Origin: Aurantiochytrium sp. KH105
Taxonomy: Eukaryota > Sar > Bigyra > Thraustochytrida > Thraustochytriidae
Length of the DNA: 64,000 nucleotides
Direction of reading: 5' to 3'
NCBI GenBank assembly: GCA_003116975.1
Contig: BGKB01000224.1
Span: forward strand, 48,759-112,758
The notes below the pieces were generated by a model. The model was not told the DNA's origin, did no database searches, and worked only from the letters and a program-made list of their open reading frames with translations. Of the stretch, positions 1 to 64,000 are shown in pieces; position 1 is the stretch's first letter, and each line of letters starts with the position of its first letter. The position numbers and the translations under genes are program-made.

Positions 1-3000
1 AAGACGTGATTGCACGAGCCAGGAAAAATGGGCTGCGCGGGTTCTTCGCTAGATGGTTCGCAGGAGACGTCGTCGCCGCAAATGACACACGAAGAGCACG
101 CTTCGTGAACGGGATCCGCCTTGTCTTTGCCCAAGACTTTACATTCGCTGGTCTCACTATCATCATTGAGTTTCCTCGCATTGGGGCGCCCCAAAGTAAG
201 GGCACTCGTGTACACGAGAGGTCCGCGGAGCTCATGAAAGGAATCGTATTTGACTGCAGCAACGCCAAAACGGATCTTCCGGCCGAGCAAATCATCTCCA
301 CGTACAACGTGATGATTTGCGTGTGCCGAGACTTGTTCGACGCGAAGATCAGTCCAAGCAGTGGCCTCGCAATCGTCTGCTCCTTCCGCACAGATCTGAG
401 TGACGACCTCGATCCGATTTTGGTGCGCCGTACCCGTCGTGCGAAAGTCGCGAAATATGTCACAGTCCCGTGAGTCGTGAACGTCGTTCGGATTCGACCA
501 CGCAATGGCGAGCAATAAGGAGGCAGGTTCACGAGGTTGGAGAGCAATTTTGTGCGCAAGCGCCGTGACGTTGTTAAGTTTGAGGGGGGATCGATCAATG
601 TGCATGTACTTTGTCGAAACCTCGTGGACGGGATGCGTGAGCGGTCCGGCGTCGCGCTTGGCTGGGCGCACAAGCACGGCTACCTCGTAGAGACCAAAGG
701 AGGGCAGGCGAAAAGACGTTTGCATCTTTTTGGCGAGTGCAAAGCTGCGCACGGTGCCAAGTTCGGTGCCCATATCCACTTCGATTTTTTCCTCGTACGT
801 GTGGCCGACCCCACGCACAGAGACGGAGGCAATGACATCTTTGGCGAGCGAGTACGGCCCCGTGGGTACGAGAAGAAGCTGCCAGGATACTTGCAAGGAC
901 CCTGCGATGTCGGGCGAGAGCAGGGTAATGCGGGGCTCGGGCAGACGAACACTCTGCACTGCGCGGCGCATGGGAAGTCGCCGGATCTGCTGCCTACGCC
1001 ACAATTGCGCGTGCAGACGTGCGACGTCCTGTTCGGTTTCGATCTCGTCGGCAGCGCCGCGTCGAGCCCTTTTGCGTCCACGCCGGGTGCGCGGCGTTGT
1101 ACCTGTGGTGGCCCCTTCCGCCTCGGATGTGCTTGAGGCTGCGGCTGCGGCGGCTGCTGCGGCTGCGGCGGCCCTTGTTGTCATTCTTGCGCTCCTTGTT
1201 TGCATTGGAGCCCTCGTTTCCTCAATGATGATGACCTCGTCGTTGTTTGCATCATCATCTTGTTCTTGTTCTTGTTCGTGCTCATCATTGTCGTTGCCTA
1301 CAATGGCTTCTTGATCTGTCTCTGAACGATCTTGCACTTGATTTTCCTCTTCTTCTTCAACTTCGTCGGCTTCGTCATCATTGTCTTGATCATCATGGAC
1401 TACGATGACCCCAACTTGTTGGTCTGAGTGTACTTGTGCGGCAGCGTTGGGGGCGGAGGACTGTTGATGCGTGTGAGCAGACACTTCGCCGCGTGTACTT
1501 TGATGGTTTTCGTCGATAATGTCTGCGTCTTCACGTAGCTGGTCCTCTTCGATGTCTTGCTCCTCGTCGTCGTCTTCCATGATGTCGTCGTCGTCCTCTT
1601 CATCATCGTTGTCATCGTCTGAGAGATAAACCTTGTGCGCGCTTAAACGCATGAGTGGTCGCGCAGCGCCGTGGACCGCTTCAATGACAAGCTCGCCGCG
1701 AATGCGAAAGGGTCCAATAACGTTGCGACCGCTGCCAGTCACCTCGTAGACGGCAGACGAGCCTGGTTCGAGGGCGTCGTCGGCGGCTGCAAGAGGGGGG
1801 CGTTGCGCCGTCGTGGGTCGCAGTGCGCGGGGTAGCTCGAGACGCTTGCCTCGGCTCACAACGCGCGAGCTCGGCCTCCTTCGTGTTTGCAGGATCCTTC
1901 GCGCGAACTGCTCGACGAGTGCCTCTTCCTCATCCCTGCCTGGCGAAAGGGTCGCTGACGATGCAGATGTGGATGGCGATGCAGCCCGAGAAGGCGCCGC
2001 CCCGGCTGGTGCAGCCAATGTGGGCGAGATGGAATGCACGCGGTGGTCCAATGGAGAGGAGCGCACACTTTGACTTTCGGGAGAAACTCTGGTCCATGAA
2101 ATTGGCGAAGCTGGACCTGAGGCGTCCTCGGAGGAACTGGACGAGACCACTGACGCTGCTCTTTCCGCTGCTGATGCTGGTGCCAGCGGCGCGGGCGACC
2201 ACGCAGCCGCCGTCACCGCAGCAGCAGGAGAAGCTGAAGAAGACGAGGAGTAAGGTGATGTTGTTGTTGTTGTGGTTGTTGTTGATGATGATGATGATGA
2301 GGAGGAGGACGAGGCGGAGGACGCGGATGCGGACGCGGATCGACCAGGACTTTGTGTGCCCCAATCGACGGTGCCGCTGCCACTGGCGCTGGCGCTGGTT
2401 TCGGCGATGCCACCTTCACCTTCGCAGGAGCAGCAATGCTCGCAGTCCTCTGACGCGGCACGGCTGTCTCCACGCTTGGCCACCGACCTCCCGGATCCGC
2501 CCCGCTCCTCTCTCTGCTGCTGCTGCTGCTGCTGCTGCTGTCCAGCAAGACGCCGGTGTGCTGGTGCTTCCGCCGCCGCCTGGCTCCGTGTCAAGGATCT
2601 CCTCCTCCCTCGCTGCAGCCGCGGCGACGCCGTGCACGCCGTCGAGCTGGCGGCGCCCTCGCACGGGGCCCGCTGGCACAAAGCCCGTCTTGACTGGTCC
2701 TCCGCGAACGCGGTGTCCTGGTCCTGCCGCCCGCCTTCCTCCTCCTCCTCCTCCACGTCCTCGTCCTCGCCCTCGCTACCGCCGCCCTCGCCCGCGAGGC
2801 CCTGGCCCTGGCAATGGCAATGGCCCTGGCCTTGGGAATGCGACTGCGACTGCGACTGCGACTGCGAATGGGGATGTGAATGCGGATGCGAATGCGGATG
2901 CGGATGCGAATGCGCATGGCAGAGGCAAGAATAGCGTGCGGGACCGGGGAGGCGGGCGCGGCGTGGGCCCGTAGCGCGGCGCGGGCTGTGGGTAGGGTTT

Positions 3001-4058
3001 AAGGTACAAGACTCGGAGGCTGCGGGAATAGGCGCTGCGGCCGGGCATGCACAGGCAGGGCGGCGGGCCCCCCGCACACGGTCCGGTGTGGGGCCGTTCG
3101 GGGGGAAACGCTGTGCCGAGGGAACGCGGGGAGCACCGCGAGCGTGGCCCTCGTCACCGTGTGCGAGGTGCTCTTGGCGATGGTGGTGATGATGATGATG
3201 ATGATGATCGATTTCATGGTCGCATTCATGTACATGGTCATGTGCATGGTCAAGGTCGTGGTCATGGTCGAGTTCATGTTCATGGCCGAGGTCATGTTCG
3301 TGCTGGCAATGACGCCCGCGGCCAGCGGCAGGCCGCGCGCGCCTTCGTCGCAGGGCCTCGGCGTGGCGGCGATGCAGATGGAGGGAATCTTCATGCGGAT
3401 GTTGGCGTTGATGGCGTGGATGAGCGGGCGCAGCATGGCCCTGGCGCTGCGCGAGGAGGGGCGGGTCGGGGCAGGCGCAAGGGCGGCGCTCCTGATTTCT
3501 CTCCTCGGCGGGGCTGCGATGCGGGTTGAGGTCGAGGTTGTGGTTGTTGTGCTGGTGGGTACTAGTATGCGCATGGGGCAGGTCCTGCGAAGGCGGCGCT
3601 ACGGAATGATGATGCGGACGACGGGCCCGCGGCGAGGGGCGCGGGTCGAGGCGCAGACGCACGCTGCGCTCCCATACGCGGCTGCCGGCGGCCTCGAAGG
3701 TGCCCTCGCAGTCGAGCGCGGAGGGCACGCCGCGCGCATCGACGGTCGCCGCCTCGGCGAGGCGCGCCTGCCAGGAAAACTCCTCGTCGTCGGCGCGGCG
3801 CTGCGAGCTCGCGCCCGGCGCGCCCAGGCACCAGGTGCCCGCCAGCCGCCATCCCGCGCCACCACCTGCTGCCGCCGCTGCAGCCGCCGCGCCCGCCGAG
3901 GCGGCGCCGGGGTCCGGCCTGGGAGCGGCGGCGGCAGAGACGGCGGCGGAGGCGGCAGAGGCGGCGGGCCCATGCTGGTCCTCCTCGCCCGCGTGGAACT
4001 CGGCCTCGACGCCCGCGAGCTCCGCGCGGAGCCACGCCTCGATCCGCGGCGGCGCCAT
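1..4058 (-). CDS. Large low-complexity protein with RING-like zinc finger, partial (C-terminus beyond left edge)
   Basis: On the minus strand a single frame stays open from an ATG at 4058 to position 1, at least 1352 codons, with an in-frame stop just upstream (about 4169); no earlier ATG lies between. The N-terminus reads MAPPRIEAWLRAELAG and is followed by Ala/Pro-rich sequence, a His/Asp-rich stretch (about 3185-3330, near residues 245-290), Ser/Gln/His dipeptide runs, poly-Gln (2514-2541), poly-Ser/Thr (about 2250-2320) and long Asp/Glu blocks (about 1200-1620). A conserved-looking segment GSGRNVIGPFRIRG lies near residue 775, and a folded-looking beta-rich region occupies about 1120-100. 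The last visible residues carry CSSCVICGDD and, 28 residues on, CNHV, the spacing and CxxC...CxH order of a RING-type finger cut by the edge. An E3 ubiquitin-ligase role would follow only if the remaining ligands are present. Introns cannot be excluded. Plus-strand frames here are antisense shadows. Confidence 0.7.
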   Translation of the reverse strand, partial: MAPPRIEAWLRAELAGVEAEFHAGEEDQHGPAASAASAAVSAAAAPRPDPGAASAGAAAAAAAAGGGAGWRLAGTWCLGAPGASSQRRADDEEFSWQARLAEAATVDARGVPSALDCEGTFEAAGSRVWERSVRLRLDPRPSPRARRPHHHSVAPPSQDLPHAHTSTHQHNNHNLDLNPHRSPAEERNQERRPCACPDPPLLAQRQGHAAPAHPRHQRQHPHEDSLHLHRRHAEALRRRRARPAAGRGRHCQHEHDLGHEHELDHDHDLDHAHDHVHECDHEIDHHHHHHHHHRQEHLAHGDEGHARGAPRVPSAQRFPPNGPTPDRVRGARRPACACPAAAPIPAASESCTLNPTHSPRRATGPRRARLPGPARYSCLCHAHSHPHPHSHPHSHPHSQSQSQSQSHSQGQGHCHCQGQGLAGEGGGSEGEDEDVEEEEEEGGRQDQDTAFAEDQSRRALCQRAPCEGAASSTACTASPRLQRGRRRSLTRSQAAAEAPAHRRLAGQQQQQQQQQREERGGSGRSVAKRGDSRAASEDCEHCCSCEGEGGIAETSASASGSGTVDWGTQSPGRSASASASSASSSSSSSSSSTTTTTTTTSPYSSSSSASPAAAVTAAAWSPAPLAPASAAERAASVVSSSSSEDASGPASPISWTRVSPESQSVRSSPLDHRVHSISPTLAAPAGAAPSRAASPSTSASSATLSPGRDEEEALVEQFARRILQTRRRPSSRVVSRGKRLELPRALRPTTAQRPPLAAADDALEPGSSAVYEVTGSGRNVIGPFRIRGELVIEAVHGAARPLMRLSAHKVYLSDDDNDDEEDDDDIMEDDDEEQDIEEDQLREDADIIDENHQSTRGEVSAHTHQQSSAPNAAAQVHSDQQVGVIVVHDDQDNDDEADEVEEEEENQVQDRSETDQEAIVGNDNDEHEQEQEQDDDANNDEVIIIEETRAPMQTRSARMTTRAAAAAAAAAAAASSTSEAEGATTGTTPRTRRGRKRARRGAADEIETEQDVARLHAQLWRRQQIRRLPMRRAVQSVRLPEPRITLLSPDIAGSLQVSWQLLLVPTGPYSLAKDVIASVSVRGVGHTYEEKIEVDMGTELGTVRSFALAKKMQTSFRLPSFGLYEVAVLVRPAKRDAGPLTHPVHEVSTKYMHIDRSPLKLNNVTALAHKIALQPREPASLLLAIAWSNPNDVHDSRDCDIFRDFRTTGTAHQNRIEVVTQICAEGADDCEATAWTDLRVEQVSAHANHHVVRGDDLLGRKIRFGVAAVKYDSFHELRGPLVYTSALTLGRPNARKLNDDSETSECKVLGKDKADPVHEACSSCVICGDDVSCEPSSEEPAQPIFPGSCNHV

Positions 4059-4280
4059 GCGGCACGGGGCGCGGGGCCGGCCAGCCGGCCAGCGCTTCCC
4101 CCGCGAGCGTCCGTGCGAGAGCGAAAGCGAGCGACCGCGAGTCGCCACGGCCCCGTGGCGCGCTAGCTAGCTAGCTTGCTTTCTTTGTTTGCTTTGTTGC
4201 TAGTTGCTCGCGGGTTTCCTGCCGCGAGTGAGCGAGCTCAGCCAGCCAGCCAGCTACGGCCAGCCGAGCTGCGGCTGGCT

Positions 4281-4302
4281 CACGCACGCACGCACGCACG
4301 CA
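4281..4302. repeat. (CGCA)n microsatellite
   Basis: About five tandem CGCA/ACGC tetramers seen directly. Confidence 0.9.
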
Positions 4303-4427
4303 CCGACCCGGTCCGCCGCGATTCCGTTCGCTCTCTGGCTGCTTGTTCGTTCCGTCGGCCGGCCAGGCGCCAGTTGCTCGCTCGCTCGCTCGCTTGCTTG
4401 CCGCTTGCCAGTTGCAGTCTCCGTCTC

Positions 4428-4477
4428 TCTGTCTGTCTGTGTGTGACTGTCTGTCTGTGTGTGACTGTCTGTCTGTC
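4428..4477. repeat. CTGT-rich tandem repeat
   Basis: Two copies of an 18-base unit, GTCTGTCTGTGTGTGACT, follow each other, with further CTGT tetramers at both ends. Confidence 0.85.
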
Positions 4478-4849
4478 AGTCCTCTGCGGCGCTCTCTGCC
4501 CCTCTCCCGGGCGCGCTCTGTCCCCGCCTCCTCGTCCCGGCTCCGGCGGGTGGCCTGCCTCTGCCGCCGGAGCCCCCGCCCCTGCTTCTTGCGCGCCTCG
4601 CTCCGCGACGCGGGCGCGAGCTGCAGCCGCGACGCCTACGCGCGGCGCGGCCTCGCGGCGCGGCCGGCGCCTCGGGTGGCGCTGCTGCTGCGAGCGCGGG
4701 GGGGTGGAGGGATGGAGGGATGGATGGGATGGATGGGCTGGAAGCCGCCGGCCTCCCTCTCCCTGCGCGGCGAACTCTGGCTCGCTGGGCGCGCCCGAGC
4801 GTGCCGGCTGCCGCTCCTCCCCGCGACCTGGACGCGGCGACGACGGACG

Positions 4850-4893
4850 GGCGCTCGCTCGCTGGCTGGCTGGCCGGCTGCCTGCCTGCCTGC
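4850..4893. repeat. CTCG/CTGG/CCTG tetranucleotide tract
   Basis: Successive short runs of GCTC, GCTGG and CCTG tetramers, one drifting into the next. Similar tracts recur near 24716-24742, 39380-39425 and 53882-53915. Confidence 0.8.
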
Positions 4894-5403
4894 CTGGCGT
4901 GCGCGCGGCAGAACGGAGGGGCGCGGCAACGGAGTTGAGGACCTGGGGCGCACGCAACGCAACGAAAGCGAGCGAGATAAGGTAACTTCGGTAGCCAGCT
5001 AGCGCCCACGTACGAGCTACGCTAGCCCTGCGCCGCCCACCCGGTAGCCGCGGTGCGGCCGGTAGGGTACTGCTAGGCGCCAGCTAGGAGCGCCCGGCAG
5101 TTCAGGCGACGAATGAGGTGAGCGCGCAACCTGGAAAGCGATCATCCAGGAGGGAGAGGGCGAGGAAGGAGGGAGGGAGGGAGGGAAGGAGCGCGGGACT
5201 CGGAAGCAGGAAACAGAAGAAGCAACTCCAGGGCCGCCTTCCCGCTCCTCGACCTGCTGGCTGCTGCACCGCTGTCTGGAGTGAGTCACTCGCGCGACTG
5301 CGATTTAGCTAGCTAGCTGCAGGCCACTGGCCCTGGCCGAGGGATGGTGGATGCTGCGACTCGCAGTCGCGGAGGTCAAGGGTTCGTGCGTCGATCGAGG
5401 GTT

Positions 5404-5474
5404 TGCTGGGTTGGTTGGTCGGTTGGTTGGTTGGTTGGTTCGATCGATCGATTGAGTGATCGATCGATCGGTCG
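5404..5474. repeat. (TTGG)n followed by GATC-type palindromic tract
   Basis: About seven TTGG/TCGG tetramers run directly into a CGATCGATCGATT tract and a second CGATCGATCGATCGG tract; the GATC part is self-complementary. Confidence 0.85.
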
Positions 5475-5670
5475 TTCGTTCGCAGTCCATTGTCGTGTCG
5501 CGTGCAGTCGTCGGTCCTTCCGGGTTGGTACTTGACCTCGCGCGGGCCGGCTCAGCGCGGCTCAGCCGGCCAGCCGCAACACAGCGTCCACTACTGTAAG
5601 AACAACTCGAACAACAACCAACTTCTACTTCGATCTTTTTTCAACAAGACCTGCCTTCGCCTTCGCCTTT

Positions 5671-5722
5671 GCCTCCGCCACCGCCACCGCCACCGCCACC
5701 GCCACCGCCATCGCCATCGCCT
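5671..5722. repeat. (CCGCCA)n hexanucleotide repeat
   Basis: Seven to eight hexamers CCGCCA/TCGCCA in tandem, flanked upstream by CTTCGC hexamers. Confidence 0.9.
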
Positions 5723-6111
5723 TCGCAATCGCAAACCTCATGGTTGAAGAACACAAGGTGAGTGAGAAAAATGAAACAACGCAAAAGCGGCAACGCAAAA
5801 TCTACCATAGGCTACTCAACGCCAAAGAAGAAGAAGCGGCGACAGCGACGCGTCGCACACAGCGCCAACCGTGTCGGAGCCAGTTGCACCGGGCCAGCTA
5901 GCATCGCTACAGCTGGCCGCGGACAGCCGCTGCAGCTACCGTGTCCCTCGCGGCGGCCCTCATCTCATCACTGCTGGGGGCTGGCCGCGCTGACCTCTTG
6001 CTTGCCCAAGCAGAGCAGAGCAGAGCAGACGCAGACGCCGCGAAGACACCGTGACGTTGGGAGGGAGCGGGGAGGAGCGGTCGGTCGCGGAGAGGGCGGG
6101 CGGCAGAGACG

Positions 6112-6139
6112 CAGGGCAGGGCAGGGCAGGGCAGGGCAG
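6112..6139. repeat. (GGGCA)n pentanucleotide repeat
   Basis: Five tandem GGGCA units. Confidence 0.85.
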
Positions 6140-6781
6140 CGCGGCGTGACTCCGCGGCAGCGCAGAGGCGCGCTGGCCGCGGGGTTCGCGGAGAGGAAAG
6201 CGGAAATGCAAGCTGCAGCTGGCGAGCGGGCGGGCGGGCGAAGAAGCGAAAAATGCAAGCGAGATATAATAGCTAGCGAGCGAGCGAGCAAGCAGGCGTG
6301 ACCGGCGAGGCGGAGCGAGGCGTGTGCGAGAGCGCAGGACGCGGAGCAGTCAGTGGCAGGAGGGGGCGGCAGAGGCTGCTTTTTTAGGCGTGCCGAGGAG
6401 CAGAGCCTAGCTTCACGCGAGGGGTTTGAACACGAGGTGTCGAGGTCGATGGATGGAGAATAAACGGGTCCGAGGTCTTTCTTTCTGCCTCGTGAGCGCG
6501 CTGGCTGCCTCGCCTCGGCCGCAAAGCGCGCGCGGAGGTGGAGCGGTGCAGGGCTCGTGCGCTTTCGGCTCCGCGTCTGCGCAGAGGAAGGGAAAGGGCG
6601 TTGGCGAAGCAGGCAAAGCCAACGCAAAGCAGGCAAGTTTTCGAAGGAAGCTAGCTCGCTCCTGATGAGGAGACAGCCTGAGCATGCTGCAGGAACCCCC
6701 CGACGCCTGAGACTTTCCCTCCCGCAAGGCCACGCCGGGCAGACATGCACGTACGCACGCACGCACGCCAGCGGGCCGGCT

Positions 6782-6837
<56 letters not shown>
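6782..6837. repeat. (AAGC)13-14 microsatellite
   Basis: Near-perfect run of about fourteen AAGC tetramers, one of the longest pure microsatellites in the window. Confidence 0.95.
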
Positions 6838-7171
6838 CGCTCGTCCTCTCGTCCGCTCGCGCGGCGGCGTGTCGCTGTCGCGGGCGGGCAGCGATCAGAG
6901 TGACGAGGGCGAGAGCGCCGCGGGAGGGGATGCTCGGGAGCTGTCCCCCCATCGTGAGAATCTTGATGTGACACAGAGTGTGTTCTCACTTTTTCTGGTA
7001 ACACGCGTGCCACCCACCTATCCATCCACCCACCACGCAACCTTCCACGCCCGCTGCCGACACCGACTGCAACTGCGAGTATAGTGTCGCTACGCGAGAG
7101 ATCCCGAGGCCTGCCCTGGCTGGCTGGTGGTCGGTCGGGTGGCCTGCAGCGCCTGCCTGCTAGCATAGAGA

Positions 7172-7222
7172 CTACTTGATATCAGTGGCGCGGTGGCGGC
7201 GGTGTGATCTTGATACAGCCAG

Positions 7223-7260
<38 letters not shown>

Positions 7261-8348
7261 GCAAGCTCAAACCTTGCATTGATTTTCTCGTCGTCCACCG
7301 CAGACTAAAAACTCTCTGTAATAGTAAGAGTGATGGAAGCTTGTCAGCGGTCGGCCTGCGCGCAGTGCAGTGCATTGGAGTGTAGTGCAGTGCTTCTGGA
7401 GACGGACGCGAAGATAATGTGACATCATCGCGACCGTCAGCGTCTTTCTCATAAAGAGAGTGGATCCACCGGTGATCACGAGCAATCATCACGCCGAGGT
7501 CATGCAGCGACGATTCGTTGGCGAAAGATAGTGGTCTGGCGAGTGAGCATAATTGCAAAAATGCAGACAGAACAGCCAGAATACGTCTCCCGACCCTAGC
7601 TAGATCCCTTCGTACCATGCAAGAGACAGCGATCGATTTACCTAGGCAAGACTTGGGGGAGCGCCGCCGCTTGACGCGTACGGAGATCTTGCAGCCACGC
7701 CGAGGTCGGTCGAGGTTTACCAACAATTGCAGAGCGAGGTCGTGGCACACGTGAGCTTCGAGCCCGCTCCTCAAGACGCGCCGCGCGCTCGCGATGCGCT
7801 CGTTTTACAGGGTATAATGCTGTAAAGCTGGACCTGTACATTGCAGCAAGGTCTGCCTCCAGGCCTGCAGCCGACCTGGCAGCCACGGGGAGTCGCTCGC
7901 CGCGCGTCTGCGCCTGCACCGCGCGCTTGAGATCTTGCCGAGCTCTGCCCATATTTTCCACGAGCTGCACGAGGTCTGCCTCGCATGTCACAGTGCCTTC
8001 GCCGTTGGTCGAAAGGGTGGAAGAAGACGACCGTGTCTCTCGTCGCTGCGCGGACTTTTTGCTCGACTTTTTGGACTGCGCCAACGTTAGCGCAACGTAG
8101 GCCTCCATGCCACTCTGCGCGACAGCCCAGGCGCGCTGCCCATGTCGCGCTGCAACCGCACGTTTGTACGCTTTCTCGCGACGCCCGATGCTCAAGTGCG
8201 AGTGCTGTGCGCCGGCGTCCCAGTCTTCGTTAGCCTGATCTGTAGCTTGTCGGGCAGCAACCAAGAACAACTCGAACCACCTGCTGCTGCTATGGCCAGC
8301 TAGCTGCAGCTCCTCCTCCTTTCGACTCGTCTCGCACACGTACCTCAT
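7172..8348 (-). CDS. Possible two-exon gene of unknown function (weak)
   Basis: From an ATG at 8348 a minus-strand frame runs to 7638 (about 236 codons) and reads like a helical basic protein, for instance YKRAVAARHGQRAWAVAQSG and LVQLVENMGRARQDLKRAV. Its end falls exactly at a donor-like CCTAG|GTAAAT (exon end 7642). An acceptor-like CTCGCCAG (ending 7536) 106 bases on would restore an open frame beginning RPLSFANESSLHDLGVMIAR and continuing to a stop at 7172. The distal part of exon 2 crosses the CA repeat and looks noncoding, so the true 3' end or a second intron is uncertain. An overlapping ATG at 8418 followed by MASFGPPPRPRATVEEG and a GTACGT donor-like site could be an alternative first exon. 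No family was recognised. Both splice sites are inferred by eye. Confidence 0.35.
7224..7256. repeat. (CA)16 dinucleotide repeat
   Basis: Uninterrupted CA run of about 33 bases. It lies inside the 3' part of the weak minus-strand frame at 7172-7535 and argues that the end of that frame is not coding. Confidence 0.95.
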
Positions 8349-8418
8349 CTTGCAGGCTCCGTAGCAGCCCCTCCTCGACCGTCGCGCGCGGCCGCGGCGG
8401 CGGGCCAAAGGACGCCAT

Positions 8419-10094
8419 GGGGTCGCTCTCACCGCCTCGTTGCATGTCTGGCTGGTATAGACATGCCGGCCGCAGCCGATTCGAGTCCCGGAATGGACCC
8501 AACCAAGCGCTCTTGAGTGCAAAGTTCTCGTGTCGCATACTTACTTGCGGCATAGTGGTGTGTACTACTTGGCTCGCTCGCGCGCGAGCGACTCTTGATT
8601 TTGAGCCCGAAATCTAAATTATAAAAACAGCCTGAGCTTGAACTGACTGACCAATGGAAAGAAGTCTGTCAGCGCTTCCGAGTCTTTAGAGGGGACTAAG
8701 GCCTTGTAATTCGTTTATAAAAATAGCATCGAAACGCATCATCATTGAAATGAAATTTCAAATAAGCAGTCCCTTTTGGCAATTCGCGTTCATAGGACGC
8801 CTCGTAAAATGCGCTCGCCGCTTTGCCCCCACAAACAATAAAGTGCCCTCACTGTTACCACTTCTGTCTTTTGTACGCACCCAAGGCAGTCTAGCCGATC
8901 AACCACCATCTTCTGACCCGTCCAGTGGAGCCATTGCAGATATCTCGATGCGAAGTAACTCGTCACGCTCTCCACAAGTTTTGCAACATAGCATTCCACC
9001 GTTTCTGAACGTGCTTAGAGATTCTTTGACGCTCAATCGATGCGACAGCAATCTGCTCAACGACGACATCGTCGCACCTGAGCAACGTTCTCTTGACGCA
9101 GCTTAGAAAAATTTCAAAATTTCAAAATCGCTTGCTTGAGAAACAAGGAAAGAAGAGCATGATTCAACTCATGCGCAGCGTTACAATCGGCAATCTTCCT
9201 TGTGAATTCTCAGCCCAGCAAGCTCACTACCAAGGCATCAGCTTGCTCAATACCACCGCCTTGCAAAGCACCACCAGCTTGCTGGACACCGAGACCTTTC
9301 GCTGGCCAGCATCACCACCTTACCAGACCTTATGCTAGCTCGCACCACTATCTTGCCAGACCTTATGATGGTATACGTCCACCTTGCTGGATCTCTGATA
9401 GGAGGACCTTCGCTTGCTGCAATGCTGCGTTCAAGTCGAATGCCATCAGAGCTTCAATTTGTGCCCTTGCTGAAGTGAACATGCTGCCGTGCTTCTCTAG
9501 CATCGCTTTCGACGTTTTCTAAAGAAAATACTCGCTGCCATCGTCCAGGCGGCCGTCGCACAAACACATTTTCACGCTTGACAAAATTTACAAAGGCAAG
9601 ATCGCGTGGTGCCATGAAGAAATCGCCTTCTCTTCTCGCATGCAATCGCTTCTGCATGCCGTCGTCATCTTCTTCATCACTTCCAGCGCAGCGAAGAAAA
9701 CCGCATCCCTCATTTATTTTCGCTGCGCCAAATGAGCTCTCCTCTCCCGCCACCAGACCCGACGAGACACCTTGTCGTTCATTCTTGGCTTTCATCCTTC
9801 GTTTTTTGTGTGTGTTGTGTAGTGTTCGCATAGGCTGTTGACAAACAAGAAGCGGCGGGCGAGTGGCAAAAAGAAGCAGAGCCGAGCTTTGGAGCTAAGA
9901 GGCGAAGCAAGTCGCGCGCTGCAGGGAGTAGCGCGCACGAGCGAACACGGAGGCCCGCTGGTGGCCCCTTGAAGCTCCGACGCTCACTCACTTGCGTTCT
10001 CGCTTGCAAAAGTTTGGCGGATCGAGAGCATTTGCGGAGCAGAAAAAGCGGCTTTGCAGACGCGAGCCCAAAGCCCTCTCGGTCGGCCCAGTCC
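8419..10094. other. Spacer, lower GC; no supported gene
   Basis: About 8600-9500 is visibly less GC-rich than its flanks. Short frames exist (118 codons at 8750-9106 plus; 125 codons at 9454-9831 minus, from an ATG at 9831) but neither shows recognisable motifs. Short imperfect repeats ending CCAGACCTTATG occur twice near 9327-9366. The last 250 bases should hold the promoter and leader of the downstream protease gene. Confidence 0.4.
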
Positions 10095-12629
10095 ATGCCA
10101 CGCGGCGGGGCGACAACGAGGGTAGGCGAACCTGGACTGCATGCCAGCGCTGATTCAAATGGCCCACCGCAGCAACTGCAAATGCAGCTAGAGTTGCAGG
10201 AGCAGCAGTGCAGGCACCTCAAGAAAAAAGAAGGCTTCAAACCACCAGCCAGCCTACGGGCGCTCAAGCGTCTTGAGCTGCCCGAGCCCGCGCCGGATGC
10301 AAATGTTGAAACAGATGAGAGCAATCCTGCATGTGTCTGCGTCACCTGTGGCGAACTTGTGGGCCATCCTCGCGAGTTAGAAAAGCACACAACTTCGTTT
10401 TCTCACCCAGTCTTTGTCACCCTCGCCACCGATCGCGGGGCTTGCAGATTGGTCTGCACGCGCTGTGGATCCAAGGATGAGAGAAATTTTTGCGATGTGG
10501 CTCATCCTGTCACCTTTCGCGATGCGCGCCTGCCCAAATTTCTCGACGACATTCACGAGTGGGTCGTTGGTCACGAGGCAAAACTTGCGGCCTTCCGCGC
10601 CGAGGCTGCAGCTGGCGCGACCGAGACTGCATGCGATGGCAGAGAGGACAATTCAGAAAAGTCGGGAAAGGCGAAAAAGGCCGTGAAGAAAGAACGCAAG
10701 CAAAAGAAAAAGAAAGTCAATGCATCGACTTCAAATAGCACTGAGGCTGAAGGAGAAGATCTTCCTCCTGCTCAAGAAGTTGAAGACAATGCAACGTGCG
10801 CAAAAGCTTCCGCGTCAAAGGCTGGCAAACTGTTTGGAATTGCCAATGTCGGAAACTCGTGCTTTTTCAACAGCGTTCTCCAGGTGCTGACCCACTCACC
10901 AAGTTTGGTGCGGGAGATCGTCTCATCCGCTATGGAAGCGCACCGACGAGAGCAGGACTTTCCTGAGGTCGATCTTAGCTTCACCGAAGCGTTTGCCGGA
11001 ATTCTAGATTCTGTCTTTTCCGGCAGCATTGTGGATCACGGACGACGCATTGGCAAACGGCGCAAGGCCAAATCTAAGGGAAAACGAGACGCGTGGAGCG
11101 ACGACGACGACTTCAAAACCAACACCATCAAGTTCGATGAGCAAAAGGTGGCTACGGATGAAGACGCTCTTTGTAGCGTGAAAACGGACAAACTCGAGGA
11201 CGGCAAGATTTGCGACAAAGCACTGGTCGTGCCGTCTTCGCCGCCTTTGGTGCCCCTGAAGCGTGTGCATCCCAGTGAAATGCTTGCGCAGATTATGCTG
11301 CGGGCTCCTCAACTCGGCGGTTTTGGCCAGCAAGACGCGCATGAACTCTTAGTAGAGGTGCTGCGCGCTTTAGAGGAAGATGAAAAGGCCTTGTGGGAAG
11401 CCATGACTGGGGAAGATTCTGCCAGCGGCGCAGGGAGTGCTGCGGACAAGAGCTTTACTTCCTATGTTTGGCAAGCGCTGTCCACAGAAGTGACGCGCGA
11501 AGTACGCTGTCTTCATTGTGGGCACACGTCGCGTCGAACGGAGGAAAGTGTGGTTACCTCACTCGATGTTCCTGACGCGCCAAAGGGTTCCGAGGCCCAA
11601 ATCGGCGATTGTATTGCCCAGATTCAGGCCGAGACCTTTCTACGCGTTGACGACGACAATGGTTTGGAATGTGAAAACTGTTCCTCTGCTGCAGATGCTG
11701 GTGATGATGTCAACGGCGACATGAACATTGCGCAGCAAGAGAGCGATGACCATGACAGTCTTGATGCCGCATCAGGCAAAGTCTCAGATACAAAGGATGG
11801 TCATGGACAAGATGGCGATGCAGATTCCATGGGCGGTTTGGATGCGCAGCTCCAGGAGCTAAACCTCGGCCAACCCACTCTTGACGAGGAGAGAGAGGAA
11901 GACGCGGAGGAGGACGAGGACGAGGTGTATTTATCGGATGATAGTGACGCATCCAATTTTCAACGGTCCGAGATCAGCTCGCCCACGTCAATGGACGACG
12001 CTTCTGAGGCCCCACCCTCGCCGCAATCTCAGTTGACGCCAGCTCTGCAGAATGGCACGTTATCTGGCCCCGAGGCCTTTCCAGTCACGTCGGATGCTGG
12101 CTCACTTGGCCCTGAAGAAGACGATGAAGAAAAAGGGGCACCAGGGCTGGGCCAAGGGGCGCAGGTGCAAAGTACAAAGCCCAAGATTATTAAGCGTGAT
12201 GCTGTCATGACAGACACACTTTCACGTGCCCCTCCTTACCTTGCGCTGCATCTCAAGCGCTTTCAGACAACCTTTAGCAACGGTGACATCCACACGCGCA
12301 AAATCAGGTCGCACGTGCGAGTCAAAGAGGTCGAAGACTTTGACTTTGCGGGTGTTTCACACTCGTATCGTCTCTATGGCGTCGTTTGTCATCGCGGCGC
12401 TGGACTGAACCGAGGGCACTACATTTGCTATACTCGTCCTGCAGTGGCAATGTCCATGGAACCAGGGCATCACCCGCAATTTGAGGTGAAGCATGGTGTA
12501 CCGACGCGGGGGAAATGGTGGTACGCCTCTGACATGCAAGTGCGACCTGTAAAGCGCGAGGAAGTACTGGAGGACGAGGCGTATCTGCTGTTTTTCGAGC
12601 GCGTTGACGTTGACACGAGTGAGAGCTAA
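10095..12629 (+). CDS. Ubiquitin-specific protease (USP/UBP family, peptidase C19)
   Basis: 844 residues from the first in-frame ATG (10095); the frame is open further upstream but only from a non-ATG codon. The N-terminal third holds paired cysteines (CVCVTCGEL and CTRCGSK with intervening His) resembling a degenerate zinc-finger UBP domain. The catalytic Cys box GIANVGNSCFFNSVLQVL places the nucleophile at Cys256; the His box YGVVCHRGAGLNRGHYICY places His at 775, and WWYASDMQ supplies the third acidic residue (Asp813), followed by the usual aYLLFFER end. Two CxxC pairs (CLHCGH, CENCSS) match the zinc-binding finger subdomain. Between the catalytic halves lies a long Asp/Glu/Ser-rich insertion, as in USP16/USP45-type enzymes. 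Expected activity: cleavage of ubiquitin from proteins, in nucleus or cytosol. Converges with the AP-1 mu gene 440 bases downstream. Family call is firm; the subfamily is a guess. Confidence 0.93.
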   Translation: MPRGGATTRVGEPGLHASADSNGPPQQLQMQLELQEQQCRHLKKKEGFKPPASLRALKRLELPEPAPDANVETDESNPACVCVTCGELVGHPRELEKHTTSFSHPVFVTLATDRGACRLVCTRCGSKDERNFCDVAHPVTFRDARLPKFLDDIHEWVVGHEAKLAAFRAEAAAGATETACDGREDNSEKSGKAKKAVKKERKQKKKKVNASTSNSTEAEGEDLPPAQEVEDNATCAKASASKAGKLFGIANVGNSCFFNSVLQVLTHSPSLVREIVSSAMEAHRREQDFPEVDLSFTEAFAGILDSVFSGSIVDHGRRIGKRRKAKSKGKRDAWSDDDDFKTNTIKFDEQKVATDEDALCSVKTDKLEDGKICDKALVVPSSPPLVPLKRVHPSEMLAQIMLRAPQLGGFGQQDAHELLVEVLRALEEDEKALWEAMTGEDSASGAGSAADKSFTSYVWQALSTEVTREVRCLHCGHTSRRTEESVVTSLDVPDAPKGSEAQIGDCIAQIQAETFLRVDDDNGLECENCSSAADAGDDVNGDMNIAQQESDDHDSLDAASGKVSDTKDGHGQDGDADSMGGLDAQLQELNLGQPTLDEEREEDAEEDEDEVYLSDDSDASNFQRSEISSPTSMDDASEAPPSPQSQLTPALQNGTLSGPEAFPVTSDAGSLGPEEDDEEKGAPGLGQGAQVQSTKPKIIKRDAVMTDTLSRAPPYLALHLKRFQTTFSNGDIHTRKIRSHVRVKEVEDFDFAGVSHSYRLYGVVCHRGAGLNRGHYICYTRPAVAMSMEPGHHPQFEVKHGVPTRGKWWYASDMQVRPVKREEVLEDEAYLLFFERVDVDTSES

Positions 12630-13069
12630 GTTAACCGTTTGCTTTCCACATGTGGTACGGATCGACTCTTCGTGTGTATACGAGCCTGAGCTCAAGTACT
12701 AAAGTTAGAGTCAACACGACCTGCTTGGTGCGAAGCAAAGGTGCGAAACAAAGCCAAGCAAGCAAAGGCGAGGGCGAGCCCATTCGATTCTGGGTCGGTG
12801 TGCCATTCAAAGGCGTCACCTCACTGCCGGTCTTGCAGCAAGATTACCCACGCAAAAGCTGCTGCGAGAATACGCAAGGGGAAAGAAAAAAACGTTCCCA
12901 CGTCCAAACCTTGAGAAACAGCGTTAAGAAGGAGAGAGGAGCAATATCTCGTGTATTATGATGAAAAAGCATTGATGTACCCTTGTCGGACGCGCTCAGC
13001 GCAACTTTCGCAATGGCAGTTTCCGCCTGACAAGGACTGTGTAGATGTTGAAAAAAGCTTAACGTGAGG
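12630..13069. other. Convergent intergenic spacer
   Basis: 440 bases between two genes that end towards each other; must contain both 3' ends. No reading frame or repeat of note. Confidence 0.6.
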
Positions 13070-14344
13070 CTAACTCATCCGCAGGCTGTAATCGCCGTTC
13101 TGTGTGATGTAGCGCACCCAAGGCAGCGCGCTGTAGCCGCTGCGCTCGATGATCTTGAGATAGCGGACCTGGATCCCTGAAACAGTAAAGTAGGGGATCT
13201 CAAACTTTACAGATGCCGGCTGCTTCCATGAGGTGTCGTTCGGATCCGAGGTGGAGGGCAGGCCAAAATGTGCGCGCATGACCACCTCCTTGGCGCCGTA
13301 AAATTGCTTGATGGACCAGACGATGGCGTCCTTGTCTGGAACATAGGTGACCGTGCCAATGGTGGTCTTGAAGGATGGCGAGTCCACATCGGTGGGAACC
13401 GGGATCGTAATCTCGACATTGTTGGCGATGGATCTTGACTTGAATTGGGAACGCGCCGTGATGAGGTACTCGATGCGGCTCGACTTGTGCGGCTCTACAA
13501 CCGCCTCGACCCAGATGAGCGGCTTGACGTGCGTGTTGAGGCGGTAGCTCATGAGTTCGAACTCGCCGTCTGGAGGAATGAAGCTAATGGTTCTGTCATT
13601 TTCGAAGCGCGCGAGACGCACGCACTGGTGAAACTTTACGTCCTCGAGCTCAACCGCCTTGCCCTTGGCGTAGTTCCGGCCCGATGCCTTGAACATGAGC
13701 TTGTCATTGAGACCGAGCTTGAGCTCGGGCATGCCTGAGAGGAAGGACTTCATTTTGATCTTGCCGAGAATCTCTGAGTGGAGGACCTGACCCGACGCGG
13801 AGACGAGCAAGTTGAGTTCCTCAATGACGTCAAGAAAGACCTCATTCTTGCGGTGCACAATACCCTCCGAGCGCCAAGACACGGCGTTGGTGAGGGCCAT
13901 GGGCGGTCGCGGCTGCTTTTCCAGGCGAAAGCTGCTCTGCGTAATGTACTCGCGGAGGATCTTCTCCTCGGTGGTCTGCGGGAAGCCAAAATCCATGGTC
14001 TCGTCAAGAAGCTCGTAAATGATCACAAAGTTGTCGCGGATGCTCTCCTCCGACACTTCGCCAAAGTAGCCCTTGAGCACGCCGCAGAGACGCACCATGT
14101 AGTTCATCATCGTAAAGACGTTGGAGTTCTTTTTCGTCACCGACAGCACATAGAGGTTGTTGTATTTGATGTAGACAAAGGTCACATCCTGTTCCGTGAA
14201 CACGGGCTTGCGGTCCGCCTCCTCCTCCTCCTGGATGCGGGTCGCGAATCGCTCAATGCACGAGACGGGCACATCGCCGCGGTAGTTTCTGCTAATGAGG
14301 ATCTTGCCCTTGAGGTCTGTGAAGAAGATGGCGCTTGCCGACAT
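13070..14344 (-). CDS. AP1M1: AP-1 clathrin adaptor complex, mu subunit
   Basis: 424 residues from ATG at 14344, almost exactly the length of animal and fungal mu1. The N-terminal longin-like domain starts MSASAIFFTDLKGKILISRN and includes YIKYNNLYVLSVTKKNSN; the C-terminal mu-homology domain starts near SWRSEGIVHRKNEVFLDVIE and includes FIPPDGEFELMSYRL, the IPVPTDVDSPSFK segment and the terminal ALPWVRYITQNGDYSLR. These are hallmark mu1 sequences. The protein forms AP-1 with gamma, beta and sigma subunits and recognises tyrosine-based sorting signals on cargo at the trans-Golgi network and endosomes. No intron is visible. The gene is divergent from the acidic-protein gene at 16039. Confidence 0.97.
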   Translation of the reverse strand: MSASAIFFTDLKGKILISRNYRGDVPVSCIERFATRIQEEEEADRKPVFTEQDVTFVYIKYNNLYVLSVTKKNSNVFTMMNYMVRLCGVLKGYFGEVSEESIRDNFVIIYELLDETMDFGFPQTTEEKILREYITQSSFRLEKQPRPPMALTNAVSWRSEGIVHRKNEVFLDVIEELNLLVSASGQVLHSEILGKIKMKSFLSGMPELKLGLNDKLMFKASGRNYAKGKAVELEDVKFHQCVRLARFENDRTISFIPPDGEFELMSYRLNTHVKPLIWVEAVVEPHKSSRIEYLITARSQFKSRSIANNVEITIPVPTDVDSPSFKTTIGTVTYVPDKDAIVWSIKQFYGAKEVVMRAHFGLPSTSDPNDTSWKQPASVKFEIPYFTVSGIQVRYLKIIERSGYSALPWVRYITQNGDYSLRMS

Positions 14345-16038
14345 CTTTCCCGGATCTGCTTTTCGCTTTCTCCTCCTCCTTCTTCTTCAGCTGCTGGCCC
14401 CGCGGCGTCTCCTGCCGCAGCTCCCTTCCCTGCGCCGCCTCGCGCTCGCTCGCTCGCTGCGCGCCGCGGCGCTGCCACGCTGTCGCGACCGGGCCAACAG
14501 CTCGATCGCGCGCCGATCCAGGCAGGCGGGCAGCCAGCCGGCCAGCCACCCAGCCAGCCCGCCGCAGGAGGCCGACCGCCCCGCGCCGCGCCCTCGCGCA
14601 GCGCCGCCCGTGCCCCGCCGCCCGTCCGCGCGTACGCGCTGCGCGTCTGCGCGTCTGCGTGCGCGAGCTCGCGGCCGCCGAGTTGCCGATCTTGCTGCTC
14701 GCTGCTTGTGTCTCTCGCGACGGCGCTATACTACTGCTACAATGGTATAGCCTGGCTACAGCTGCACTGCTAGCACAGGCGGCAGTATGAACAACGACAA
14801 CAAGAACAAGAACAACAAAATCAACAACGACTTGGTGAACAAGAACAACAACTGGCTTCATCGACTCGCTTCAGCATCGTGATGAGCATGATCGCATGCA
14901 CGGAGCAGGAGGGGGCGGGAGAAGAGCCACGGCGAGGAGATGAAGCTGCAGCTGGTGGGAGGAGAGGCCAGAGGATGACTGCGAGACCGGCGAGAACGCG
15001 AGGGAGAGGACGTGCTGGCTGGATGGCTAGCGACACTGCGAGCGAGCGAGCGAGCGAGAAGAGAAGGCCCAGCTTGGATGCCTGCGGAGGGCCGTTTTGG
15101 AGGGGTTCACGCGAGTCCACGCACGGCGTCACAAGTTGAGGGGAGCCTGTTGCAGTGGAAGAGGATGAAGAGGATGAAGAAGAGGCTGGCACTGGAGGGA
15201 CTCGCTGTCGGCAGCGGCTGATGATGACGATGAGGGCGGTGAAGATCAGGAGACGCTTTTCTTCTTCAAGTTGTAGACAATGATGGTTGTGGAGTGGAAA
15301 TGGACGCTCGGCGGCCAGGCCATGTGCAGACTTTTGCACGCAGCAGCATGATGGTCTCGAGGCGACACGCACGGGGTTCATCACTGTGTCGAGCTGCGCG
15401 GGAAGTCAGGTCGGGCCTGGCGTCGCAGAAATTGATCCGACGCGGTGAAGGAGGCCACGATCTCGGAAAAGGAGGCCAAGAAATTGCTGCGGCTCACTCG
15501 CCTCGGGCGTCCGGCGTCTGCGCTACGCGTTCAGCGATGGAGGGAGGGAGGGAGGAAGGGGAGCGGAGAAGTTTGCCTGAGGCCGCGAGGGCCTGCGCGG
15601 AGGTCATGCCATGCCATCCACGCCATCCATGCCATGCCTTGCCTTGTCTTGCCGTGCCTAGAAGACCACTGTCGTCCAAGTCCATTGCGCGGAAAGGCGC
15701 CGCAAGTGCGGAAAAGGCGCATTCCGCACTTGCGGGCCGCCGCGGCAAGTGGGCTATGTCCCTCTTGTGCTGTCTGTGCGTCTCTGTGTCGTTGTGTCTC
15801 TCTGTCTCTCTGTCTGTGGTGTCTCAGCGCCTTTCTTTCTTCTTTCTCGCGCAAGGGCGGAGAGGAGGGCGGAGAAGAAGAAGAAGAAGAAGAAGAAGAA
15901 GAGCGGCGCGCACGAGCACAAGCACAAGCACAACCACTACGAGCCGGGCGCGTGGGCGGCGCCGGAGCGCTTTCGGCGGCGCGGCTTGGGTGCGGGCGGC
16001 GCGGGAGGGAGGGCGGAGAGCGGGAGAGGCCAGGCGCG
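14345..16038. other. Divergent promoter region, repeat-rich
   Basis: 1.7 kb between two divergently transcribed genes. It holds GCTC and GCCAGC tetramer tracts (14445-14465, 14528-14560), an AAC-rich run (14786-14845), GAGC tetramers (15040-15060), a GGGA run (15539-15555), CCATGC/CTTGC short repeats (15603-15655) and an (AAG)n run (15877-15902). Frames here are low complexity and overlap, with no recognisable protein. Confidence 0.5.
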
Positions 16039-16656
16039 ATGTACAGCGCGGCGCGGCTGCACGAGCGGCGGCCGCGGCGGAGGGCGCTGGGGCGCGTGAC
16101 CGTGTTCCCGAGCGCCTTCGGCGCCGGCGAAGACGTGCGGCAGCGCGACACGAGGCCGAGCGCCACGGTGGACGCCGACGGCGTGACGCTCGTGGAGGTG
16201 CACTCGGGGGACAGGTACGCCAGCGTGAGCGACTTTGTCGAGGCCGCCTGCACGGACTACGTGCGCCAGCTGAACGGCATCGGCGGCTCGGGCCTGCTCG
16301 AGGCGGCGGAGCGCTTCGGCCGCGAGCAGCGCGACCTGCGCGAGCAGCTGGAGCAGGAGCAGGACGAGGCCGAGGAGGCAGGCAACACCTTGGACGATGT
16401 TGCCGAGGCCTCGCCTTCGGATGTGTCAGGGGACGCACGAACCAAGCACTTGTTTAGCATTGAAAGCGATTTCATCCCAGAGTTTGACGATGAAGACGCC
16501 GATGTCGCGGACGAGTCATGGACTCAGGATAGTAAGGTCGACTGCGATGACGATGATCATGTTGATGGCAATGATGCCAGCGGACGCAACAGCATCAATA
16601 GACGCCAGGTGAAAGGTGTGCTGGACAATTGGGACGACGGGGTCCCAGCCTTGTGA
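16039..16656 (+). CDS. Small acidic protein of unknown function
   Basis: 205 residues from ATG at 16039. The frame is open far upstream, but that part is Arg/Ala/Ser-rich translation of repeats, so the ATG following the AAG-rich leader is preferred. The start is basic (MYSAARLHERRPRRRALGRV); the middle (TLVEVHSGDRYASVSDFVEA) looks like a small folded segment; a predicted helix or coiled coil follows (REQRDLREQLEQEQDEAEEA), then a strongly acidic tail with a DCDDDD run. Codon use switches from GC-rich to balanced around residue 120. I do not recognise the family. It ends 800 bases from the convergent HYOU1 gene. Confidence 0.6.
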   Translation: MYSAARLHERRPRRRALGRVTVFPSAFGAGEDVRQRDTRPSATVDADGVTLVEVHSGDRYASVSDFVEAACTDYVRQLNGIGGSGLLEAAERFGREQRDLREQLEQEQDEAEEAGNTLDDVAEASPSDVSGDARTKHLFSIESDFIPEFDDEDADVADESWTQDSKVDCDDDDHVDGNDASGRNSINRRQVKGVLDNWDDGVPAL

Positions 16657-17453
16657 TGTCCTTTGCCCCTTCTCCTTTTCCTTTTTCCATTTCCACCTTG
16701 GCACATGCTTCCTTTTCGCTTGCACGCGGAGAAGAAGATACGTCTGTTCGCTAGCTCGCCCAATGGCAAACACTGTAACCTGCGCGTAGGCAGTCTGAGA
16801 GCCCCTACCAAGTGTAGGTGGGGTTATAGATTCAGAAGCAAAGAAGCAATGTGGACAGCTCGGTGTCCATCTTGTACATCAATATATTTGTGTGCGTGCG
16901 TGCCAGATGCCAAGGGAGAGAGAAAAACAAAAAAAGAGAGAGTATGAAGGGAACGAACAAGGAAAATTAGTGCCGATGATGAAAGCGGACGCCGCGCACG
17001 CGCGCACGACTTGCCAATAGATGGAAACGATTTGAGATTTCGCGTGCTAGCAAGCTCAGCTCTTCTCAGGTACTACTACTACTACTGCTGCTGCTGCGCA
17101 GGCCTAATATTATCTCTCTGGAAACTAGGTTAACAATTGATGTTTGTGTTCTCCTTGCCTGCTGCATAGGTCAAATGACGCAAGTTGACAATCCGTCAAC
17201 CAAGCAAAAAGGAGAAAGACGGAAATGCATCATTGCTTTTATTAGTTGAATGGTTGTGCATGTATCTTTCATTCAGAGAGATCAGACCCGCAGAACTTCT
17301 ACTAGTGATGTGTTTTGGGGGCACGCGGAAAGAAGAGAAAGGATCATGGAAAAAGAATGAGAAGAGAAGAGAAGAGAACACACGTGCGGTAATGGTGGTG
17401 GTGCCTAGGTATGTATTTCCAATAGAGAGTGCGTCTTGTGGCGACGAGCTTGC
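16657..17453. other. Convergent intergenic spacer
   Basis: About 800 bases with lower GC between the 3' ends of two convergent genes. Contains short (TAC)n/(TGC)n runs at about 17071-17097; no supported gene. Confidence 0.5.
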
Positions 17454-20201
17454 TTAGAGCTCGTCCTTCTCCTCTGCCTCTTGATCCTCAGTCGCCTCCT
17501 CCTCCTCCTGCTTTCCGGTCTCCTCGGTCGTAACCTCTTCTTCCTCCTGCTGTTGCTCCTGCTCCGTCGTGGTGTCATCCTTTTTAGCATCGGCCTTGGA
17601 TGCGGAAGCCTTCTTGGGGCTCTTGGGTGGCGTCGGCAGCGGGCGGCGAAGAGCGTGCTCCAACGCACTGTGCAGAGGCTCCAAGTGAGCGGCTACGTCG
17701 GCGCTTGTAAAAGCTGCGGCCTCGAGCGAGCCGAGGGAGGATTGCTGGGACTCCACGTCGCTGAGCCAGCTCTCGAAGACCGAGACACGCTCAAGCACCA
17801 AGGTCTTTTCTTCTTCCGTAATCCACGGACGCTCCTTGGCCCATACCTTTGTGACTTGTGACTTGACCTTGGACATCAAGTCACGCGCCGAACGCGCGGC
17901 GGCCGGGCGCTGGTCAAGCTCCTTGACGCGACCAAAGAGCTTGCGCAGACGCTTCTCAAAAGCCTTGCGCCGCGACCGGTACTCCTCGAGCGAGGCATCG
18001 GCACCGTCGCCGTCGAGCCAGTCCTCAAGCTCCTCAAGGTCGTCAAAAAGCTGCGTCTTGTCTTCCTCGCTCATGACCAGGTCAACCTCTTCCTCGGCGG
18101 ATCGAACCTGGTCGCGAGCCTCAAAGACAAACGATTCGACCTCGTTCTTGACGGCCTCCTTGGTGCGGAGTTCCTCCTCGTAAGCATCGAACGAGGCAAG
18201 AACCTCGCGCGCGTGCGCCACGGCCTCATCGTCGATGGCGCGAACAGCACGTCCGGCATCCGTGCGCTTTACCGTCAGAGGAAAACGGTGGGTACGCTGC
18301 GTGGGAGTCTTCTTGCGCTTCCTTCGGCTTGCCTTGCGCTTGCTGCTCGCCGCATCCTTGGTGTCTTCGGACGCGTCAGTCTTTTCCGATTCCTCGCCCT
18401 TTGCTTTTTCGTCCTCCGCCTCCGTCGCGGCATCTGCGTCAGAGGCGTCCGCCTCGGCGTCTGCATCTGCGTCTGCGGCGGCAGCATCTTCAGATCCCTC
18501 GGTTGCTTGTGCGGTGCTGTCGTCCGCTTCCGGGGTCTCTTCCGGCGGCGGCGCAAGCTTTTCCACAAAGATGGCCTCTGCCTGGAGCAGCTGTACCGTG
18601 TCGTTCAGGTCGAGCTTGATGGTCAGGCTCACCTTGGGGTCTCCGTGCTGGCCAAACTGCTCAATGGCCTCGGGGACGCCAGAGAGCTCGTAGAAAGCAA
18701 CGGTTGCCCGCTCCGGGGCATCGGGCGTTGTGCGCGAGAGCTCGCAAGTGAAGTCGTGCGTCACGTTGACGCTGACGATCTTGCGGGCATCGAGTGCGTC
18801 GCCAGACTTGAAAAGCACCGCGCTCTTGGCCCAGGGCTCTGCTCCAGCAGCAGGTTCGCCCGACTCCACCAAATCAAGTTGGACGGTATCGGTGGTGATG
18901 TCGCGGAGGCCGACGGGACGCACGCGGAAAGCCTTGCTCATATTGGCGCCAACAAAAACGGCACCGAAGGCTTTGGCTTCGTCACCGTTGAGATGACTGC
19001 CGAGCTCCTTGCCCTTGAGGTAGTCGGAGAGAATTTCCTTGACGCGCGGCACACGCACGCCGCCGCCAATGATTTCGATCGCGTGCAGGTCGTCCACAGA
19101 GGTCCCCGACTCTTGCAGCACACGCTCAATGGGGGCAGTGACGCGAGCGAAAAGATCAGCGCCAGCGTCCTCGAGCTGCTTGCGCGTCACGTGCAGACGC
19201 ACATCGCGTCCGTCGTGCAGACTTTCAATCGAGACCGGGATTTCGGCGTTGGCACTCAGCACCGTCTTGACCTTGGTCGCCTGGCTGCGCATGCGCTCGA
19301 GCGCGCGACGCGACTCACGGACGACGCCAGGGTCTACGCCGTGCGTCTTTTCAAAAGCGTCCTCGATCATTTGCACCATGAGCATATCGATGGAATCACC
19401 GCCGAGCGTACGGTCCCAGGCCTTGGCCAGTACGTCAATCTGCGTCGTAGTCTTGCCGCCCTTTCCAGTCTTGCCGTAAAAGTCAAGCAGCGTCACTTTG
19501 GTGCTGGCACTGCCCATGTTGTACAGAAGAACCTTGTGCGAGGCGTTCTGGAACTCGGTGTAGACGCCATGTTGAACGGCTGCTGCAACATTCTCATCGA
19601 CCAAGGTGAGCACGCGCAGGCCAGAGATCTCAGCCGCGAGTAAAAGCGACTCGCGTTGGGCCTGCGAGAAGAAGGGGGGAACGGTGAGGACGCAGTCGAG
19701 TACCTTGGACTCGGTAAAGTCGGATGCCATCTTTTGCACATTCGATAGGATCATGGCAACGAGTTCCTCGGGAAGGAGCTTGCGCTCCTTGGGCGTTCCC
19801 TTGTCCACGACAATCTTGAAACCACCCGTCGCCGCGTTTTCCTCGAGCTCGTAGGGGATGTCTAGCATACCAAGGTGTTCCACCTCGGCGCTGTTGGCGG
19901 CGACGCCAAGGAGATCTCTAGTGCGGAAAAAGGTATGTTCGGGATCGCGAAGAGCCATTGCGGCTGCAGTGCTGCCGTAGAGTCGGGCGTCGCGTCCAAA
20001 GGCAATGACATTGTTCGTCTTGCGCTTGCCGGCCTCATTGAGGACGATGTCAAAGGCCTTGCCAGGCTGCACAAAGGCCACCTTGATGAAGGTGGTGCCA
20101 AAGTCGATGCCCAAAATGACCGCTGCCTCTCCGGAGATCGCGCTCAGCGACGCAACCACGAGGGCCAGCATCCAGGCAAGAAGTCCACGTCTCGAGAGCA
20201 T
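17454..20201 (-). CDS. HYOU1: ER-lumenal Hsp70-like chaperone, HYOU1/GRP170 (Lhs1) type, with KDEL
   Basis: 915 residues from ATG at 20201. Residues 1-27 form a signal peptide (RRGLLAWMLALVVASLSA, then GEAA). The Hsp70 ATPase domain starts with the phosphate-binding loop GIDFGTT (31-37) and includes DCVLTVPPFFSQAQRESLLL, LVDENVAAAVQHGVY and the second phosphate/adenosine motif IIGGGVRVPRVKEIL. A beta substrate-binding domain, a long Asp/Glu/Ala-rich loop (near 18370-18540 in the DNA), a helical lid and an acidic, Gln/Glu-rich tail ending EEKDEL follow, so the protein should be retained in the ER. Domain order and length match GRP170/Lhs1 rather than BiP. In other organisms it is a nucleotide exchange factor for BiP and a holdase. 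A longer in-frame version starting upstream at a non-ATG codon would hide the signal peptide and was rejected. Confidence 0.94.
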   Translation of the reverse strand: MLSRRGLLAWMLALVVASLSAISGEAAVILGIDFGTTFIKVAFVQPGKAFDIVLNEAGKRKTNNVIAFGRDARLYGSTAAAMALRDPEHTFFRTRDLLGVAANSAEVEHLGMLDIPYELEENAATGGFKIVVDKGTPKERKLLPEELVAMILSNVQKMASDFTESKVLDCVLTVPPFFSQAQRESLLLAAEISGLRVLTLVDENVAAAVQHGVYTEFQNASHKVLLYNMGSASTKVTLLDFYGKTGKGGKTTTQIDVLAKAWDRTLGGDSIDMLMVQMIEDAFEKTHGVDPGVVRESRRALERMRSQATKVKTVLSANAEIPVSIESLHDGRDVRLHVTRKQLEDAGADLFARVTAPIERVLQESGTSVDDLHAIEIIGGGVRVPRVKEILSDYLKGKELGSHLNGDEAKAFGAVFVGANMSKAFRVRPVGLRDITTDTVQLDLVESGEPAAGAEPWAKSAVLFKSGDALDARKIVSVNVTHDFTCELSRTTPDAPERATVAFYELSGVPEAIEQFGQHGDPKVSLTIKLDLNDTVQLLQAEAIFVEKLAPPPEETPEADDSTAQATEGSEDAAAADADADAEADASDADAATEAEDEKAKGEESEKTDASEDTKDAASSKRKASRRKRKKTPTQRTHRFPLTVKRTDAGRAVRAIDDEAVAHAREVLASFDAYEEELRTKEAVKNEVESFVFEARDQVRSAEEEVDLVMSEEDKTQLFDDLEELEDWLDGDGADASLEEYRSRRKAFEKRLRKLFGRVKELDQRPAAARSARDLMSKVKSQVTKVWAKERPWITEEEKTLVLERVSVFESWLSDVESQQSSLGSLEAAAFTSADVAAHLEPLHSALEHALRRPLPTPPKSPKKASASKADAKKDDTTTEQEQQQEEEEVTTEETGKQEEEEATEDQEAEEKDEL

Positions 20202-20695
20202 GGTCACGGTCTGATTGGCCCGTTCACGAACGGACGAGCGGCCCCGCGGCGCTCGCCGACCCGAGGACAAGATAAGCCAACGCTCGCCCAATCTCCCTCT
20301 CTCTATCCCTCCTGGAGGGAGAAGGCGCTCCGTCCCAGTGTCCGTCTGACGGTCCTCGCTCCCGCGCCGCAGGCCGGGGGCGCCCGCGGTGCCTGCCTGC
20401 CTGCCTGCCTGCTGCCTGCCCTCCTGCCCCTCGACGCGAGCGCAGCTCAGGTTCTGCCTCGCAAGAAGCATCCCACGATCGGTCGTTCGTTCGCTCGCAT
20501 CATCCTCGGGGCGCCAACTCCACGTTGGCATGCCGGCGGCCGCCGCAGGGGTGCGCGCGGGGTGCGCGCGGGGGTGTGCGCGGGTGTGCGCGCGGCCGGG
20601 CTTCGCTGGCCACCGGCGGGGCCCGCGGCGGCGGCGGGCGCGCGGGCAGAGCCGAAAGAGCGCGCGCGTGCGGGCAGAGGCGGGCGCGGGCAGCG
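20202..20695. promoter_or_regulatory. Short divergent promoter between HYOU1 and RPB6
   Basis: 494 bases separate the two start codons, so both promoters and leaders are here. A CCTG tetramer run (20392-20420) and GC-rich CG/GTGCGCG tracts (20547-20600) are present. No clear TATA box was seen. Confidence 0.5.
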
Positions 20696-21085
20696 ATGGC
20701 GGAGGAGGACTCGATGGAGGGCGTGTCGCCCGCCGCGAACGCCGGCGCGGCGGGCGCTGGCGGCGGCGCCACGGAGTTTCTGACGGCGGAGGAGGCCGCC
20801 GCCACCGCGGGCGAGAACGGCGGCGCCGACGAGGGCGAGGGCGACAGCAAGACCAGGCGCACGACGCGGTACCTGACCAAGTACGAACGTGCGCGCATTC
20901 TGGGCACGCGCGCGCTGCAGATTTCCATGAACGCGCCCGTCATGGTGGAGATTGAGGGCGAGACGGACCCGCTTCGCATCGCGCAAAAGGAGCTGCAGGC
21001 CCGCAAAATCCCCATCATCATTCGCCGCTACCTGCCGGACGGAACGTACGAGGACTGGAAAATCAAGGACCTTATTGTCGACTAA
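20696..21085 (+). CDS. RPB6: DNA-directed RNA polymerases I, II and III subunit RPB6 (ABC23/ABC14.4)
   Basis: 129 residues from ATG at 20696. The N-terminal half is acidic and Ala/Gly-rich, as in other RPB6 proteins; the conserved C-terminal half reads [20 protein letters not shown], then [31 protein letters not shown] and [20 protein letters not shown], the diagnostic omega-like core. RPB6 is a shared, essential assembly subunit of the nuclear RNA polymerases. An upstream in-frame extension (from 20525) is Arg/Ala translation of GC-rich leader and was not used. Confidence 0.97.
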
Positions 21086-22295
21086 GTTTCTCTCTTCTTG
21101 AAAACGCGGGTGGTCACGAAACGAACGCGTCAATACATCACATCGCATCGCATCACGTCACATCACATTGCAGTGCACCATATCAAAGCGACGGGGCGAG
21201 ATGATGCGGAGGTCCACCTCCGTCTTGTGATTCGCCCCTTTTATGCGCAGTCATGCGAGTCAGTTCCTTTTCACCCTCCCTCCCACCCACCCACCCACCC
21301 ATCGACCCCTTTTTCTCAATGTTTGTGAATTCGTACGCGCGGCGTTGGCTACTTTCGAGTTTGGGTTGGGGTCTATTGCGTACTACATACGGACCCCATC
21401 TCCCCTCTGGTCATATTGACGCTGTGCGGATTACAAGTCGGGCACGCATGCTTTCGATGCTCGCTTGGGACGCAGCGCCGTAGTCAACGTAGGTCTAGTT
21501 AAAAACTGAAGGTTATATAGTGAAGATCATTTCCAAGCACGCTCATCGCCATTTTCCTGAGACTGAGGGCCTAGAACTATGGTCATCGGCTCCAAATCCT
21601 AATGATCATCCCACAAAACTTAAACTATCTTCCGCGAGCGCACCCGTTTCCTCTCCACTCATTCCAGTACCGGCTAGGTTTTCCCCTCTCAAGTTCGGGT
21701 GCTTTCTTTCTCTCTTGCATTCATGAATCGATGCCTCAAATTTCATACGAGTTTTTTTTATTTTACAGTCGTTGTAATCCAGCTTGACCCATCCATTACC
21801 ACTGTTTCATCCGATTGGCAAGCCATCGTCGTTTACTTTTTCCAGTACACCGGCTGGCACTATTTCCCACTTCTGAGGGCTTTTTTACTTGCGGTCGCTG
21901 CCTCATTATTCCGTTCGAGATTATTCCGTTCGAGATTCTTTTCAAATGCTCGCAGTGATCTAGCTTGTCCCATCACCACCGTTTCATCCGTGAGACAAAG
22001 CATCGTCTTGGCCCGGCCGCCAGATTTCAGTAACGGCTTCGTTTCCTCCCCACCGTGCCGCTCTCTTTCTCTCTTGAATCTCGAAGCCCTATCTTTACCA
22101 TTCTAGATTATCTGTCAGCTGCCACTGGTAATCTTGACTGCGCATGCTCTGGTCCCATCATCGTCGTCATCAAAATGGCAACCATCGTCTCAGCTCTTTT
22201 TCTGCGCTTTCCTGTTTCCTGACCGAGGAGGCTCGAAACGAGATTTGACTTGCCAGTCTCACACTGGGTGGGACACCAGGGGAGCGGGGCAAGGG
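21086..22295. other. Spacer with degenerate direct repeats
   Basis: 1.2 kb without a supported gene. CATCA/CATCG pentamers occur at 21137-21170 and (CCCA)n at 21282-21300. Two imperfect copies of a block containing AGCTTG.CCCATC and CCGTTTCATCCG-like sequence lie about 178 bases apart (about 21780 and 21960), with a third related fragment near 21640. GC is lower than in the coding flanks. Confidence 0.45.
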
Positions 22296-24032
22296 ATGCG
22301 TGGCGGGCGCAATGCAGCACTACGCTGCGCGCTCCCCGGAGCGCGTGTGCTCCTAACAGCCCTGACGGTGCTGACCGCAACATACATGTTGCTGATGCAG
22401 CGAGCAGTCGAGCTGCACATTTCGGGCGAGCTTGGAGAGGCAGAGACTCCACCACAAGTGGTCCCAGACCTCGCGCTGCGCGAGGCTGGCTACGGTCCAG
22501 CGCTCAGCGTGGTAGAGAAGCAGATTCTTCACCCAGAGAGCGCAATCGAGGCGGTAGAGCTTCTTTCTCTGATCAGGAACGGCACCGTCAAGACGGACCT
22601 GAAGACCCAAGAAGCTGTTGATACTGCACTCGAGTCCTTCGCAAGTACATCACAAAGACTGCCGTCACAGACAAGAGGTTCACCGCCCGCCTCCTACGAG
22701 CGCATGGCCAAGGCTCGTCGTCAGCATATGCCATTTTACGTCGCCTTGCAGCGCGAAATTGAGCAGTGTCCGCATAATGTGGACGTCCGCAAAGCAAGCG
22801 AGCTTCGAGCTCGTCTGGATCCGACCAAAAGTTCAAGCCAAGGTCATCTTCGCGATCATGCTGGCATGGGCAAGAGTGCAGATGATACTTCGCTGCCAAT
22901 GAGCATCAAGGATTTCGTATGTGCTGCAAAGTGCGCGGCGCAAGAACCCGAGCTGGAGCGGGGTTTTCAGGTCTTTTCCATCACCAAATACAACTTGGAG
23001 GGATTGCTGCGAATGTGCAAGGCGGGGACATTTCCTTTCCTGGTTTGGATTCGAAAAGGGGAGTTGCTGCAGCGCGCGTGTCAGGAACGCCCGACGGGCA
23101 CGCACGCATTTCGCGACGCAATGGAGGTGGTCCAACGAATTGTAAACATCGTGGAGCTGCCGAGTGTGATCTTTGGCTTTGATGGCAATGACTACGCCAT
23201 TCCACAGTCGCCGAATCCTCTCAAGTACAATTCGGCGGGGTGGATCCAACCCTTGGCTCAGGTCGTGCGCTTTGTCGGAACAGATGCATCGCCGTGTCCT
23301 TTGTTCCCTACGCCGCCATTTCTCATGGGCGTGGGCCTCCTGCGCAAGTCTTCAAGGGCGCAAAGTATGGCGCTCCCGCCCTGGGAGTCGCGGAGCTCAA
23401 CAATCTTCTGGCGAGGCGGGTCGACAGGCATGCCGTTCGACCCCGATTTCGTGTACATGATGCCTCGCCCCGAGTTGGTCCGGCGCCATCGCGAGACGGT
23501 CGGCTTTGACGTCGGGCTCACAACGGTGGACGGCGTGACTTCCAAGATGCGCGAGAATGGCTTCATGCAGGAGACCCGCCTCGCGCCATTCGCATCAAAG
23601 TCCGTCTTCGCGCAGCATCGGTACCTCTTGCATGTAGACGGCAACACGGCGAGCTGGGGTCTTTTCGGCAAGCTCGCCCTCGACGCGGTCGTGCTCTGGC
23701 AGCGCTCGCCCGTCACCTTTCGCGAGCACTATTACGATCTCCTGCGGCCCTGGGAGCACTACGTCCCCGTGGATGCCAACCTGGGCAATCTCGAGCTCGT
23801 CCGCGACTGGTTGGCGACGGCTGCGGGCGCTCAGGAGGCCGCGTCGATACGCGACCGCGCGAAGGCGCTCCGCGACGCGCGGCTGCGGCTCGAGGACGCG
23901 GCGTGCTACATTGTGCGCCTCGTGCACTCGCTGGCCGCCGTGCAGGCCTTCGACGCCGCCTCGGCCGCGCACCTCGACCGCGTCGGCGCGCCGCTGGGCG
24001 TCTCCGCCGCCTCCTTCGCGCCGCCCGCCTGA
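22296..24032 (+). CDS. CAP10/KDELC-like glycosyltransferase (GT90 family), type II membrane protein
   Basis: 578 residues from ATG at 22296. A short basic N-terminus is followed by one hydrophobic segment (LLTALTVLTATYMLLM, about residues 18-33), giving Golgi/ER type II topology. The C-terminal half carries the CAP10 signatures: IFWRGGSTG (Trp372-Arg373-Gly374), KSVFAQHRYLLHVDGNTASW (Asp448-Gly449), then the block with PWEHYVPVDANLGNLELV that closes the donor site. Relatives are xylosyl- and O-glucosyltransferases (fungal CAP10, POGLUT). The acceptor cannot be read from sequence. The middle (about residues 60-230) is poorly conserved. Frame continues upstream of the chosen ATG, but the TM segment would then be internal. 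Confidence 0.85.
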   Translation: MRGGRNAALRCALPGARVLLTALTVLTATYMLLMQRAVELHISGELGEAETPPQVVPDLALREAGYGPALSVVEKQILHPESAIEAVELLSLIRNGTVKTDLKTQEAVDTALESFASTSQRLPSQTRGSPPASYERMAKARRQHMPFYVALQREIEQCPHNVDVRKASELRARLDPTKSSSQGHLRDHAGMGKSADDTSLPMSIKDFVCAAKCAAQEPELERGFQVFSITKYNLEGLLRMCKAGTFPFLVWIRKGELLQRACQERPTGTHAFRDAMEVVQRIVNIVELPSVIFGFDGNDYAIPQSPNPLKYNSAGWIQPLAQVVRFVGTDASPCPLFPTPPFLMGVGLLRKSSRAQSMALPPWESRSSTIFWRGGSTGMPFDPDFVYMMPRPELVRRHRETVGFDVGLTTVDGVTSKMRENGFMQETRLAPFASKSVFAQHRYLLHVDGNTASWGLFGKLALDAVVLWQRSPVTFREHYYDLLRPWEHYVPVDANLGNLELVRDWLATAAGAQEAASIRDRAKALRDARLRLEDAACYIVRLVHSLAAVQAFDAASAAHLDRVGAPLGVSAASFAPPA

Positions 24033-25643
24033 CACGCACGCCCGAAGAAGCCAAAAGCCGTGCGCGCGTGTATGGTGGCAGGGAGGTTCGTGTATAGATA
24101 GATCGATGGCCCAACTCGCGTCTCTTCTCTTCTCTCTTTTCCCTGCTCAGCCGCCACCGCTGCGGCTGCAGCAGCCAGCAGCCATGGCAGACGGCGAGAG
24201 CTCGCGCCGCGCGTCCGGCGGCCCGGCCCTCGTCGCGCCGCGGCGCGCGCATGGAGCCAGTCGGCGCGGCGCCGTTTCCTGCGCGCGGGAAGAGCGGCGG
24301 AGAGAGAGAGAGAGAAGCCAGCCATTGTCTATTTGTTCGGGAGTCCGGCAAACTGACCATGAGGGGCGTGTGTATAGATAGTATAAAGACGGTAGGGCCG
24401 CGGTGTGCACGGGTGGCACGCCACGGTCGCGGTGCCGCCGCTGCGTTCGATTGGCAGTGGCGCGAGATTGGAGTTGGCTCGGCCGTCGTTGAGAGGATGT
24501 CCTTGGTTGCGATGCTGCTGCTTCGTTACGTCGCTCATTGTTTGGCTGCTTAGTGAAGAAGCTGCAGCTGGTGGCTGCTGCTGCCGAGCGGCGAGGGGTT
24601 CGGTCGGTCGCGCAGCGCGTGCGCGAGGAGGGCAGGAAAGAGGAAGCGGCGGCGGCGGCGGCTCCGAGGAGCACGCGCCCGTTCGGAGGTCTGCACGACG
24701 AAAATGGTTCTTGGCTGGCTGGCTGGCTGCCAGCTGGCTGGCTTCGACGGGTCGCCCCGATGCAAATGCAAAGCAACAGGCAAGTCCATCTGTATCTGCG
24801 TCTAAATTTCGACGTAACTGCAGCTGCAGCTGCACTGCTGCAGCTGGCGAGGGAGGAATGACGGACTCGGATGGAGCTCGGTGCCAAAAGGGGCCAGCCA
24901 CAGCGCACCGTCCATATTGGACTTCTTTTCACCCCCCGTGCGTGCAGCGGCAGCCGGCTGCGGCTGCGGCGAGGGAGGAAGAATACTCGCGGCAGAAACT
25001 GCGAGGCCTCCTAACGTCTCGCGTCGCAACTTACATTTTGCTTCATCTCATGTTTCCCCCTTCGGAGATTGATTGTCGCGCTCTTCCTCGGCGAGGCGAG
25101 AAGAAGGAAAAGGTGAAGCCGCGGCCTGAGCAGCCGCGGGCGGCTGCGCGACGCGGACCTCGCGGCAAGCCGGTCGACCGGTTGGTTGGCTGGTTACCGC
25201 CGGCAACAGAGCAAGCAGCACAGGCAGCAGTCCTGAGGGAGTCGGCCTTTTTGGCTGGGAAAGTGGTAGGTAGCAGTAGGAGGTAGTAGCAGGCTCGTCA
25301 CTGGTGGGACTCGCGACCCATAAACAACGGGACAGTGGCAGAAGGAGGGCCACTGATCGTGCGTGGACTCACGGCTCGGACTCCATCGCGGGTGGAGGTA
25401 GTTGCAGTGGCGGTTGGCACCTCGCCTCACGCCGATCTTCGGCCTGAACGTCTGCACGCTTTTCTTGAGCGCGCGACCAAGAAATGAATGTAAAGTCGGA
25501 GCAGATAGTCGTCGGTTGGGCGAACGACCAAGCAAGCTGGCAAGCTGGCAAGCCAGCAAATCCGAAACTCGCAAAGCGAAAGCGAGTGGAACAGGTCGAC
25601 GACAGCAAGACGCGAGATGCGAGCACGAAGTGCTGCAAGGAAG
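24033..25643. other. Spacer and promoter region ahead of the array
   Basis: 1.6 kb of repeat-rich DNA: CT-rich run (24120-24142), (GA)n (24298-24312), (GGC)n (24649-24662), (TGGC)n (24711-24742), CTGCAG palindromes (24817-24845) and short GGTTGGTTGG and GCAAGCTGGCAAGC tracts. Overlapping low-complexity frames only. The last portion is the leader of array copy 1. Confidence 0.5.
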
Positions 25644-28600
25644 ATGAAGGCGGTCGCAGCTGCTGCGAGCGTCGTGGTGGTGGCCATGGCCGCCTCGACG
25701 GCGGCGCAAACAACTACGCAGTGCGAGATCGGTACCGAGGAACTTGAATGGGGCTCGAGCGTCATCGGGTGTGGCACCGTGAGCGTGAGCATGGGAGGCT
25801 GCTGCGGTACCGCCTTGCCCGAGGCCGCAAACGCAACATCCACCGATGAAGCGATATGCCGGTCGTTGGAAATGCAGCGCGCATACTGTGAGAATGAAGA
25901 TCTCGAGGGCTGCGACAACTTCAAGCCTAACGCTACGCACGCCATCACATTTGAGATCGACGTCACATACGCCGACGCCGAGGACACGTGCTGCAGTCAA
26001 TGCAAGTGCTACGGTGATCCCCTGTGCGAAGCCTTTGACGGCTCGAGAGACCAAATGATTGAGTGCGATGCGCGCAACTTTACAGACTGTGGTCTGCAGC
26101 AAGACATTTGTCGTCGGCAGTTCGATCACGCCGGGAACCGCTGCAAGTGGCTCAAGGGCAACGACAACTACCCATGGTGGGTCTCCAACCTTGAAGACGG
26201 ATCTCCCTGCCAAGCAGATTACGAGAAGAGCGGGCAGCTCGAGCTCGTTCTCGTCGAAGTTGGCGACTTTAAGCTCTCCACACTCATTGGCGAGCGTGGC
26301 GTGCAGACCGACGTCCTCGTGAAGATGGCCGGGTCCTCAGACGTCTACTCCATGTCGTCCGAGGACTGCTTCGACAACGACCCACGCAACGTGGGCACCA
26401 GCAGTGCGGCGTCGGCATGGGACATGCCCACGAACGCGTCTGCGCCAGCCGAGTGGAGTGTCGAAACGCCCAACAGCATCGATGTCGTGTGGCACGTGGG
26501 CGACGCCAGCGTGGGCATCTACGCCGACGTCGTCTGCACCAAGGCCTCAGGGGCCTCGCGCACACGCCTCGACATCGAAAACATCACCGATACCCAGGGG
26601 CTTTCTGGAAATGGCTACTGCTACACTGGCGTCATCAAGTCGGGCAAGCAACGCGGATCCAACGTCGGCAACACGCAGGCTCACTACGACTGCCTTCAGC
26701 GGGAGCTTCCAAGCCTCGTCAGCACCTGCAAAGCCCTGACCAGCGACAGCTGCAGCTATCAAAACGTTGCCGGCTGGCAGCAGTACTGGTGCGAGACTGC
26801 CGAGCTCGAGTTCACAGAGGCCACAGGTGATACCTACGCCGACTTGGTGACCTCGTGCTTGGCAATCATCCGCAACGGGACGGAGGACGAGCAGGCGGCG
26901 CACTGGGATCGTCTTGCGTGCCAAATGAACTCGGGTCTGCCCTACGGCACGGATCAGCAAGACTCAAGTGTGACCGAGTGTCTGGATAACCTCAACGAGT
27001 TTGGCTTTTACGCCTGGACGCAAAAGTACGAGGGCATCATTCCTCACGAATGGACTGTGGCCGAAACATGCGTGTCATCCATTGAAGCGTTTACAGATGT
27101 CCCGGCGGACGACACGTGCGCTTCGGGTCTCCTCGTCGAGGTCAACAAAGGTGGCTCCTGGGAGGGCGTGCTGTACTTTCCGCCAGAGTCGCCGCCTTGC
27201 GCGGATGCCATCATCGAGGCCAACGGTGCTGATTTTCCGGACCTCTTTCTCTACCCGATTCGACTTCGCCAGTGCGGTCTCAGCGCCTCGTGCCTCGTCA
27301 CGGAAGGTGGCACCGAGTGCCGGCCTGTCATGTCGATCGACGCCACCCTCGACTTCTCTGGTTCCGTGTGCACGCTTGGTGGCGAAGACTGTTCGACGTG
27401 CGCGCGCGATCTTTCGGACACGCCGCCGCAAGTCTGCGAGGAAGGCTCAACCGATGAGTATGTTGTAGGCTATTGCGAACAGTGCTGCTCGACGAACAAC
27501 TATGTCCCCGGTCAGGAAAACCAGACGTGTCGCGATTTGGAGATTTCCACTCCGTTCTGCGACATGAGCGACGATACAAGCCTCAAGTACTGCAAGAAGT
27601 TCAAAAAGAAGCGCTACAACGGCATGCTCACCATTAACTTTACGGAGCCCGAGACCAGCGTCGATGACTCGTGCTGCAGCACCTGCGCGCTCTGGGGCGA
27701 TCCCTTTGGTCAAGCTTTCGACGGATCGCGCCAAAAGATCATTGTTTGCGACTCGCGTGACGCCACTTGTCTCTCGCAGGAAGAGCTCTGCGGCAACATG
27801 GTCGACCACAAGGGCAACGCTTGCGTGTGGAATCAGACCGTTGCTGACCTTATTGGCAGCAAGCGCACCAACATTGCTGCCTATGGCTCGCCGTGCCTGC
27901 CGGACTGGTCGACCTCGGGAGAGGACGAGGTCGTTCTGTACACGATCGAAGACCCAACCTTTCGCTTGAGCTTTTACACGGGCGAGCGCTCTATTTTGGA
28001 CTTGATGCTTCTCACGACGCCGAATGGCGAGTACTCGCTGGACCCTGAAAAGTGCTTTGCCACCGATCCGATGGACGGCTGGTCCACGCTCGACGGTGAG
28101 GACGTTTCGACGGCTCTCAACCTCACGTACACGGCGAATGGTGTCAACGGCTACGGCAAGGACGAGCGCGTCTGGTCCGTACTCGATCCTGCGACGGGCA
28201 TCTTCTTTCGAGTGACTTGCGTCTTTTCCGAGGCCGTCAATGCTAATTTTCAGGGCGGCTACCGTCTCAACGTTGAAAGCCTCGTGGACACCGAGCTGGA
28301 TCGCACCGGCACGGACGGATACTGCGTGACCTCAGATCTGGTCACCTATGGTGGTGGATACACGGAGAACCCGTATGCGGAAGTTTGCGAGGAGGCGCTC
28401 GCCTCGGATCACTTGGCATGCAAGGCGTTCTGGGCAGGCTCGTGCACGCCCGAGCAGATTGCTCTCGGTGTTGAGAGCTGGTGCAAGACGGCCAACCAGC
28501 CAGATTCGGTGAGCAAGTGCGTCAGGAGCATCAAGAAGAACAAGTCGTCCCGCACGGCCGCGCTCTGGACCAAGGCTGTTTGCACAGCACTCTTGCCCAT

Positions 28601-29069
28601 GAAGCAGGCCACGCAGTCCAAGGGCGCCTTCTTGCGCGAGTGCCAAGACCTTGCCGAAACGGAGGGTTACTATGCAATTGTGGAGAACTACGGGTCGGCC
28701 GGCGATCGCGCCTCTGTTCAGAGCTACTGCGCCAGCTCTGTCACCGACTACAGCAAGCGCGACTCCGTTGATCCATGCATTGGAGGCATTTCCGTGCAGT
28801 ACGATGCCGGCCAGGGCTGGGAAGAGCTCTTCTTTGTGCCCTCGAATCTCATGCCCTGCGATGGCTCGCTCGAGATTCCTGCTTACAAGTCCAAGTACTG
28901 GCCGCTCTTTGCGTACCCGATTCGCTTCGAGCAGTGCGACGTGCTGAACGAGGACGGCGCTTGTCCTGCGACGGTGAATGTTGAGGCCACTTGCATGGCG
29001 AACTTAGGCTTTGAGCTCAGCCTGACATACTCTTATGATGGCGACATTGGTTGCCCTGACGACGCTTGA
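25644..29069 (+). CDS. Array copy 1: secreted cysteine-rich two-module protein
   Basis: 1141 residues from ATG at 25644 (an in-frame ATG at 25617 would add nine basic residues before the same signal peptide). Signal peptide MKAVAAAASVVVVAMAAS with probable cleavage after TAAQ. Module A (about 30-570) has GGCCGT, then CCSQCKCYGDPLCEAFDG, DHAGNRCKWLKG, GERGVQTD and a closing FLYPIRLRQCGLSASC; module B repeats the order with CCSTCALWGDPFGQAFDG, DHKGNACVWNQT, GERSILD and FAYPIRFEQCDVLNEDGACP. Several NxS/T sequons (NATH, NITD, NQTV, NLTY) are present. It ends GDIGCPDDA with no hydrophobic tail, so a soluble secreted product is expected. The FDG signature resembles the start of von Willebrand D domains but the rest does not obviously match. 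Intronless. More diverged from copies 3-6 than those are from each other. Function unknown. Confidence 0.93.
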   Translation: MKAVAAAASVVVVAMAASTAAQTTTQCEIGTEELEWGSSVIGCGTVSVSMGGCCGTALPEAANATSTDEAICRSLEMQRAYCENEDLEGCDNFKPNATHAITFEIDVTYADAEDTCCSQCKCYGDPLCEAFDGSRDQMIECDARNFTDCGLQQDICRRQFDHAGNRCKWLKGNDNYPWWVSNLEDGSPCQADYEKSGQLELVLVEVGDFKLSTLIGERGVQTDVLVKMAGSSDVYSMSSEDCFDNDPRNVGTSSAASAWDMPTNASAPAEWSVETPNSIDVVWHVGDASVGIYADVVCTKASGASRTRLDIENITDTQGLSGNGYCYTGVIKSGKQRGSNVGNTQAHYDCLQRELPSLVSTCKALTSDSCSYQNVAGWQQYWCETAELEFTEATGDTYADLVTSCLAIIRNGTEDEQAAHWDRLACQMNSGLPYGTDQQDSSVTECLDNLNEFGFYAWTQKYEGIIPHEWTVAETCVSSIEAFTDVPADDTCASGLLVEVNKGGSWEGVLYFPPESPPCADAIIEANGADFPDLFLYPIRLRQCGLSASCLVTEGGTECRPVMSIDATLDFSGSVCTLGGEDCSTCARDLSDTPPQVCEEGSTDEYVVGYCEQCCSTNNYVPGQENQTCRDLEISTPFCDMSDDTSLKYCKKFKKKRYNGMLTINFTEPETSVDDSCCSTCALWGDPFGQAFDGSRQKIIVCDSRDATCLSQEELCGNMVDHKGNACVWNQTVADLIGSKRTNIAAYGSPCLPDWSTSGEDEVVLYTIEDPTFRLSFYTGERSILDLMLLTTPNGEYSLDPEKCFATDPMDGWSTLDGEDVSTALNLTYTANGVNGYGKDERVWSVLDPATGIFFRVTCVFSEAVNANFQGGYRLNVESLVDTELDRTGTDGYCVTSDLVTYGGGYTENPYAEVCEEALASDHLACKAFWAGSCTPEQIALGVESWCKTANQPDSVSKCVRSIKKNKSSRTAALWTKAVCTALLPMKQATQSKGAFLRECQDLAETEGYYAIVENYGSAGDRASVQSYCASSVTDYSKRDSVDPCIGGISVQYDAGQGWEELFFVPSNLMPCDGSLEIPAYKSKYWPLFAYPIRFEQCDVLNEDGACPATVNVEATCMANLGFELSLTYSYDGDIGCPDDA

Positions 29070-30027
29070 TAGAGACAGCAGCTTGAAAAATTGAATTTGT
29101 AGATGAACAGCTCATTTTATTTTCCGCGAATCACGTAGCCAGTAAGCTTTCTTTGTTGGCCGTCTTCTCTTGTCGTGCGCACCGCGTCATGACTTTTTTT
29201 TCCCCTTAAGAATCAACTTCAGAAGTGCGTTTTTGCACGATCTTCATACCGGGGGCGCGCCCTGCTCTGAGTCCGTATTGGGCATAAAAATTCGACAAGA
29301 ATTTGGACAAGAAGAGTCCGTATTGGGTATGCAAGCTGTGTAGTGCCGACTTGCGGCAAGGAAATATTCCGGTGACAAGCTTTTTCAAGGTGGATCTTGA
29401 ACCTAGGCTCGTGATGTCAGAGACTACGTTTGCAAAGGACCTACTGTTATCATGCTATTGGCTCGTGGTATGGGCTTACAGAGTGCGCTTCTACTACAAG
29501 AACGCTTTCCATAAGACCGGCTCGTGTTCATGTTTTATTGCCTCCATGGCGACCTCTATTACAGAGAGATATTCCTGCACTATTTCACTGGAGCTCGGAC
29601 GAATAAAAACGCACTTCAGATCGCGGGGTCTTCAAAGACCCGCAGGGTATCAAGTTTTTTTGTTTGTTTTTTAGGCCATCCTTTGTCTGGAGATCATATG
29701 AAAAGTAGAGTGGCATCGAGGACATAGAATGACGCCACCATGGCTGGACGGCATGGACCAGATGACGTCAACCTTTTGCTCATGGGAAGTCTCATCTAAG
29801 GCCCCTGCTGCAGTCAGTGCACCTGGTGGGGGCAGTCTACCAAGTCACGGCAGTGAACATCTCCTAGCTGGTAAGCCTCAGAGCGGGCCCGTGCCCCTCA
29901 CCAGCACCTCTGTACATCACCTATCCAAGTCTTGGACTTGGCGCCAAGACAAAGTAGTCCCAGCATCAGCAGATCCGAATCGGCGTTATATAGAATCCAT
30001 CATACAGTCCATTTCTCAATAAGTGGC
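29070..30027. other. Spacer carrying a candidate mobile-element remnant
   Basis: About 960 bases of lower GC between copy 1 and the opposite-strand hydrolase. It contains the inverted-end element described separately; the remainder (29645-30027) shows no supported gene. Confidence 0.5.
29218..29644. mobile_element. Candidate non-autonomous element A with inverted ends
   Basis: The left end contains AGAAGTGCGTTTTT (29221-29234) and the right end its near-complement AAAAACGCACTTCAG (29605-29619), followed by a short GC hairpin (GCGGGGTCTT...AAGACCCGC). The same right end and hairpin occur in element B, and both share an interior fragment with CTACAAG and AAGACCGGCTC. Inside, a plus-strand frame (29303-29674) has WVCKLCSADL followed by SFFKVDL and ETFAKDLLL-like sequence that faintly recalls IS1595/ISXO2-type transposase N-termini; this likeness is weak. 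Also contains a direct repeat GAGTCCGTATTGGG (29269 and 29314). Confidence 0.4.
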
Positions 30028-31674
30028 TCATGTCTTTCGACTAAAGCTCGTGGAAAACAGCTTGAGCTTAGCCCCTCGATCTGGATTCTCGTTCGAGCAG
30101 ACGCGGAGGTACTTGGCACAGCCTGAATGGCCAAGAAGGGAGAAATCTTGGGGAAGAATGTGCAATCGAGCCACTGAAGCATGCTCACTCCACAAGCAGT
30201 CATATACTTCCTCTTTACCTACCGGGGCGAACTTATTGCTCGTCACGGTACACTTTTCGCTGAGCCCGACACGTGCGATTCCAACTCCCTCATACGAGTG
30301 AAAGAGACTGACTAGAAGGATGGAGATGCGGCCACTATATTTCAAATCAATGGTGATGCAGCTGTTGTGCGACGTGGTCATGATTGTTTTTGGCTTCTTT
30401 GCCAGATCCGTACCAAAGTACCAATTTTCATTAGCCTTCACGTGGCGACTGAATGTCTCCTCCTTGTTGAATTCAATTGATTCGACAAATTTGGATTCGA
30501 AAAATTCGGCCATGAGTGTGTCCATTTCCATAGGTGGAGGGAGGGCGCTGGAGTTGAATTGATTGCCTTGGACCGACGTCGTCGGATCCTGTGCCTCTGC
30601 TCGTTGAAGCATACCTTCGATGGCGAACATTAGAACAGACGCGCTGATGTTGTGCCCATACCGTGTCGGATGAATCGGATCCGAGAAGTAGCAGCCTTCG
30701 CGAAAGTTCCAATCAGCCTCTGACCACCCAGGACCTATCATACGCAAAATGTCAAACTGAGGCAGGTCGTAATAGCTCAGCACTTCAAGATGATCGTGAG
30801 CGGCGTCCAAGCGATACGGCGGAAGCCGAATGCTACCAGTTTTCAACTTCTTCCTATGTCCAACATAGTTTCTCGTTGCCATCTCAAGCCATAGCATGCC
30901 GAGGTGGGGAAAATTTCGCCGTACATGACGAATTAGAGCTTCTGTCCAAAACATTGCCTGGTTTATTTTCCCAGACTCACCTTGTACGTTCCGCTCGATC
31001 GTACCAATGTCATTTGCACTCGCTTCCACGATAATCATATCCGCTTTTTGATACGTCGCGAAGTTGGACGGGCTTTGCAATTCGCTCACATGGAAGTCAC
31101 TTCCGCGTGCGCTCACACTCAAATTTTCCACAACGTGGCTGCCGTTGCATGGATATCGTGAGTTCAATAAATCCTCGATGTGATATACGTAACAGTCGCG
31201 GTGACGTGCGCGCGGATGATCTGGATCGGGTCGGTGAGGCCATGAATGTTGTAGAGACACAGACCCACCCAAAACAATCCAACGCACACATTCCCCCCCG
31301 GCGATCTTTTTTAACATAGGAACGAGTCTAGTCTCGTCACCATGGTTAGAAATTGCGCGCTCACACATTCCTCGCGATATATTATGAGCAGAAATGGTGC
31401 AGAGTGGCTTTTGAGCGTGCAAACATTCGAAATCTTGTGCGAGCTCAGGGGCAAAGCAGGTTTCGCGCCATGCCGTGGAATGTGCATTCCCATTATCTTC
31501 TCCTTTAATTTTGTCTTCGTGGGGATACACAGAATGTGATTCGTCCCAGAGAGCCGAAGTGAGCACTGAGCTGTGTTCCGAAACATCTAATTTCCGAAAA
31601 GTCCAGAACACAACGAAGGCAATACCAGACCACAAAAGAAGTGCAGCGATCTTTGTCCAACGCTCGAGCATCAT
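30028..31674 (-). CDS. Type II membrane SGNH/GDSL-like hydrolase
   Basis: 548 residues from ATG at 31674. A single N-terminal anchor (IAALLLWSGIAFVVFW, residues 9-24) points to type II topology. Block I is VLGGSVS with the likely nucleophile Ser138; block III is VEASANDIG (Asn221); block V is FSDPIHPTRYGH with Asp332 and His335 of the DxxH dyad. These three blocks in this order identify the SGNH superfamily (esterases and acyl-modifying enzymes of glycans or lipids). The C-terminal 150 residues form a separate Cys-containing domain without recognisable relatives. Paired Cys and NxS/T sites fit a lumenal or extracellular catalytic domain. The gene is the only confident minus-strand gene inside the array, and codon use is noticeably less GC-biased than in its neighbours. 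Substrate unknown. Confidence 0.8.
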   Translation of the reverse strand: MMLERWTKIAALLLWSGIAFVVFWTFRKLDVSEHSSVLTSALWDESHSVYPHEDKIKGEDNGNAHSTAWRETCFAPELAQDFECLHAQKPLCTISAHNISRGMCERAISNHGDETRLVPMLKKIAGGECVRWIVLGGSVSLQHSWPHRPDPDHPRARHRDCYVYHIEDLLNSRYPCNGSHVVENLSVSARGSDFHVSELQSPSNFATYQKADMIIVEASANDIGTIERNVQGESGKINQAMFWTEALIRHVRRNFPHLGMLWLEMATRNYVGHRKKLKTGSIRLPPYRLDAAHDHLEVLSYYDLPQFDILRMIGPGWSEADWNFREGCYFSDPIHPTRYGHNISASVLMFAIEGMLQRAEAQDPTTSVQGNQFNSSALPPPMEMDTLMAEFFESKFVESIEFNKEETFSRHVKANENWYFGTDLAKKPKTIMTTSHNSCITIDLKYSGRISILLVSLFHSYEGVGIARVGLSEKCTVTSNKFAPVGKEEVYDCLWSEHASVARLHILPQDFSLLGHSGCAKYLRVCSNENPDRGAKLKLFSTSFSRKT

Positions 31675-34165
31675 GCTTAAATGGTGTCAAAGAGGCGAAG
31701 AGAATTTGCCGTTGTTTAAGGCGAGCGCCGGCGCTTTTAGTATTGCCCTCGTCCACCCACGCGAAGGAAACAGATCTTCAAGTCTCCGCTTGACAAAATG
31801 TGGAACAAGGCGAAGTTCCAGATGGCAAAACCGACCGTCCCTCTTATGCTCACGACTCTAGTGGTCTCTCGATCGAGGTGCTCTGCGCCGCGCCGCGGTG
31901 TACACCTTCACGAGATTACAGGCCGGTGGTCGCTTTACGGTATTGCCAGGCCAGATAGAGCTCGTGATATTCTGCCAGCCTGCACAACTTTGCCAGTCTG
32001 GCAGCTCTGCATAATAACACACATTTCAAGTTCGCCCGGGAAAATAAATCAGTGTATTGATCCACTCCCAAAGACCTAATGCCAGGCGGGAAACTGCTAT
32101 ATGAGAGGTAGACACCCGACGACGAACGTCGGAAGGGCACGATGAAAGATCAATACGCCGCGCGTGCTGGACACGCCGGATCCATTCAGTGTGTACACCC
32201 AAAATAACCTTAATACAGTCATAGACCTACATAGCAGAAATGTACCAGGGTCACACGACCCTGGGACCACTGAGCCGAATAGACCTGGCAGCGACCAAAC
32301 CCGATGCCAGAAGCCGGCAGAACCGAAACCTACCATAATATTGAACTACACCAAAGCTTTCTCCGAGCAGCAGCGTGAGAAGCAATCAAACTACCTTCCC
32401 GTTTCGTGCTAGCCACGAAACGGATTTCTTTCACGTTTATTGAAGTCAACTTCTTCTTTCTATTCTTTCAGACTTCTGGGGAATCTCCGTCAACAACAGT
32501 GTGCAATACCAAATCGCACTTCAGTGGCATGGCAGACAAAGGCCAGAGTAGCCAAGGATGCTGGCACTTCCGAGAGGCAGACCGTCACGGAAAACCGGAG
32601 CGTATTAGGGTATATCCAGCAAAAATAAAATAAACAAATTGAGGGTTTGGCGGAGAGATCGGGTCGGGGGCAAAACTGCGCCCGGCCAGCTTTGACGGAG
32701 AGCAGGAGAAAAAGGATTGCGTCCATTTAAGAGAGACCGGCGACGAACAACTTGCCAGGAAGGACCACCACGGCCGAGCCTATCTGAAGTGCGTTTTGAG
32801 CACTGTTTTATTACCCGGGGGGCAACTTGTGCAGAATTCAGGCGTCTTGCGCACGGTCGCGTCTCCACAAACGCTCCATTCAAGCGCCAGTCAAAAAGGG
32901 CTGTTTTCCCCTTCCAAGTGTCAACTTTAGCTTGTGAGTTAGTCGAGCAGTTCGGCAAGCAAGTGCAGAATCAGCTTTGCCTCATTTGCTCTATTGGCAG
33001 CCAGGCATTGCAGCAGTGACCAGCCGACCGCACTGTCAACCCATTGGCGGGGCGTTGGCACAACACCCAGGCTGCAGGTGCCGCTTGACACATTTGCAAG
33101 TGCAGAACCGCCCATAGCAAGTGCAGAATCACTCCTTGGACCTGCAAAGTCTCCTTTTTCTACAAGTCATCCTTCGTCAAGACCGGCTCCATCGGCTACG
33201 AATTTAATCAATAAAACAATTTCATGGGAAAAAACGCACTTCAGGTCGCGGGGTCTTTAGCCCCGCAGAAAATATCACAGATCGATCCGTTCGTCGTCAA
33301 AGGTGGCACTGCCAGAGCTGCTATGCCAACTAAGAAAGAAAGAGAAGAAATACTTCAAAGAGACGAAAAGCGAAAGCACCAGGCTGCAGGCTATGGACGG
33401 CAGCCTGCATCCGTGCCGCACTCGTGTCAAGAGCATCGGCAAGCGATATGGACAAAAAAAAGCAAGGATAGAAAAAAAGATAGGGCCTAGAGGTGGAACT
33501 TGAAATGAAAATGGATTGCCCCCGCAGTGGGATTGGCACAGATCCGTTGCAAAACTTCTCGACCTTCACGTTTTTAGAAAATCGTGGCTTCTTTGGGTTT
33601 CACGTGCATGTGAAAGGTTGTTTCTACGTGGCATTAGCAGAAGAGCTATCCGCGCAGTAATGCGGGCCACCGTCCGAAGTTGTGGTAGGCAAGCATTGAA
33701 GATGTGCAGCCACTTTTAGCAACAAAACTTAGGACAGCTTGCGGCGCGGAGGAGGAGCTTTTGTGACCTTGTTGTTTGGTCACACGGGACAGGAGCTAGT
33801 GCAGCTTTGCAAGAGAATTCGTTACGCGGCCGGCCTCCTCTTGAGCTCATTCAAGTTAGAGTGCGAAGAGAAACTTTGCGAGTTCCTCCACAGCTCTTGG
33901 CGCGGAGGCAAGCGTCCGCGCACAAAGTGTCACCTGTTTTGCTTCGTGGAATGCTTCTTTCCTCTACTATATCATGTGCACACGCCGCGGCGCCAAGACG
34001 CGAAAACCCACATAAAAGTGGATACAGGCTGTCACAAGCGCAGCCTAAGACCCTCCGCGCCGCGAAGGACATCTAGGTAATCTGGACATCAGAGCTCGAG
34101 AAGTCGCGCAAACCCGAAACGTGGAAACGAAGACCTCGAAAGGAAAGGAAAGAAAAACAACCAAC
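31675..34165. other. Spacer upstream of copy 2 with element B
   Basis: 2.5 kb of lower-GC DNA without a convincing gene. Contains candidate element B (32784-33268) and another right-end-like ATCGCACTTCAG at 32512-32523. The palindrome AGGGTCACACGACCCTGGG lies at about 32248-32266. The last 100 bases form the purine-rich leader of copy 2 (GGAAAGGAAAGAAAAAC). Confidence 0.45.
32784..33268. mobile_element. Candidate non-autonomous element B with inverted ends
   Basis: Begins CTGAAGTGCGTTTT (32784-32797) and ends AAAACGCACTTCAG (33231-33244), an exact inverted pair, followed by the same short hairpin as element A (GCGGGGTCTTTAGCCCCGC). The interior shares CTACAAG and AAGACCGGCTC with element A and contains three AAGTGCAGAA repeats (about 32959, 33098, 33119). 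No intact transposase. Target-site duplication not identified by eye. Confidence 0.45.
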
Positions 34166-37100
34166 ATGGTGGACTGGAACGTGAAGAGCGCATCGCTTGT
34201 GGCGGTCGCAGCTGTACTTGTCTTTGCAGCGTCCTCGCGTGCTCAGACCTCGTATGGACAGTGTGGATCGGGAAATGACACCGTTATTCTTAAGGCCTCC
34301 TACACTCCTGAACAGGTAGGTTCTGATGCGATCAATTTGGAATGCGCCTCGCTTAGCTGGAGTCTCGAAGGGTGCTGCGGAAATAGACTCGGGGACAGCG
34401 AGGATGACATTTGCCGCAGTATCGAGACATCCAGCGCATTTTGCGATAGTGCAAGCGTGCCATTCGGAGTTACCTGCGACAACTTTGAGCCCAATGAAAC
34501 AATGAGCGTGACCTTTCAAGTGACGATGACCTATCCGGATGAAGATGAGACATGCTGTCAGCTGTGCAAGTGCTATGGAGATCCTCTTTGCGAGTCGTTT
34601 AACGGTACACGTGACCAAATGATTGAATGCGATGCACGGGACTTCGATTCATGCAAACTTAAAAAGGACATTTGTGACGACCAGTATGACCATGCAGGCA
34701 ACGAGTGCATATGGCTCAAAAATAACAGGGATTTTTCCTGGTGGAACTCAAATCTCGAGGACGGATCGCCCTGCCAGGCTGATTACAGCGTCTCAGGCCA
34801 ACTGGAGCTCGTCATGCTGGACGTTGACGATTTCAAGCTGGTGACTCTGATTGGCGAAAGAGGCGTGCAGACCGACGTGCACATTTCAATCCCTGACTAC
34901 GATGGCGCCTTTGAGCTTAACTCGGATGATTGCTTTGACTTTGATCCTCGCGACGTTGGCGAGGATGGTGCGGCGGATGCTTGGGGCCTCGCGGTCGATG
35001 CGTCGGGGCTCCCAAGCGCGTGGAAAGTGGAGGCCTATGGAGACGTGGAGATTCGCTGGCATATTTGGGAGCCCTCGCTAGGAATCGCAGCTACAGTGGT
35101 ATGCACGAAGGCCATCGGTGCGTCACGAACCCGCCTGGACATTCGCAATGTGATGGACACTCAAGGACGCACTGCCGGAGAAGGATTTTGCTTTAGTGGC
35201 TTGATTGACACCGAGAAGCAAAATGGCACGAATCTGAACAATGCAGAAGTTCACTACAAGTGTCTAGAACTCGAGCTTCCGGACGTCGTGACAACGTGCA
35301 AGTGGCTGACAGACGATACGTGCTATGCGCGCACTCTGAGTGGATGGCAGGAGTACTGGTGCCAGAACGCCGAGCTTGAATTCACGAAAGCAAGTCTCAG
35401 CGGAGGCTCGTACTCGGATATGGTAGCAACATGTCTGACGGACATTTCAAGTGGCACGGATAAAGAACAAGCGGAGACATGGGCAACGTACGCGTGCGAA
35501 ATGAACTCCTATCTTCCGTATGGGACAATGACACAGACCTCTTACGTGACCGAGTGCCTCAAGCTGCTTGAAGAGAATGGATGGTATCCTTGGGATAAGG
35601 TGTATACGGGATTGATTCAGCACGAATGGACTGTGAACGAGACATGCAAGAGTACGCTGGAGGACTTTACGGACATTCCCGATGACACTATGTGCGCAAC
35701 GGGCGTGATGGTCGAAGTTGAAGTGGATGGCACCTGGATTCCTAAGCTTTACTTTCCCGTGGAGAGCCCTCCGTGCACTGACTCGATTTTGGAAGCTCCT
35801 GGCGATCAGTACCCCGAATTCTTCATGTATCCGGTTCGTATGCGACAGTGTGGTTTGAGTGCCGAGTGTCTTGCCGACAGCGTGAAGCCAGAGTGTAAGC
35901 CATTGCCCACTGTTGACGTGGAAGTGGCTTTCAACACGGATGTGTGCCGAACAATTACAGGTGGTGACTGCACCGATTGCAACCTTGCAGTTGAGACGGC
36001 GCCGGAGGTCTGTACAACGGGTGCCAACGAGGCCTTTGATCTTGGTTTTTGCGAGGAGTGCTGCAACTCGAACAACTTCTTGCTTGGAGAAGAGGGCCAG
36101 TCGTGCCGCGAGCTGACCCTACCTTCAGCATTTTGCGATGCGTCAGATGAGAGCCAGGCCGCGTACTGCAGCAAATTGCAGAAGAAGTCAGGCAAAGGCG
36201 TTCTCACTCTCAATTTTACTTCATACACCACGGATATGGAGTGCTGCGCGACATGCGCGATCTGGGGCGACCCGTATGGCGAGGCGTTTGACGGATCACG
36301 TGAGAAACTCATCGTGTGCGATTCTCGCATTGAGGGATCATGCTTTCCAGACAAGGATCGTTGCGTAAATTCTGGCCTCACTGATCATGGCGGAAATGAC
36401 TGTGTGTGGAACGAGACGGTCTGGGAGCTGATTGATGGGCACGGAGGCAACATTGGCGCGTACGGATCGCCGTGCACCGCAGACTTTGCAAAATCAGGCG
36501 AGAGCGAGGTGGTCATGTACGAGACGGCAAATCCGTACCGTTTGAGCTTTTACATGGGTGAGCGAGCAATTCTGGACAAGATGCTGCTGACGACGCCGCA
36601 GGGATCGTACACTCTGGATGCACAAGATTGCTTTGCGGATGATCCTGCGAGCGCTTGGGTGACGGAGTCGGGCGTGATTGCGGCGACGGCGCTGGAGCTC
36701 ACGTACACGGGCGAGGGCATGGACGGATATGGAGAGGATGAGCGTGTGTGGGCTGTAATGGAGGCGGACCTGGGTATCTTTTTCCGTATGACTTGCGTGC
36801 GATCGCGCGCTGCGACTACGGGCTACATCGGAGGATACCGTCTTAACGTGGAGCATCTCATTGACACGGAGTTGAGCCGTAGAGAAAGCTCGAGTTCGAG
36901 TGGCTATTGCGTGTCGGGAAATATGTCAGCCTACGGTGGCAGCTACACGGCCAACCCGGATGCCGAGACGTGCGAGGACGCGAGCGTTGAGGGTGCTCAC
37001 GAGGCATGCAAGGCGTTTTGGGCTGGGTCGTGCACGCCGGCGCAAATTGACCTTGGCATTAAGAGCTGGTGCGAGACAGCAAATACGCAATTGTCGGTGA

Positions 37101-37666
37101 ATTCATGCGTGAACAAGATCACCAACAAGAGATCGGCCGTGACAGCCAACAATTGGGCCAAAGCGGTGTGCAACGCACTGTTGCCGTTCAAGATGCCGAG
37201 TGACACGGACAAGGACTTTGTTCGCGAGTGTATGGACTTGGGGAAAACCGAGGGGTACTATGCGATTGTGGAGAATTGGGGTTCGGCAGGCGACCGCGCG
37301 AGCGTGCAGAGCGTCTGCGTGAGCTCTGTTACAAAGTACAAGACGCGTGACGAGACGGACGCTTGCATTTCAGGCATCTCGGTGCAGTACGAGGATGAGA
37401 ACGAGGAGGGCGTGTGGACGGAGCTCTTTTTCATTCCCTCGAACAAGATGCCTTGCGACGGTCTGCTGGATATTCCCGCGTGGAAGGCAAAGTATTGGCC
37501 ACTGTTTTCTCGCCCGGTCCGCTTCGAGCAGTGCGATGTGCTGAATGAGTCGGGGGCCTGCCCTGCACACGAGAATGTGGAGGCCACTTGCATGTCGAAC
37601 TCAGGCTTCACCCTGTCCATGCAGTACACGCACGGTGTCATTGGCTGCACGGACGACGCGCGCTGA
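34166..37666 (+). CDS. Array copy 2: secreted cysteine-rich two-module protein (codon-use outlier)
   Basis: 1166 residues from ATG at 34166 in an ACCAACATGG context; the frame extends upstream only from GTG. Signal peptide region ASLVAVAAVLVFAASSRAQ. Module A signature CCQLCKCYGDPLCESFNG has FNG in place of FDG, unique among the seven copies; module B reads CCATCAIWGDPYGEAFDG. DHAGNECIW, GERGVQTD, DHGGNDCVWNET and GERAILD follow the family order, and the protein ends GCTDDAR. Synonymous codons are markedly less C-ending than in copies 3-6 (frequent GGA, ACA, GCA), suggesting lower expression or different mutational history. Intronless; no C-terminal anchor. Confidence 0.92.
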   Translation: MVDWNVKSASLVAVAAVLVFAASSRAQTSYGQCGSGNDTVILKASYTPEQVGSDAINLECASLSWSLEGCCGNRLGDSEDDICRSIETSSAFCDSASVPFGVTCDNFEPNETMSVTFQVTMTYPDEDETCCQLCKCYGDPLCESFNGTRDQMIECDARDFDSCKLKKDICDDQYDHAGNECIWLKNNRDFSWWNSNLEDGSPCQADYSVSGQLELVMLDVDDFKLVTLIGERGVQTDVHISIPDYDGAFELNSDDCFDFDPRDVGEDGAADAWGLAVDASGLPSAWKVEAYGDVEIRWHIWEPSLGIAATVVCTKAIGASRTRLDIRNVMDTQGRTAGEGFCFSGLIDTEKQNGTNLNNAEVHYKCLELELPDVVTTCKWLTDDTCYARTLSGWQEYWCQNAELEFTKASLSGGSYSDMVATCLTDISSGTDKEQAETWATYACEMNSYLPYGTMTQTSYVTECLKLLEENGWYPWDKVYTGLIQHEWTVNETCKSTLEDFTDIPDDTMCATGVMVEVEVDGTWIPKLYFPVESPPCTDSILEAPGDQYPEFFMYPVRMRQCGLSAECLADSVKPECKPLPTVDVEVAFNTDVCRTITGGDCTDCNLAVETAPEVCTTGANEAFDLGFCEECCNSNNFLLGEEGQSCRELTLPSAFCDASDESQAAYCSKLQKKSGKGVLTLNFTSYTTDMECCATCAIWGDPYGEAFDGSREKLIVCDSRIEGSCFPDKDRCVNSGLTDHGGNDCVWNETVWELIDGHGGNIGAYGSPCTADFAKSGESEVVMYETANPYRLSFYMGERAILDKMLLTTPQGSYTLDAQDCFADDPASAWVTESGVIAATALELTYTGEGMDGYGEDERVWAVMEADLGIFFRMTCVRSRAATTGYIGGYRLNVEHLIDTELSRRESSSSSGYCVSGNMSAYGGSYTANPDAETCEDASVEGAHEACKAFWAGSCTPAQIDLGIKSWCETANTQLSVNSCVNKITNKRSAVTANNWAKAVCNALLPFKMPSDTDKDFVRECMDLGKTEGYYAIVENWGSAGDRASVQSVCVSSVTKYKTRDETDACISGISVQYEDENEEGVWTELFFIPSNKMPCDGLLDIPAWKAKYWPLFSRPVRFEQCDVLNESGACPAHENVEATCMSNSGFTLSMQYTHGVIGCTDDAR

Positions 37667-40301
37667 CGATGGACAATGGGTGGATTCTATTCTATTGCCA
37701 ATGATGATGACATCTGTGGCCTAGGCAAGTCAAGGCTGCAAGGTATAAAATATGAGTCACAGTTAACTTGGTTGATGTCGAGTATTTGTCGTTCGTTTTC
37801 AATTCAGCCAAAACTATGTCGTTTGTTCTCTCTCTTTCCCAGTCACAGACTGAGGTCGCTTGGTTGCTGTTTGTTCATTGTCGTTCGTTAGCCTCTGTGT
37901 GGTCAGCATTCAGCTTCTCGGCTCACGCGAGCTTTTCTGAATGCCGTGCTTGTTTCTGAAAACCCCGCGTCGCCCATTTCGCAGCCGGAGCTGGTCGAGG
38001 GAGGGAGGGAGGGAGGGAGCGAGCGAGGGAGGGAGGGAGCTCCATTCATTCGCAGGGGCGTGTGCCGAGCTAGCGAGCGAGTGGCCGCCATCTTGGATTT
38101 TTCAGCCGGTCCTCTCCTTCTTTACAAATACAGCCGGGCCCAGAGGCCGTTTTCCGAGCCTCCGCCACTGTGGACGCCTGGCTGTGGCGGGCGGCTCCAA
38201 AGAGAGACCGACCGACTCGAACTGCCCAAGACGCCGCGCGAGGAGGAGACGAAGGACCTGCGGCGTCTGGCGAATCACGGCCGGGCGCGGGCGCGGCAAG
38301 CAAGCTGGATCACAGCCGGCGCGGCATCACGGCGATGGGAGCCGGGGCGCGGGGAGGAAGGAAGGAAGGAAGGAATGAAGGCAGAAAGGCTCGCAGCGAG
38401 GATGGGATGAATGAATATCCTACCCAACCACCAGTGGCCAGTCGATTCACGATCGATCGACTCGCCGGCGGGACTATAACAGTCTCAAACGGTCGCTTTC
38501 CCGGCCCAGCCCCCACCTTCTCGAGACCGCGGCCGGGGCGCGCTCGTCACGGCCGGAGGCGCCTCGCCTCGCTGCGCGACTTCGTTCATTCACCGGCGCG
38601 CAGGCAAGATGGTCACGCTGGTGCGCATCATGTCGCATCCTACGTGTATATACGTGTGGCAGCAGAGCAGACGCTCATCGCGCAGAAAAAGAAAGATATT
38701 CTTGCCACCAGCCGGCCGGCCAGATGGGGAGGGGCAAGAAAAAAGGAAGCAAAGAAGCAAGGAAAGACGCCGTTCCAGATTCCCGGAGAGGCGGGCCGCG
38801 TCAGTGGCAGTGGGGACGGGCCGGCTACCTTGCTTGCAGCCGGGTGCAGCGGCGGCGCTCCCCGCTCTTCCGCCACTAGCTTGCTCCCTGTCCTGCATCG
38901 CGGCGCAGAGCCTTGCTCTCTCGCTCTTGCTCGCTCGCTTGCTCGCCTTGGCACGCGTAGCACCGGCCGCCGCGGTTCCTGACTTCTTCCGCGCGAGGTG
39001 CAGCGCCCGCCCGCGCTGTACCCATGGCCGCTCGATCGCGCCGCGCAGTCACGGCGCGGCGAACGCCGAGAGAGAGCAGCAGCGAGGGAGGGGGCGAGCG
39101 GGAGGGGAGAGGCAAGATGGACGCCCGCGCGGCCCTCCGGCGCGCCAACGTGCCACGTTGGCGCGCCATCGCGGAGAGGGCGCCGCGGCGTGCCCGCGGA
39201 GGGGCGCCGCGGCGTGCCCGCGGCGGCCGGCCGGCTGGGAAGAAATTAGGCGGGGAATGGGTGGACGCGGAGAGGCCGGCGGAGGCCGGCGGATGCGCGG
39301 TGGGAGACCGCGAGGCCGACGGCGGCTCAGCCTCGGCGCAGGAAGCATGCCAGCCGGCGTGACGAGGGCGCAGCTCGCTCGCTCGCTGGCTGGCTGGCTC
39401 GCTGGCTGGCTGGTTCGCTCGCTCGCGCCAGGATCGAGGAGGAGTGTCTCGGAACGCCTCGTCACGGCGGCTGCGCCTCGCGGCGCCGTGCTGCGCAGGC
39501 GCCGTCTCCTCCGCTTTCCCGTCTCCAGACCTCGCGCCCTGCGCTTCCCGGCGAGCGAGCTGGCGGCGGAAGAGTGACCGAACCGCAGGCTAGCCTAGCT
39601 AGCTAGCTGGCGAGCGACACGAGCGAGCACGCGACGCGAGCGACGCGAGAGGGAGGGGCTTGCAGGAGCCCTGACCGCGCCGGGCAAACGCTCGGTCGCG
39701 TGCCGGCGAGCAGAGAGAGGGAGGGTCCAGGCGGCGAGGTGTCTCCTCTGCGCGCGGGCTCCCGGGGCTTTCCGTCCATCCCGCAGCGGGAGGGACGAGT
39801 GCGCCTCGCGCCGCGCGGCACCCGTGGATCGATCGGTCGCACGGTCGATTTGCGACCGCGGCGCGGGGGAGATCATGGCGAGGCGCCATCTTTCATTTCG
39901 CGCCGTGCTGCAGTGCCGGGGGAGGAGGGCGCCGGAGCTGCTCAAGCTCGCTGTCGGCGTGACGGGCCACGCGTGCAAGATGGGTGACTGAGCGCGTCTC
40001 GCTTTGCTCGAAAGTGGAAGACGCAGTGGGTCTCACGATCTTCTTCTTTTGGTTTTCTTATCTTATCTTTTCTTTCCTATTCTTTCCTTTTCTTTTGCCC
40101 AGTTTGCCCAGGGTTGATTTCTTCTCTGTGGCGGGTCGAGAGGCGGCCCACATCGACGGCAAGATCAGCAAAACCGAATCGAGTTCGAGCTCGAGCTGCG
40201 AGAAAAGCAGCTGCGAGCGGGCGAGCGAAAGAGCGGAAGAGCGGAAGTCTGTAGCTGCTGGCAAGCGAGCGGATTGAGCGGCGGAAGAGAAAACAAGAAC
40301 G
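37667..40301. other. Spacer upstream of copy 3
   Basis: 2.6 kb. GGGA/GAGC tetramer tracts (37998-38042), (GGAA)n (38356-38375), GCTC/GCTGG tracts (38925-38945, 39375-39425) and AGCTAGCTAGCT (39593-39608). GC rises sharply after 37950. Frames here are Arg/Ala/Pro-rich and mutually overlapping. The leader of copy 3 ends in a purine-rich stretch (GGAAGAGAAAACAAGAACG). Confidence 0.5.
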
Positions 40302-43300
40302 ATGCGCGCGGGCCTCGCGTCGGCCGTGGTCGTGGCCGCGGTTGCCGTGACGGGCGCGCAGGCGCAACTCGACTCGTGCGTGTCCGAGGTCTCGGTGCTC
40401 TCCTGGGGAGGACTCGCCGGATGCTCGTCCCTGAGCACGTCGCTCGAACCCTGCTGTGGTAACGTCATCGCGTCCTCCGTGGACTCGAGCAGCTCCGGAG
40501 GCTACGGCAGCGACGGCAGCGTCGACACCTCGAGCGATGATGGCGCCGTCTGCCGCAGCGCCGTGGTCGAATCCGCCTACTGCAGCAACGCGAACCTGGA
40601 CTGCGACACCTTCCAGCCCAACTCGACCCACACCGTCTCCTTCGACCTCACCGTCGAGTACGCCACCGAGACCTGCTGCGAAAAGTGCAAGTGCTACGGT
40701 GACCCGCTCTGCGAGGCCTTTGACGGCACCACTGACCAGATGATCGAGTGCGATGGACGCAACTTCACCTCGTGCATGATGCAGCAGGACATTTGCCGCC
40801 AGCAGTTGGACCATGCCGGCAACCGCTGCAAGTGGCTCAAGGGCAACGACAACTTCCCCTGGTGGACCTCGAACCTCGTCGACGGCTCGCCCTGCCAGGC
40901 CGACTACAACGTCTCCGGCCAGCTGGAGCTCGTCCTCTTCGACGCCGAGGACCTCCGCATGTGGACCCTCATCGGCGAGCGTGGCGTCCAGACCGACTTT
41001 TACGTGCAGCTCCCCGGCGACGAGGAGCCCTACCACATCAGCGCCGAGTCGTGCTTCGACTACGACCCCCGCGATGTCGGCTCGAGCTCCACGGCCGCCG
41101 CCTGGACGCGCCCCACCTCGACCTCGTCGCTCCCCGACGTGTGGAGCGTGAGCACCCCGATTGACGTCGAGATCAAGTGGAAGATTGGCTACGAGGCCCT
41201 CGGCGTCTACGCCGATGTGGTCTGCACCAAGGCCATCGGCGCCGAGCGCTCCCGCCTCGACATCGAGAACATCACCAACACCCAGGGCATCACCGGCGGT
41301 GATGGCTTTTGCTTCACCGGCGTCATTGACCAGGAACAAGCCAGCGGCAGCAACGTCGACAACTCTGTGGCACTCCACTTCAAGTGCCTCTCGGCGCAGC
41401 TCCCCGACCTCTCCAACACCTGCAAGGCCCTCGCTGACGACACCTGCTACCCGCGCACCGTTCCGGGCTGGCAGCAGTACTGGTGCGAGACCGCCGAACT
41501 CGAGTTCACCCAGGCTTCCGTCGGTGCTGTCACCTATGGCGACATGATCGAGACTTGCATTTCCGACATTCGCGCCGGCACCGAGGCCACGCAGTCCGAG
41601 TCCTGGATCACGTACGCTTGCCAGATGAACTCGCAGCTCCCGTACGGATCTACCCAGCAGAACTCGTACGTTGAGGAGTGCGTGAACCTGCTCGCCGAAG
41701 AGGGCTGGTTTGAGTGGGCGCAGACCGCCAAATACCAGGGCATCATCCCCCATGAGTTCGTGCAGTCTGATACTTGCGTGAGCTCGATCGACGACTTCAC
41801 CACCATCCCCGACGACCTCGAGTGTGCCCCCGGCATGGTGGTCGAGACCAACCAGGACGGCACCTGGGTGCCTGTGCTCTACTTCCCGCCCGACTCGCCG
41901 CCGTGCGCCAACGCCACGATTGAGGCCAACGGTGATGACTACCCTGCGCTCTTCAAGTACCAGATCCGCATGCGCCAGTGCGGACTCGACGCCAAGTGCC
42001 TCGTCGCGGACGAGGGTACCGAGTGCAAGCCGCTCATGTCCATCGATCTCGAGCTGGTCTTTGGTGGCGCCGTGTGCTCTGCGGGCGGCGAGGACTGCAC
42101 CTCGTGCCTGCGTGACTTCTCTCAGACCCCGCCCGAGATTTGCGGCGACACCGACGGGGTCGAGTACACGATGGGCTCGTGCGAGGAGTGCTGCGAGACC
42201 AACAACTACGTTCCCGGCCAGAGCGAGCAGAACTGCCGCGAGCTGACCCTTGACACGCCGTACTGCGACACCAGCGACAGCTCCATGTCCTCGTACTGCA
42301 ACCAGCTCAAGCGCGGCAATGCCAACGGCATGCTCACAATCAACCTCATCGAGCCCGAGGATGGCTACAACAGCGCCGAGTGCTGCGAGACCTGCTCGCT
42401 GTGGGGTGATCCGTTTGGCGAGGCCTTTGACGGCTCGCGCGAGAAGCTCATCATTTGCGATTCGCGCGACTCGACGTGCTTTTCCAGCGAGGAGGTCTGC
42501 AACAACCTCGTTGACCACGCTGGCAACCCGTGCGTGTGGAACCAGACCGTCAAGGACCTCATTGGCAGCAACCGCGGCAACATTGGCGCCTATGGCTCGC
42601 CGTGCTTGGCAGACTTTGCCACATCCGGCGAGGCCGAGGTTGTGCTGTACACTGTGGACGAGCCCGAGTACAGCCTGAGCTTTTACACGGGTGAGCGCTC
42701 CATCCTGGACCAGCTGCTGCTGACGACGCCCCGCGGATCGTACACTCTGGACCCCGTCGAGTGCTACGGTGATGGCGAGTACCCTGGCTGGACCACCGTG
42801 TCTGGCGAGGACATCTCCACGGCCCTGAACCTGACCTTTACCGATTCGGGCGAGGATGGCTACGGAAACGACGAGCGCGTCTGGGCTGTGCTTGAGGCGG
42901 ACATGGGCATCTTCTTTCGCGTCACGTGCGTCAACTCGCAGGCCGTTACCACTGACTATGTGGGTGGCTACCGTCTCAACGTTGAGCACCTCGTCGACAC
43001 GAACCTCGATCGCTCCGACACTGGCGGCTACTGCGTCACCTCGGACCTCCGCGCCTACGGTGGCTCTTACACGAACAACTCGATGGCCGAGGAGTGCGAG
43101 GAGGGTGATCTCGCTGATGACCACGCGGCATGCAAGGCCTTTTGGTCGGGCGCCTGCACCCCGGATCAGATCGAACTCGGTATTGAGAACTGGTGCGAGG
43201 TCGCGAACCAGGACAAAACGGTGAATCAGTGCGTCAAGAGCATCAAGAAGAACAAGCCCGCAAAGACGGCCACTGCCTGGACCAAGGCAGTGTGCACGGC

Positions 43301-43790
43301 ACTTCTCCCCGAGAAGATGGCCACGGAGTCGAACAAGAACTTTATGCGCCGCTGTCAGGAGCTCGCTGAGACGGACGGCTACTACGCGATCGTCTCGAAC
43401 TTTGGCTCTGCCGGCGACCGCGCCTCGGTCAGCAGCTACTGCGCCAGCTCGGTGTCCGAGTACGGCTCGCGCGACGATGTTGACCCGTGCATTAGCGGCA
43501 TCTCGGTGCAGTATGATGATGGCAGCGGCGAATGGACCGAGGCCTTCTTCATTCCCGCGAACTTGCTCCCCTGTGACGGTACGCTTGAGGTCCCTGCCAG
43601 CACCAACAAGTACTGGCCGCTCTTCATCTACCCGATTCGCTTTGAGCAGTGCGACGTCCTCAACGAGGAGGGCGCCTGCCTTGCCAGCGAGAACGTAGAG
43701 GCAACCTGCATGTCGACCTTGGGCTATGGCTTGACGGTCACCTTTTCGCACAACAACCGGGTCAGCTGCCCCACCGTTGGTGATACCTAA
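40302..43790 (+). CDS. Array copy 3: secreted cysteine-rich two-module protein
   Basis: 1162 residues from ATG at 40302. Signal peptide MRAGLASAVVVAAVAVTGA, mature start near QAQLDSC. Shortly after the first CCGN there is a copy-specific Ser/Gly/Asp insertion (SVDSSSSGGYGSDGSVDTSS) absent from the other copies. Module A: CCEKCKCYGDPLCEAFDG, RNFTSC, DHAGNRCKWLKG, GERGVQTD. Module B: CCETCSLWGDPFGEAFDG, DHAGNPCVWNQT, GERSILDQ, FIYPIRFEQCDVLNEEGACL. The last residues (VSCPTVGDT) differ from the usual GCPDDA end. Codons strongly prefer C in third position, which produces a spurious antisense frame over the full length. Parts match copy 4, others copy 6, at the DNA level. Confidence 0.94.
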   Translation: MRAGLASAVVVAAVAVTGAQAQLDSCVSEVSVLSWGGLAGCSSLSTSLEPCCGNVIASSVDSSSSGGYGSDGSVDTSSDDGAVCRSAVVESAYCSNANLDCDTFQPNSTHTVSFDLTVEYATETCCEKCKCYGDPLCEAFDGTTDQMIECDGRNFTSCMMQQDICRQQLDHAGNRCKWLKGNDNFPWWTSNLVDGSPCQADYNVSGQLELVLFDAEDLRMWTLIGERGVQTDFYVQLPGDEEPYHISAESCFDYDPRDVGSSSTAAAWTRPTSTSSLPDVWSVSTPIDVEIKWKIGYEALGVYADVVCTKAIGAERSRLDIENITNTQGITGGDGFCFTGVIDQEQASGSNVDNSVALHFKCLSAQLPDLSNTCKALADDTCYPRTVPGWQQYWCETAELEFTQASVGAVTYGDMIETCISDIRAGTEATQSESWITYACQMNSQLPYGSTQQNSYVEECVNLLAEEGWFEWAQTAKYQGIIPHEFVQSDTCVSSIDDFTTIPDDLECAPGMVVETNQDGTWVPVLYFPPDSPPCANATIEANGDDYPALFKYQIRMRQCGLDAKCLVADEGTECKPLMSIDLELVFGGAVCSAGGEDCTSCLRDFSQTPPEICGDTDGVEYTMGSCEECCETNNYVPGQSEQNCRELTLDTPYCDTSDSSMSSYCNQLKRGNANGMLTINLIEPEDGYNSAECCETCSLWGDPFGEAFDGSREKLIICDSRDSTCFSSEEVCNNLVDHAGNPCVWNQTVKDLIGSNRGNIGAYGSPCLADFATSGEAEVVLYTVDEPEYSLSFYTGERSILDQLLLTTPRGSYTLDPVECYGDGEYPGWTTVSGEDISTALNLTFTDSGEDGYGNDERVWAVLEADMGIFFRVTCVNSQAVTTDYVGGYRLNVEHLVDTNLDRSDTGGYCVTSDLRAYGGSYTNNSMAEECEEGDLADDHAACKAFWSGACTPDQIELGIENWCEVANQDKTVNQCVKSIKKNKPAKTATAWTKAVCTALLPEKMATESNKNFMRRCQELAETDGYYAIVSNFGSAGDRASVSSYCASSVSEYGSRDDVDPCISGISVQYDDGSGEWTEAFFIPANLLPCDGTLEVPASTNKYWPLFIYPIRFEQCDVLNEEGACLASENVEATCMSTLGYGLTVTFSHNNRVSCPTVGDT

Positions 43791-43804
43791 ATCGACAGCC
43801 TTAG

Positions 43805-44058
43805 TCGGCTTCACGTATTTCTTTTTCGGTAAAATCAATGATGAACTAAGCTTTGACCTGCATGAATTGACTTTTGTTCGTTTTTGGCCTCGTCTTGATG
43901 AGATGTCATTCCATCGCGAGTCGCTCACTCATCGGCTACACGTATTTCTTTTTCGGTAAAATCAATGATGGGCTAAACCTTGACCTGCTTGAATTGACTC
44001 TTGTTCGTTTTTCGCCTCGTCTTGATGAGATGGCACCCCATCGCGAGTCACTCACTCA
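43805..44058. repeat. 127-bp tandem duplication after copy 3
   Basis: Two head-to-tail copies (43805-43931 and 43932-44058) starting TCGGCT(T/A)CACGTATTTCT and ending CTCACTCA, differing at roughly a dozen positions. It begins 14 bases after the stop codon of copy 3, so at least one unit may lie in the 3' UTR. Confidence 0.9.
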
Positions 44059-44370
44059 GGTTGTCGCGCTCAATGGGCAGGACGACTCGGATGTGGGATC
44101 AATCACAAAAGATTCTCTTTGGTTCGAACAGGACACACAGAAACAACAAAAAAGAATGTGCGAATTACATTGCTCCGGTAAGCAAGCCGACTCGAACGAA
44201 TCAATAGTCACACAGAAGAGCAATCGTTCGTTTTTGAATCGCCAATGAACAGCAAATGTGCGAAATAGTTCCGTTGTCATCTGCAGGGACAATGGCGACC
44301 CGTCTAAAAGCGCGATGACTTGACAATGTGCGATCGATGGTGAATGCGCTTCTGTGGTGAGCTAGGGTGA

Positions 44371-44780
44371 GCAAATACATTTGCCCTCCAAGCTTCGCGA
44401 AGACTGACATCTTGATCGCAAGCTGATGCAGGCTCGCTAGCTAACTAGCTTGCTAACAGACTGAGGCGCCCGACACGTCAGCTGTCCCCCGAACAAACAG
44501 GTTACGGAAGAGATCAACGCCGCTTCAGTCGTCCACTCAAGCTTTCACCATGTCGCAAAAGCGGAAGAACTTTCGCAAAGGGGAGCAAATGCATTTGCCC
44601 TCCAAACTTCGCGAAGACCGACATCTCGATCGCAAGCTGATGCAGGCTCGCTAGCTAGCTAGCCGACTGACTGAGGCGTCCGACACGTCAGCTGTCCGCC
44701 GAACAAAGAGGTTACGGAAGAGATCAACACCGCTTCAGTCGTGCACTCAAGCTTTCACCATGTCGCAACGCACAAGATAA
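44371..44780. repeat. About 210-bp tandem duplication
   Basis: Two copies, starting GCAAAT(A/G)CATTTGCCCTCCA at 44371 and 44585, both containing GCTGATGCAGGCTCGCTAGC, GACACGTCAGCTGTCC, GGTTACGGAAGAGATCAAC and CAAGCTTTCACCATGTCGCAA. Offset is 210-214 bases with small indels. Confidence 0.9.
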
Positions 44781-46802
44781 TTTAGCATGGCCAAACCTAC
44801 CCCATTCCCCACGAGAACGCCATGTCGTGATGCTCGATACTTGTGTGCATGCGCCACAATGCAAGATCGAAAAGTATTGGATTTTTCGCATGGAAAAATC
44901 CGAAGAGGCGGAGGGAGAAAGAGAGCTTGGTTGACCTGGCCGCTGCTCAAGCTTACCTTGTGGAAGAATCAAGAGAAGGATGCGTACCAATCGTTGGTTT
45001 CAAAACAAGAACAAATCCTCGGTAAGAGACAGAAAGCTTTTCAACCTCGCCATCCTTGCGAACGATCGTCTTCTACTGCTGCAGAACGAGGTCACGGTCG
45101 AAATTTCTGTCAATGTCCTTTTGCAGCCTGCTTGCGCGTGATGGGACGATGACAGGAAGATTCGAAGCAGCTCGTGTATGGCGACACGTATGCATGCGAT
45201 GCCAACGTTTCCACACGCGTAAGCCTCGAGCGAAATGGCCAAGTGGCTACGCCGGTATACCGCCCGCTCAATTGGATCTATCGACATGTACAGGATTCGA
45301 AAATGGTTGCTTGTTGAGGGAATTGGTTCGGATAAGGTCGACTTTTGGTGTCGCTGATCAACAAGGAACTCCCTTTTGGCTTTTGTTCTTTCTCCTCTTC
45401 TTTCATGATGCCGGCTGTTTTGAGTTCTTTTTGTTCTGTCTCCAAACGCAGCACTCATTTGAGAACTTTACCATGCAACATCAACGATTAACGTGAAGAG
45501 CAATATCATGGATTTCTTGTTTCGTGAAGCTAAAAGCCAACATGACCTCGATCCATCTCAAATTGTACAAGATAACTGTGAACTAGTTTGCATTGTGGTC
45601 TAGAGGGTTGAAAAACACGCTATGCGCTTCGCGGGATTTGTCACATCAATTTGACGATGCCATAGCGCACATCACTTTGGAAACACTTCTAGCAATGCGA
45701 ATGGCAAGAACAGATCGCTGGTCACTGGTCCATCTCTCGTTGCAAGTTGTCGATGCAACTTTTAACTCTGGGCTTCATCGGATTCCTTCGATTCAGCTTT
45801 AGAGAATGGGTGACCGTTCTTGTCCCATCTTGCTACCACTTCTTTTGAACAAGTTCAGGCTTGAGTTGCTGCTTCATTGATGCTTGCTTTTCTCTCGAGG
45901 GCTTTGCACGAGCCTGTATCCTCGCCATTTGCTTTTACTAACGGGCGATGCGCAGCCTTCACTCACCCCGTTCCTTCATTTCGCTACGCCTCTTCGTTCC
46001 TTCGTTCCTGGGAGCGAGCGAGCAAGCGTCTTCCGCGTCTCTCGAATTCAGAGCCGTCGCCCAGCTCACGCCTCCTTCCGCACTTTTCTCTTTCCACCGC
46101 CGCCAGCCAGCCGGAAACCTTCTCGGCGAGGCGGTCCCGCCAGGCCTCGCCTCGCCTCGCCGCGTCTTGCACCGCCTCCCATCGCGCGCAGTGCGCCGTG
46201 CTAGCCTCCCATCGCGCCGCCATCTCGGCACGACGCTCTATCAGCCGCCGCATCTGTGGTACGGGCGGCGCACACCTCGCGGTGCACACCCTGATTTCTC
46301 CACCAGCGCGCACGCACTGCACGCGGCGCAGCAGCATGCACGAGCCACCGCAGGCCTCCCTGGACCCGCTGCGCCTCGCTGCGCCTCGCCCGCGCACTCC
46401 CGCTCACGCACGCGGCGGCGTCGCCACCGCGCGGGTCGCGCGCTGCGAGCCTGGCGCCCGAGCACGGCCGGGTCAAGCGGCAGGCGCTCCTTGATCTCGC
46501 GGTAGCACGCAGCGCGTGCAGCGGCCCGCCACCGCTGCAGCCACCATGGCCACTGGCACCCAGGCGACCGTTCTTTTCCCGACTTCGGCGTGGCGGCCAT
46601 GGCGGCTGCTCGCGATCCCGGAGCCGCGCAAGCGGGGTTCAGGCACACGGCCCGCCAGGCCGCTGCCGGCGGCGAGAGGAGGCGAAAGCGAGAAGGCGGC
46701 AGCCCGGCTGCGGCTGTTCTCGCGCGGTTCCGTGCCGTGATGCGGCGAGGCCGCGCGGGCGAGGGAAAGGAAGGGAACAAACGAAAAGGGACTCGGGGTC
46801 GA

Positions 46803-46803
<1 letters not shown>

Positions 46804-46882
<79 letters not shown>
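46804..46882. repeat. (CTG)26 trinucleotide repeat
   Basis: Uninterrupted CTG/GCT run of about 79 bases. It would read as poly-Ala, poly-Leu, poly-Cys (plus) or poly-Ser/Gln (minus), and no well-supported gene covers it. Confidence 0.97.
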
Positions 46883-46883
<1 letters not shown>

Positions 46884-48756
46884 AACTATGGAGCAGACGA
46901 TCTTCTCTCTCCCGACACTGCTGGCTGGGGCAGGAATGGAGGGGGAAAGAGGGAGCCAATTGCGCATTGGCGGGGAGCGCAAAGCGTAGTTTGCGCGCGT
47001 CTGTTCGACTGTGTATAATATCATATCTCGTGCGCAGCAAACTCGAGGCGGGCCGCATCTTGCGCTTCCTGGAGGAAGGCACACTGCGGGCCCCGCACCA
47101 GGCCCTCCGCGAGGACGCGCGGGCCAGAGCGCCACTGGAAGCGGCAGAGGGGCCGCGGTCTACGCACGGCCGCCACAAATTCCCGCAGCGCGAGCCAGAG
47201 GGGGATAGCGAGGCGGCCCGTGATTGGCGGGGCCGCGCACGTGCCGCGGTGGTAAGATAGCGTCTGCCATGGCTGCTGCAGCTGCGTCTGCGCGGGAAAA
47301 GCCGGAGAGCGTCTCGAAGAATCCCAATGGCCAAGGCGATTGTTCATCTCGCAGCGCGCAGCGGCTGCGACCTCGTGCGCTCGAGGGCGGCGGCCTTGAG
47401 CGCGCAGCCCGGCTGCGCTCGGCGCGGGAGACGCGTGCGAGTTGTAAAGGGCGCGTGCATGAATTTCGCGGCAGCTTGCGAAGCTTGCTGGCTTGCGTCT
47501 GTCGGCTGGCACCGCGGGCAGCCACCAGTCATCCGACGCAGAGGTAGTGGCGGAGAGCAAGCATGGCACGCCGCGGCGACACACCGCGGCGGGAATCATG
47601 TAAAGCAACAAAACAGACGCTTACGTGCTATTTATAGTCAGCAAAAGAAAAAGAAGCAGGTGGAGCCGGAATCAGGCGCAGAGGGAGGGAGGACTGGAGA
47701 ATAGAGCGACCAAGCGAATGGGGCGCCACATTCTCTCGCGTCTTCAAGCGAGGCGCGTTCGCGAGTCTCAGACGCCTTGCGCACCACGCACGCGGACGCG
47801 AACGTCACGGCACTTCTCGCTCGCTTCCCGCGGGCGCGGCGACCAGCACTTGGCCGCTAGCTTGCCGTGATCCCAAGTCGGCTCTGCCAATGCGGTGACA
47901 GACGCAAAGAAGCAAAACAAAAGCGCCAGAAACCAGAGAATAAAAAATGCAAAAGCCAAAGCTGCTTCCTCCTTTTCCTTCCGAGGCGTCGCGTCGGGGG
48001 CTCGGACCTAGCCTTCTTCCGCTTTCCCCCCCTCTCCATCGACCGAGAGCAATGGAAAGCGCGGGGAAGAAGGAAAAGAAATGCGGCCGCCTCTGAGCGT
48101 CACGCGCCCGTACGGATCGCGTGCGGCTGCGGGAGGGCGCCAGGCAGCGCGCAGGGCCGGCCGCCGGGGGCGTGTGGGGCGCGCTGCGGGAAGGAGCCCG
48201 TGACGCGAGGGGGCGCCGCCGCTGCTGCGGCCAGGGGGCGCGAGGGGCGGGGAGCTTTTCTTTCTTACTTTCCCACCCTCCTCCCCTCTCCCCGACGCTC
48301 CCTCTCTGTCCCTCTGGCTCCGTCTGCCTTCTCCCTTTCTCTCTCTCGGGCGGGCCGGCTAGCTGCGTCCGAGGCCACTCAATCAAGGGAAGCGAATTCA
48401 AATCATGCGCGAGACGCGGCAGGGTGCCAGCAGAAATCAAATCCCGATCGAGACGGTCGACGCCAGCGTCGATCGATCGCTCGTCAGGTTGCTAGATTGC
48501 TAGCTAGCTAGATAGCTAGCTCGACACGCCTCGCCCGAAGGCGACGCGTGCCTCAGGTACGTCGAGCTCGCGACGTGCGCGTGCTCGCTTGCGCGCTCTT
48601 GTCCGAGAATGAAAAACAACAAGGAGCTCCGCGTGACTAACTTATAGCCTGCATGTCCCCGTGATCGATCGATTGGTCGCATGTACATTTACATATCAAA
48701 CCACAGATTGCCTGCTGAGAAAGAAACAAGAGAAAAGGTAGTAGACGTCTGGCACC

Positions 48757-51700
48757 ATGCGCAGCGTCGCCACCGCCGCCGTCGTGCTGAGCCTGGCGCT
48801 CTCCGCCCAGGCCCAGACCGACTCGTGCGAGATCACGCTCGACACCATCGACTGGTCCACCACCAACCCGCTCGGCCTCTCCGGCTGCGGCGACTCCCCC
48901 GTCTCCTTTGGCGGATGCTGCGGTAACGTCCTTCAGGATTCCGAGGACACCTGCAGCGTCGTTGTCTACGAGTCCGCAGCCTGTGAGGACAGTGACGAAG
49001 GCTGCGCGACTTATGTCCCCAACGCCACTGACTCCGTCACCTTCTCCTTCGAGTGGGCCTACTCCTCGACGGAGACCTGCTGCGAAAAGTGCAAGTGCTA
49101 TGGTGATCCTCTCTGCGAGGCCTTCGATGGCACCACTGACCAGATGATCGAGTGCGATGGCCGCAACTTCACCTCGTGCAAGATGGAGCAGTCCATCTGC
49201 CGCGAGCAGTTTGACCATGCCGGAAACCGCTGCAAGTGGCTCAAGGGCAACCTCAACTACCCGTGGTGGAACTCCAACCTCGAGGACGGCTCGCCCTGCC
49301 AGGCCGACTACAACGTTTCCGGCCAGCTGGAGCTCCCTCTCCTCGAGATCGACGGCCTCTCCATGTCCACCCTCATCGGCGAGCGCGGCGTCCAAACCGA
49401 CTTCTCCATTACCCTCTCTGGCGACAGCGAGGCCTACACGCTCAACTCGGACACCTGCTTCGACTACGACCCGCGCGACGTCGGCACCGCCAACGCTGCC
49501 AACGCCTGGGGCCTTCCTTCCTCGGCCTCGTCTATCCCGGACTCGTGGACCGTGAGCATCCCCAACGATGTGGAGATCCGCTGGCACATCAACGACCCGA
49601 CCCTCGGTGTCTTTGCCGACGTCATCTGCAACAAGGCCATCGGCGCCGAGCGTACCCGCCTTGACATTGAGAACATCACCAACACTCAGGGTCTCACTGG
49701 CGGCGATGGCTTCTGCTTCACTGGTGTCATCGACCAGGAGCAGGCCAGCGGCACCAACGTCGACAACTCGGTGGCGCTTCACTACAAGTGCCTCTCGGAG
49801 CAGCTTCCGGACCTTGCCAACACCTGCAAGGCCCTCACTGACGATACCTGCTACCCGCGCACCGTCCTGGGCTGGCAGCAGTACTGGTGCGAGACCGCCG
49901 AGCTCGAGTTTACCCAGGCTTCCGTCGGTGCTGTCACCTATGGCGACATGATCGAGACCTGCCTCACCGATCTTCGCACTGGCACTGGCGAGGAGCAGTC
50001 GCAGACCTGGATCACGTACGCTTGCCAGATGAACTCGCAGCTCCCGTATGGAACTACCCAGCAGGACTCGTACGTTGAGCAGTGCGTCAACCTGCTTGCC
50101 GAAGAGGGCTGGTACGAGTGGGCCCAGACCGCCCAGTACCAGGGCATCATCCCCCACGAGTACGTGCAGTCTGACACTTGCGTGAGCTCGATCGACGACT
50201 TTACCACGATCCCGGACGACCTCGAGTGCGCCTCGGGCATGATTGTCGAGACCAACCAGGACGGCACCTGGGTTCCCATCTTTTACTTCCCGCCTGACAC
50301 GCCGCTGTGCACTGGTGCCATTGCCGAGGCTACCGGCGATGTCTACCCTGAGCTCTTCCTGTACCAGATCCGCCTGCGGCGCTGCGGTCTCGCTGCCAAG
50401 TGCCTTGTTGCTGATGAGGGCACCGAGTGCAAGCCGCTGCCTTCGATTGATGCTGAGCTCATCTTTGCTGGCCAGGTGTGCATCCAGTCTGGTGGCGAAT
50501 GCGACACTTGCGTGCAGAACAACAACGACATGCCCCCGGCCGTGTGCGAGACCAACGAGCAGGACACGTACACCCTTGGCTACTGCGAGCAGTGCTGTGA
50601 GACCAACAACTTTGTCCCTGGCGAGGAGAACCAGACCTGCCGCGAGCTCGTGGTCAGCACCCCGTTCTGCGACGCTTCGGACTCCACCACGAGCGCCTAC
50701 TGCACCAACCTCAAACGCTCGCGCCGTAACGCCAAGCTCACTCTCGGCCTGGAGAAGGTTGTTGTTGAGGGCGAGGAGTTCTGCTGCGAGAGCTGCCAGC
50801 TCTGGGGTGATCCCTTTGGTGAGGCCTTTGACGGCTCGCGCGAGAAGCTCATTGTCTGTGATGCCCGCGACGAGGACTGCTTCACGCAAGAGGAGATCTG
50901 CGATACTCTTCTCGATCATGCCGGCAACCCGTGCGTGTGGAACCAGACGACCAAGGACCTCATTGGCAGCAACCGCGGTAACATTGCCGCCTACGGCTCG
51001 CCTTGCCTTCCGGATTACGCCCAGTCTGGCGAGAACGAGATTGTTCTCTACGAAGTTTCTGAGCCCTTTTACTACCTGAGCTTTTACACCGGTGAGCGCT
51101 CTATCCTTGACTTTATGATGCTCAACACGAGCAAGGGCCAGTACACCCTCGACCCGGAAGCATGCTACGGTGACGGCGAGCTCGCTGGCTGGACCACCGT
51201 CTCGGGTACGCCAGTCGAGGAGGCCTTTGAGCTCACCTACACTGGCGCTGGCGAGGATGGCTACGGTAACGACGAACGCGTCTGGGCTGTTTACGAGCCG
51301 GACATGGGCATCTTCTTCCGCGTCACCTGCGTCAACTCGCAGGCCGTGACCTCTGACGTCGTTGGTGGCTACCGTCTTAACATTGAGCACCTTGTCGACA
51401 CGGATCAGGAGCGCACGTCGACGAGCGGCTACTGCGTGAGCGGCGACCTTCTCTTTTACGGTGGCTCTTACACGAACAACTCGTTTGCTGAGGAGTGCGA
51501 GGTCAAGGATCTCAAGCTCGATCACCTTGCCTGCAAGGCCTTCTGGTCGGGTGCCTGCACTCCGGACCAGATCGACCTCGGCATTGAGAAGTGGTGCGAG
51601 ACCGCCAACCAGCCCAACTCGGTGACCAGCTGTGTCAACAGCATCAAGCGCAGCAACCGCGTCAAGACCGGTGAGCTCTGGATCAAGGCTGTGTGCACGG

Positions 51701-52188
51701 CGCTTCTTCCCCAGAAGCAGGCTTCGCAGACTGACAGCGACTTCATCAAGGATTGCCAGGAGCTTGCCGAGACCACGAACGAGCCGTACGCCATTGTTGA
51801 GAACTACGGCTCTGCTGGTGACCGCGCCTCGGTCAGCAGCTACTGCGCCAGCTCGGTGACCGAGTACGGTCCTCGCGACGACACCGATGCCTGCATCCGT
51901 GGTATCTCTGTCCAGTACGATGACGGCAGCGGCGACTGGACCGAGGCCTTCTTCATTCCCTCGAACTTGCTCCCCTGTGACGGTTCGCTCGAGATTCCGG
52001 CCAGCAACAGCAAGTACTGGCCGCTCTTTATCTACCCGATCCGCTTCGAGCAGTGCGACCTTCTCAACACCGAGGACGGCTGCCTTGCCTCTGAGAACGT
52101 TGAGGCCACCTGCATGGCGATGTTCGGCTACAACCTCAACTACACCTTCACTTACGACGGTGACATTGGCTGCCCTGACGATGCCTAA
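48757..52188 (+). CDS. Array copy 4: secreted cysteine-rich two-module protein
   Basis: 1143 residues from ATG at 48757. Signal peptide MRSVATAAVVLSLALSAQA, mature start QTDSCEITLDTIDW. Module A signature CCEKCKCYGDPLCEAFDG has its GDP near residue 116; the module B counterpart CCESCQLWGDPFGEAFDG has its Trp at 683, giving an internal period of about 568 residues, half the protein. All module landmarks are present in both halves (DHAGN, C.W, GER, PYG/AC, W..YWC, final YPIRFEQC). Sequons include NFTS, NVSG, NITN, NQTC, NQTT, NNSF. Ends GDIGCPDDA. DNA is nearly identical to copies 5 and 6 over much of module A (for example 49400-49620). Intronless, no anchor. No enzyme motif seen; structural or binding role inferred only. 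Confidence 0.95.
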   Translation: MRSVATAAVVLSLALSAQAQTDSCEITLDTIDWSTTNPLGLSGCGDSPVSFGGCCGNVLQDSEDTCSVVVYESAACEDSDEGCATYVPNATDSVTFSFEWAYSSTETCCEKCKCYGDPLCEAFDGTTDQMIECDGRNFTSCKMEQSICREQFDHAGNRCKWLKGNLNYPWWNSNLEDGSPCQADYNVSGQLELPLLEIDGLSMSTLIGERGVQTDFSITLSGDSEAYTLNSDTCFDYDPRDVGTANAANAWGLPSSASSIPDSWTVSIPNDVEIRWHINDPTLGVFADVICNKAIGAERTRLDIENITNTQGLTGGDGFCFTGVIDQEQASGTNVDNSVALHYKCLSEQLPDLANTCKALTDDTCYPRTVLGWQQYWCETAELEFTQASVGAVTYGDMIETCLTDLRTGTGEEQSQTWITYACQMNSQLPYGTTQQDSYVEQCVNLLAEEGWYEWAQTAQYQGIIPHEYVQSDTCVSSIDDFTTIPDDLECASGMIVETNQDGTWVPIFYFPPDTPLCTGAIAEATGDVYPELFLYQIRLRRCGLAAKCLVADEGTECKPLPSIDAELIFAGQVCIQSGGECDTCVQNNNDMPPAVCETNEQDTYTLGYCEQCCETNNFVPGEENQTCRELVVSTPFCDASDSTTSAYCTNLKRSRRNAKLTLGLEKVVVEGEEFCCESCQLWGDPFGEAFDGSREKLIVCDARDEDCFTQEEICDTLLDHAGNPCVWNQTTKDLIGSNRGNIAAYGSPCLPDYAQSGENEIVLYEVSEPFYYLSFYTGERSILDFMMLNTSKGQYTLDPEACYGDGELAGWTTVSGTPVEEAFELTYTGAGEDGYGNDERVWAVYEPDMGIFFRVTCVNSQAVTSDVVGGYRLNIEHLVDTDQERTSTSGYCVSGDLLFYGGSYTNNSFAEECEVKDLKLDHLACKAFWSGACTPDQIDLGIEKWCETANQPNSVTSCVNSIKRSNRVKTGELWIKAVCTALLPQKQASQTDSDFIKDCQELAETTNEPYAIVENYGSAGDRASVSSYCASSVTEYGPRDDTDACIRGISVQYDDGSGDWTEAFFIPSNLLPCDGSLEIPASNSKYWPLFIYPIRFEQCDLLNTEDGCLASENVEATCMAMFGYNLNYTFTYDGDIGCPDDA

Positions 52189-53050
52189 ATTTTTAACATC
52201 AACAACAGAAGAACATGTTTCCGCATTTCGTATACTATCACTTTATCAGTGCATGCTTGGCGAAAGCAAATCTTGCCGTGGGTTCTCGTGGTCTTGGCTT
52301 CATCTACGATCGGGCGCGCAGCCACGAGCTGGTCTGCAGCAACTGCAAATTGCACTGCGAGCGCATTTATCATTCATTCATTCAGCCTTGGAGCCTTGTC
52401 TTACTGGCTAGACTTGTCATCATGGTCTCGAGGTGCTGCTGTCCGTGACACAAAGAGGAGCAATCCTGTGCCTGTTTCTGTTGTGCCTCGACACAAGAGG
52501 GGCCGGCTAACTTGACAGCCCTGTAGCCGTCGTGTCAGTCTGAGCGGACCGCGATCCTCGCAGCTGCCAGTCAGCACAGTCATTCCTGCCTGAGCTACCA
52601 CTCGTCGGCGTCTCCTCCACTCGTCCCGCCCGTGACGCCTCCGCGAGCGAGCCCAGAAATGGAAAACTCGAGCCTCACAATCTTGAGGGGCCGTCAAGCT
52701 CGCGCGCACTCAGGCTGCACTCGCCGCGAAGCGGAACAAAGCGAAACAAACAAAGCGAAGCGAAGCAAAACAATGCGAGGCGAAGCGTCAAGTTGCTTCG
52801 AGTTGCTCGGCAAGCTGCTTCAAGTTGGCGGGCGCGTGCAGCGGCTGTCTGGATAGGAACTTGCGTGGAGGAGTCGAGCACATCTGAGGTAATGGACGAC
52901 GGCGGCGGCCGCTTGGTCGAAGGAGAAAGAGCCCGCCGCGAGATGGAAGGGAAAGCGCGGCGGCTAGCCATGAATGCGGGCGACGAATGGCTGGACAGCT
53001 TGATGGAAGGATGGACGGAAGGACGGCTTGGGCTCCATGCACTCACTGCC

Positions 53051-53110
53051 TTGCATCGCCTTGCTTTGCATCGCCTTGCTTTGCATCGCCTTGCTTTGCA
53101 CCGCCTTGCT
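53051..53110. repeat. 15-bp minisatellite, about four units
   Basis: Unit TTGCATCGCCTTGCT repeated in tandem with one variant base (CACCGCC) in the last unit. Confidence 0.9.
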
Positions 53111-53405
53111 TCATGATGGCGCCGCGCCAAGATGGCGCTCCGGCCGCGCCCCGAGCTCGCAGCCGCGGCGACGATCGGACGCAGATCCGGGCGGCACGGG
53201 ACCCCTCAGGTTCGCGCGGACCGTGCCGTGCCGCAGCAGCTGGCAGCCAGGCAGCTGCAGAGGCACGCAGGCAGGCATGCACGCAGGCAGGCAGCCACTC
53301 GCGATGGAAAGAGCGAGTGTTGCGGGCACGGACCCCTCGCTCGCGCCGCACCGCGCCGGCCTCGCGCTTCGCGCTTCGTGCTTCGTGATTCTTCGCGTCT
53401 CGACT

Positions 53406-53452
53406 CGTCGCGTCGCGTCGCGTCGCGTCGCGTCGCGTCGCATCGCATCGCA
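53406..53452. repeat. (CGTCG)n / (CATCG)n pentanucleotide repeat
   Basis: Seven CGTCG pentamers followed by CATCG and CAGCG variants. Confidence 0.9.
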
Positions 53453-54076
53453 GCGCGTCTGGCCGGCTCGGTCGGGCTTGCACGCCGTCGCCGCGAGGCC
53501 CGGGCGTCCGTCTGCGATGGCGCCGCGGCGTGCCCATCCTGCCAGCCGGCCAGCCAGCCCGGGCCGGCCGGCTGCCCTCCCTGGCCGTTCTCCTCCTGTG
53601 CAGGTGCAGCCAGGAGAACGCGCGCGCTGCGCCCGTCGGGACCTGTGGCTAGCGGCGCCGGTAGCGGCGCGCTAGCGAGGGCGGCGTCGCGTGCTTCGCC
53701 CTGTCGTGCACGCGCTTTTTCAAGCTGCCCTGACCGGAGGGAGAGAAGTGAAGTGAAGTGAGCCAGCCAGCCGCCTAGCGCGCACCTAGCGGGGCCGCTA
53801 GCATGCCGGCCAGGGACAGCAGCCGGCCGCCGCGTTGACGGGGGTAATCGTGGCCGTGGCTCGGAGCCAGCAGCCTGGCCTGGGTTGCTTGCTTGCTTGC
53901 TAGCTTGCTTGCTTTTGCTTGCGAGGCGAGCAGACCCCGAACTCCGGCTCGAGGAGCCAGGAAAGAGACGAAGAGACCAGCCGAACAGGCAGACAGACGG
54001 CGAGACATTGAGACGGACTCAACGCGGAACGAGAACGAGGACGAGAAGGCGAGAGCGAGTGCAGGCACCGACAATC

Positions 54077-57000
54077 ATGCGAGGTGCTGCGACCGCAGCC
54101 GTCGTGCTGGGCCTGGCGCTCTCCGCTCAGGCCCAGACCGACTCGTGCGAGATCACACTCGACACCATCGACTGGTCCACCACCAACCCGCTCGGCCTCT
54201 CCGGCTGCGGATCCACCCCTGTCTCTTTTGGCGGATGCTGCGGTAACGTCCTTCAGGATTCCGAGGACACCTGCAGCGTCGTCAACTTCGCGTCCGCCGC
54301 CTGTGAGGACAGTGACGAAGGCTGCGCAGATTACGTCCCCAACGCCACTGACTCCGTCACCTTCTCCTTCGAGTGGGCCTATTCCTCGACAGAGACCTGC
54401 TGCGAAAAGTGCAAGTGCTATGGTGATCCTCTCTGCGAGGCCTTCGATGGCACCACCGACCAGATGATCGAGTGCGATGGCCGTAACTTCACCTCGTGCA
54501 AGATGGAGCAGTCCATCTGCCGCGAGCAGTTTGACCATGCCGGAAACCGCTGCAAGTGGCTCAAGGGCAACCTCAACTACCCGTGGTGGAACTCCAACCT
54601 CGAGGACGGCTCGCCCTGCCAGGCCGACTACAACGTCTCCGGCCAGCTGCAGCTTCCCCTCCTCGAGATCGATGGCCTCTCCATGTCCACCCTCATCGGC
54701 GAGCGCGGCGTCCAGACCGACTTCTCCATCACTCTCTCTGGCGACAGCGAGGCCTACACGCTCAACTCGGACACCTGCTTCGACTACGACCCGCGCGACG
54801 TCGGCACCGCCAACGCTGCCAACGCCTGGGGCCTTCCTTCCTCGGCCTCGTCTATCCCGGACTCGTGGACCGTGAGCATCCCCAACGATGTGGAGATCCG
54901 CTGGCACATCAACGACCCGACCCTCGGTATCTTTGCCGACGTCATCTGCAACAAGGCCATCGACGCCGAGCGTACCCGCCTTGACATCGAGAACATCACC
55001 AACACTCAGGGTCTCACTGGTGGCGATGGCTTCTGCTTCACTGGTGTCATCGACCAGGAGCAGGCCAGCGGCACCAACGTCGACAACTCGGTGGCGCTTC
55101 ACTACAAGTGCCTCTCGGCGCAGCTTCCGGACCTTGCCAACACCTGCAAGGCTCTCACTGACGATACCTGCTACCCCCGCACCGTCCTGGGCTGGCAGCA
55201 GTACTGGTGCGAGACTGCCGAGCTCGAGTTTACCCAGGCTTCAGAGGGCACTTCGGTCTACAGCGACATGATTGAGACCTGCCTCACCGACCTCCGCACC
55301 GGCACCGAAGAAGAACAGTCGCAGACCTGGATCACATACGCTTGCCAGATGAACTCGCTGCTTCCGTATGGAACTACCCAGCAGGACTCGTACGTTGAGC
55401 AGTGCGTGAACCTGCTCGCCGAAGAGGGCTGGTACGAGTGGGCCCAGACCGCCCAGTACCAGGGCATCATCCCCCACGAGTACGTGCAGTCTGACACTTG
55501 CGTGAGCTCGCTCGACGACTTTACCACGATCCCGGACGACCTCGAGTGCGCCTCGGGCATGATTGTCGAGACCAACCAGGACGGCACCTGGGTTCCCATC
55601 TTTTACTTCCCGCCTGACACGCCGCTGTGCACTGGTGCCATTGCCGAGGCTACCGGCGATGTCTACCCTGAGCTCTTCCTGTACCAGATCCGCCTGCGCC
55701 GCTGCGGTCTCGCTGCCAGGTGCCTCGTGGCTGATGAGGGAACCGAGTGCAAGCCGTTGCCTTCAATTGATGTCCAGGTCATCTTCGCTGGCCAGGTATG
55801 CGAGCAGTCAGATGACGGATGTGATACTTGCGAGCTGAACAACAACGGCATGCCCCCGGCCGTGTGCGAGACCAACGCGCAGGACACGTACTATCTTGGG
55901 CTCTGCGAGCAGTGCTGCGAGACCAACAACTTTGTCCCTGGCCAGGAAGGCCAGACCTGCCGCGAGCTCGAGGTCAGCACCCCGTATTGCGACGCCTCGG
56001 ACTCCGCTACAAGCGCCTACTGCACTGAACTTCGTCGTTCCTCCAGCAACGCTCAGCTTACACTTGGTATTGCAAAGGTAGTCGTCGAAGGCGAGGAGTT
56101 CTGCTGCGAGAGCTGCCAGCTCTGGGGTGATCCCTTTGGTGAGGCCTTTGACGGCTCGCGTGAGAAGCTCATTGTCTGCGATGCCCGCGACGAGGACTGC
56201 TTCACGCAAGAGGAGATCTGCAACAGTCTTGTCGATCATGCCGGCAACCCGTGTGTGTGGGACCAGGCGACCAAGGACCTCATTGGCAGCAACCGCGGCA
56301 ATATTGGTGCCTATGGCTCGCCTTGCCTTCCGAACTACGCACTGTCTGGTGAGAATGAGGTCACGCTCTACAACGTTTCTGAACCCTATTACTCCCTGAG
56401 CTTCTTTACCGGTGAGCGCTCTATCCTTGATTTTATGATGCTCAACACGAGCAAGGGCGAGTACACGCTCGACCCGGAAGCATGCTACGGTGATGGCGAG
56501 CTCGCCGGCTGGACCACCGTCTCGGGCACGCCAGTCGATGAGGCCTTTGAGCTCACCTATACTGGCGCTGGCGAGGATGGCTACGGTAACAATGAGCGTG
56601 TATGGGCCGTCTACGAGCGTGACATGGGCATCTTCTTCCGCGTTACCTGCGTCAACACGCAGGCCGTGACCACGGACTACGTCGGTGGCTACCGTCTCAA
56701 CATTGAACACCTTGTCGACACCAACCAAACGCGCCCAGGAGCGGGCGGCTACTGCTTGAGCGGCGATCTTCTCTCGTACGGTGGCTCTTACACGAACAAC
56801 TCGTTCGCGGAGGAGTGCGAAATCACGGATCTCGAGCTCGATCATCTTGCCTGCAAGGCCTTTTGGTCGGGAAGCTGCACCCGAAACCAGATTGATCTCG
56901 GCATTCAAAGCTGGTGCGAGACCGCGAACCAGCTCAACTCGGTCACCGCCTGCTTCGATAACATCAAGCGGAACAATAACGCCAAGACCGGTCAACGCTG

Positions 57001-57514
57001 GATCACTGCAGTCTGCACGGCCTTGCTGCCCCAGAAGCAGGCTTCGCAGACCGACAGCGACTTTATTCGCGATTGCGAAGAGCTCGCTGAGACCTCGGGC
57101 GAGCCCTTTGCCATTGTCGAAAACTACGGCTCGGCAGGCGACCGCGCCTCCGTCAGCAGCTACTGTGCAAGCTCAGTCACCGAGTACGGCTCTCGCGATG
57201 AAACTGACGCCTGCATCAGCGGAATTTCCGTGCAGTACAATGATGGCAGCGGCGGCTGGACCGAGGCCTTCTTCATCCCTTCGAACTTGCTCCCCTGCGA
57301 CGGCGCGCTCTCGATCCCTGCTAGCAACAGTGACTACTGGCCGCTCTTCATCTACCCGATCCGCTTCCAGCAATGCGATGTCCTTAACGAGGAGGGCGCT
57401 TGCCTTGCCACGGAGAACGTTGAGGCCAGCTGTATGGCCACCTTTGGCTACAGCCTCAACTACACGTTTTCGTACGATGTTGATCTTGAATGCGATTCTG
57501 GTGACCAGGCATAA
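54077..57514 (+). CDS. Array copy 5: secreted cysteine-rich two-module protein
   Basis: 1145 residues from ATG at 54077. The frame is open upstream, but the ATG immediately before the signal peptide MRGAATAAVVLGLALSAQA matches the starts of copies 3 and 4. Mature start QTDSCEITLDTIDW as in copy 4, and module A is nearly identical to copy 4 except for patches such as EGTSVYSDMIETC. Module B has diverged more (ELRRSSSNAQLTLG, SSFTNQ-type changes, CTRNQIDLGIQSWC, FDNIKRNNNAKTGQ) and the end is ECDSGDQA instead of GCPDDA. Signature CCEKCKCYGDPLCEAFDG / CCESCQLWGDPFGEAFDG both intact. A possible polyadenylation hexamer AATAAA lies only five bases after the stop. Confidence 0.95.
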   Translation: MRGAATAAVVLGLALSAQAQTDSCEITLDTIDWSTTNPLGLSGCGSTPVSFGGCCGNVLQDSEDTCSVVNFASAACEDSDEGCADYVPNATDSVTFSFEWAYSSTETCCEKCKCYGDPLCEAFDGTTDQMIECDGRNFTSCKMEQSICREQFDHAGNRCKWLKGNLNYPWWNSNLEDGSPCQADYNVSGQLQLPLLEIDGLSMSTLIGERGVQTDFSITLSGDSEAYTLNSDTCFDYDPRDVGTANAANAWGLPSSASSIPDSWTVSIPNDVEIRWHINDPTLGIFADVICNKAIDAERTRLDIENITNTQGLTGGDGFCFTGVIDQEQASGTNVDNSVALHYKCLSAQLPDLANTCKALTDDTCYPRTVLGWQQYWCETAELEFTQASEGTSVYSDMIETCLTDLRTGTEEEQSQTWITYACQMNSLLPYGTTQQDSYVEQCVNLLAEEGWYEWAQTAQYQGIIPHEYVQSDTCVSSLDDFTTIPDDLECASGMIVETNQDGTWVPIFYFPPDTPLCTGAIAEATGDVYPELFLYQIRLRRCGLAARCLVADEGTECKPLPSIDVQVIFAGQVCEQSDDGCDTCELNNNGMPPAVCETNAQDTYYLGLCEQCCETNNFVPGQEGQTCRELEVSTPYCDASDSATSAYCTELRRSSSNAQLTLGIAKVVVEGEEFCCESCQLWGDPFGEAFDGSREKLIVCDARDEDCFTQEEICNSLVDHAGNPCVWDQATKDLIGSNRGNIGAYGSPCLPNYALSGENEVTLYNVSEPYYSLSFFTGERSILDFMMLNTSKGEYTLDPEACYGDGELAGWTTVSGTPVDEAFELTYTGAGEDGYGNNERVWAVYERDMGIFFRVTCVNTQAVTTDYVGGYRLNIEHLVDTNQTRPGAGGYCLSGDLLSYGGSYTNNSFAEECEITDLELDHLACKAFWSGSCTRNQIDLGIQSWCETANQLNSVTACFDNIKRNNNAKTGQRWITAVCTALLPQKQASQTDSDFIRDCEELAETSGEPFAIVENYGSAGDRASVSSYCASSVTEYGSRDETDACISGISVQYNDGSGGWTEAFFIPSNLLPCDGALSIPASNSDYWPLFIYPIRFQQCDVLNEEGACLATENVEASCMATFGYSLNYTFSYDVDLECDSGDQA

Positions 57515-59074
57515 TTGCAATAAAGTTTTATCAATTCTTCATCCTGTTTTTCATTCCCATCTGCCTTTCGTCCTCGGATGAAGCTGTGAACATACGCGAA
57601 GAAGAGCCGTGCTTTCACTGAAAGGATGAACCTAATGATGACCACTTCGCATAGACTTTTGTTCTCTCCTTCAACTCTCGAAGCTAGCGATTTGTGCATT
57701 AAAGTCGCAAACCTTGACCAACCATCTTCTTATTTTCTTTCCTCAACTCGGTCTCTTTGCAACAACCATGCTTAAAACGGCGGCGCCGCCTACTTTTCTG
57801 TTTTCCAGGAGCTGCTGCTCATGCCATCTGTCAATAATCTTCTTTCCTTTCGAGATCTAGACAACCAATACTTTCTTTTTGTCACCATTCTCAAATCTTG
57901 TGGATTCTGAGAAATCACGGACGTGAGCGCGCTGCACGTAGCTTTCTTCGCGCCTCTTTTGTTTGAATTGCTCAAAATGCCCGAGGCTGCACTTCGTCGT
58001 GCGCATCAAGGAAGGCATCAGCTGAGCACAGAAGCACAGTTGACCACATCATCTTTTTACGTGATGGTTCACGTGATGGAAAGGAGCAAGTCAGGCGTGC
58101 CTGACTTCCTCGGCAGATCGGCCACTATCTCGTGCATCTCTCGACTCCTTGTTCACAGCACCGACTCCACTCCACGATCTGCGTCCTTCCATTGCTTTCC
58201 CCCGCACTCCAGCACATTCCTGCCATTTATTCCCTAAGAGGTTGATCGCGCAGCATGGCACGTTGCCTAGAAACCTATGCGCGCGAGTCCTAGTCAGTCT
58301 GAGGGAGCCAGACAGCCGGGCTGCACGCCGCGGCGGAAATCCATTTTCCTTCCCTCGGTTTCGTTCCCGCAGGAGAATGGGCAAGAGTGTTGACTATTTT
58401 TACATACCATGACAGCAGCGACGCGCCTTCCATCTAGTGTCGCGTTTCCCCCTCAAGATCGTCGTCAAGAGGACACATCACGCACGCGCCGCGCCAGGAT
58501 CGCGTGCCGACAATCGCTCCATTCTTGTCGAGACTTATTTCTGTGTTGTTGGTTATTTTGTTGGCAACGAGAAGCCGTCGCCTACGCAGCGTCCACTTTC
58601 CCAGCTCCAGGCTGCTGCACACGTATGAAAGCGTTGCATGTAGGAATGGCAGTAGACGCGCATTCTTTCGCAAACTGCGAGGAACGCAGGAGAGAATGGA
58701 CCGCCATTTTTTGAAAACAATGTGGACTACTTGTCGGGCTGCGCCTGGAGTTTTCCCTAACAAAGAGGTATACAGTCCATTTTTCTTCCAGCCACCAAAA
58801 AACACCGCGCGGAGAACTGGAAGGAAAGGCAAAGAGGCTGCAGACTGTCTGAGACAGACAGACAGACAGACAGCAGCCCGTGGGCGAAGCCAAATCGATT
58901 GCAGGTCGGCAGGCAGCAGCAAACCCGAAACACCGACCAACCGACTGATCGATCGGTTGGTTGGCTGGAGTGCAGACTTCTTCTCTCGGAGAAGGGCCTG
59001 CGCTCATTGCCTGCCTGCAATACAAGGACAAGAAACAAAGAAAGAAAAAGAAAAAGGGAATAGAATCGAAAACA
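57515..59074. other. Spacer between copies 5 and 6
   Basis: 1.56 kb, lower GC in the first 600 bases. (CAGA)n at 58855-58875 and GATC/GGTTGGTTGG tracts (58947-58966). No supported gene. Ends in an A-rich purine leader (AAACAAAGAAAGAAAAAGAA) directly before copy 6. Confidence 0.5.
57519..57524 (+). promoter_or_regulatory. Possible polyadenylation hexamer after copy 5
   Basis: AATAAA five bases past the TAA stop at 57512-57514. Equivalent positions after the other copies do not show the hexamer, so it may be chance. Confidence 0.3.
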
Positions 59075-62000
59075 ATGGATTACATGCAGCGCGGCATCGC
59101 CATCGCGGCCGCCGTCCTGTGTCTGGCGCTCTCTACGCAAGCTCAGACCGACTCATGCGAGATCACGCTCGACACCATCGACTGGTCGTCCACCAGCACG
59201 TTCAGCCTCTCCGGCTGCGGCGAAGCCCCCGTCTCCTTTGGCGGATGCTGCGGTAATCTCCTGCAAGACTCTGAAGACGCATGCAGCACTGCCATCTTTG
59301 GGAGCGCTGCCTGTGAGGACCGCGACTGTGTCGAAAACCCGCCCAACGCCAGCGACTCCGTCACCTTCTCCTTTGCGTGGGCCTACTCCTCGACAGAGAC
59401 CTGCTGCGAAAAATGCAAGTGCTATGGTGATCCTCTCTGTGAGGCCTTCGATGGCACCACCGACCAAATGATCGAGTGCGATGGTCGCGATTTCACAACC
59501 TGCAAGATGAACAAGGATATCTGTCTCGCGCAGAACGACCATGCCGGTAACGGGTGCAAGTGGCTTAAACGCAACAGTGACTACCCGTGGTGGAACTCCA
59601 ACCTTGAGGACGGCTCGCCCTGCCAAGCTGACTACAGCGTTTCCGGCCAGCTGGAGCTTCCCCTCCTCGAAATCGATGGCCTCTCCATGTCCACTCTCAT
59701 CGGTGAGCGCGGCGTCCAGACCGACTTCTCCATTACCCTCTCTGGCGACAGCGAGGCCTACACGCTCAACTCGGACACCTGCTTCGACTACGACCCGCGC
59801 GACGTCGGCACCGCCAACGCTGCCAACGCCTGGAGCCTTCCTTCCTCGGCCTCGGCTATCCCGGACTCGTGGACCGTGAGCATCCCCAACGATGTGGAGA
59901 TCCGCTGGCACATCAACGACCCGACCCTCGGTGTCTTTGCCGACGTCATCTGCAACAAGGCCATCGGAGCTTCGCGCTCCCGCCTCGACATCGAGAACAT
60001 CACCGACACTCAGGGTCTCACTGGTGGCGATGGCTTCTGCTTCACTGGTGTCATCGACCAGGAGCAGGCCAGCGGCACCAACGTCGACAACTCGGTGGCG
60101 CTCCACTTCAAGTGTCTCTCGGCGCAGCTTCCGGACCTTGCCAACACCTGCAAGGCCCTCACTGACGATACCTGCTACCCGCGCACCGTCCTGGGCTGGC
60201 AGCAGTACTGGTGCGAGACCGCCGAGCTCGAGTTCACCCAGGCCTCTTCTGGCGCTTCCACCTATGGCGACATGATCGAGACCTGCCTCACCGATCTCCG
60301 CACTGGCACTGGTGAGGAGCAGTCGCAGACCTGGATCACATACGCTTGCCAGATGAACTCGAAGCTCGAATACGGCTCAGCAGAGCAGGACTCGTACGTT
60401 GAGGAGTGCATCAACCTGCTCACCGAGGAGGGCTGGTACGAGTGGGCCCAGACCGCCCAGTACCAGGGCATCATCCCCCACGAGTACGTGCAGTCTGACA
60501 CCTGCGTCTCTTCGCTCGACGAGTTCACTACGATCCCGGACGACCTCGAGTGCGCTCCAGGCATGATTGTCGAGACCAACCAGGACGACACCTGGGTTCC
60601 GGTCTTTTACTTCCCGCCCAATGTGCCCGCATGTGTTGGTGACTTTCTCAACGCCACGGGCGAAGACTACCCTGAGCTCTTCCTGTACCAGATCCGCCTG
60701 CGTCGCTGTGGTCTCGCCGCCAAGTGCCTCGTCGCTGATGAAGGCACCGAATGCAAGCCTCTACCTTCGATTAATGCGACAGTGGAGTTCGATAGCCTGT
60801 CTTGCGTCGAGCCCGAGGATAATCCATGCGAATTTTGCGAGCAAAATGTCAACGACGTGCCCCCAGCCGTGTGTGAGACCAACGAACAGGACACGTACAC
60901 GCTTGGCTACTGCGAGCAGTGCTGCGAGACCAACAACTTTCTACCGGGCCAGGAGAACCAGACCTGCCGCGAGCTCGTGGTCAGCACCCCGTTCTGTGAC
61001 ACCTCGGACTCCACCACGAGCGCCTACTGCACCAACCTCAAACGATCGCGTCGTAATGCCAAGCTCACCCTCGGAATTACCAAGGATGTTGTCGAGGGTG
61101 AGGAGTTCTGCTGCGACAGCTGCCAGCTCTGGGGCGATCCCTTTGGTGAGGCCTTTGACGGCTCGCGCGAGAAGCTCATTGTCTGCGATGCCCGCGACGA
61201 GGACTGCTTCACGCAGGAGGAGATCTGCGGTACTCTTCTCGATCATGCCGGCAACCCGTGCGTGTGGAATCAGACGACCAAGGACCTCATTGGCAGCCGA
61301 CGCGGTAACATTGGAGCCTACGGCTCGCCTTGCCTTCCGGACTACGAAAAGTCTGGCGAGAACGAGATTGTTCTCTACGAAGTTTCTGAGCCCTTTTACT
61401 ACTTGAGCTTTTACACTGGTGAGCGCTCCATCCTCGATCTCATGATCCTCAACACGAGCAAGGGCGAGTACACGCTCGACCCGGAAGCCTGCTACGGTGA
61501 CGGCGAGCTCGCCGGCTGGACCACCGTCTCGGGTACGCCAGTCGATGAGGCCTTTGAGCTCACCTACACTGGCGCTGGCGAGGATGGCTACGGTAACGAC
61601 GAACGCGTCTGGGCCGTCTATGAGCGTGACATGGGCATCTTCTTCCGCGTCACCTGTGTCAACTCGCAGGCCGTGACCACGGACTACGTTGGTGGCTACC
61701 GTCTCAACATTGAGCACCTCGTCGACACGAATCAGGAGCGCACTGAGACGAGTGGCTACTGCGTGAGCGGCGATCTTCTCTCGTACGGTGGCTCTTACTC
61801 GAACAACTCGTTTGCCGAAGAGTGCGAGGTCAAGGATCTCCAGCTCGACCACCTTGCCTGCAAGGCCTTCTGGTCTGGCGCCTGCACCCCGGACCAGATC
61901 GACCTCGGCATTGAAAACTGGTGCGAGACCGCCAATCAGCCCAACTCGGTGACCAAGTGCGTCAATAGCATCAAGCGTAGCAACCGCGTCAAGACCGGTG

Positions 62001-62515
62001 AGCGCTGGATCACGGCTGTGTGCACGGCGCTTCTTCCCCAGAAGCAGGCTTCGCAGACTGACAGCGACTTCATCAAGGATTGCGAGGAGCTTGCCGACAC
62101 CACCGAGGACCCGTACGCTATTGTCGAGAACTATGGCTCTGCTGGTGACCGCGCCTCGGTCAGCAGCTACTGCGCCAGCTCGGTGTCCGAGTACGGTTCT
62201 CGCGATGATATCGACGCTTGCATTAGTGGCATTTCCGTGCAGTACGATGAAAGCAGTGGCGACTGGACCGAGGCCTTCTTCATTCCCTCGAACTTGCTCC
62301 CCTGTGACGGTACGCTCGAGATCCCGGCCAGCAAGAGCAAGTACTGGCCGCTCTTTATCTATCCGATCCGCTTTGAGCAATGCGATGTCCTCAACGAGGA
62401 AGGCGCCTGCCTTGCCTCTGAGAACGTTGAGGCCAGCTGCATGGCCACCTTTGGCTACAGCCTCAACTACACCTTCTCCTACGACGGTAGCGTAGGTTGC
62501 CCGGATGATGCTTAA
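59075..62515 (+). CDS. Array copy 6: secreted cysteine-rich two-module protein
   Basis: 1146 residues from ATG at 59075 (a second in-frame ATG three codons on gives the same signal peptide). Signal peptide QRGIAIAAAVLCLALSTQA, mature start QTDSCEITLDTIDW. Module A: CCEKCKCYGDPLCEAFDG, DHAGNGCKWLKR, GERGVQTD; module B: CCDSCQLWGDPFGEAFDG, DHAGNPCVWNQT, GERSILD, FIYPIRFEQCDVLNEEGACL; end GSVGCPDDA. The inter-module segment (SINATVEFDSLSCVEPEDNP) is the most variable region relative to copies 4 and 5. Long blocks are identical or nearly so to copies 4 and 5, with some positions (SVSEYGS, CDGTLE) matching copy 3 instead. Intronless. Confidence 0.95.
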   Translation: MDYMQRGIAIAAAVLCLALSTQAQTDSCEITLDTIDWSSTSTFSLSGCGEAPVSFGGCCGNLLQDSEDACSTAIFGSAACEDRDCVENPPNASDSVTFSFAWAYSSTETCCEKCKCYGDPLCEAFDGTTDQMIECDGRDFTTCKMNKDICLAQNDHAGNGCKWLKRNSDYPWWNSNLEDGSPCQADYSVSGQLELPLLEIDGLSMSTLIGERGVQTDFSITLSGDSEAYTLNSDTCFDYDPRDVGTANAANAWSLPSSASAIPDSWTVSIPNDVEIRWHINDPTLGVFADVICNKAIGASRSRLDIENITDTQGLTGGDGFCFTGVIDQEQASGTNVDNSVALHFKCLSAQLPDLANTCKALTDDTCYPRTVLGWQQYWCETAELEFTQASSGASTYGDMIETCLTDLRTGTGEEQSQTWITYACQMNSKLEYGSAEQDSYVEECINLLTEEGWYEWAQTAQYQGIIPHEYVQSDTCVSSLDEFTTIPDDLECAPGMIVETNQDDTWVPVFYFPPNVPACVGDFLNATGEDYPELFLYQIRLRRCGLAAKCLVADEGTECKPLPSINATVEFDSLSCVEPEDNPCEFCEQNVNDVPPAVCETNEQDTYTLGYCEQCCETNNFLPGQENQTCRELVVSTPFCDTSDSTTSAYCTNLKRSRRNAKLTLGITKDVVEGEEFCCDSCQLWGDPFGEAFDGSREKLIVCDARDEDCFTQEEICGTLLDHAGNPCVWNQTTKDLIGSRRGNIGAYGSPCLPDYEKSGENEIVLYEVSEPFYYLSFYTGERSILDLMILNTSKGEYTLDPEACYGDGELAGWTTVSGTPVDEAFELTYTGAGEDGYGNDERVWAVYERDMGIFFRVTCVNSQAVTTDYVGGYRLNIEHLVDTNQERTETSGYCVSGDLLSYGGSYSNNSFAEECEVKDLQLDHLACKAFWSGACTPDQIDLGIENWCETANQPNSVTKCVNSIKRSNRVKTGERWITAVCTALLPQKQASQTDSDFIKDCEELADTTEDPYAIVENYGSAGDRASVSSYCASSVSEYGSRDDIDACISGISVQYDESSGDWTEAFFIPSNLLPCDGTLEIPASKSKYWPLFIYPIRFEQCDVLNEEGACLASENVEASCMATFGYSLNYTFSYDGSVGCPDDA

Positions 62516-63267
62516 GTCTCTAAAAAATGGAAATCTGCACGTCTTTTCAAAGTTCGACCATTCCTTATAAATTGGTTGAGCACGAAATCGAATTCATGAC
62601 TTTTGTTCGTGAGCATATATGAGTTGCTTTCTCAAGTGCTCGCTTGTCCTTGTTTCCCTCTTTGATCCTGACGCGAAAGCTCAACCCCATGTCACGTTGA
62701 CTTCTTAACGAGATCTTGCGTGAATAGCAAACATTATGCCTTTACGTCCAGAGAATGCATATCTTTCCCAGGGTAAAGCTTAGTCGACGTCGTTCACCAT
62801 GTAAGCCCACCCTTCCGCAGCTTGACAAGTGCTCTTGGTCACCGCGGATTGACCAATAGAGACACAAATGCGAGTCCACTCCAACCTTCCTGGTAGGTCA
62901 GAACTGAAAAAAAAGGAGACACAATGTGGCGGGTTCTGCGACTCAGTCCATACAATGCCCTTTTGAGCGAGCCGACCCATGCCACAGTTCTTCGAGGCGT
63001 AGTGCGACCGGTGCGTTTTCAGGGTCACTCTCGATGAGGGCGCGATACCTACCCATACATAGATGGACAGTCACCATGCCCTGATGCCAAAGAAATATAT
63101 CAGCGCATCAAAACTCAGACCGTATGGATGTCGCCGCAGTGCCCGTGGACAACCACACCAAGCTCGATCGATGAAGAAGCAAACCCGAAAAAGAAAGCAC
63201 CATAAGAGCGAGCAAAAAGAGCTGCAGCACGTTCCAGACCCTCCCTCCCTCGCCTGCACTGGCAGTC
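62516..63267. other. Short spacer before copy 7
   Basis: 752 bases, lower GC. A minus-strand frame of 82 codons (63028-62780) reads partly protein-like (RLEWTRICVSIGQSAV, then AEGWAYMVND) but has no recognised motif and may be a remnant. The final part contains a purine-rich leader (AAACCCGAAAAAGAAAGC). Confidence 0.45.
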
Positions 63268-64000
63268 ATGAAGATGTTGCAAACCGCTGCGATAGCGATG
63301 ACGATAGCCACGCTCATTTTGCGCAGCGCAAAGGCCCAAACGAGCACATGCTCGACCAGCGCAAACATTGTCTCCTGGCAAGATTCTGCCTTTCCCGGAT
63401 GTGGCCTCATGGCCTTTGACATGGGCGGATGCTGCGGCAATGTATTATCGACCTCTAGCGACGCTGTTTGCAGCTCCACCACCTTTGAAACTGCATATTG
63501 CGAGAACACTTTTATCGATGGTGGCTTCACCGATTTCACCCCCAATGCGTCCGACACGCTGACTTTTGAAATCAACGTCACCTACGCTGAGACCGAAGAT
63601 ACTTGCTGCCAAAAGTGCAAGTGCTACGGTGATCCCCTTTGCGAAGCCTTCGACGGCACGCGTGACCAGCTCATTGAGTGCGATGCTCGCAACTTTACCA
63701 CTTGCAGCCTTAAGAAGAGTATTTGCCGCCAGCAGTACGATCATGCCGGCAACCGCTGCAAGTGGCTCAAGGGGAACAAGCACTATTCATGGTGGACCTC
63801 CAACCTCGAAAGTGGCTCTCCGTGCCAGGCCGACTACAACGTGAGCGGCCAGCTGGAGTTGGTCATGCTCGACGTTGATGACATGTCCATCTCCTCGCTC
63901 GTTGGCGAGCGGGGTGTCCAGACTGATGCCATGATCCTTCTCCCGTCCTACAGCGAGCCTTTCCAGATCAACTCGGATACCTGCTTCGACTACGACCCGC
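63268..64000 (+). CDS. Array copy 7: secreted cysteine-rich protein, partial (runs off right edge)
   Basis: An open frame from ATG at 63268 continues to the end of the window (244 codons visible). Residues 1-28 are a signal peptide (MKMLQTAAIAMTIATLIL, then RSAKAQ). The remainder aligns over module A: GGCCGN, NASDTLTFEINVTYAET, CCQKCKCYGDPLCEAFDG with its GDP starting at residue 121, RNFTTC, DHAGNRCKWLKG, CQADYNVSGQLELVMLDVDD, GERGVQTD and CFDYDP. The LVMLDVDD stretch is closer to copy 2 than to copies 4-6. A second in-frame ATG lies two codons downstream. The C-terminal three quarters lie outside the window, so integrity cannot be judged. Confidence 0.9.
   Translation, partial: MKMLQTAAIAMTIATLILRSAKAQTSTCSTSANIVSWQDSAFPGCGLMAFDMGGCCGNVLSTSSDAVCSSTTFETAYCENTFIDGGFTDFTPNASDTLTFEINVTYAETEDTCCQKCKCYGDPLCEAFDGTRDQLIECDARNFTTCSLKKSICRQQYDHAGNRCKWLKGNKHYSWWTSNLESGSPCQADYNVSGQLELVMLDVDDMSISSLVGERGVQTDAMILLPSYSEPFQINSDTCFDYDP

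Follow-up and report, generated by a model that had tools for sequence, protein, structure and literature searches.

Secreted proteins built from VWD domains are the closest described counterparts of the products of the locus analyzed here. von Willebrand factor contains D modules together with A domains, and in the animal VWD domain, as in VWD domains of the GDPH type, a GDP turn is preceded at a distance of four residues by Cys and followed by F-D-G. The His residue following GDP matters for self-cleavage between Asp and Pro and is not found in every VWD domain, and its change to Asn in FCGBP inhibited cleavage (PMC10880436). In sticklebacks, the spiggin glue is described as being made by tandem VWD-mucin genes derived from MUC19 (PMC4989455). 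In the diatom Seminavis robusta, a tandem-enriched VWD family is reported, and VWD/GDPH proteins are hypothesized to be adhesive (PMC7335047). As for Aurantiochytrium limacinum, a 2025 proteome study presents 18 ectoplasmic-net candidates, none of which it describes as tested and most of which are without annotation (PMC12221091), and within the literature searched, little is known about the proteins of the walls, scales, and ectoplasmic nets of thraustochytrids.

We analyzed a window of 64,000 bases, corresponding to positions 48759 to 112758 of a contig (C224) of 112,758 bases. The genome harbors thraustochytrid-type PUFA synthase genes, on the basis of which the organism is probably a thraustochytrid-like, marine fungus-like protist; this is consistent with the stramenopile origin guessed in the initial annotation. 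Positions 25617 to 64000 harbor seven plus-strand open reading frames, six complete and one cut (Table 1), the same seven that had been proposed to form a tandem array of paralogues. Each of the six complete genes is one uninterrupted frame encoding 1143 to 1166 residues, as expected from the earlier description of intronless genes of approximately 1150 residues. The array had also been said to fill 38 kb; the plus-strand row is indeed present, but its genes account for only 56% of the 38.4 kb, and a minus-strand gene lies between the first and second members. A GT90 gene adjoins the array. The window ends where the contig ends, so the array runs into the contig end. The predicted continuation past the right edge is found on the sister contig C53, which carries the complete seventh gene and then an eighth, and the array is a contig break point in both haplotypes. 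The proposal of a dedicated locus, expanded for secreted proteins rich in cysteine, is thus borne out by an array of at least eight genes within a family of at least 21 genes at five loci; at least 14 of these, the eighth array gene and 13 genes at four other loci, lie outside the region initially annotated.

Table 1. Positions in the window of the array genes, the modeled segment, the intervening gene, and the promoter-like elements.
Feature	Positions	Strand	Description
g1	25617..29069	+	1150 aa; two modules, predicted to be secreted; N half 25707-27371, C half from 27372
g2	34166..37666	+	1166 aa; the most divergent array member
g3	40302..43790	+	1162 aa; N half 40365-42077, C half 42078-43787
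g3 C-module segment	42354..43043	+	230 aa, from CC..C-GDP-F to G.C; modeled
g4	48757..52188	+	1143 aa
g5	54077..57514	+	1145 aa; ATG start; a longer TTG frame takes in upstream sequence
g6	59084..62515	+	1143 aa
g7	63268..64000	+	Cut at contig end; copy on sister contig C53 complete, 1150 aa
Gene between g1 and g2	30028-31674	-	Weak GDSL match
Promoter-like element	25555..25567	+	AGCAAATCCGAAA, upstream of g1
Promoter-like element	34107..34119	+	g1-type, as CGCAAACCCGAAA, upstream of g2
Promoter-like element	40167..40179	+	2 mismatches, upstream of g3
Promoter-like element	58918..58930	+	Exact, upstream of g6
Promoter-like element	63178..63190	+	Exact, upstream of g7

The six complete array proteins begin with a hydrophobic N terminus ending in AQ and contain no other strongly hydrophobic stretch or hydrophobic tail, in agreement with the initial view that they have a signal peptide and no membrane or GPI-like tail; we infer that the leader is cleaved. 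In the two-module proteins, a unit of approximately 530 residues is repeated twice, and the N and C halves are homologous (hhalign probability 100, E value of 6.8e-41, 25% identity). This internal 2-fold repeat is absent from the initial annotation. In a tree of the modules, N modules fall on one side and C modules on the other (support 100/98), and because of this split the two-module gene predates all of the loci. In one further member, paralogue E, a single module is joined through a Pro/Thr/Glu linker to a C-terminal VWA domain (PF00092; E value of 9.6e-9, 36.1 bits against a cutoff of 23.8) in which the D-x-S-x-S metal-site motif can be read. Pro/Thr/Glu-like linkers are also found between the modules of C2 and C3. 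All 21 members, two of which are truncated, are strongly acidic, with net charges of -90 to -166.

A conserved cysteine framework had been noted, and it proved to be exact: 68 cysteines after residue 20 are present in all 15 members of loci A to C and in all 12 sister-haplotype copies counted, that is, in 27 of 27 sequences from three loci. The three complete members counted from locus D have 64. In locus C, the pair at alignment columns 445/453 has been lost from the C modules and the pair 441/508 gained in the N modules, leaving the total at 68. The C modules of locus D have gained the pair 326/338, and the pair 128/134 is found only in N modules outside locus D; the N modules of locus D have lost six aligned cysteines and gained one, changes that do not resolve cleanly into pairs within the segment that was aligned. 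Aligned cysteines therefore mostly come and go in pairs. Together with the exact count, this suggests that each protein would contain approximately 34 internal disulfides, and the even, near-constant number argues against polymers linked by interchain disulfides. The many N-glycosylation sequons that had been pointed out are present, at 8 to 11 in each of the six complete genes, with three sequon columns conserved in at least seven of the eight array genes, but their numbers are those expected from composition (a fraction of 0.13 to 0.71 of 1000 shuffled sequences had as many). High glycosylation was thus rejected as a defining feature.

No described family had been recognized at first, and our searches likewise gave no convincing family or sequence match for any member apart from the VWA domain of paralogue E. 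Weak matches to Pfam families (e.g., ToxB_N, 0.0093; Collar, 0.013), to PHROG (0.02 to 0.23), to acetylglutamate synthase (0.21), and to TFIIB and similar PDB entries (E values of 0.02 to 1.4) were judged to be due to chance. A prokaryotic or viral origin was also considered and dropped, as pattern scans of viral and genome contigs confirmed no relative.

A relationship to VWD domains is suggested by a motif and by structure prediction. C-x3-GDP-x4-F occurs with identical spacing in 41 of 41 modules. The local FDG motif of the initial annotation belongs to this more extensive pattern, but F-(D/N)-G itself follows the turn in only 21 of the 41. A template-free model of the 230-residue core segment of g3 (pLDDT 67, pTM 0.60) matched FCGBP, with its VWD repeats, best among PDB structures (probability 0.98, E value of 0.013; TM score normalized to the query 0.30, rmsd 6.8), followed by MUC5AC (0.89 and 0.84) and FCGBP D10 (0.47). 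Among the best 50 of 504 matches, only VWD proteins exceeded a probability of 0.4, the best other fold reaching 0.38; no match reached an E value of 0.001. The first model, which took the whole C half of g3 as input, was poor (pLDDT 54.8) and gave no significant match in the structure search. At the sequence level, none of the 21 members matched Pfam VWD (PF00094) at E values up to 10, neither C8 nor TIL figured in the 10 families that had a match to at least one member at E values of 10 or below, and the module alignment retrieved no PDB profile at the same threshold. When a profile of 41 module segments was aligned by hhalign with three VWF D domains, which themselves lack GDP, the score of 13.2 lay within those of 100 column-shuffled controls (largest, 19.3). 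The motif and the fold search thus tentatively point to a VWD-like core, which sequence profiles do not confirm.

These results leave room for an explanation that we consider a serious contender, though somewhat improbable: the modules may represent a new, lineage-specific disulfide-rich fold unrelated to VWD, used in a structural wall or scale protein, in which GDP..F is coincidental. The silence of the VWD and PDB profiles would be expected in this case, as would a cysteine-rich stretch of approximately 60 residues between the GDP..F turn and the beta region, but the invariant spacing of the motif and the restriction of the higher-scoring fold matches to VWD proteins would not. We give even odds to the reading that the family comprises extracellular matrix or adhesive proteins of a divergent, VWD-like kind with a disulfide-stapled two-module build.

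If the modules are VWD-like, they resemble those of FCGBP and gel-forming mucins in bearing the GDP motif at the start of a beta-rich core, in being repeated within secreted proteins, and, according to a low-confidence model, in the cysteine-rich helical region after the core (residues 340 to 455 of the g3 C half, with eight invariant cysteines). They differ in the additional cysteine-rich residues after the turn and in the even cysteine number. The His of GDPH is found in 0 of 41 modules and the multimerization motifs CGLCG and C-x-GEC in 0 of 21 members; the known VWD motifs for cleavage and polymerization are therefore missing. Paralogue E recalls von Willebrand factor in joining a module to a VWA domain, but it has one of each, and the homology of its module to D modules is only putative. 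The diatom adhesives, compared here by their descriptions, share with the family a stramenopile host, a GDP-type motif, and, in Seminavis, tandem expansion (PMC7335047, PMC8027222), but a VWD domain, a GDPH domain, or both are ascribed to the Seminavis and Amphora trail proteins, and the family has neither the His of GDPH nor a Pfam VWD match. Spiggin is likewise encoded by a tandem array of secreted, cysteine-rich, multimodule genes that supply bulk extracellular material (PMC4989455), a role that the present family may share by analogy; spiggin is a vertebrate protein, and its genes have exons and introns. The ectoplasmic-net candidates of A. limacinum probably come from the same group of organisms and include some secreted attachment candidates, but the descriptions given in that study do not identify any of the 18 with the family (PMC12221091).

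The initial annotation had left open a diversifying product, with defense among the possible roles. Array paralogues share 56 to 92% protein identity, and all seven window genes have counterparts on the sister-haplotype contigs C110 and C53. In all 13 allele pairs tested as whole genes (g8, C2, E, and D1 to D5 lay outside the test), dN/dS was 0.05 to 0.23, with 0.05 for g1 against its C110 allele. These genes are under purifying selection and are not visibly diversifying. The diversification and defense readings were dropped on this basis, and none of our results is specific to a defense role. A broader possibility is that the proteins are soluble binding or recognition factors (for prey, bacteria, mating, or defense) with copies specialized by ligand. 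The old divergence within the array and the VWA domain of paralogue E would fit this, as would the reported upregulation of the diatom tandem VWD family under ten conditions, of which half are interactions with bacteria (PMC7335047), but with the selection pattern of whole genes against it we regard it as unlikely.

Still less probable is that the proteins represent an unknown class of secreted enzymes, acting, for example, on sulfated polysaccharide. The modules do have invariant charged residues (GDP, CD.R, D..G, GER, and R), and the weak GDSL/SGNH gene inside the array and the GT90 gene beside it could be seen in this light, but no convincing enzyme family was matched in Pfam, NCBIfam, or PDB sequences, and of the 40 positions that do not vary among the 41 modules, 31 are Cys, Gly, Pro, or Trp, with no enzyme signature that we recognized. 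That the copies are assembly artifacts or decaying duplicates we consider virtually excluded in spite of the contig breaks at the array in both haplotypes, because the identity values and the counterparts on C110 and C53 rule out assembly duplication of one gene, frames are intact, dN/dS is well below 1, cysteine numbers are constant, and no gene relics were found between array genes at an E value of 0.01; the copies are true paralogues.

A promoter-like element, GCAAACCCGAAA, occurs with up to 2 mismatches at five sites in the window, all of which precede family genes (five of the seven). Five of 100 shuffled windows had at least five sites, 146 sites are present genome-wide against 8 for a reversed control, and of six other sites, the three that were scanned precede unrelated genes (EDR2_C, thioredoxin, and an ABC transporter). 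The possibility of a family-specific regulon was rejected on these grounds, and the sequence probably functions as a general promoter element. Codon bias, expressed as ENC, was 32 to 49 in the array genes and 38 to 59 in five neighbors.

Returning to the VWD-like reading, we propose that the array provides a thraustochytrid-like protist with extracellular proteins that are abundant or structurally demanding. In each module, a divergent VWD-like beta-sandwich core with the C-x3-GDP-x4-F turn would be followed by a helical region rich in cysteines and then by a second beta region, an order that is tentative, as it derives from low-confidence models. After removal of the signal peptide, the chain would fold in the endoplasmic reticulum, where its even set of cysteines would be paired, and would pass via the Golgi to be secreted as a rigid, protease-resistant, acidic building block. 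Such blocks may associate noncovalently into wall, scale, or attachment material, probably together with divalent cations and sulfated polysaccharide, and the VWA-bearing paralogue would serve as a linker to other ligands. The matrix or adhesive role, the cation and polysaccharide partners, and the assembly are proposed by analogy only. In its most specific form, the proposal is a rather speculative one: labyrinthulomycete wall scales or ectoplasmic-net attachment material would be made from a dedicated family of at least 21 divergent VWD-like proteins, remote kin of diatom adhesives and animal mucins, that have lost self-cleavage and disulfide polymerization and act as fully stapled, acidic, cation-bridged bricks.

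The predicted secretomes reported for six other thraustochytrid genomes comprise 252 to 330 proteins (PMC6050695); by our own arithmetic, 21 genes would correspond to approximately 6 to 8% of a secretome of that size. The family provides candidates for the poorly known wall or attachment material, as named genes that can be tagged, deleted, or sought in wall preparations. Its modules may be distantly related to the building units of mucus and glue. Should the VWD-like core be real, this would mean that the adhesive/mucin module reaches another stramenopile line, in a form missed by the sequence searches used here.

Seven plus-strand genes of one family (g1 to g7) extend from 25617 to the right edge of the window; the seven-gene array of the initial annotation stands, with six complete genes and one cut gene. 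The six encode 1143 to 1166 residues, counted from the ATG just 5' of the hydrophobic leader. Array genes occupy 56% of 25617-64000, with no gene relics between them at E 0.01. The last gene, g7, is cut by the end of contig C224 (BGKB01000224.1; 112,758 bases) itself, where the window (C224:48759-112758) also stops. Contigs C110 and C53 carry the same family genes in the same order with slightly different sequences. In our reading the assembly (76.0 Mb, 367 contigs) is diploid, with C224 representing one haplotype and C110 plus C53 the other. On C53, g7 is complete and g8 follows, so that the proposed continuation past the right edge holds for the sister contig, whereas C224 ends there. Among the matches listed in genome searches with g3 and D5, none lay 3' of g8 on C53.

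Family loci in the genome, neighboring genes of the array, and the upstream element
Feature	Location	Strand	Remark
Locus A			8 genes
Locus B	C47/C33		4 genes
Locus C	C11/C18		3 genes
Locus D	C42/C146		5 genes
Paralogue E	C30/C87 (one locus found); L027 869-3754		Single gene; N-type module, Pro/Thr/Glu linker, VWA domain
Ubiquitin hydrolase	9969-12629	+	Ordinary neighbor
Clathrin adaptor medium subunit	13070-14344	-	Ordinary neighbor
HSP70-like protein	17454-20531	-	Ordinary neighbor
Glycosyltransferase family 90	22134-24032	+	Upstream of array; E 2.3e-16
Gene between g1 and g2	30028-31674	-	Hydrophobic N terminus; sub-threshold GDSL/SGNH hydrolase match (24 bits, cut-off 32.9)
Upstream element GCAAACCCGAAA	25555, 34107, 40167, 58918, 63178	+	Window sites; also genome-wide

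Glycosyltransferase family 90 enzymes make extracellular glycans in other organisms, and the gene between g1 and g2 possibly encodes a glycan-modifying enzyme. The upstream element is probably a general promoter element of the organism, with 146 exact copies genome-wide versus 8 for the reversed control. The g3-g4 gap contains a perfect CTG repeat of about 27 units (46804-46883), and repeats present in two copies lie at 43805 (127 bases) and 44364 (210 bases). Elsewhere in the genome are two PfaD-type domains, each present on two contigs and scoring far above the family cut-off; in one case a FabA-like dehydratase precedes the domain within a shared frame, and the other domain closes an open frame of about 2080 residues. 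We take these frames to match PUFA synthase subunits orfC and orfB of thraustochytrids, which argues for a thraustochytrid-like genome.

Searches with g3 (40 of 60 candidates scored) and the distant member D5 (41 of 51 scored) agree on the same five loci, giving at least 21 genes per haplotype. One copy of each of the 21 genes was aligned, D2 and D3 without 5' ends in the DNA used. By hhalign, the N half of the window proteins is a homologue of the C half (probability 100, E 6.8e-41, 25% identity). A tree of 41 modules separates the 21 N modules completely from the 20 C modules (support 100/98), which indicates that the two-module gene arose before the loci did. The N-type module of paralogue E groups with the C-locus N modules (support 100/99), in a tree for which the tool warned of long branches meeting, listing E as one of the long rows; however, E and the C-locus N modules also share an extra cysteine pair (column 441 with 508 or 510). 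C2 and C3 have Pro/Thr/Glu-type linkers between modules. The von Willebrand A (VWA) domain of E scores 36.1 bits against a cut-off of 23.8; this natural fusion hints at adhesion.

Exactly 68 cysteines follow residue 20 in 15 of 15 members of loci A to C and in all 12 sister-haplotype copies counted, even though identity to g1 drops as low as 28-36% for the members of loci B and C. The aligned set is identical across loci A and B. In locus C, a pair at columns 445/453 is absent from the three C modules and a pair at 441/508 is gained in the three N modules, the total remaining 68; C modules of locus D have an additional pair at 326/338, and columns 128 and 134 co-occur, only in N modules outside D. 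The even total and the paired gains and losses suggest complete disulfide pairing. Among complete members of locus D, D1, D4, and D5 were counted and have 64 cysteines each; within the aligned segment their N modules lack six that other N modules have and gain one, changes from which pairing cannot be cleanly read.

The array product had been proposed to be abundant or diversifying; diversification is not supported by the allelic dN/dS values of 0.05 to 0.23 (13 pairs: g1 to g7, with g7 partial, B1 to B4, C1, and C3). Paralogues of array A share 56-92% protein identity. The dS values of the two gene halves differ severalfold in g4/g5 (0.15 versus 0.56) and g7/g8 (0.24 versus 0.065), suggesting recent gene conversion in both pairs. 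N-glycosylation sequons, described as many, do not exceed the shuffled expectation in the six complete window genes; at three columns, at least 7 of the 8 array proteins share a sequon.

The broad reading of an extracellular protein of unrecognized family is supported. Up to E 10, Pfam gave no match for any of the seven window proteins; when all 21 members were searched, only VWA and VWA_2 scored below E 0.001, both in E. The five of 21 members searched against NCBIfam and PHROGs gave no match in the former and nothing better than E 0.02 in the latter; PDB sequence searches gave chance-level matches or none, and viral and prokaryote collections, scanned by pattern, yielded no confirmed relative. 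No account of the family appeared among the papers listed in open-access literature searches.

All 41 modules contain C-x3-GDP-x4-F, whose cysteine is the last of a cluster, either CC-x2-C or C-x3-C; 21 of them have the full F-(D/N)-G. The spacing is like that around the GDPH turn of GDPH-type von Willebrand type D (VWD) domains in animals. Many animal VWD domains carry such a turn, which lies between the first two strands (PMC10880436). The whole C-half model was poor (pLDDT 54.8) and gave no significant structural match, with MUC5AC at rank 17. A 230-residue segment (pLDDT 67.1, pTM 0.60) matched FCGBP first in PDB (probability 0.98, E 0.013), then MUC5AC (0.89 and 0.84) and FCGBP D10 (0.47); the top other match among the best 50 of 504 had 0.38, no match fell under E 0.001, and TM to query was about 0.3. 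A profile performed no better against three VWF D domains than 100 column-shuffled controls, a weak control because those domains lack GDP; of the two negatives, that from Pfam carries more weight. Unlike GDPH-type VWD domains, all 41 modules lack the histidine, whose mutation to Asn inhibited FCGBP self-cleavage (PMC10880436), and CGLCG and C-x-GEC motifs are absent from all 21 members. A VWD-like fold is judged somewhat likelier than not.

Secretion and the two-module cysteine-rich build are close to certain; a matrix or adhesive role has about an even chance. The proteins would most likely serve as bulk extracellular material, since they are secreted without an anchor, have invariant residues that are largely of structural type (Cys, Gly, Pro, or Trp at 31 of 40), extreme cysteine content, and strongly negative net charge (-90 to -166), and show tandem amplification and a VWA-bearing paralogue. 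Because cysteine number is even and near-constant, chains are probably stapled by internal disulfides and associate without interchain ones, in which they would differ from mucins. Two precedents similar in kind are the tandem-enriched VWD family of the diatom Seminavis robusta, where the GDPH domain also occurs in 61 VWD proteins and its importance for adhesion was hypothesized (PMC7335047), and the tandem VWD-mucin genes from which sticklebacks make nest glue (PMC4989455). The GDPH trait is not universal in diatoms, since the pattern was reported as not found in Nitzschia inconspicua (PMC8329260). An Aurantiochytrium settlement proteome lists 18 net candidates, none of which could be identified with the family from its description (PMC12221091). 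Thraustochytrid walls are non-cellulosic and include sulfated polysaccharide that contains galactose and xylose; wall elements have been observed forming in the Golgi (PMC11642839). A secreted, acidic partner protein would fit such a wall.
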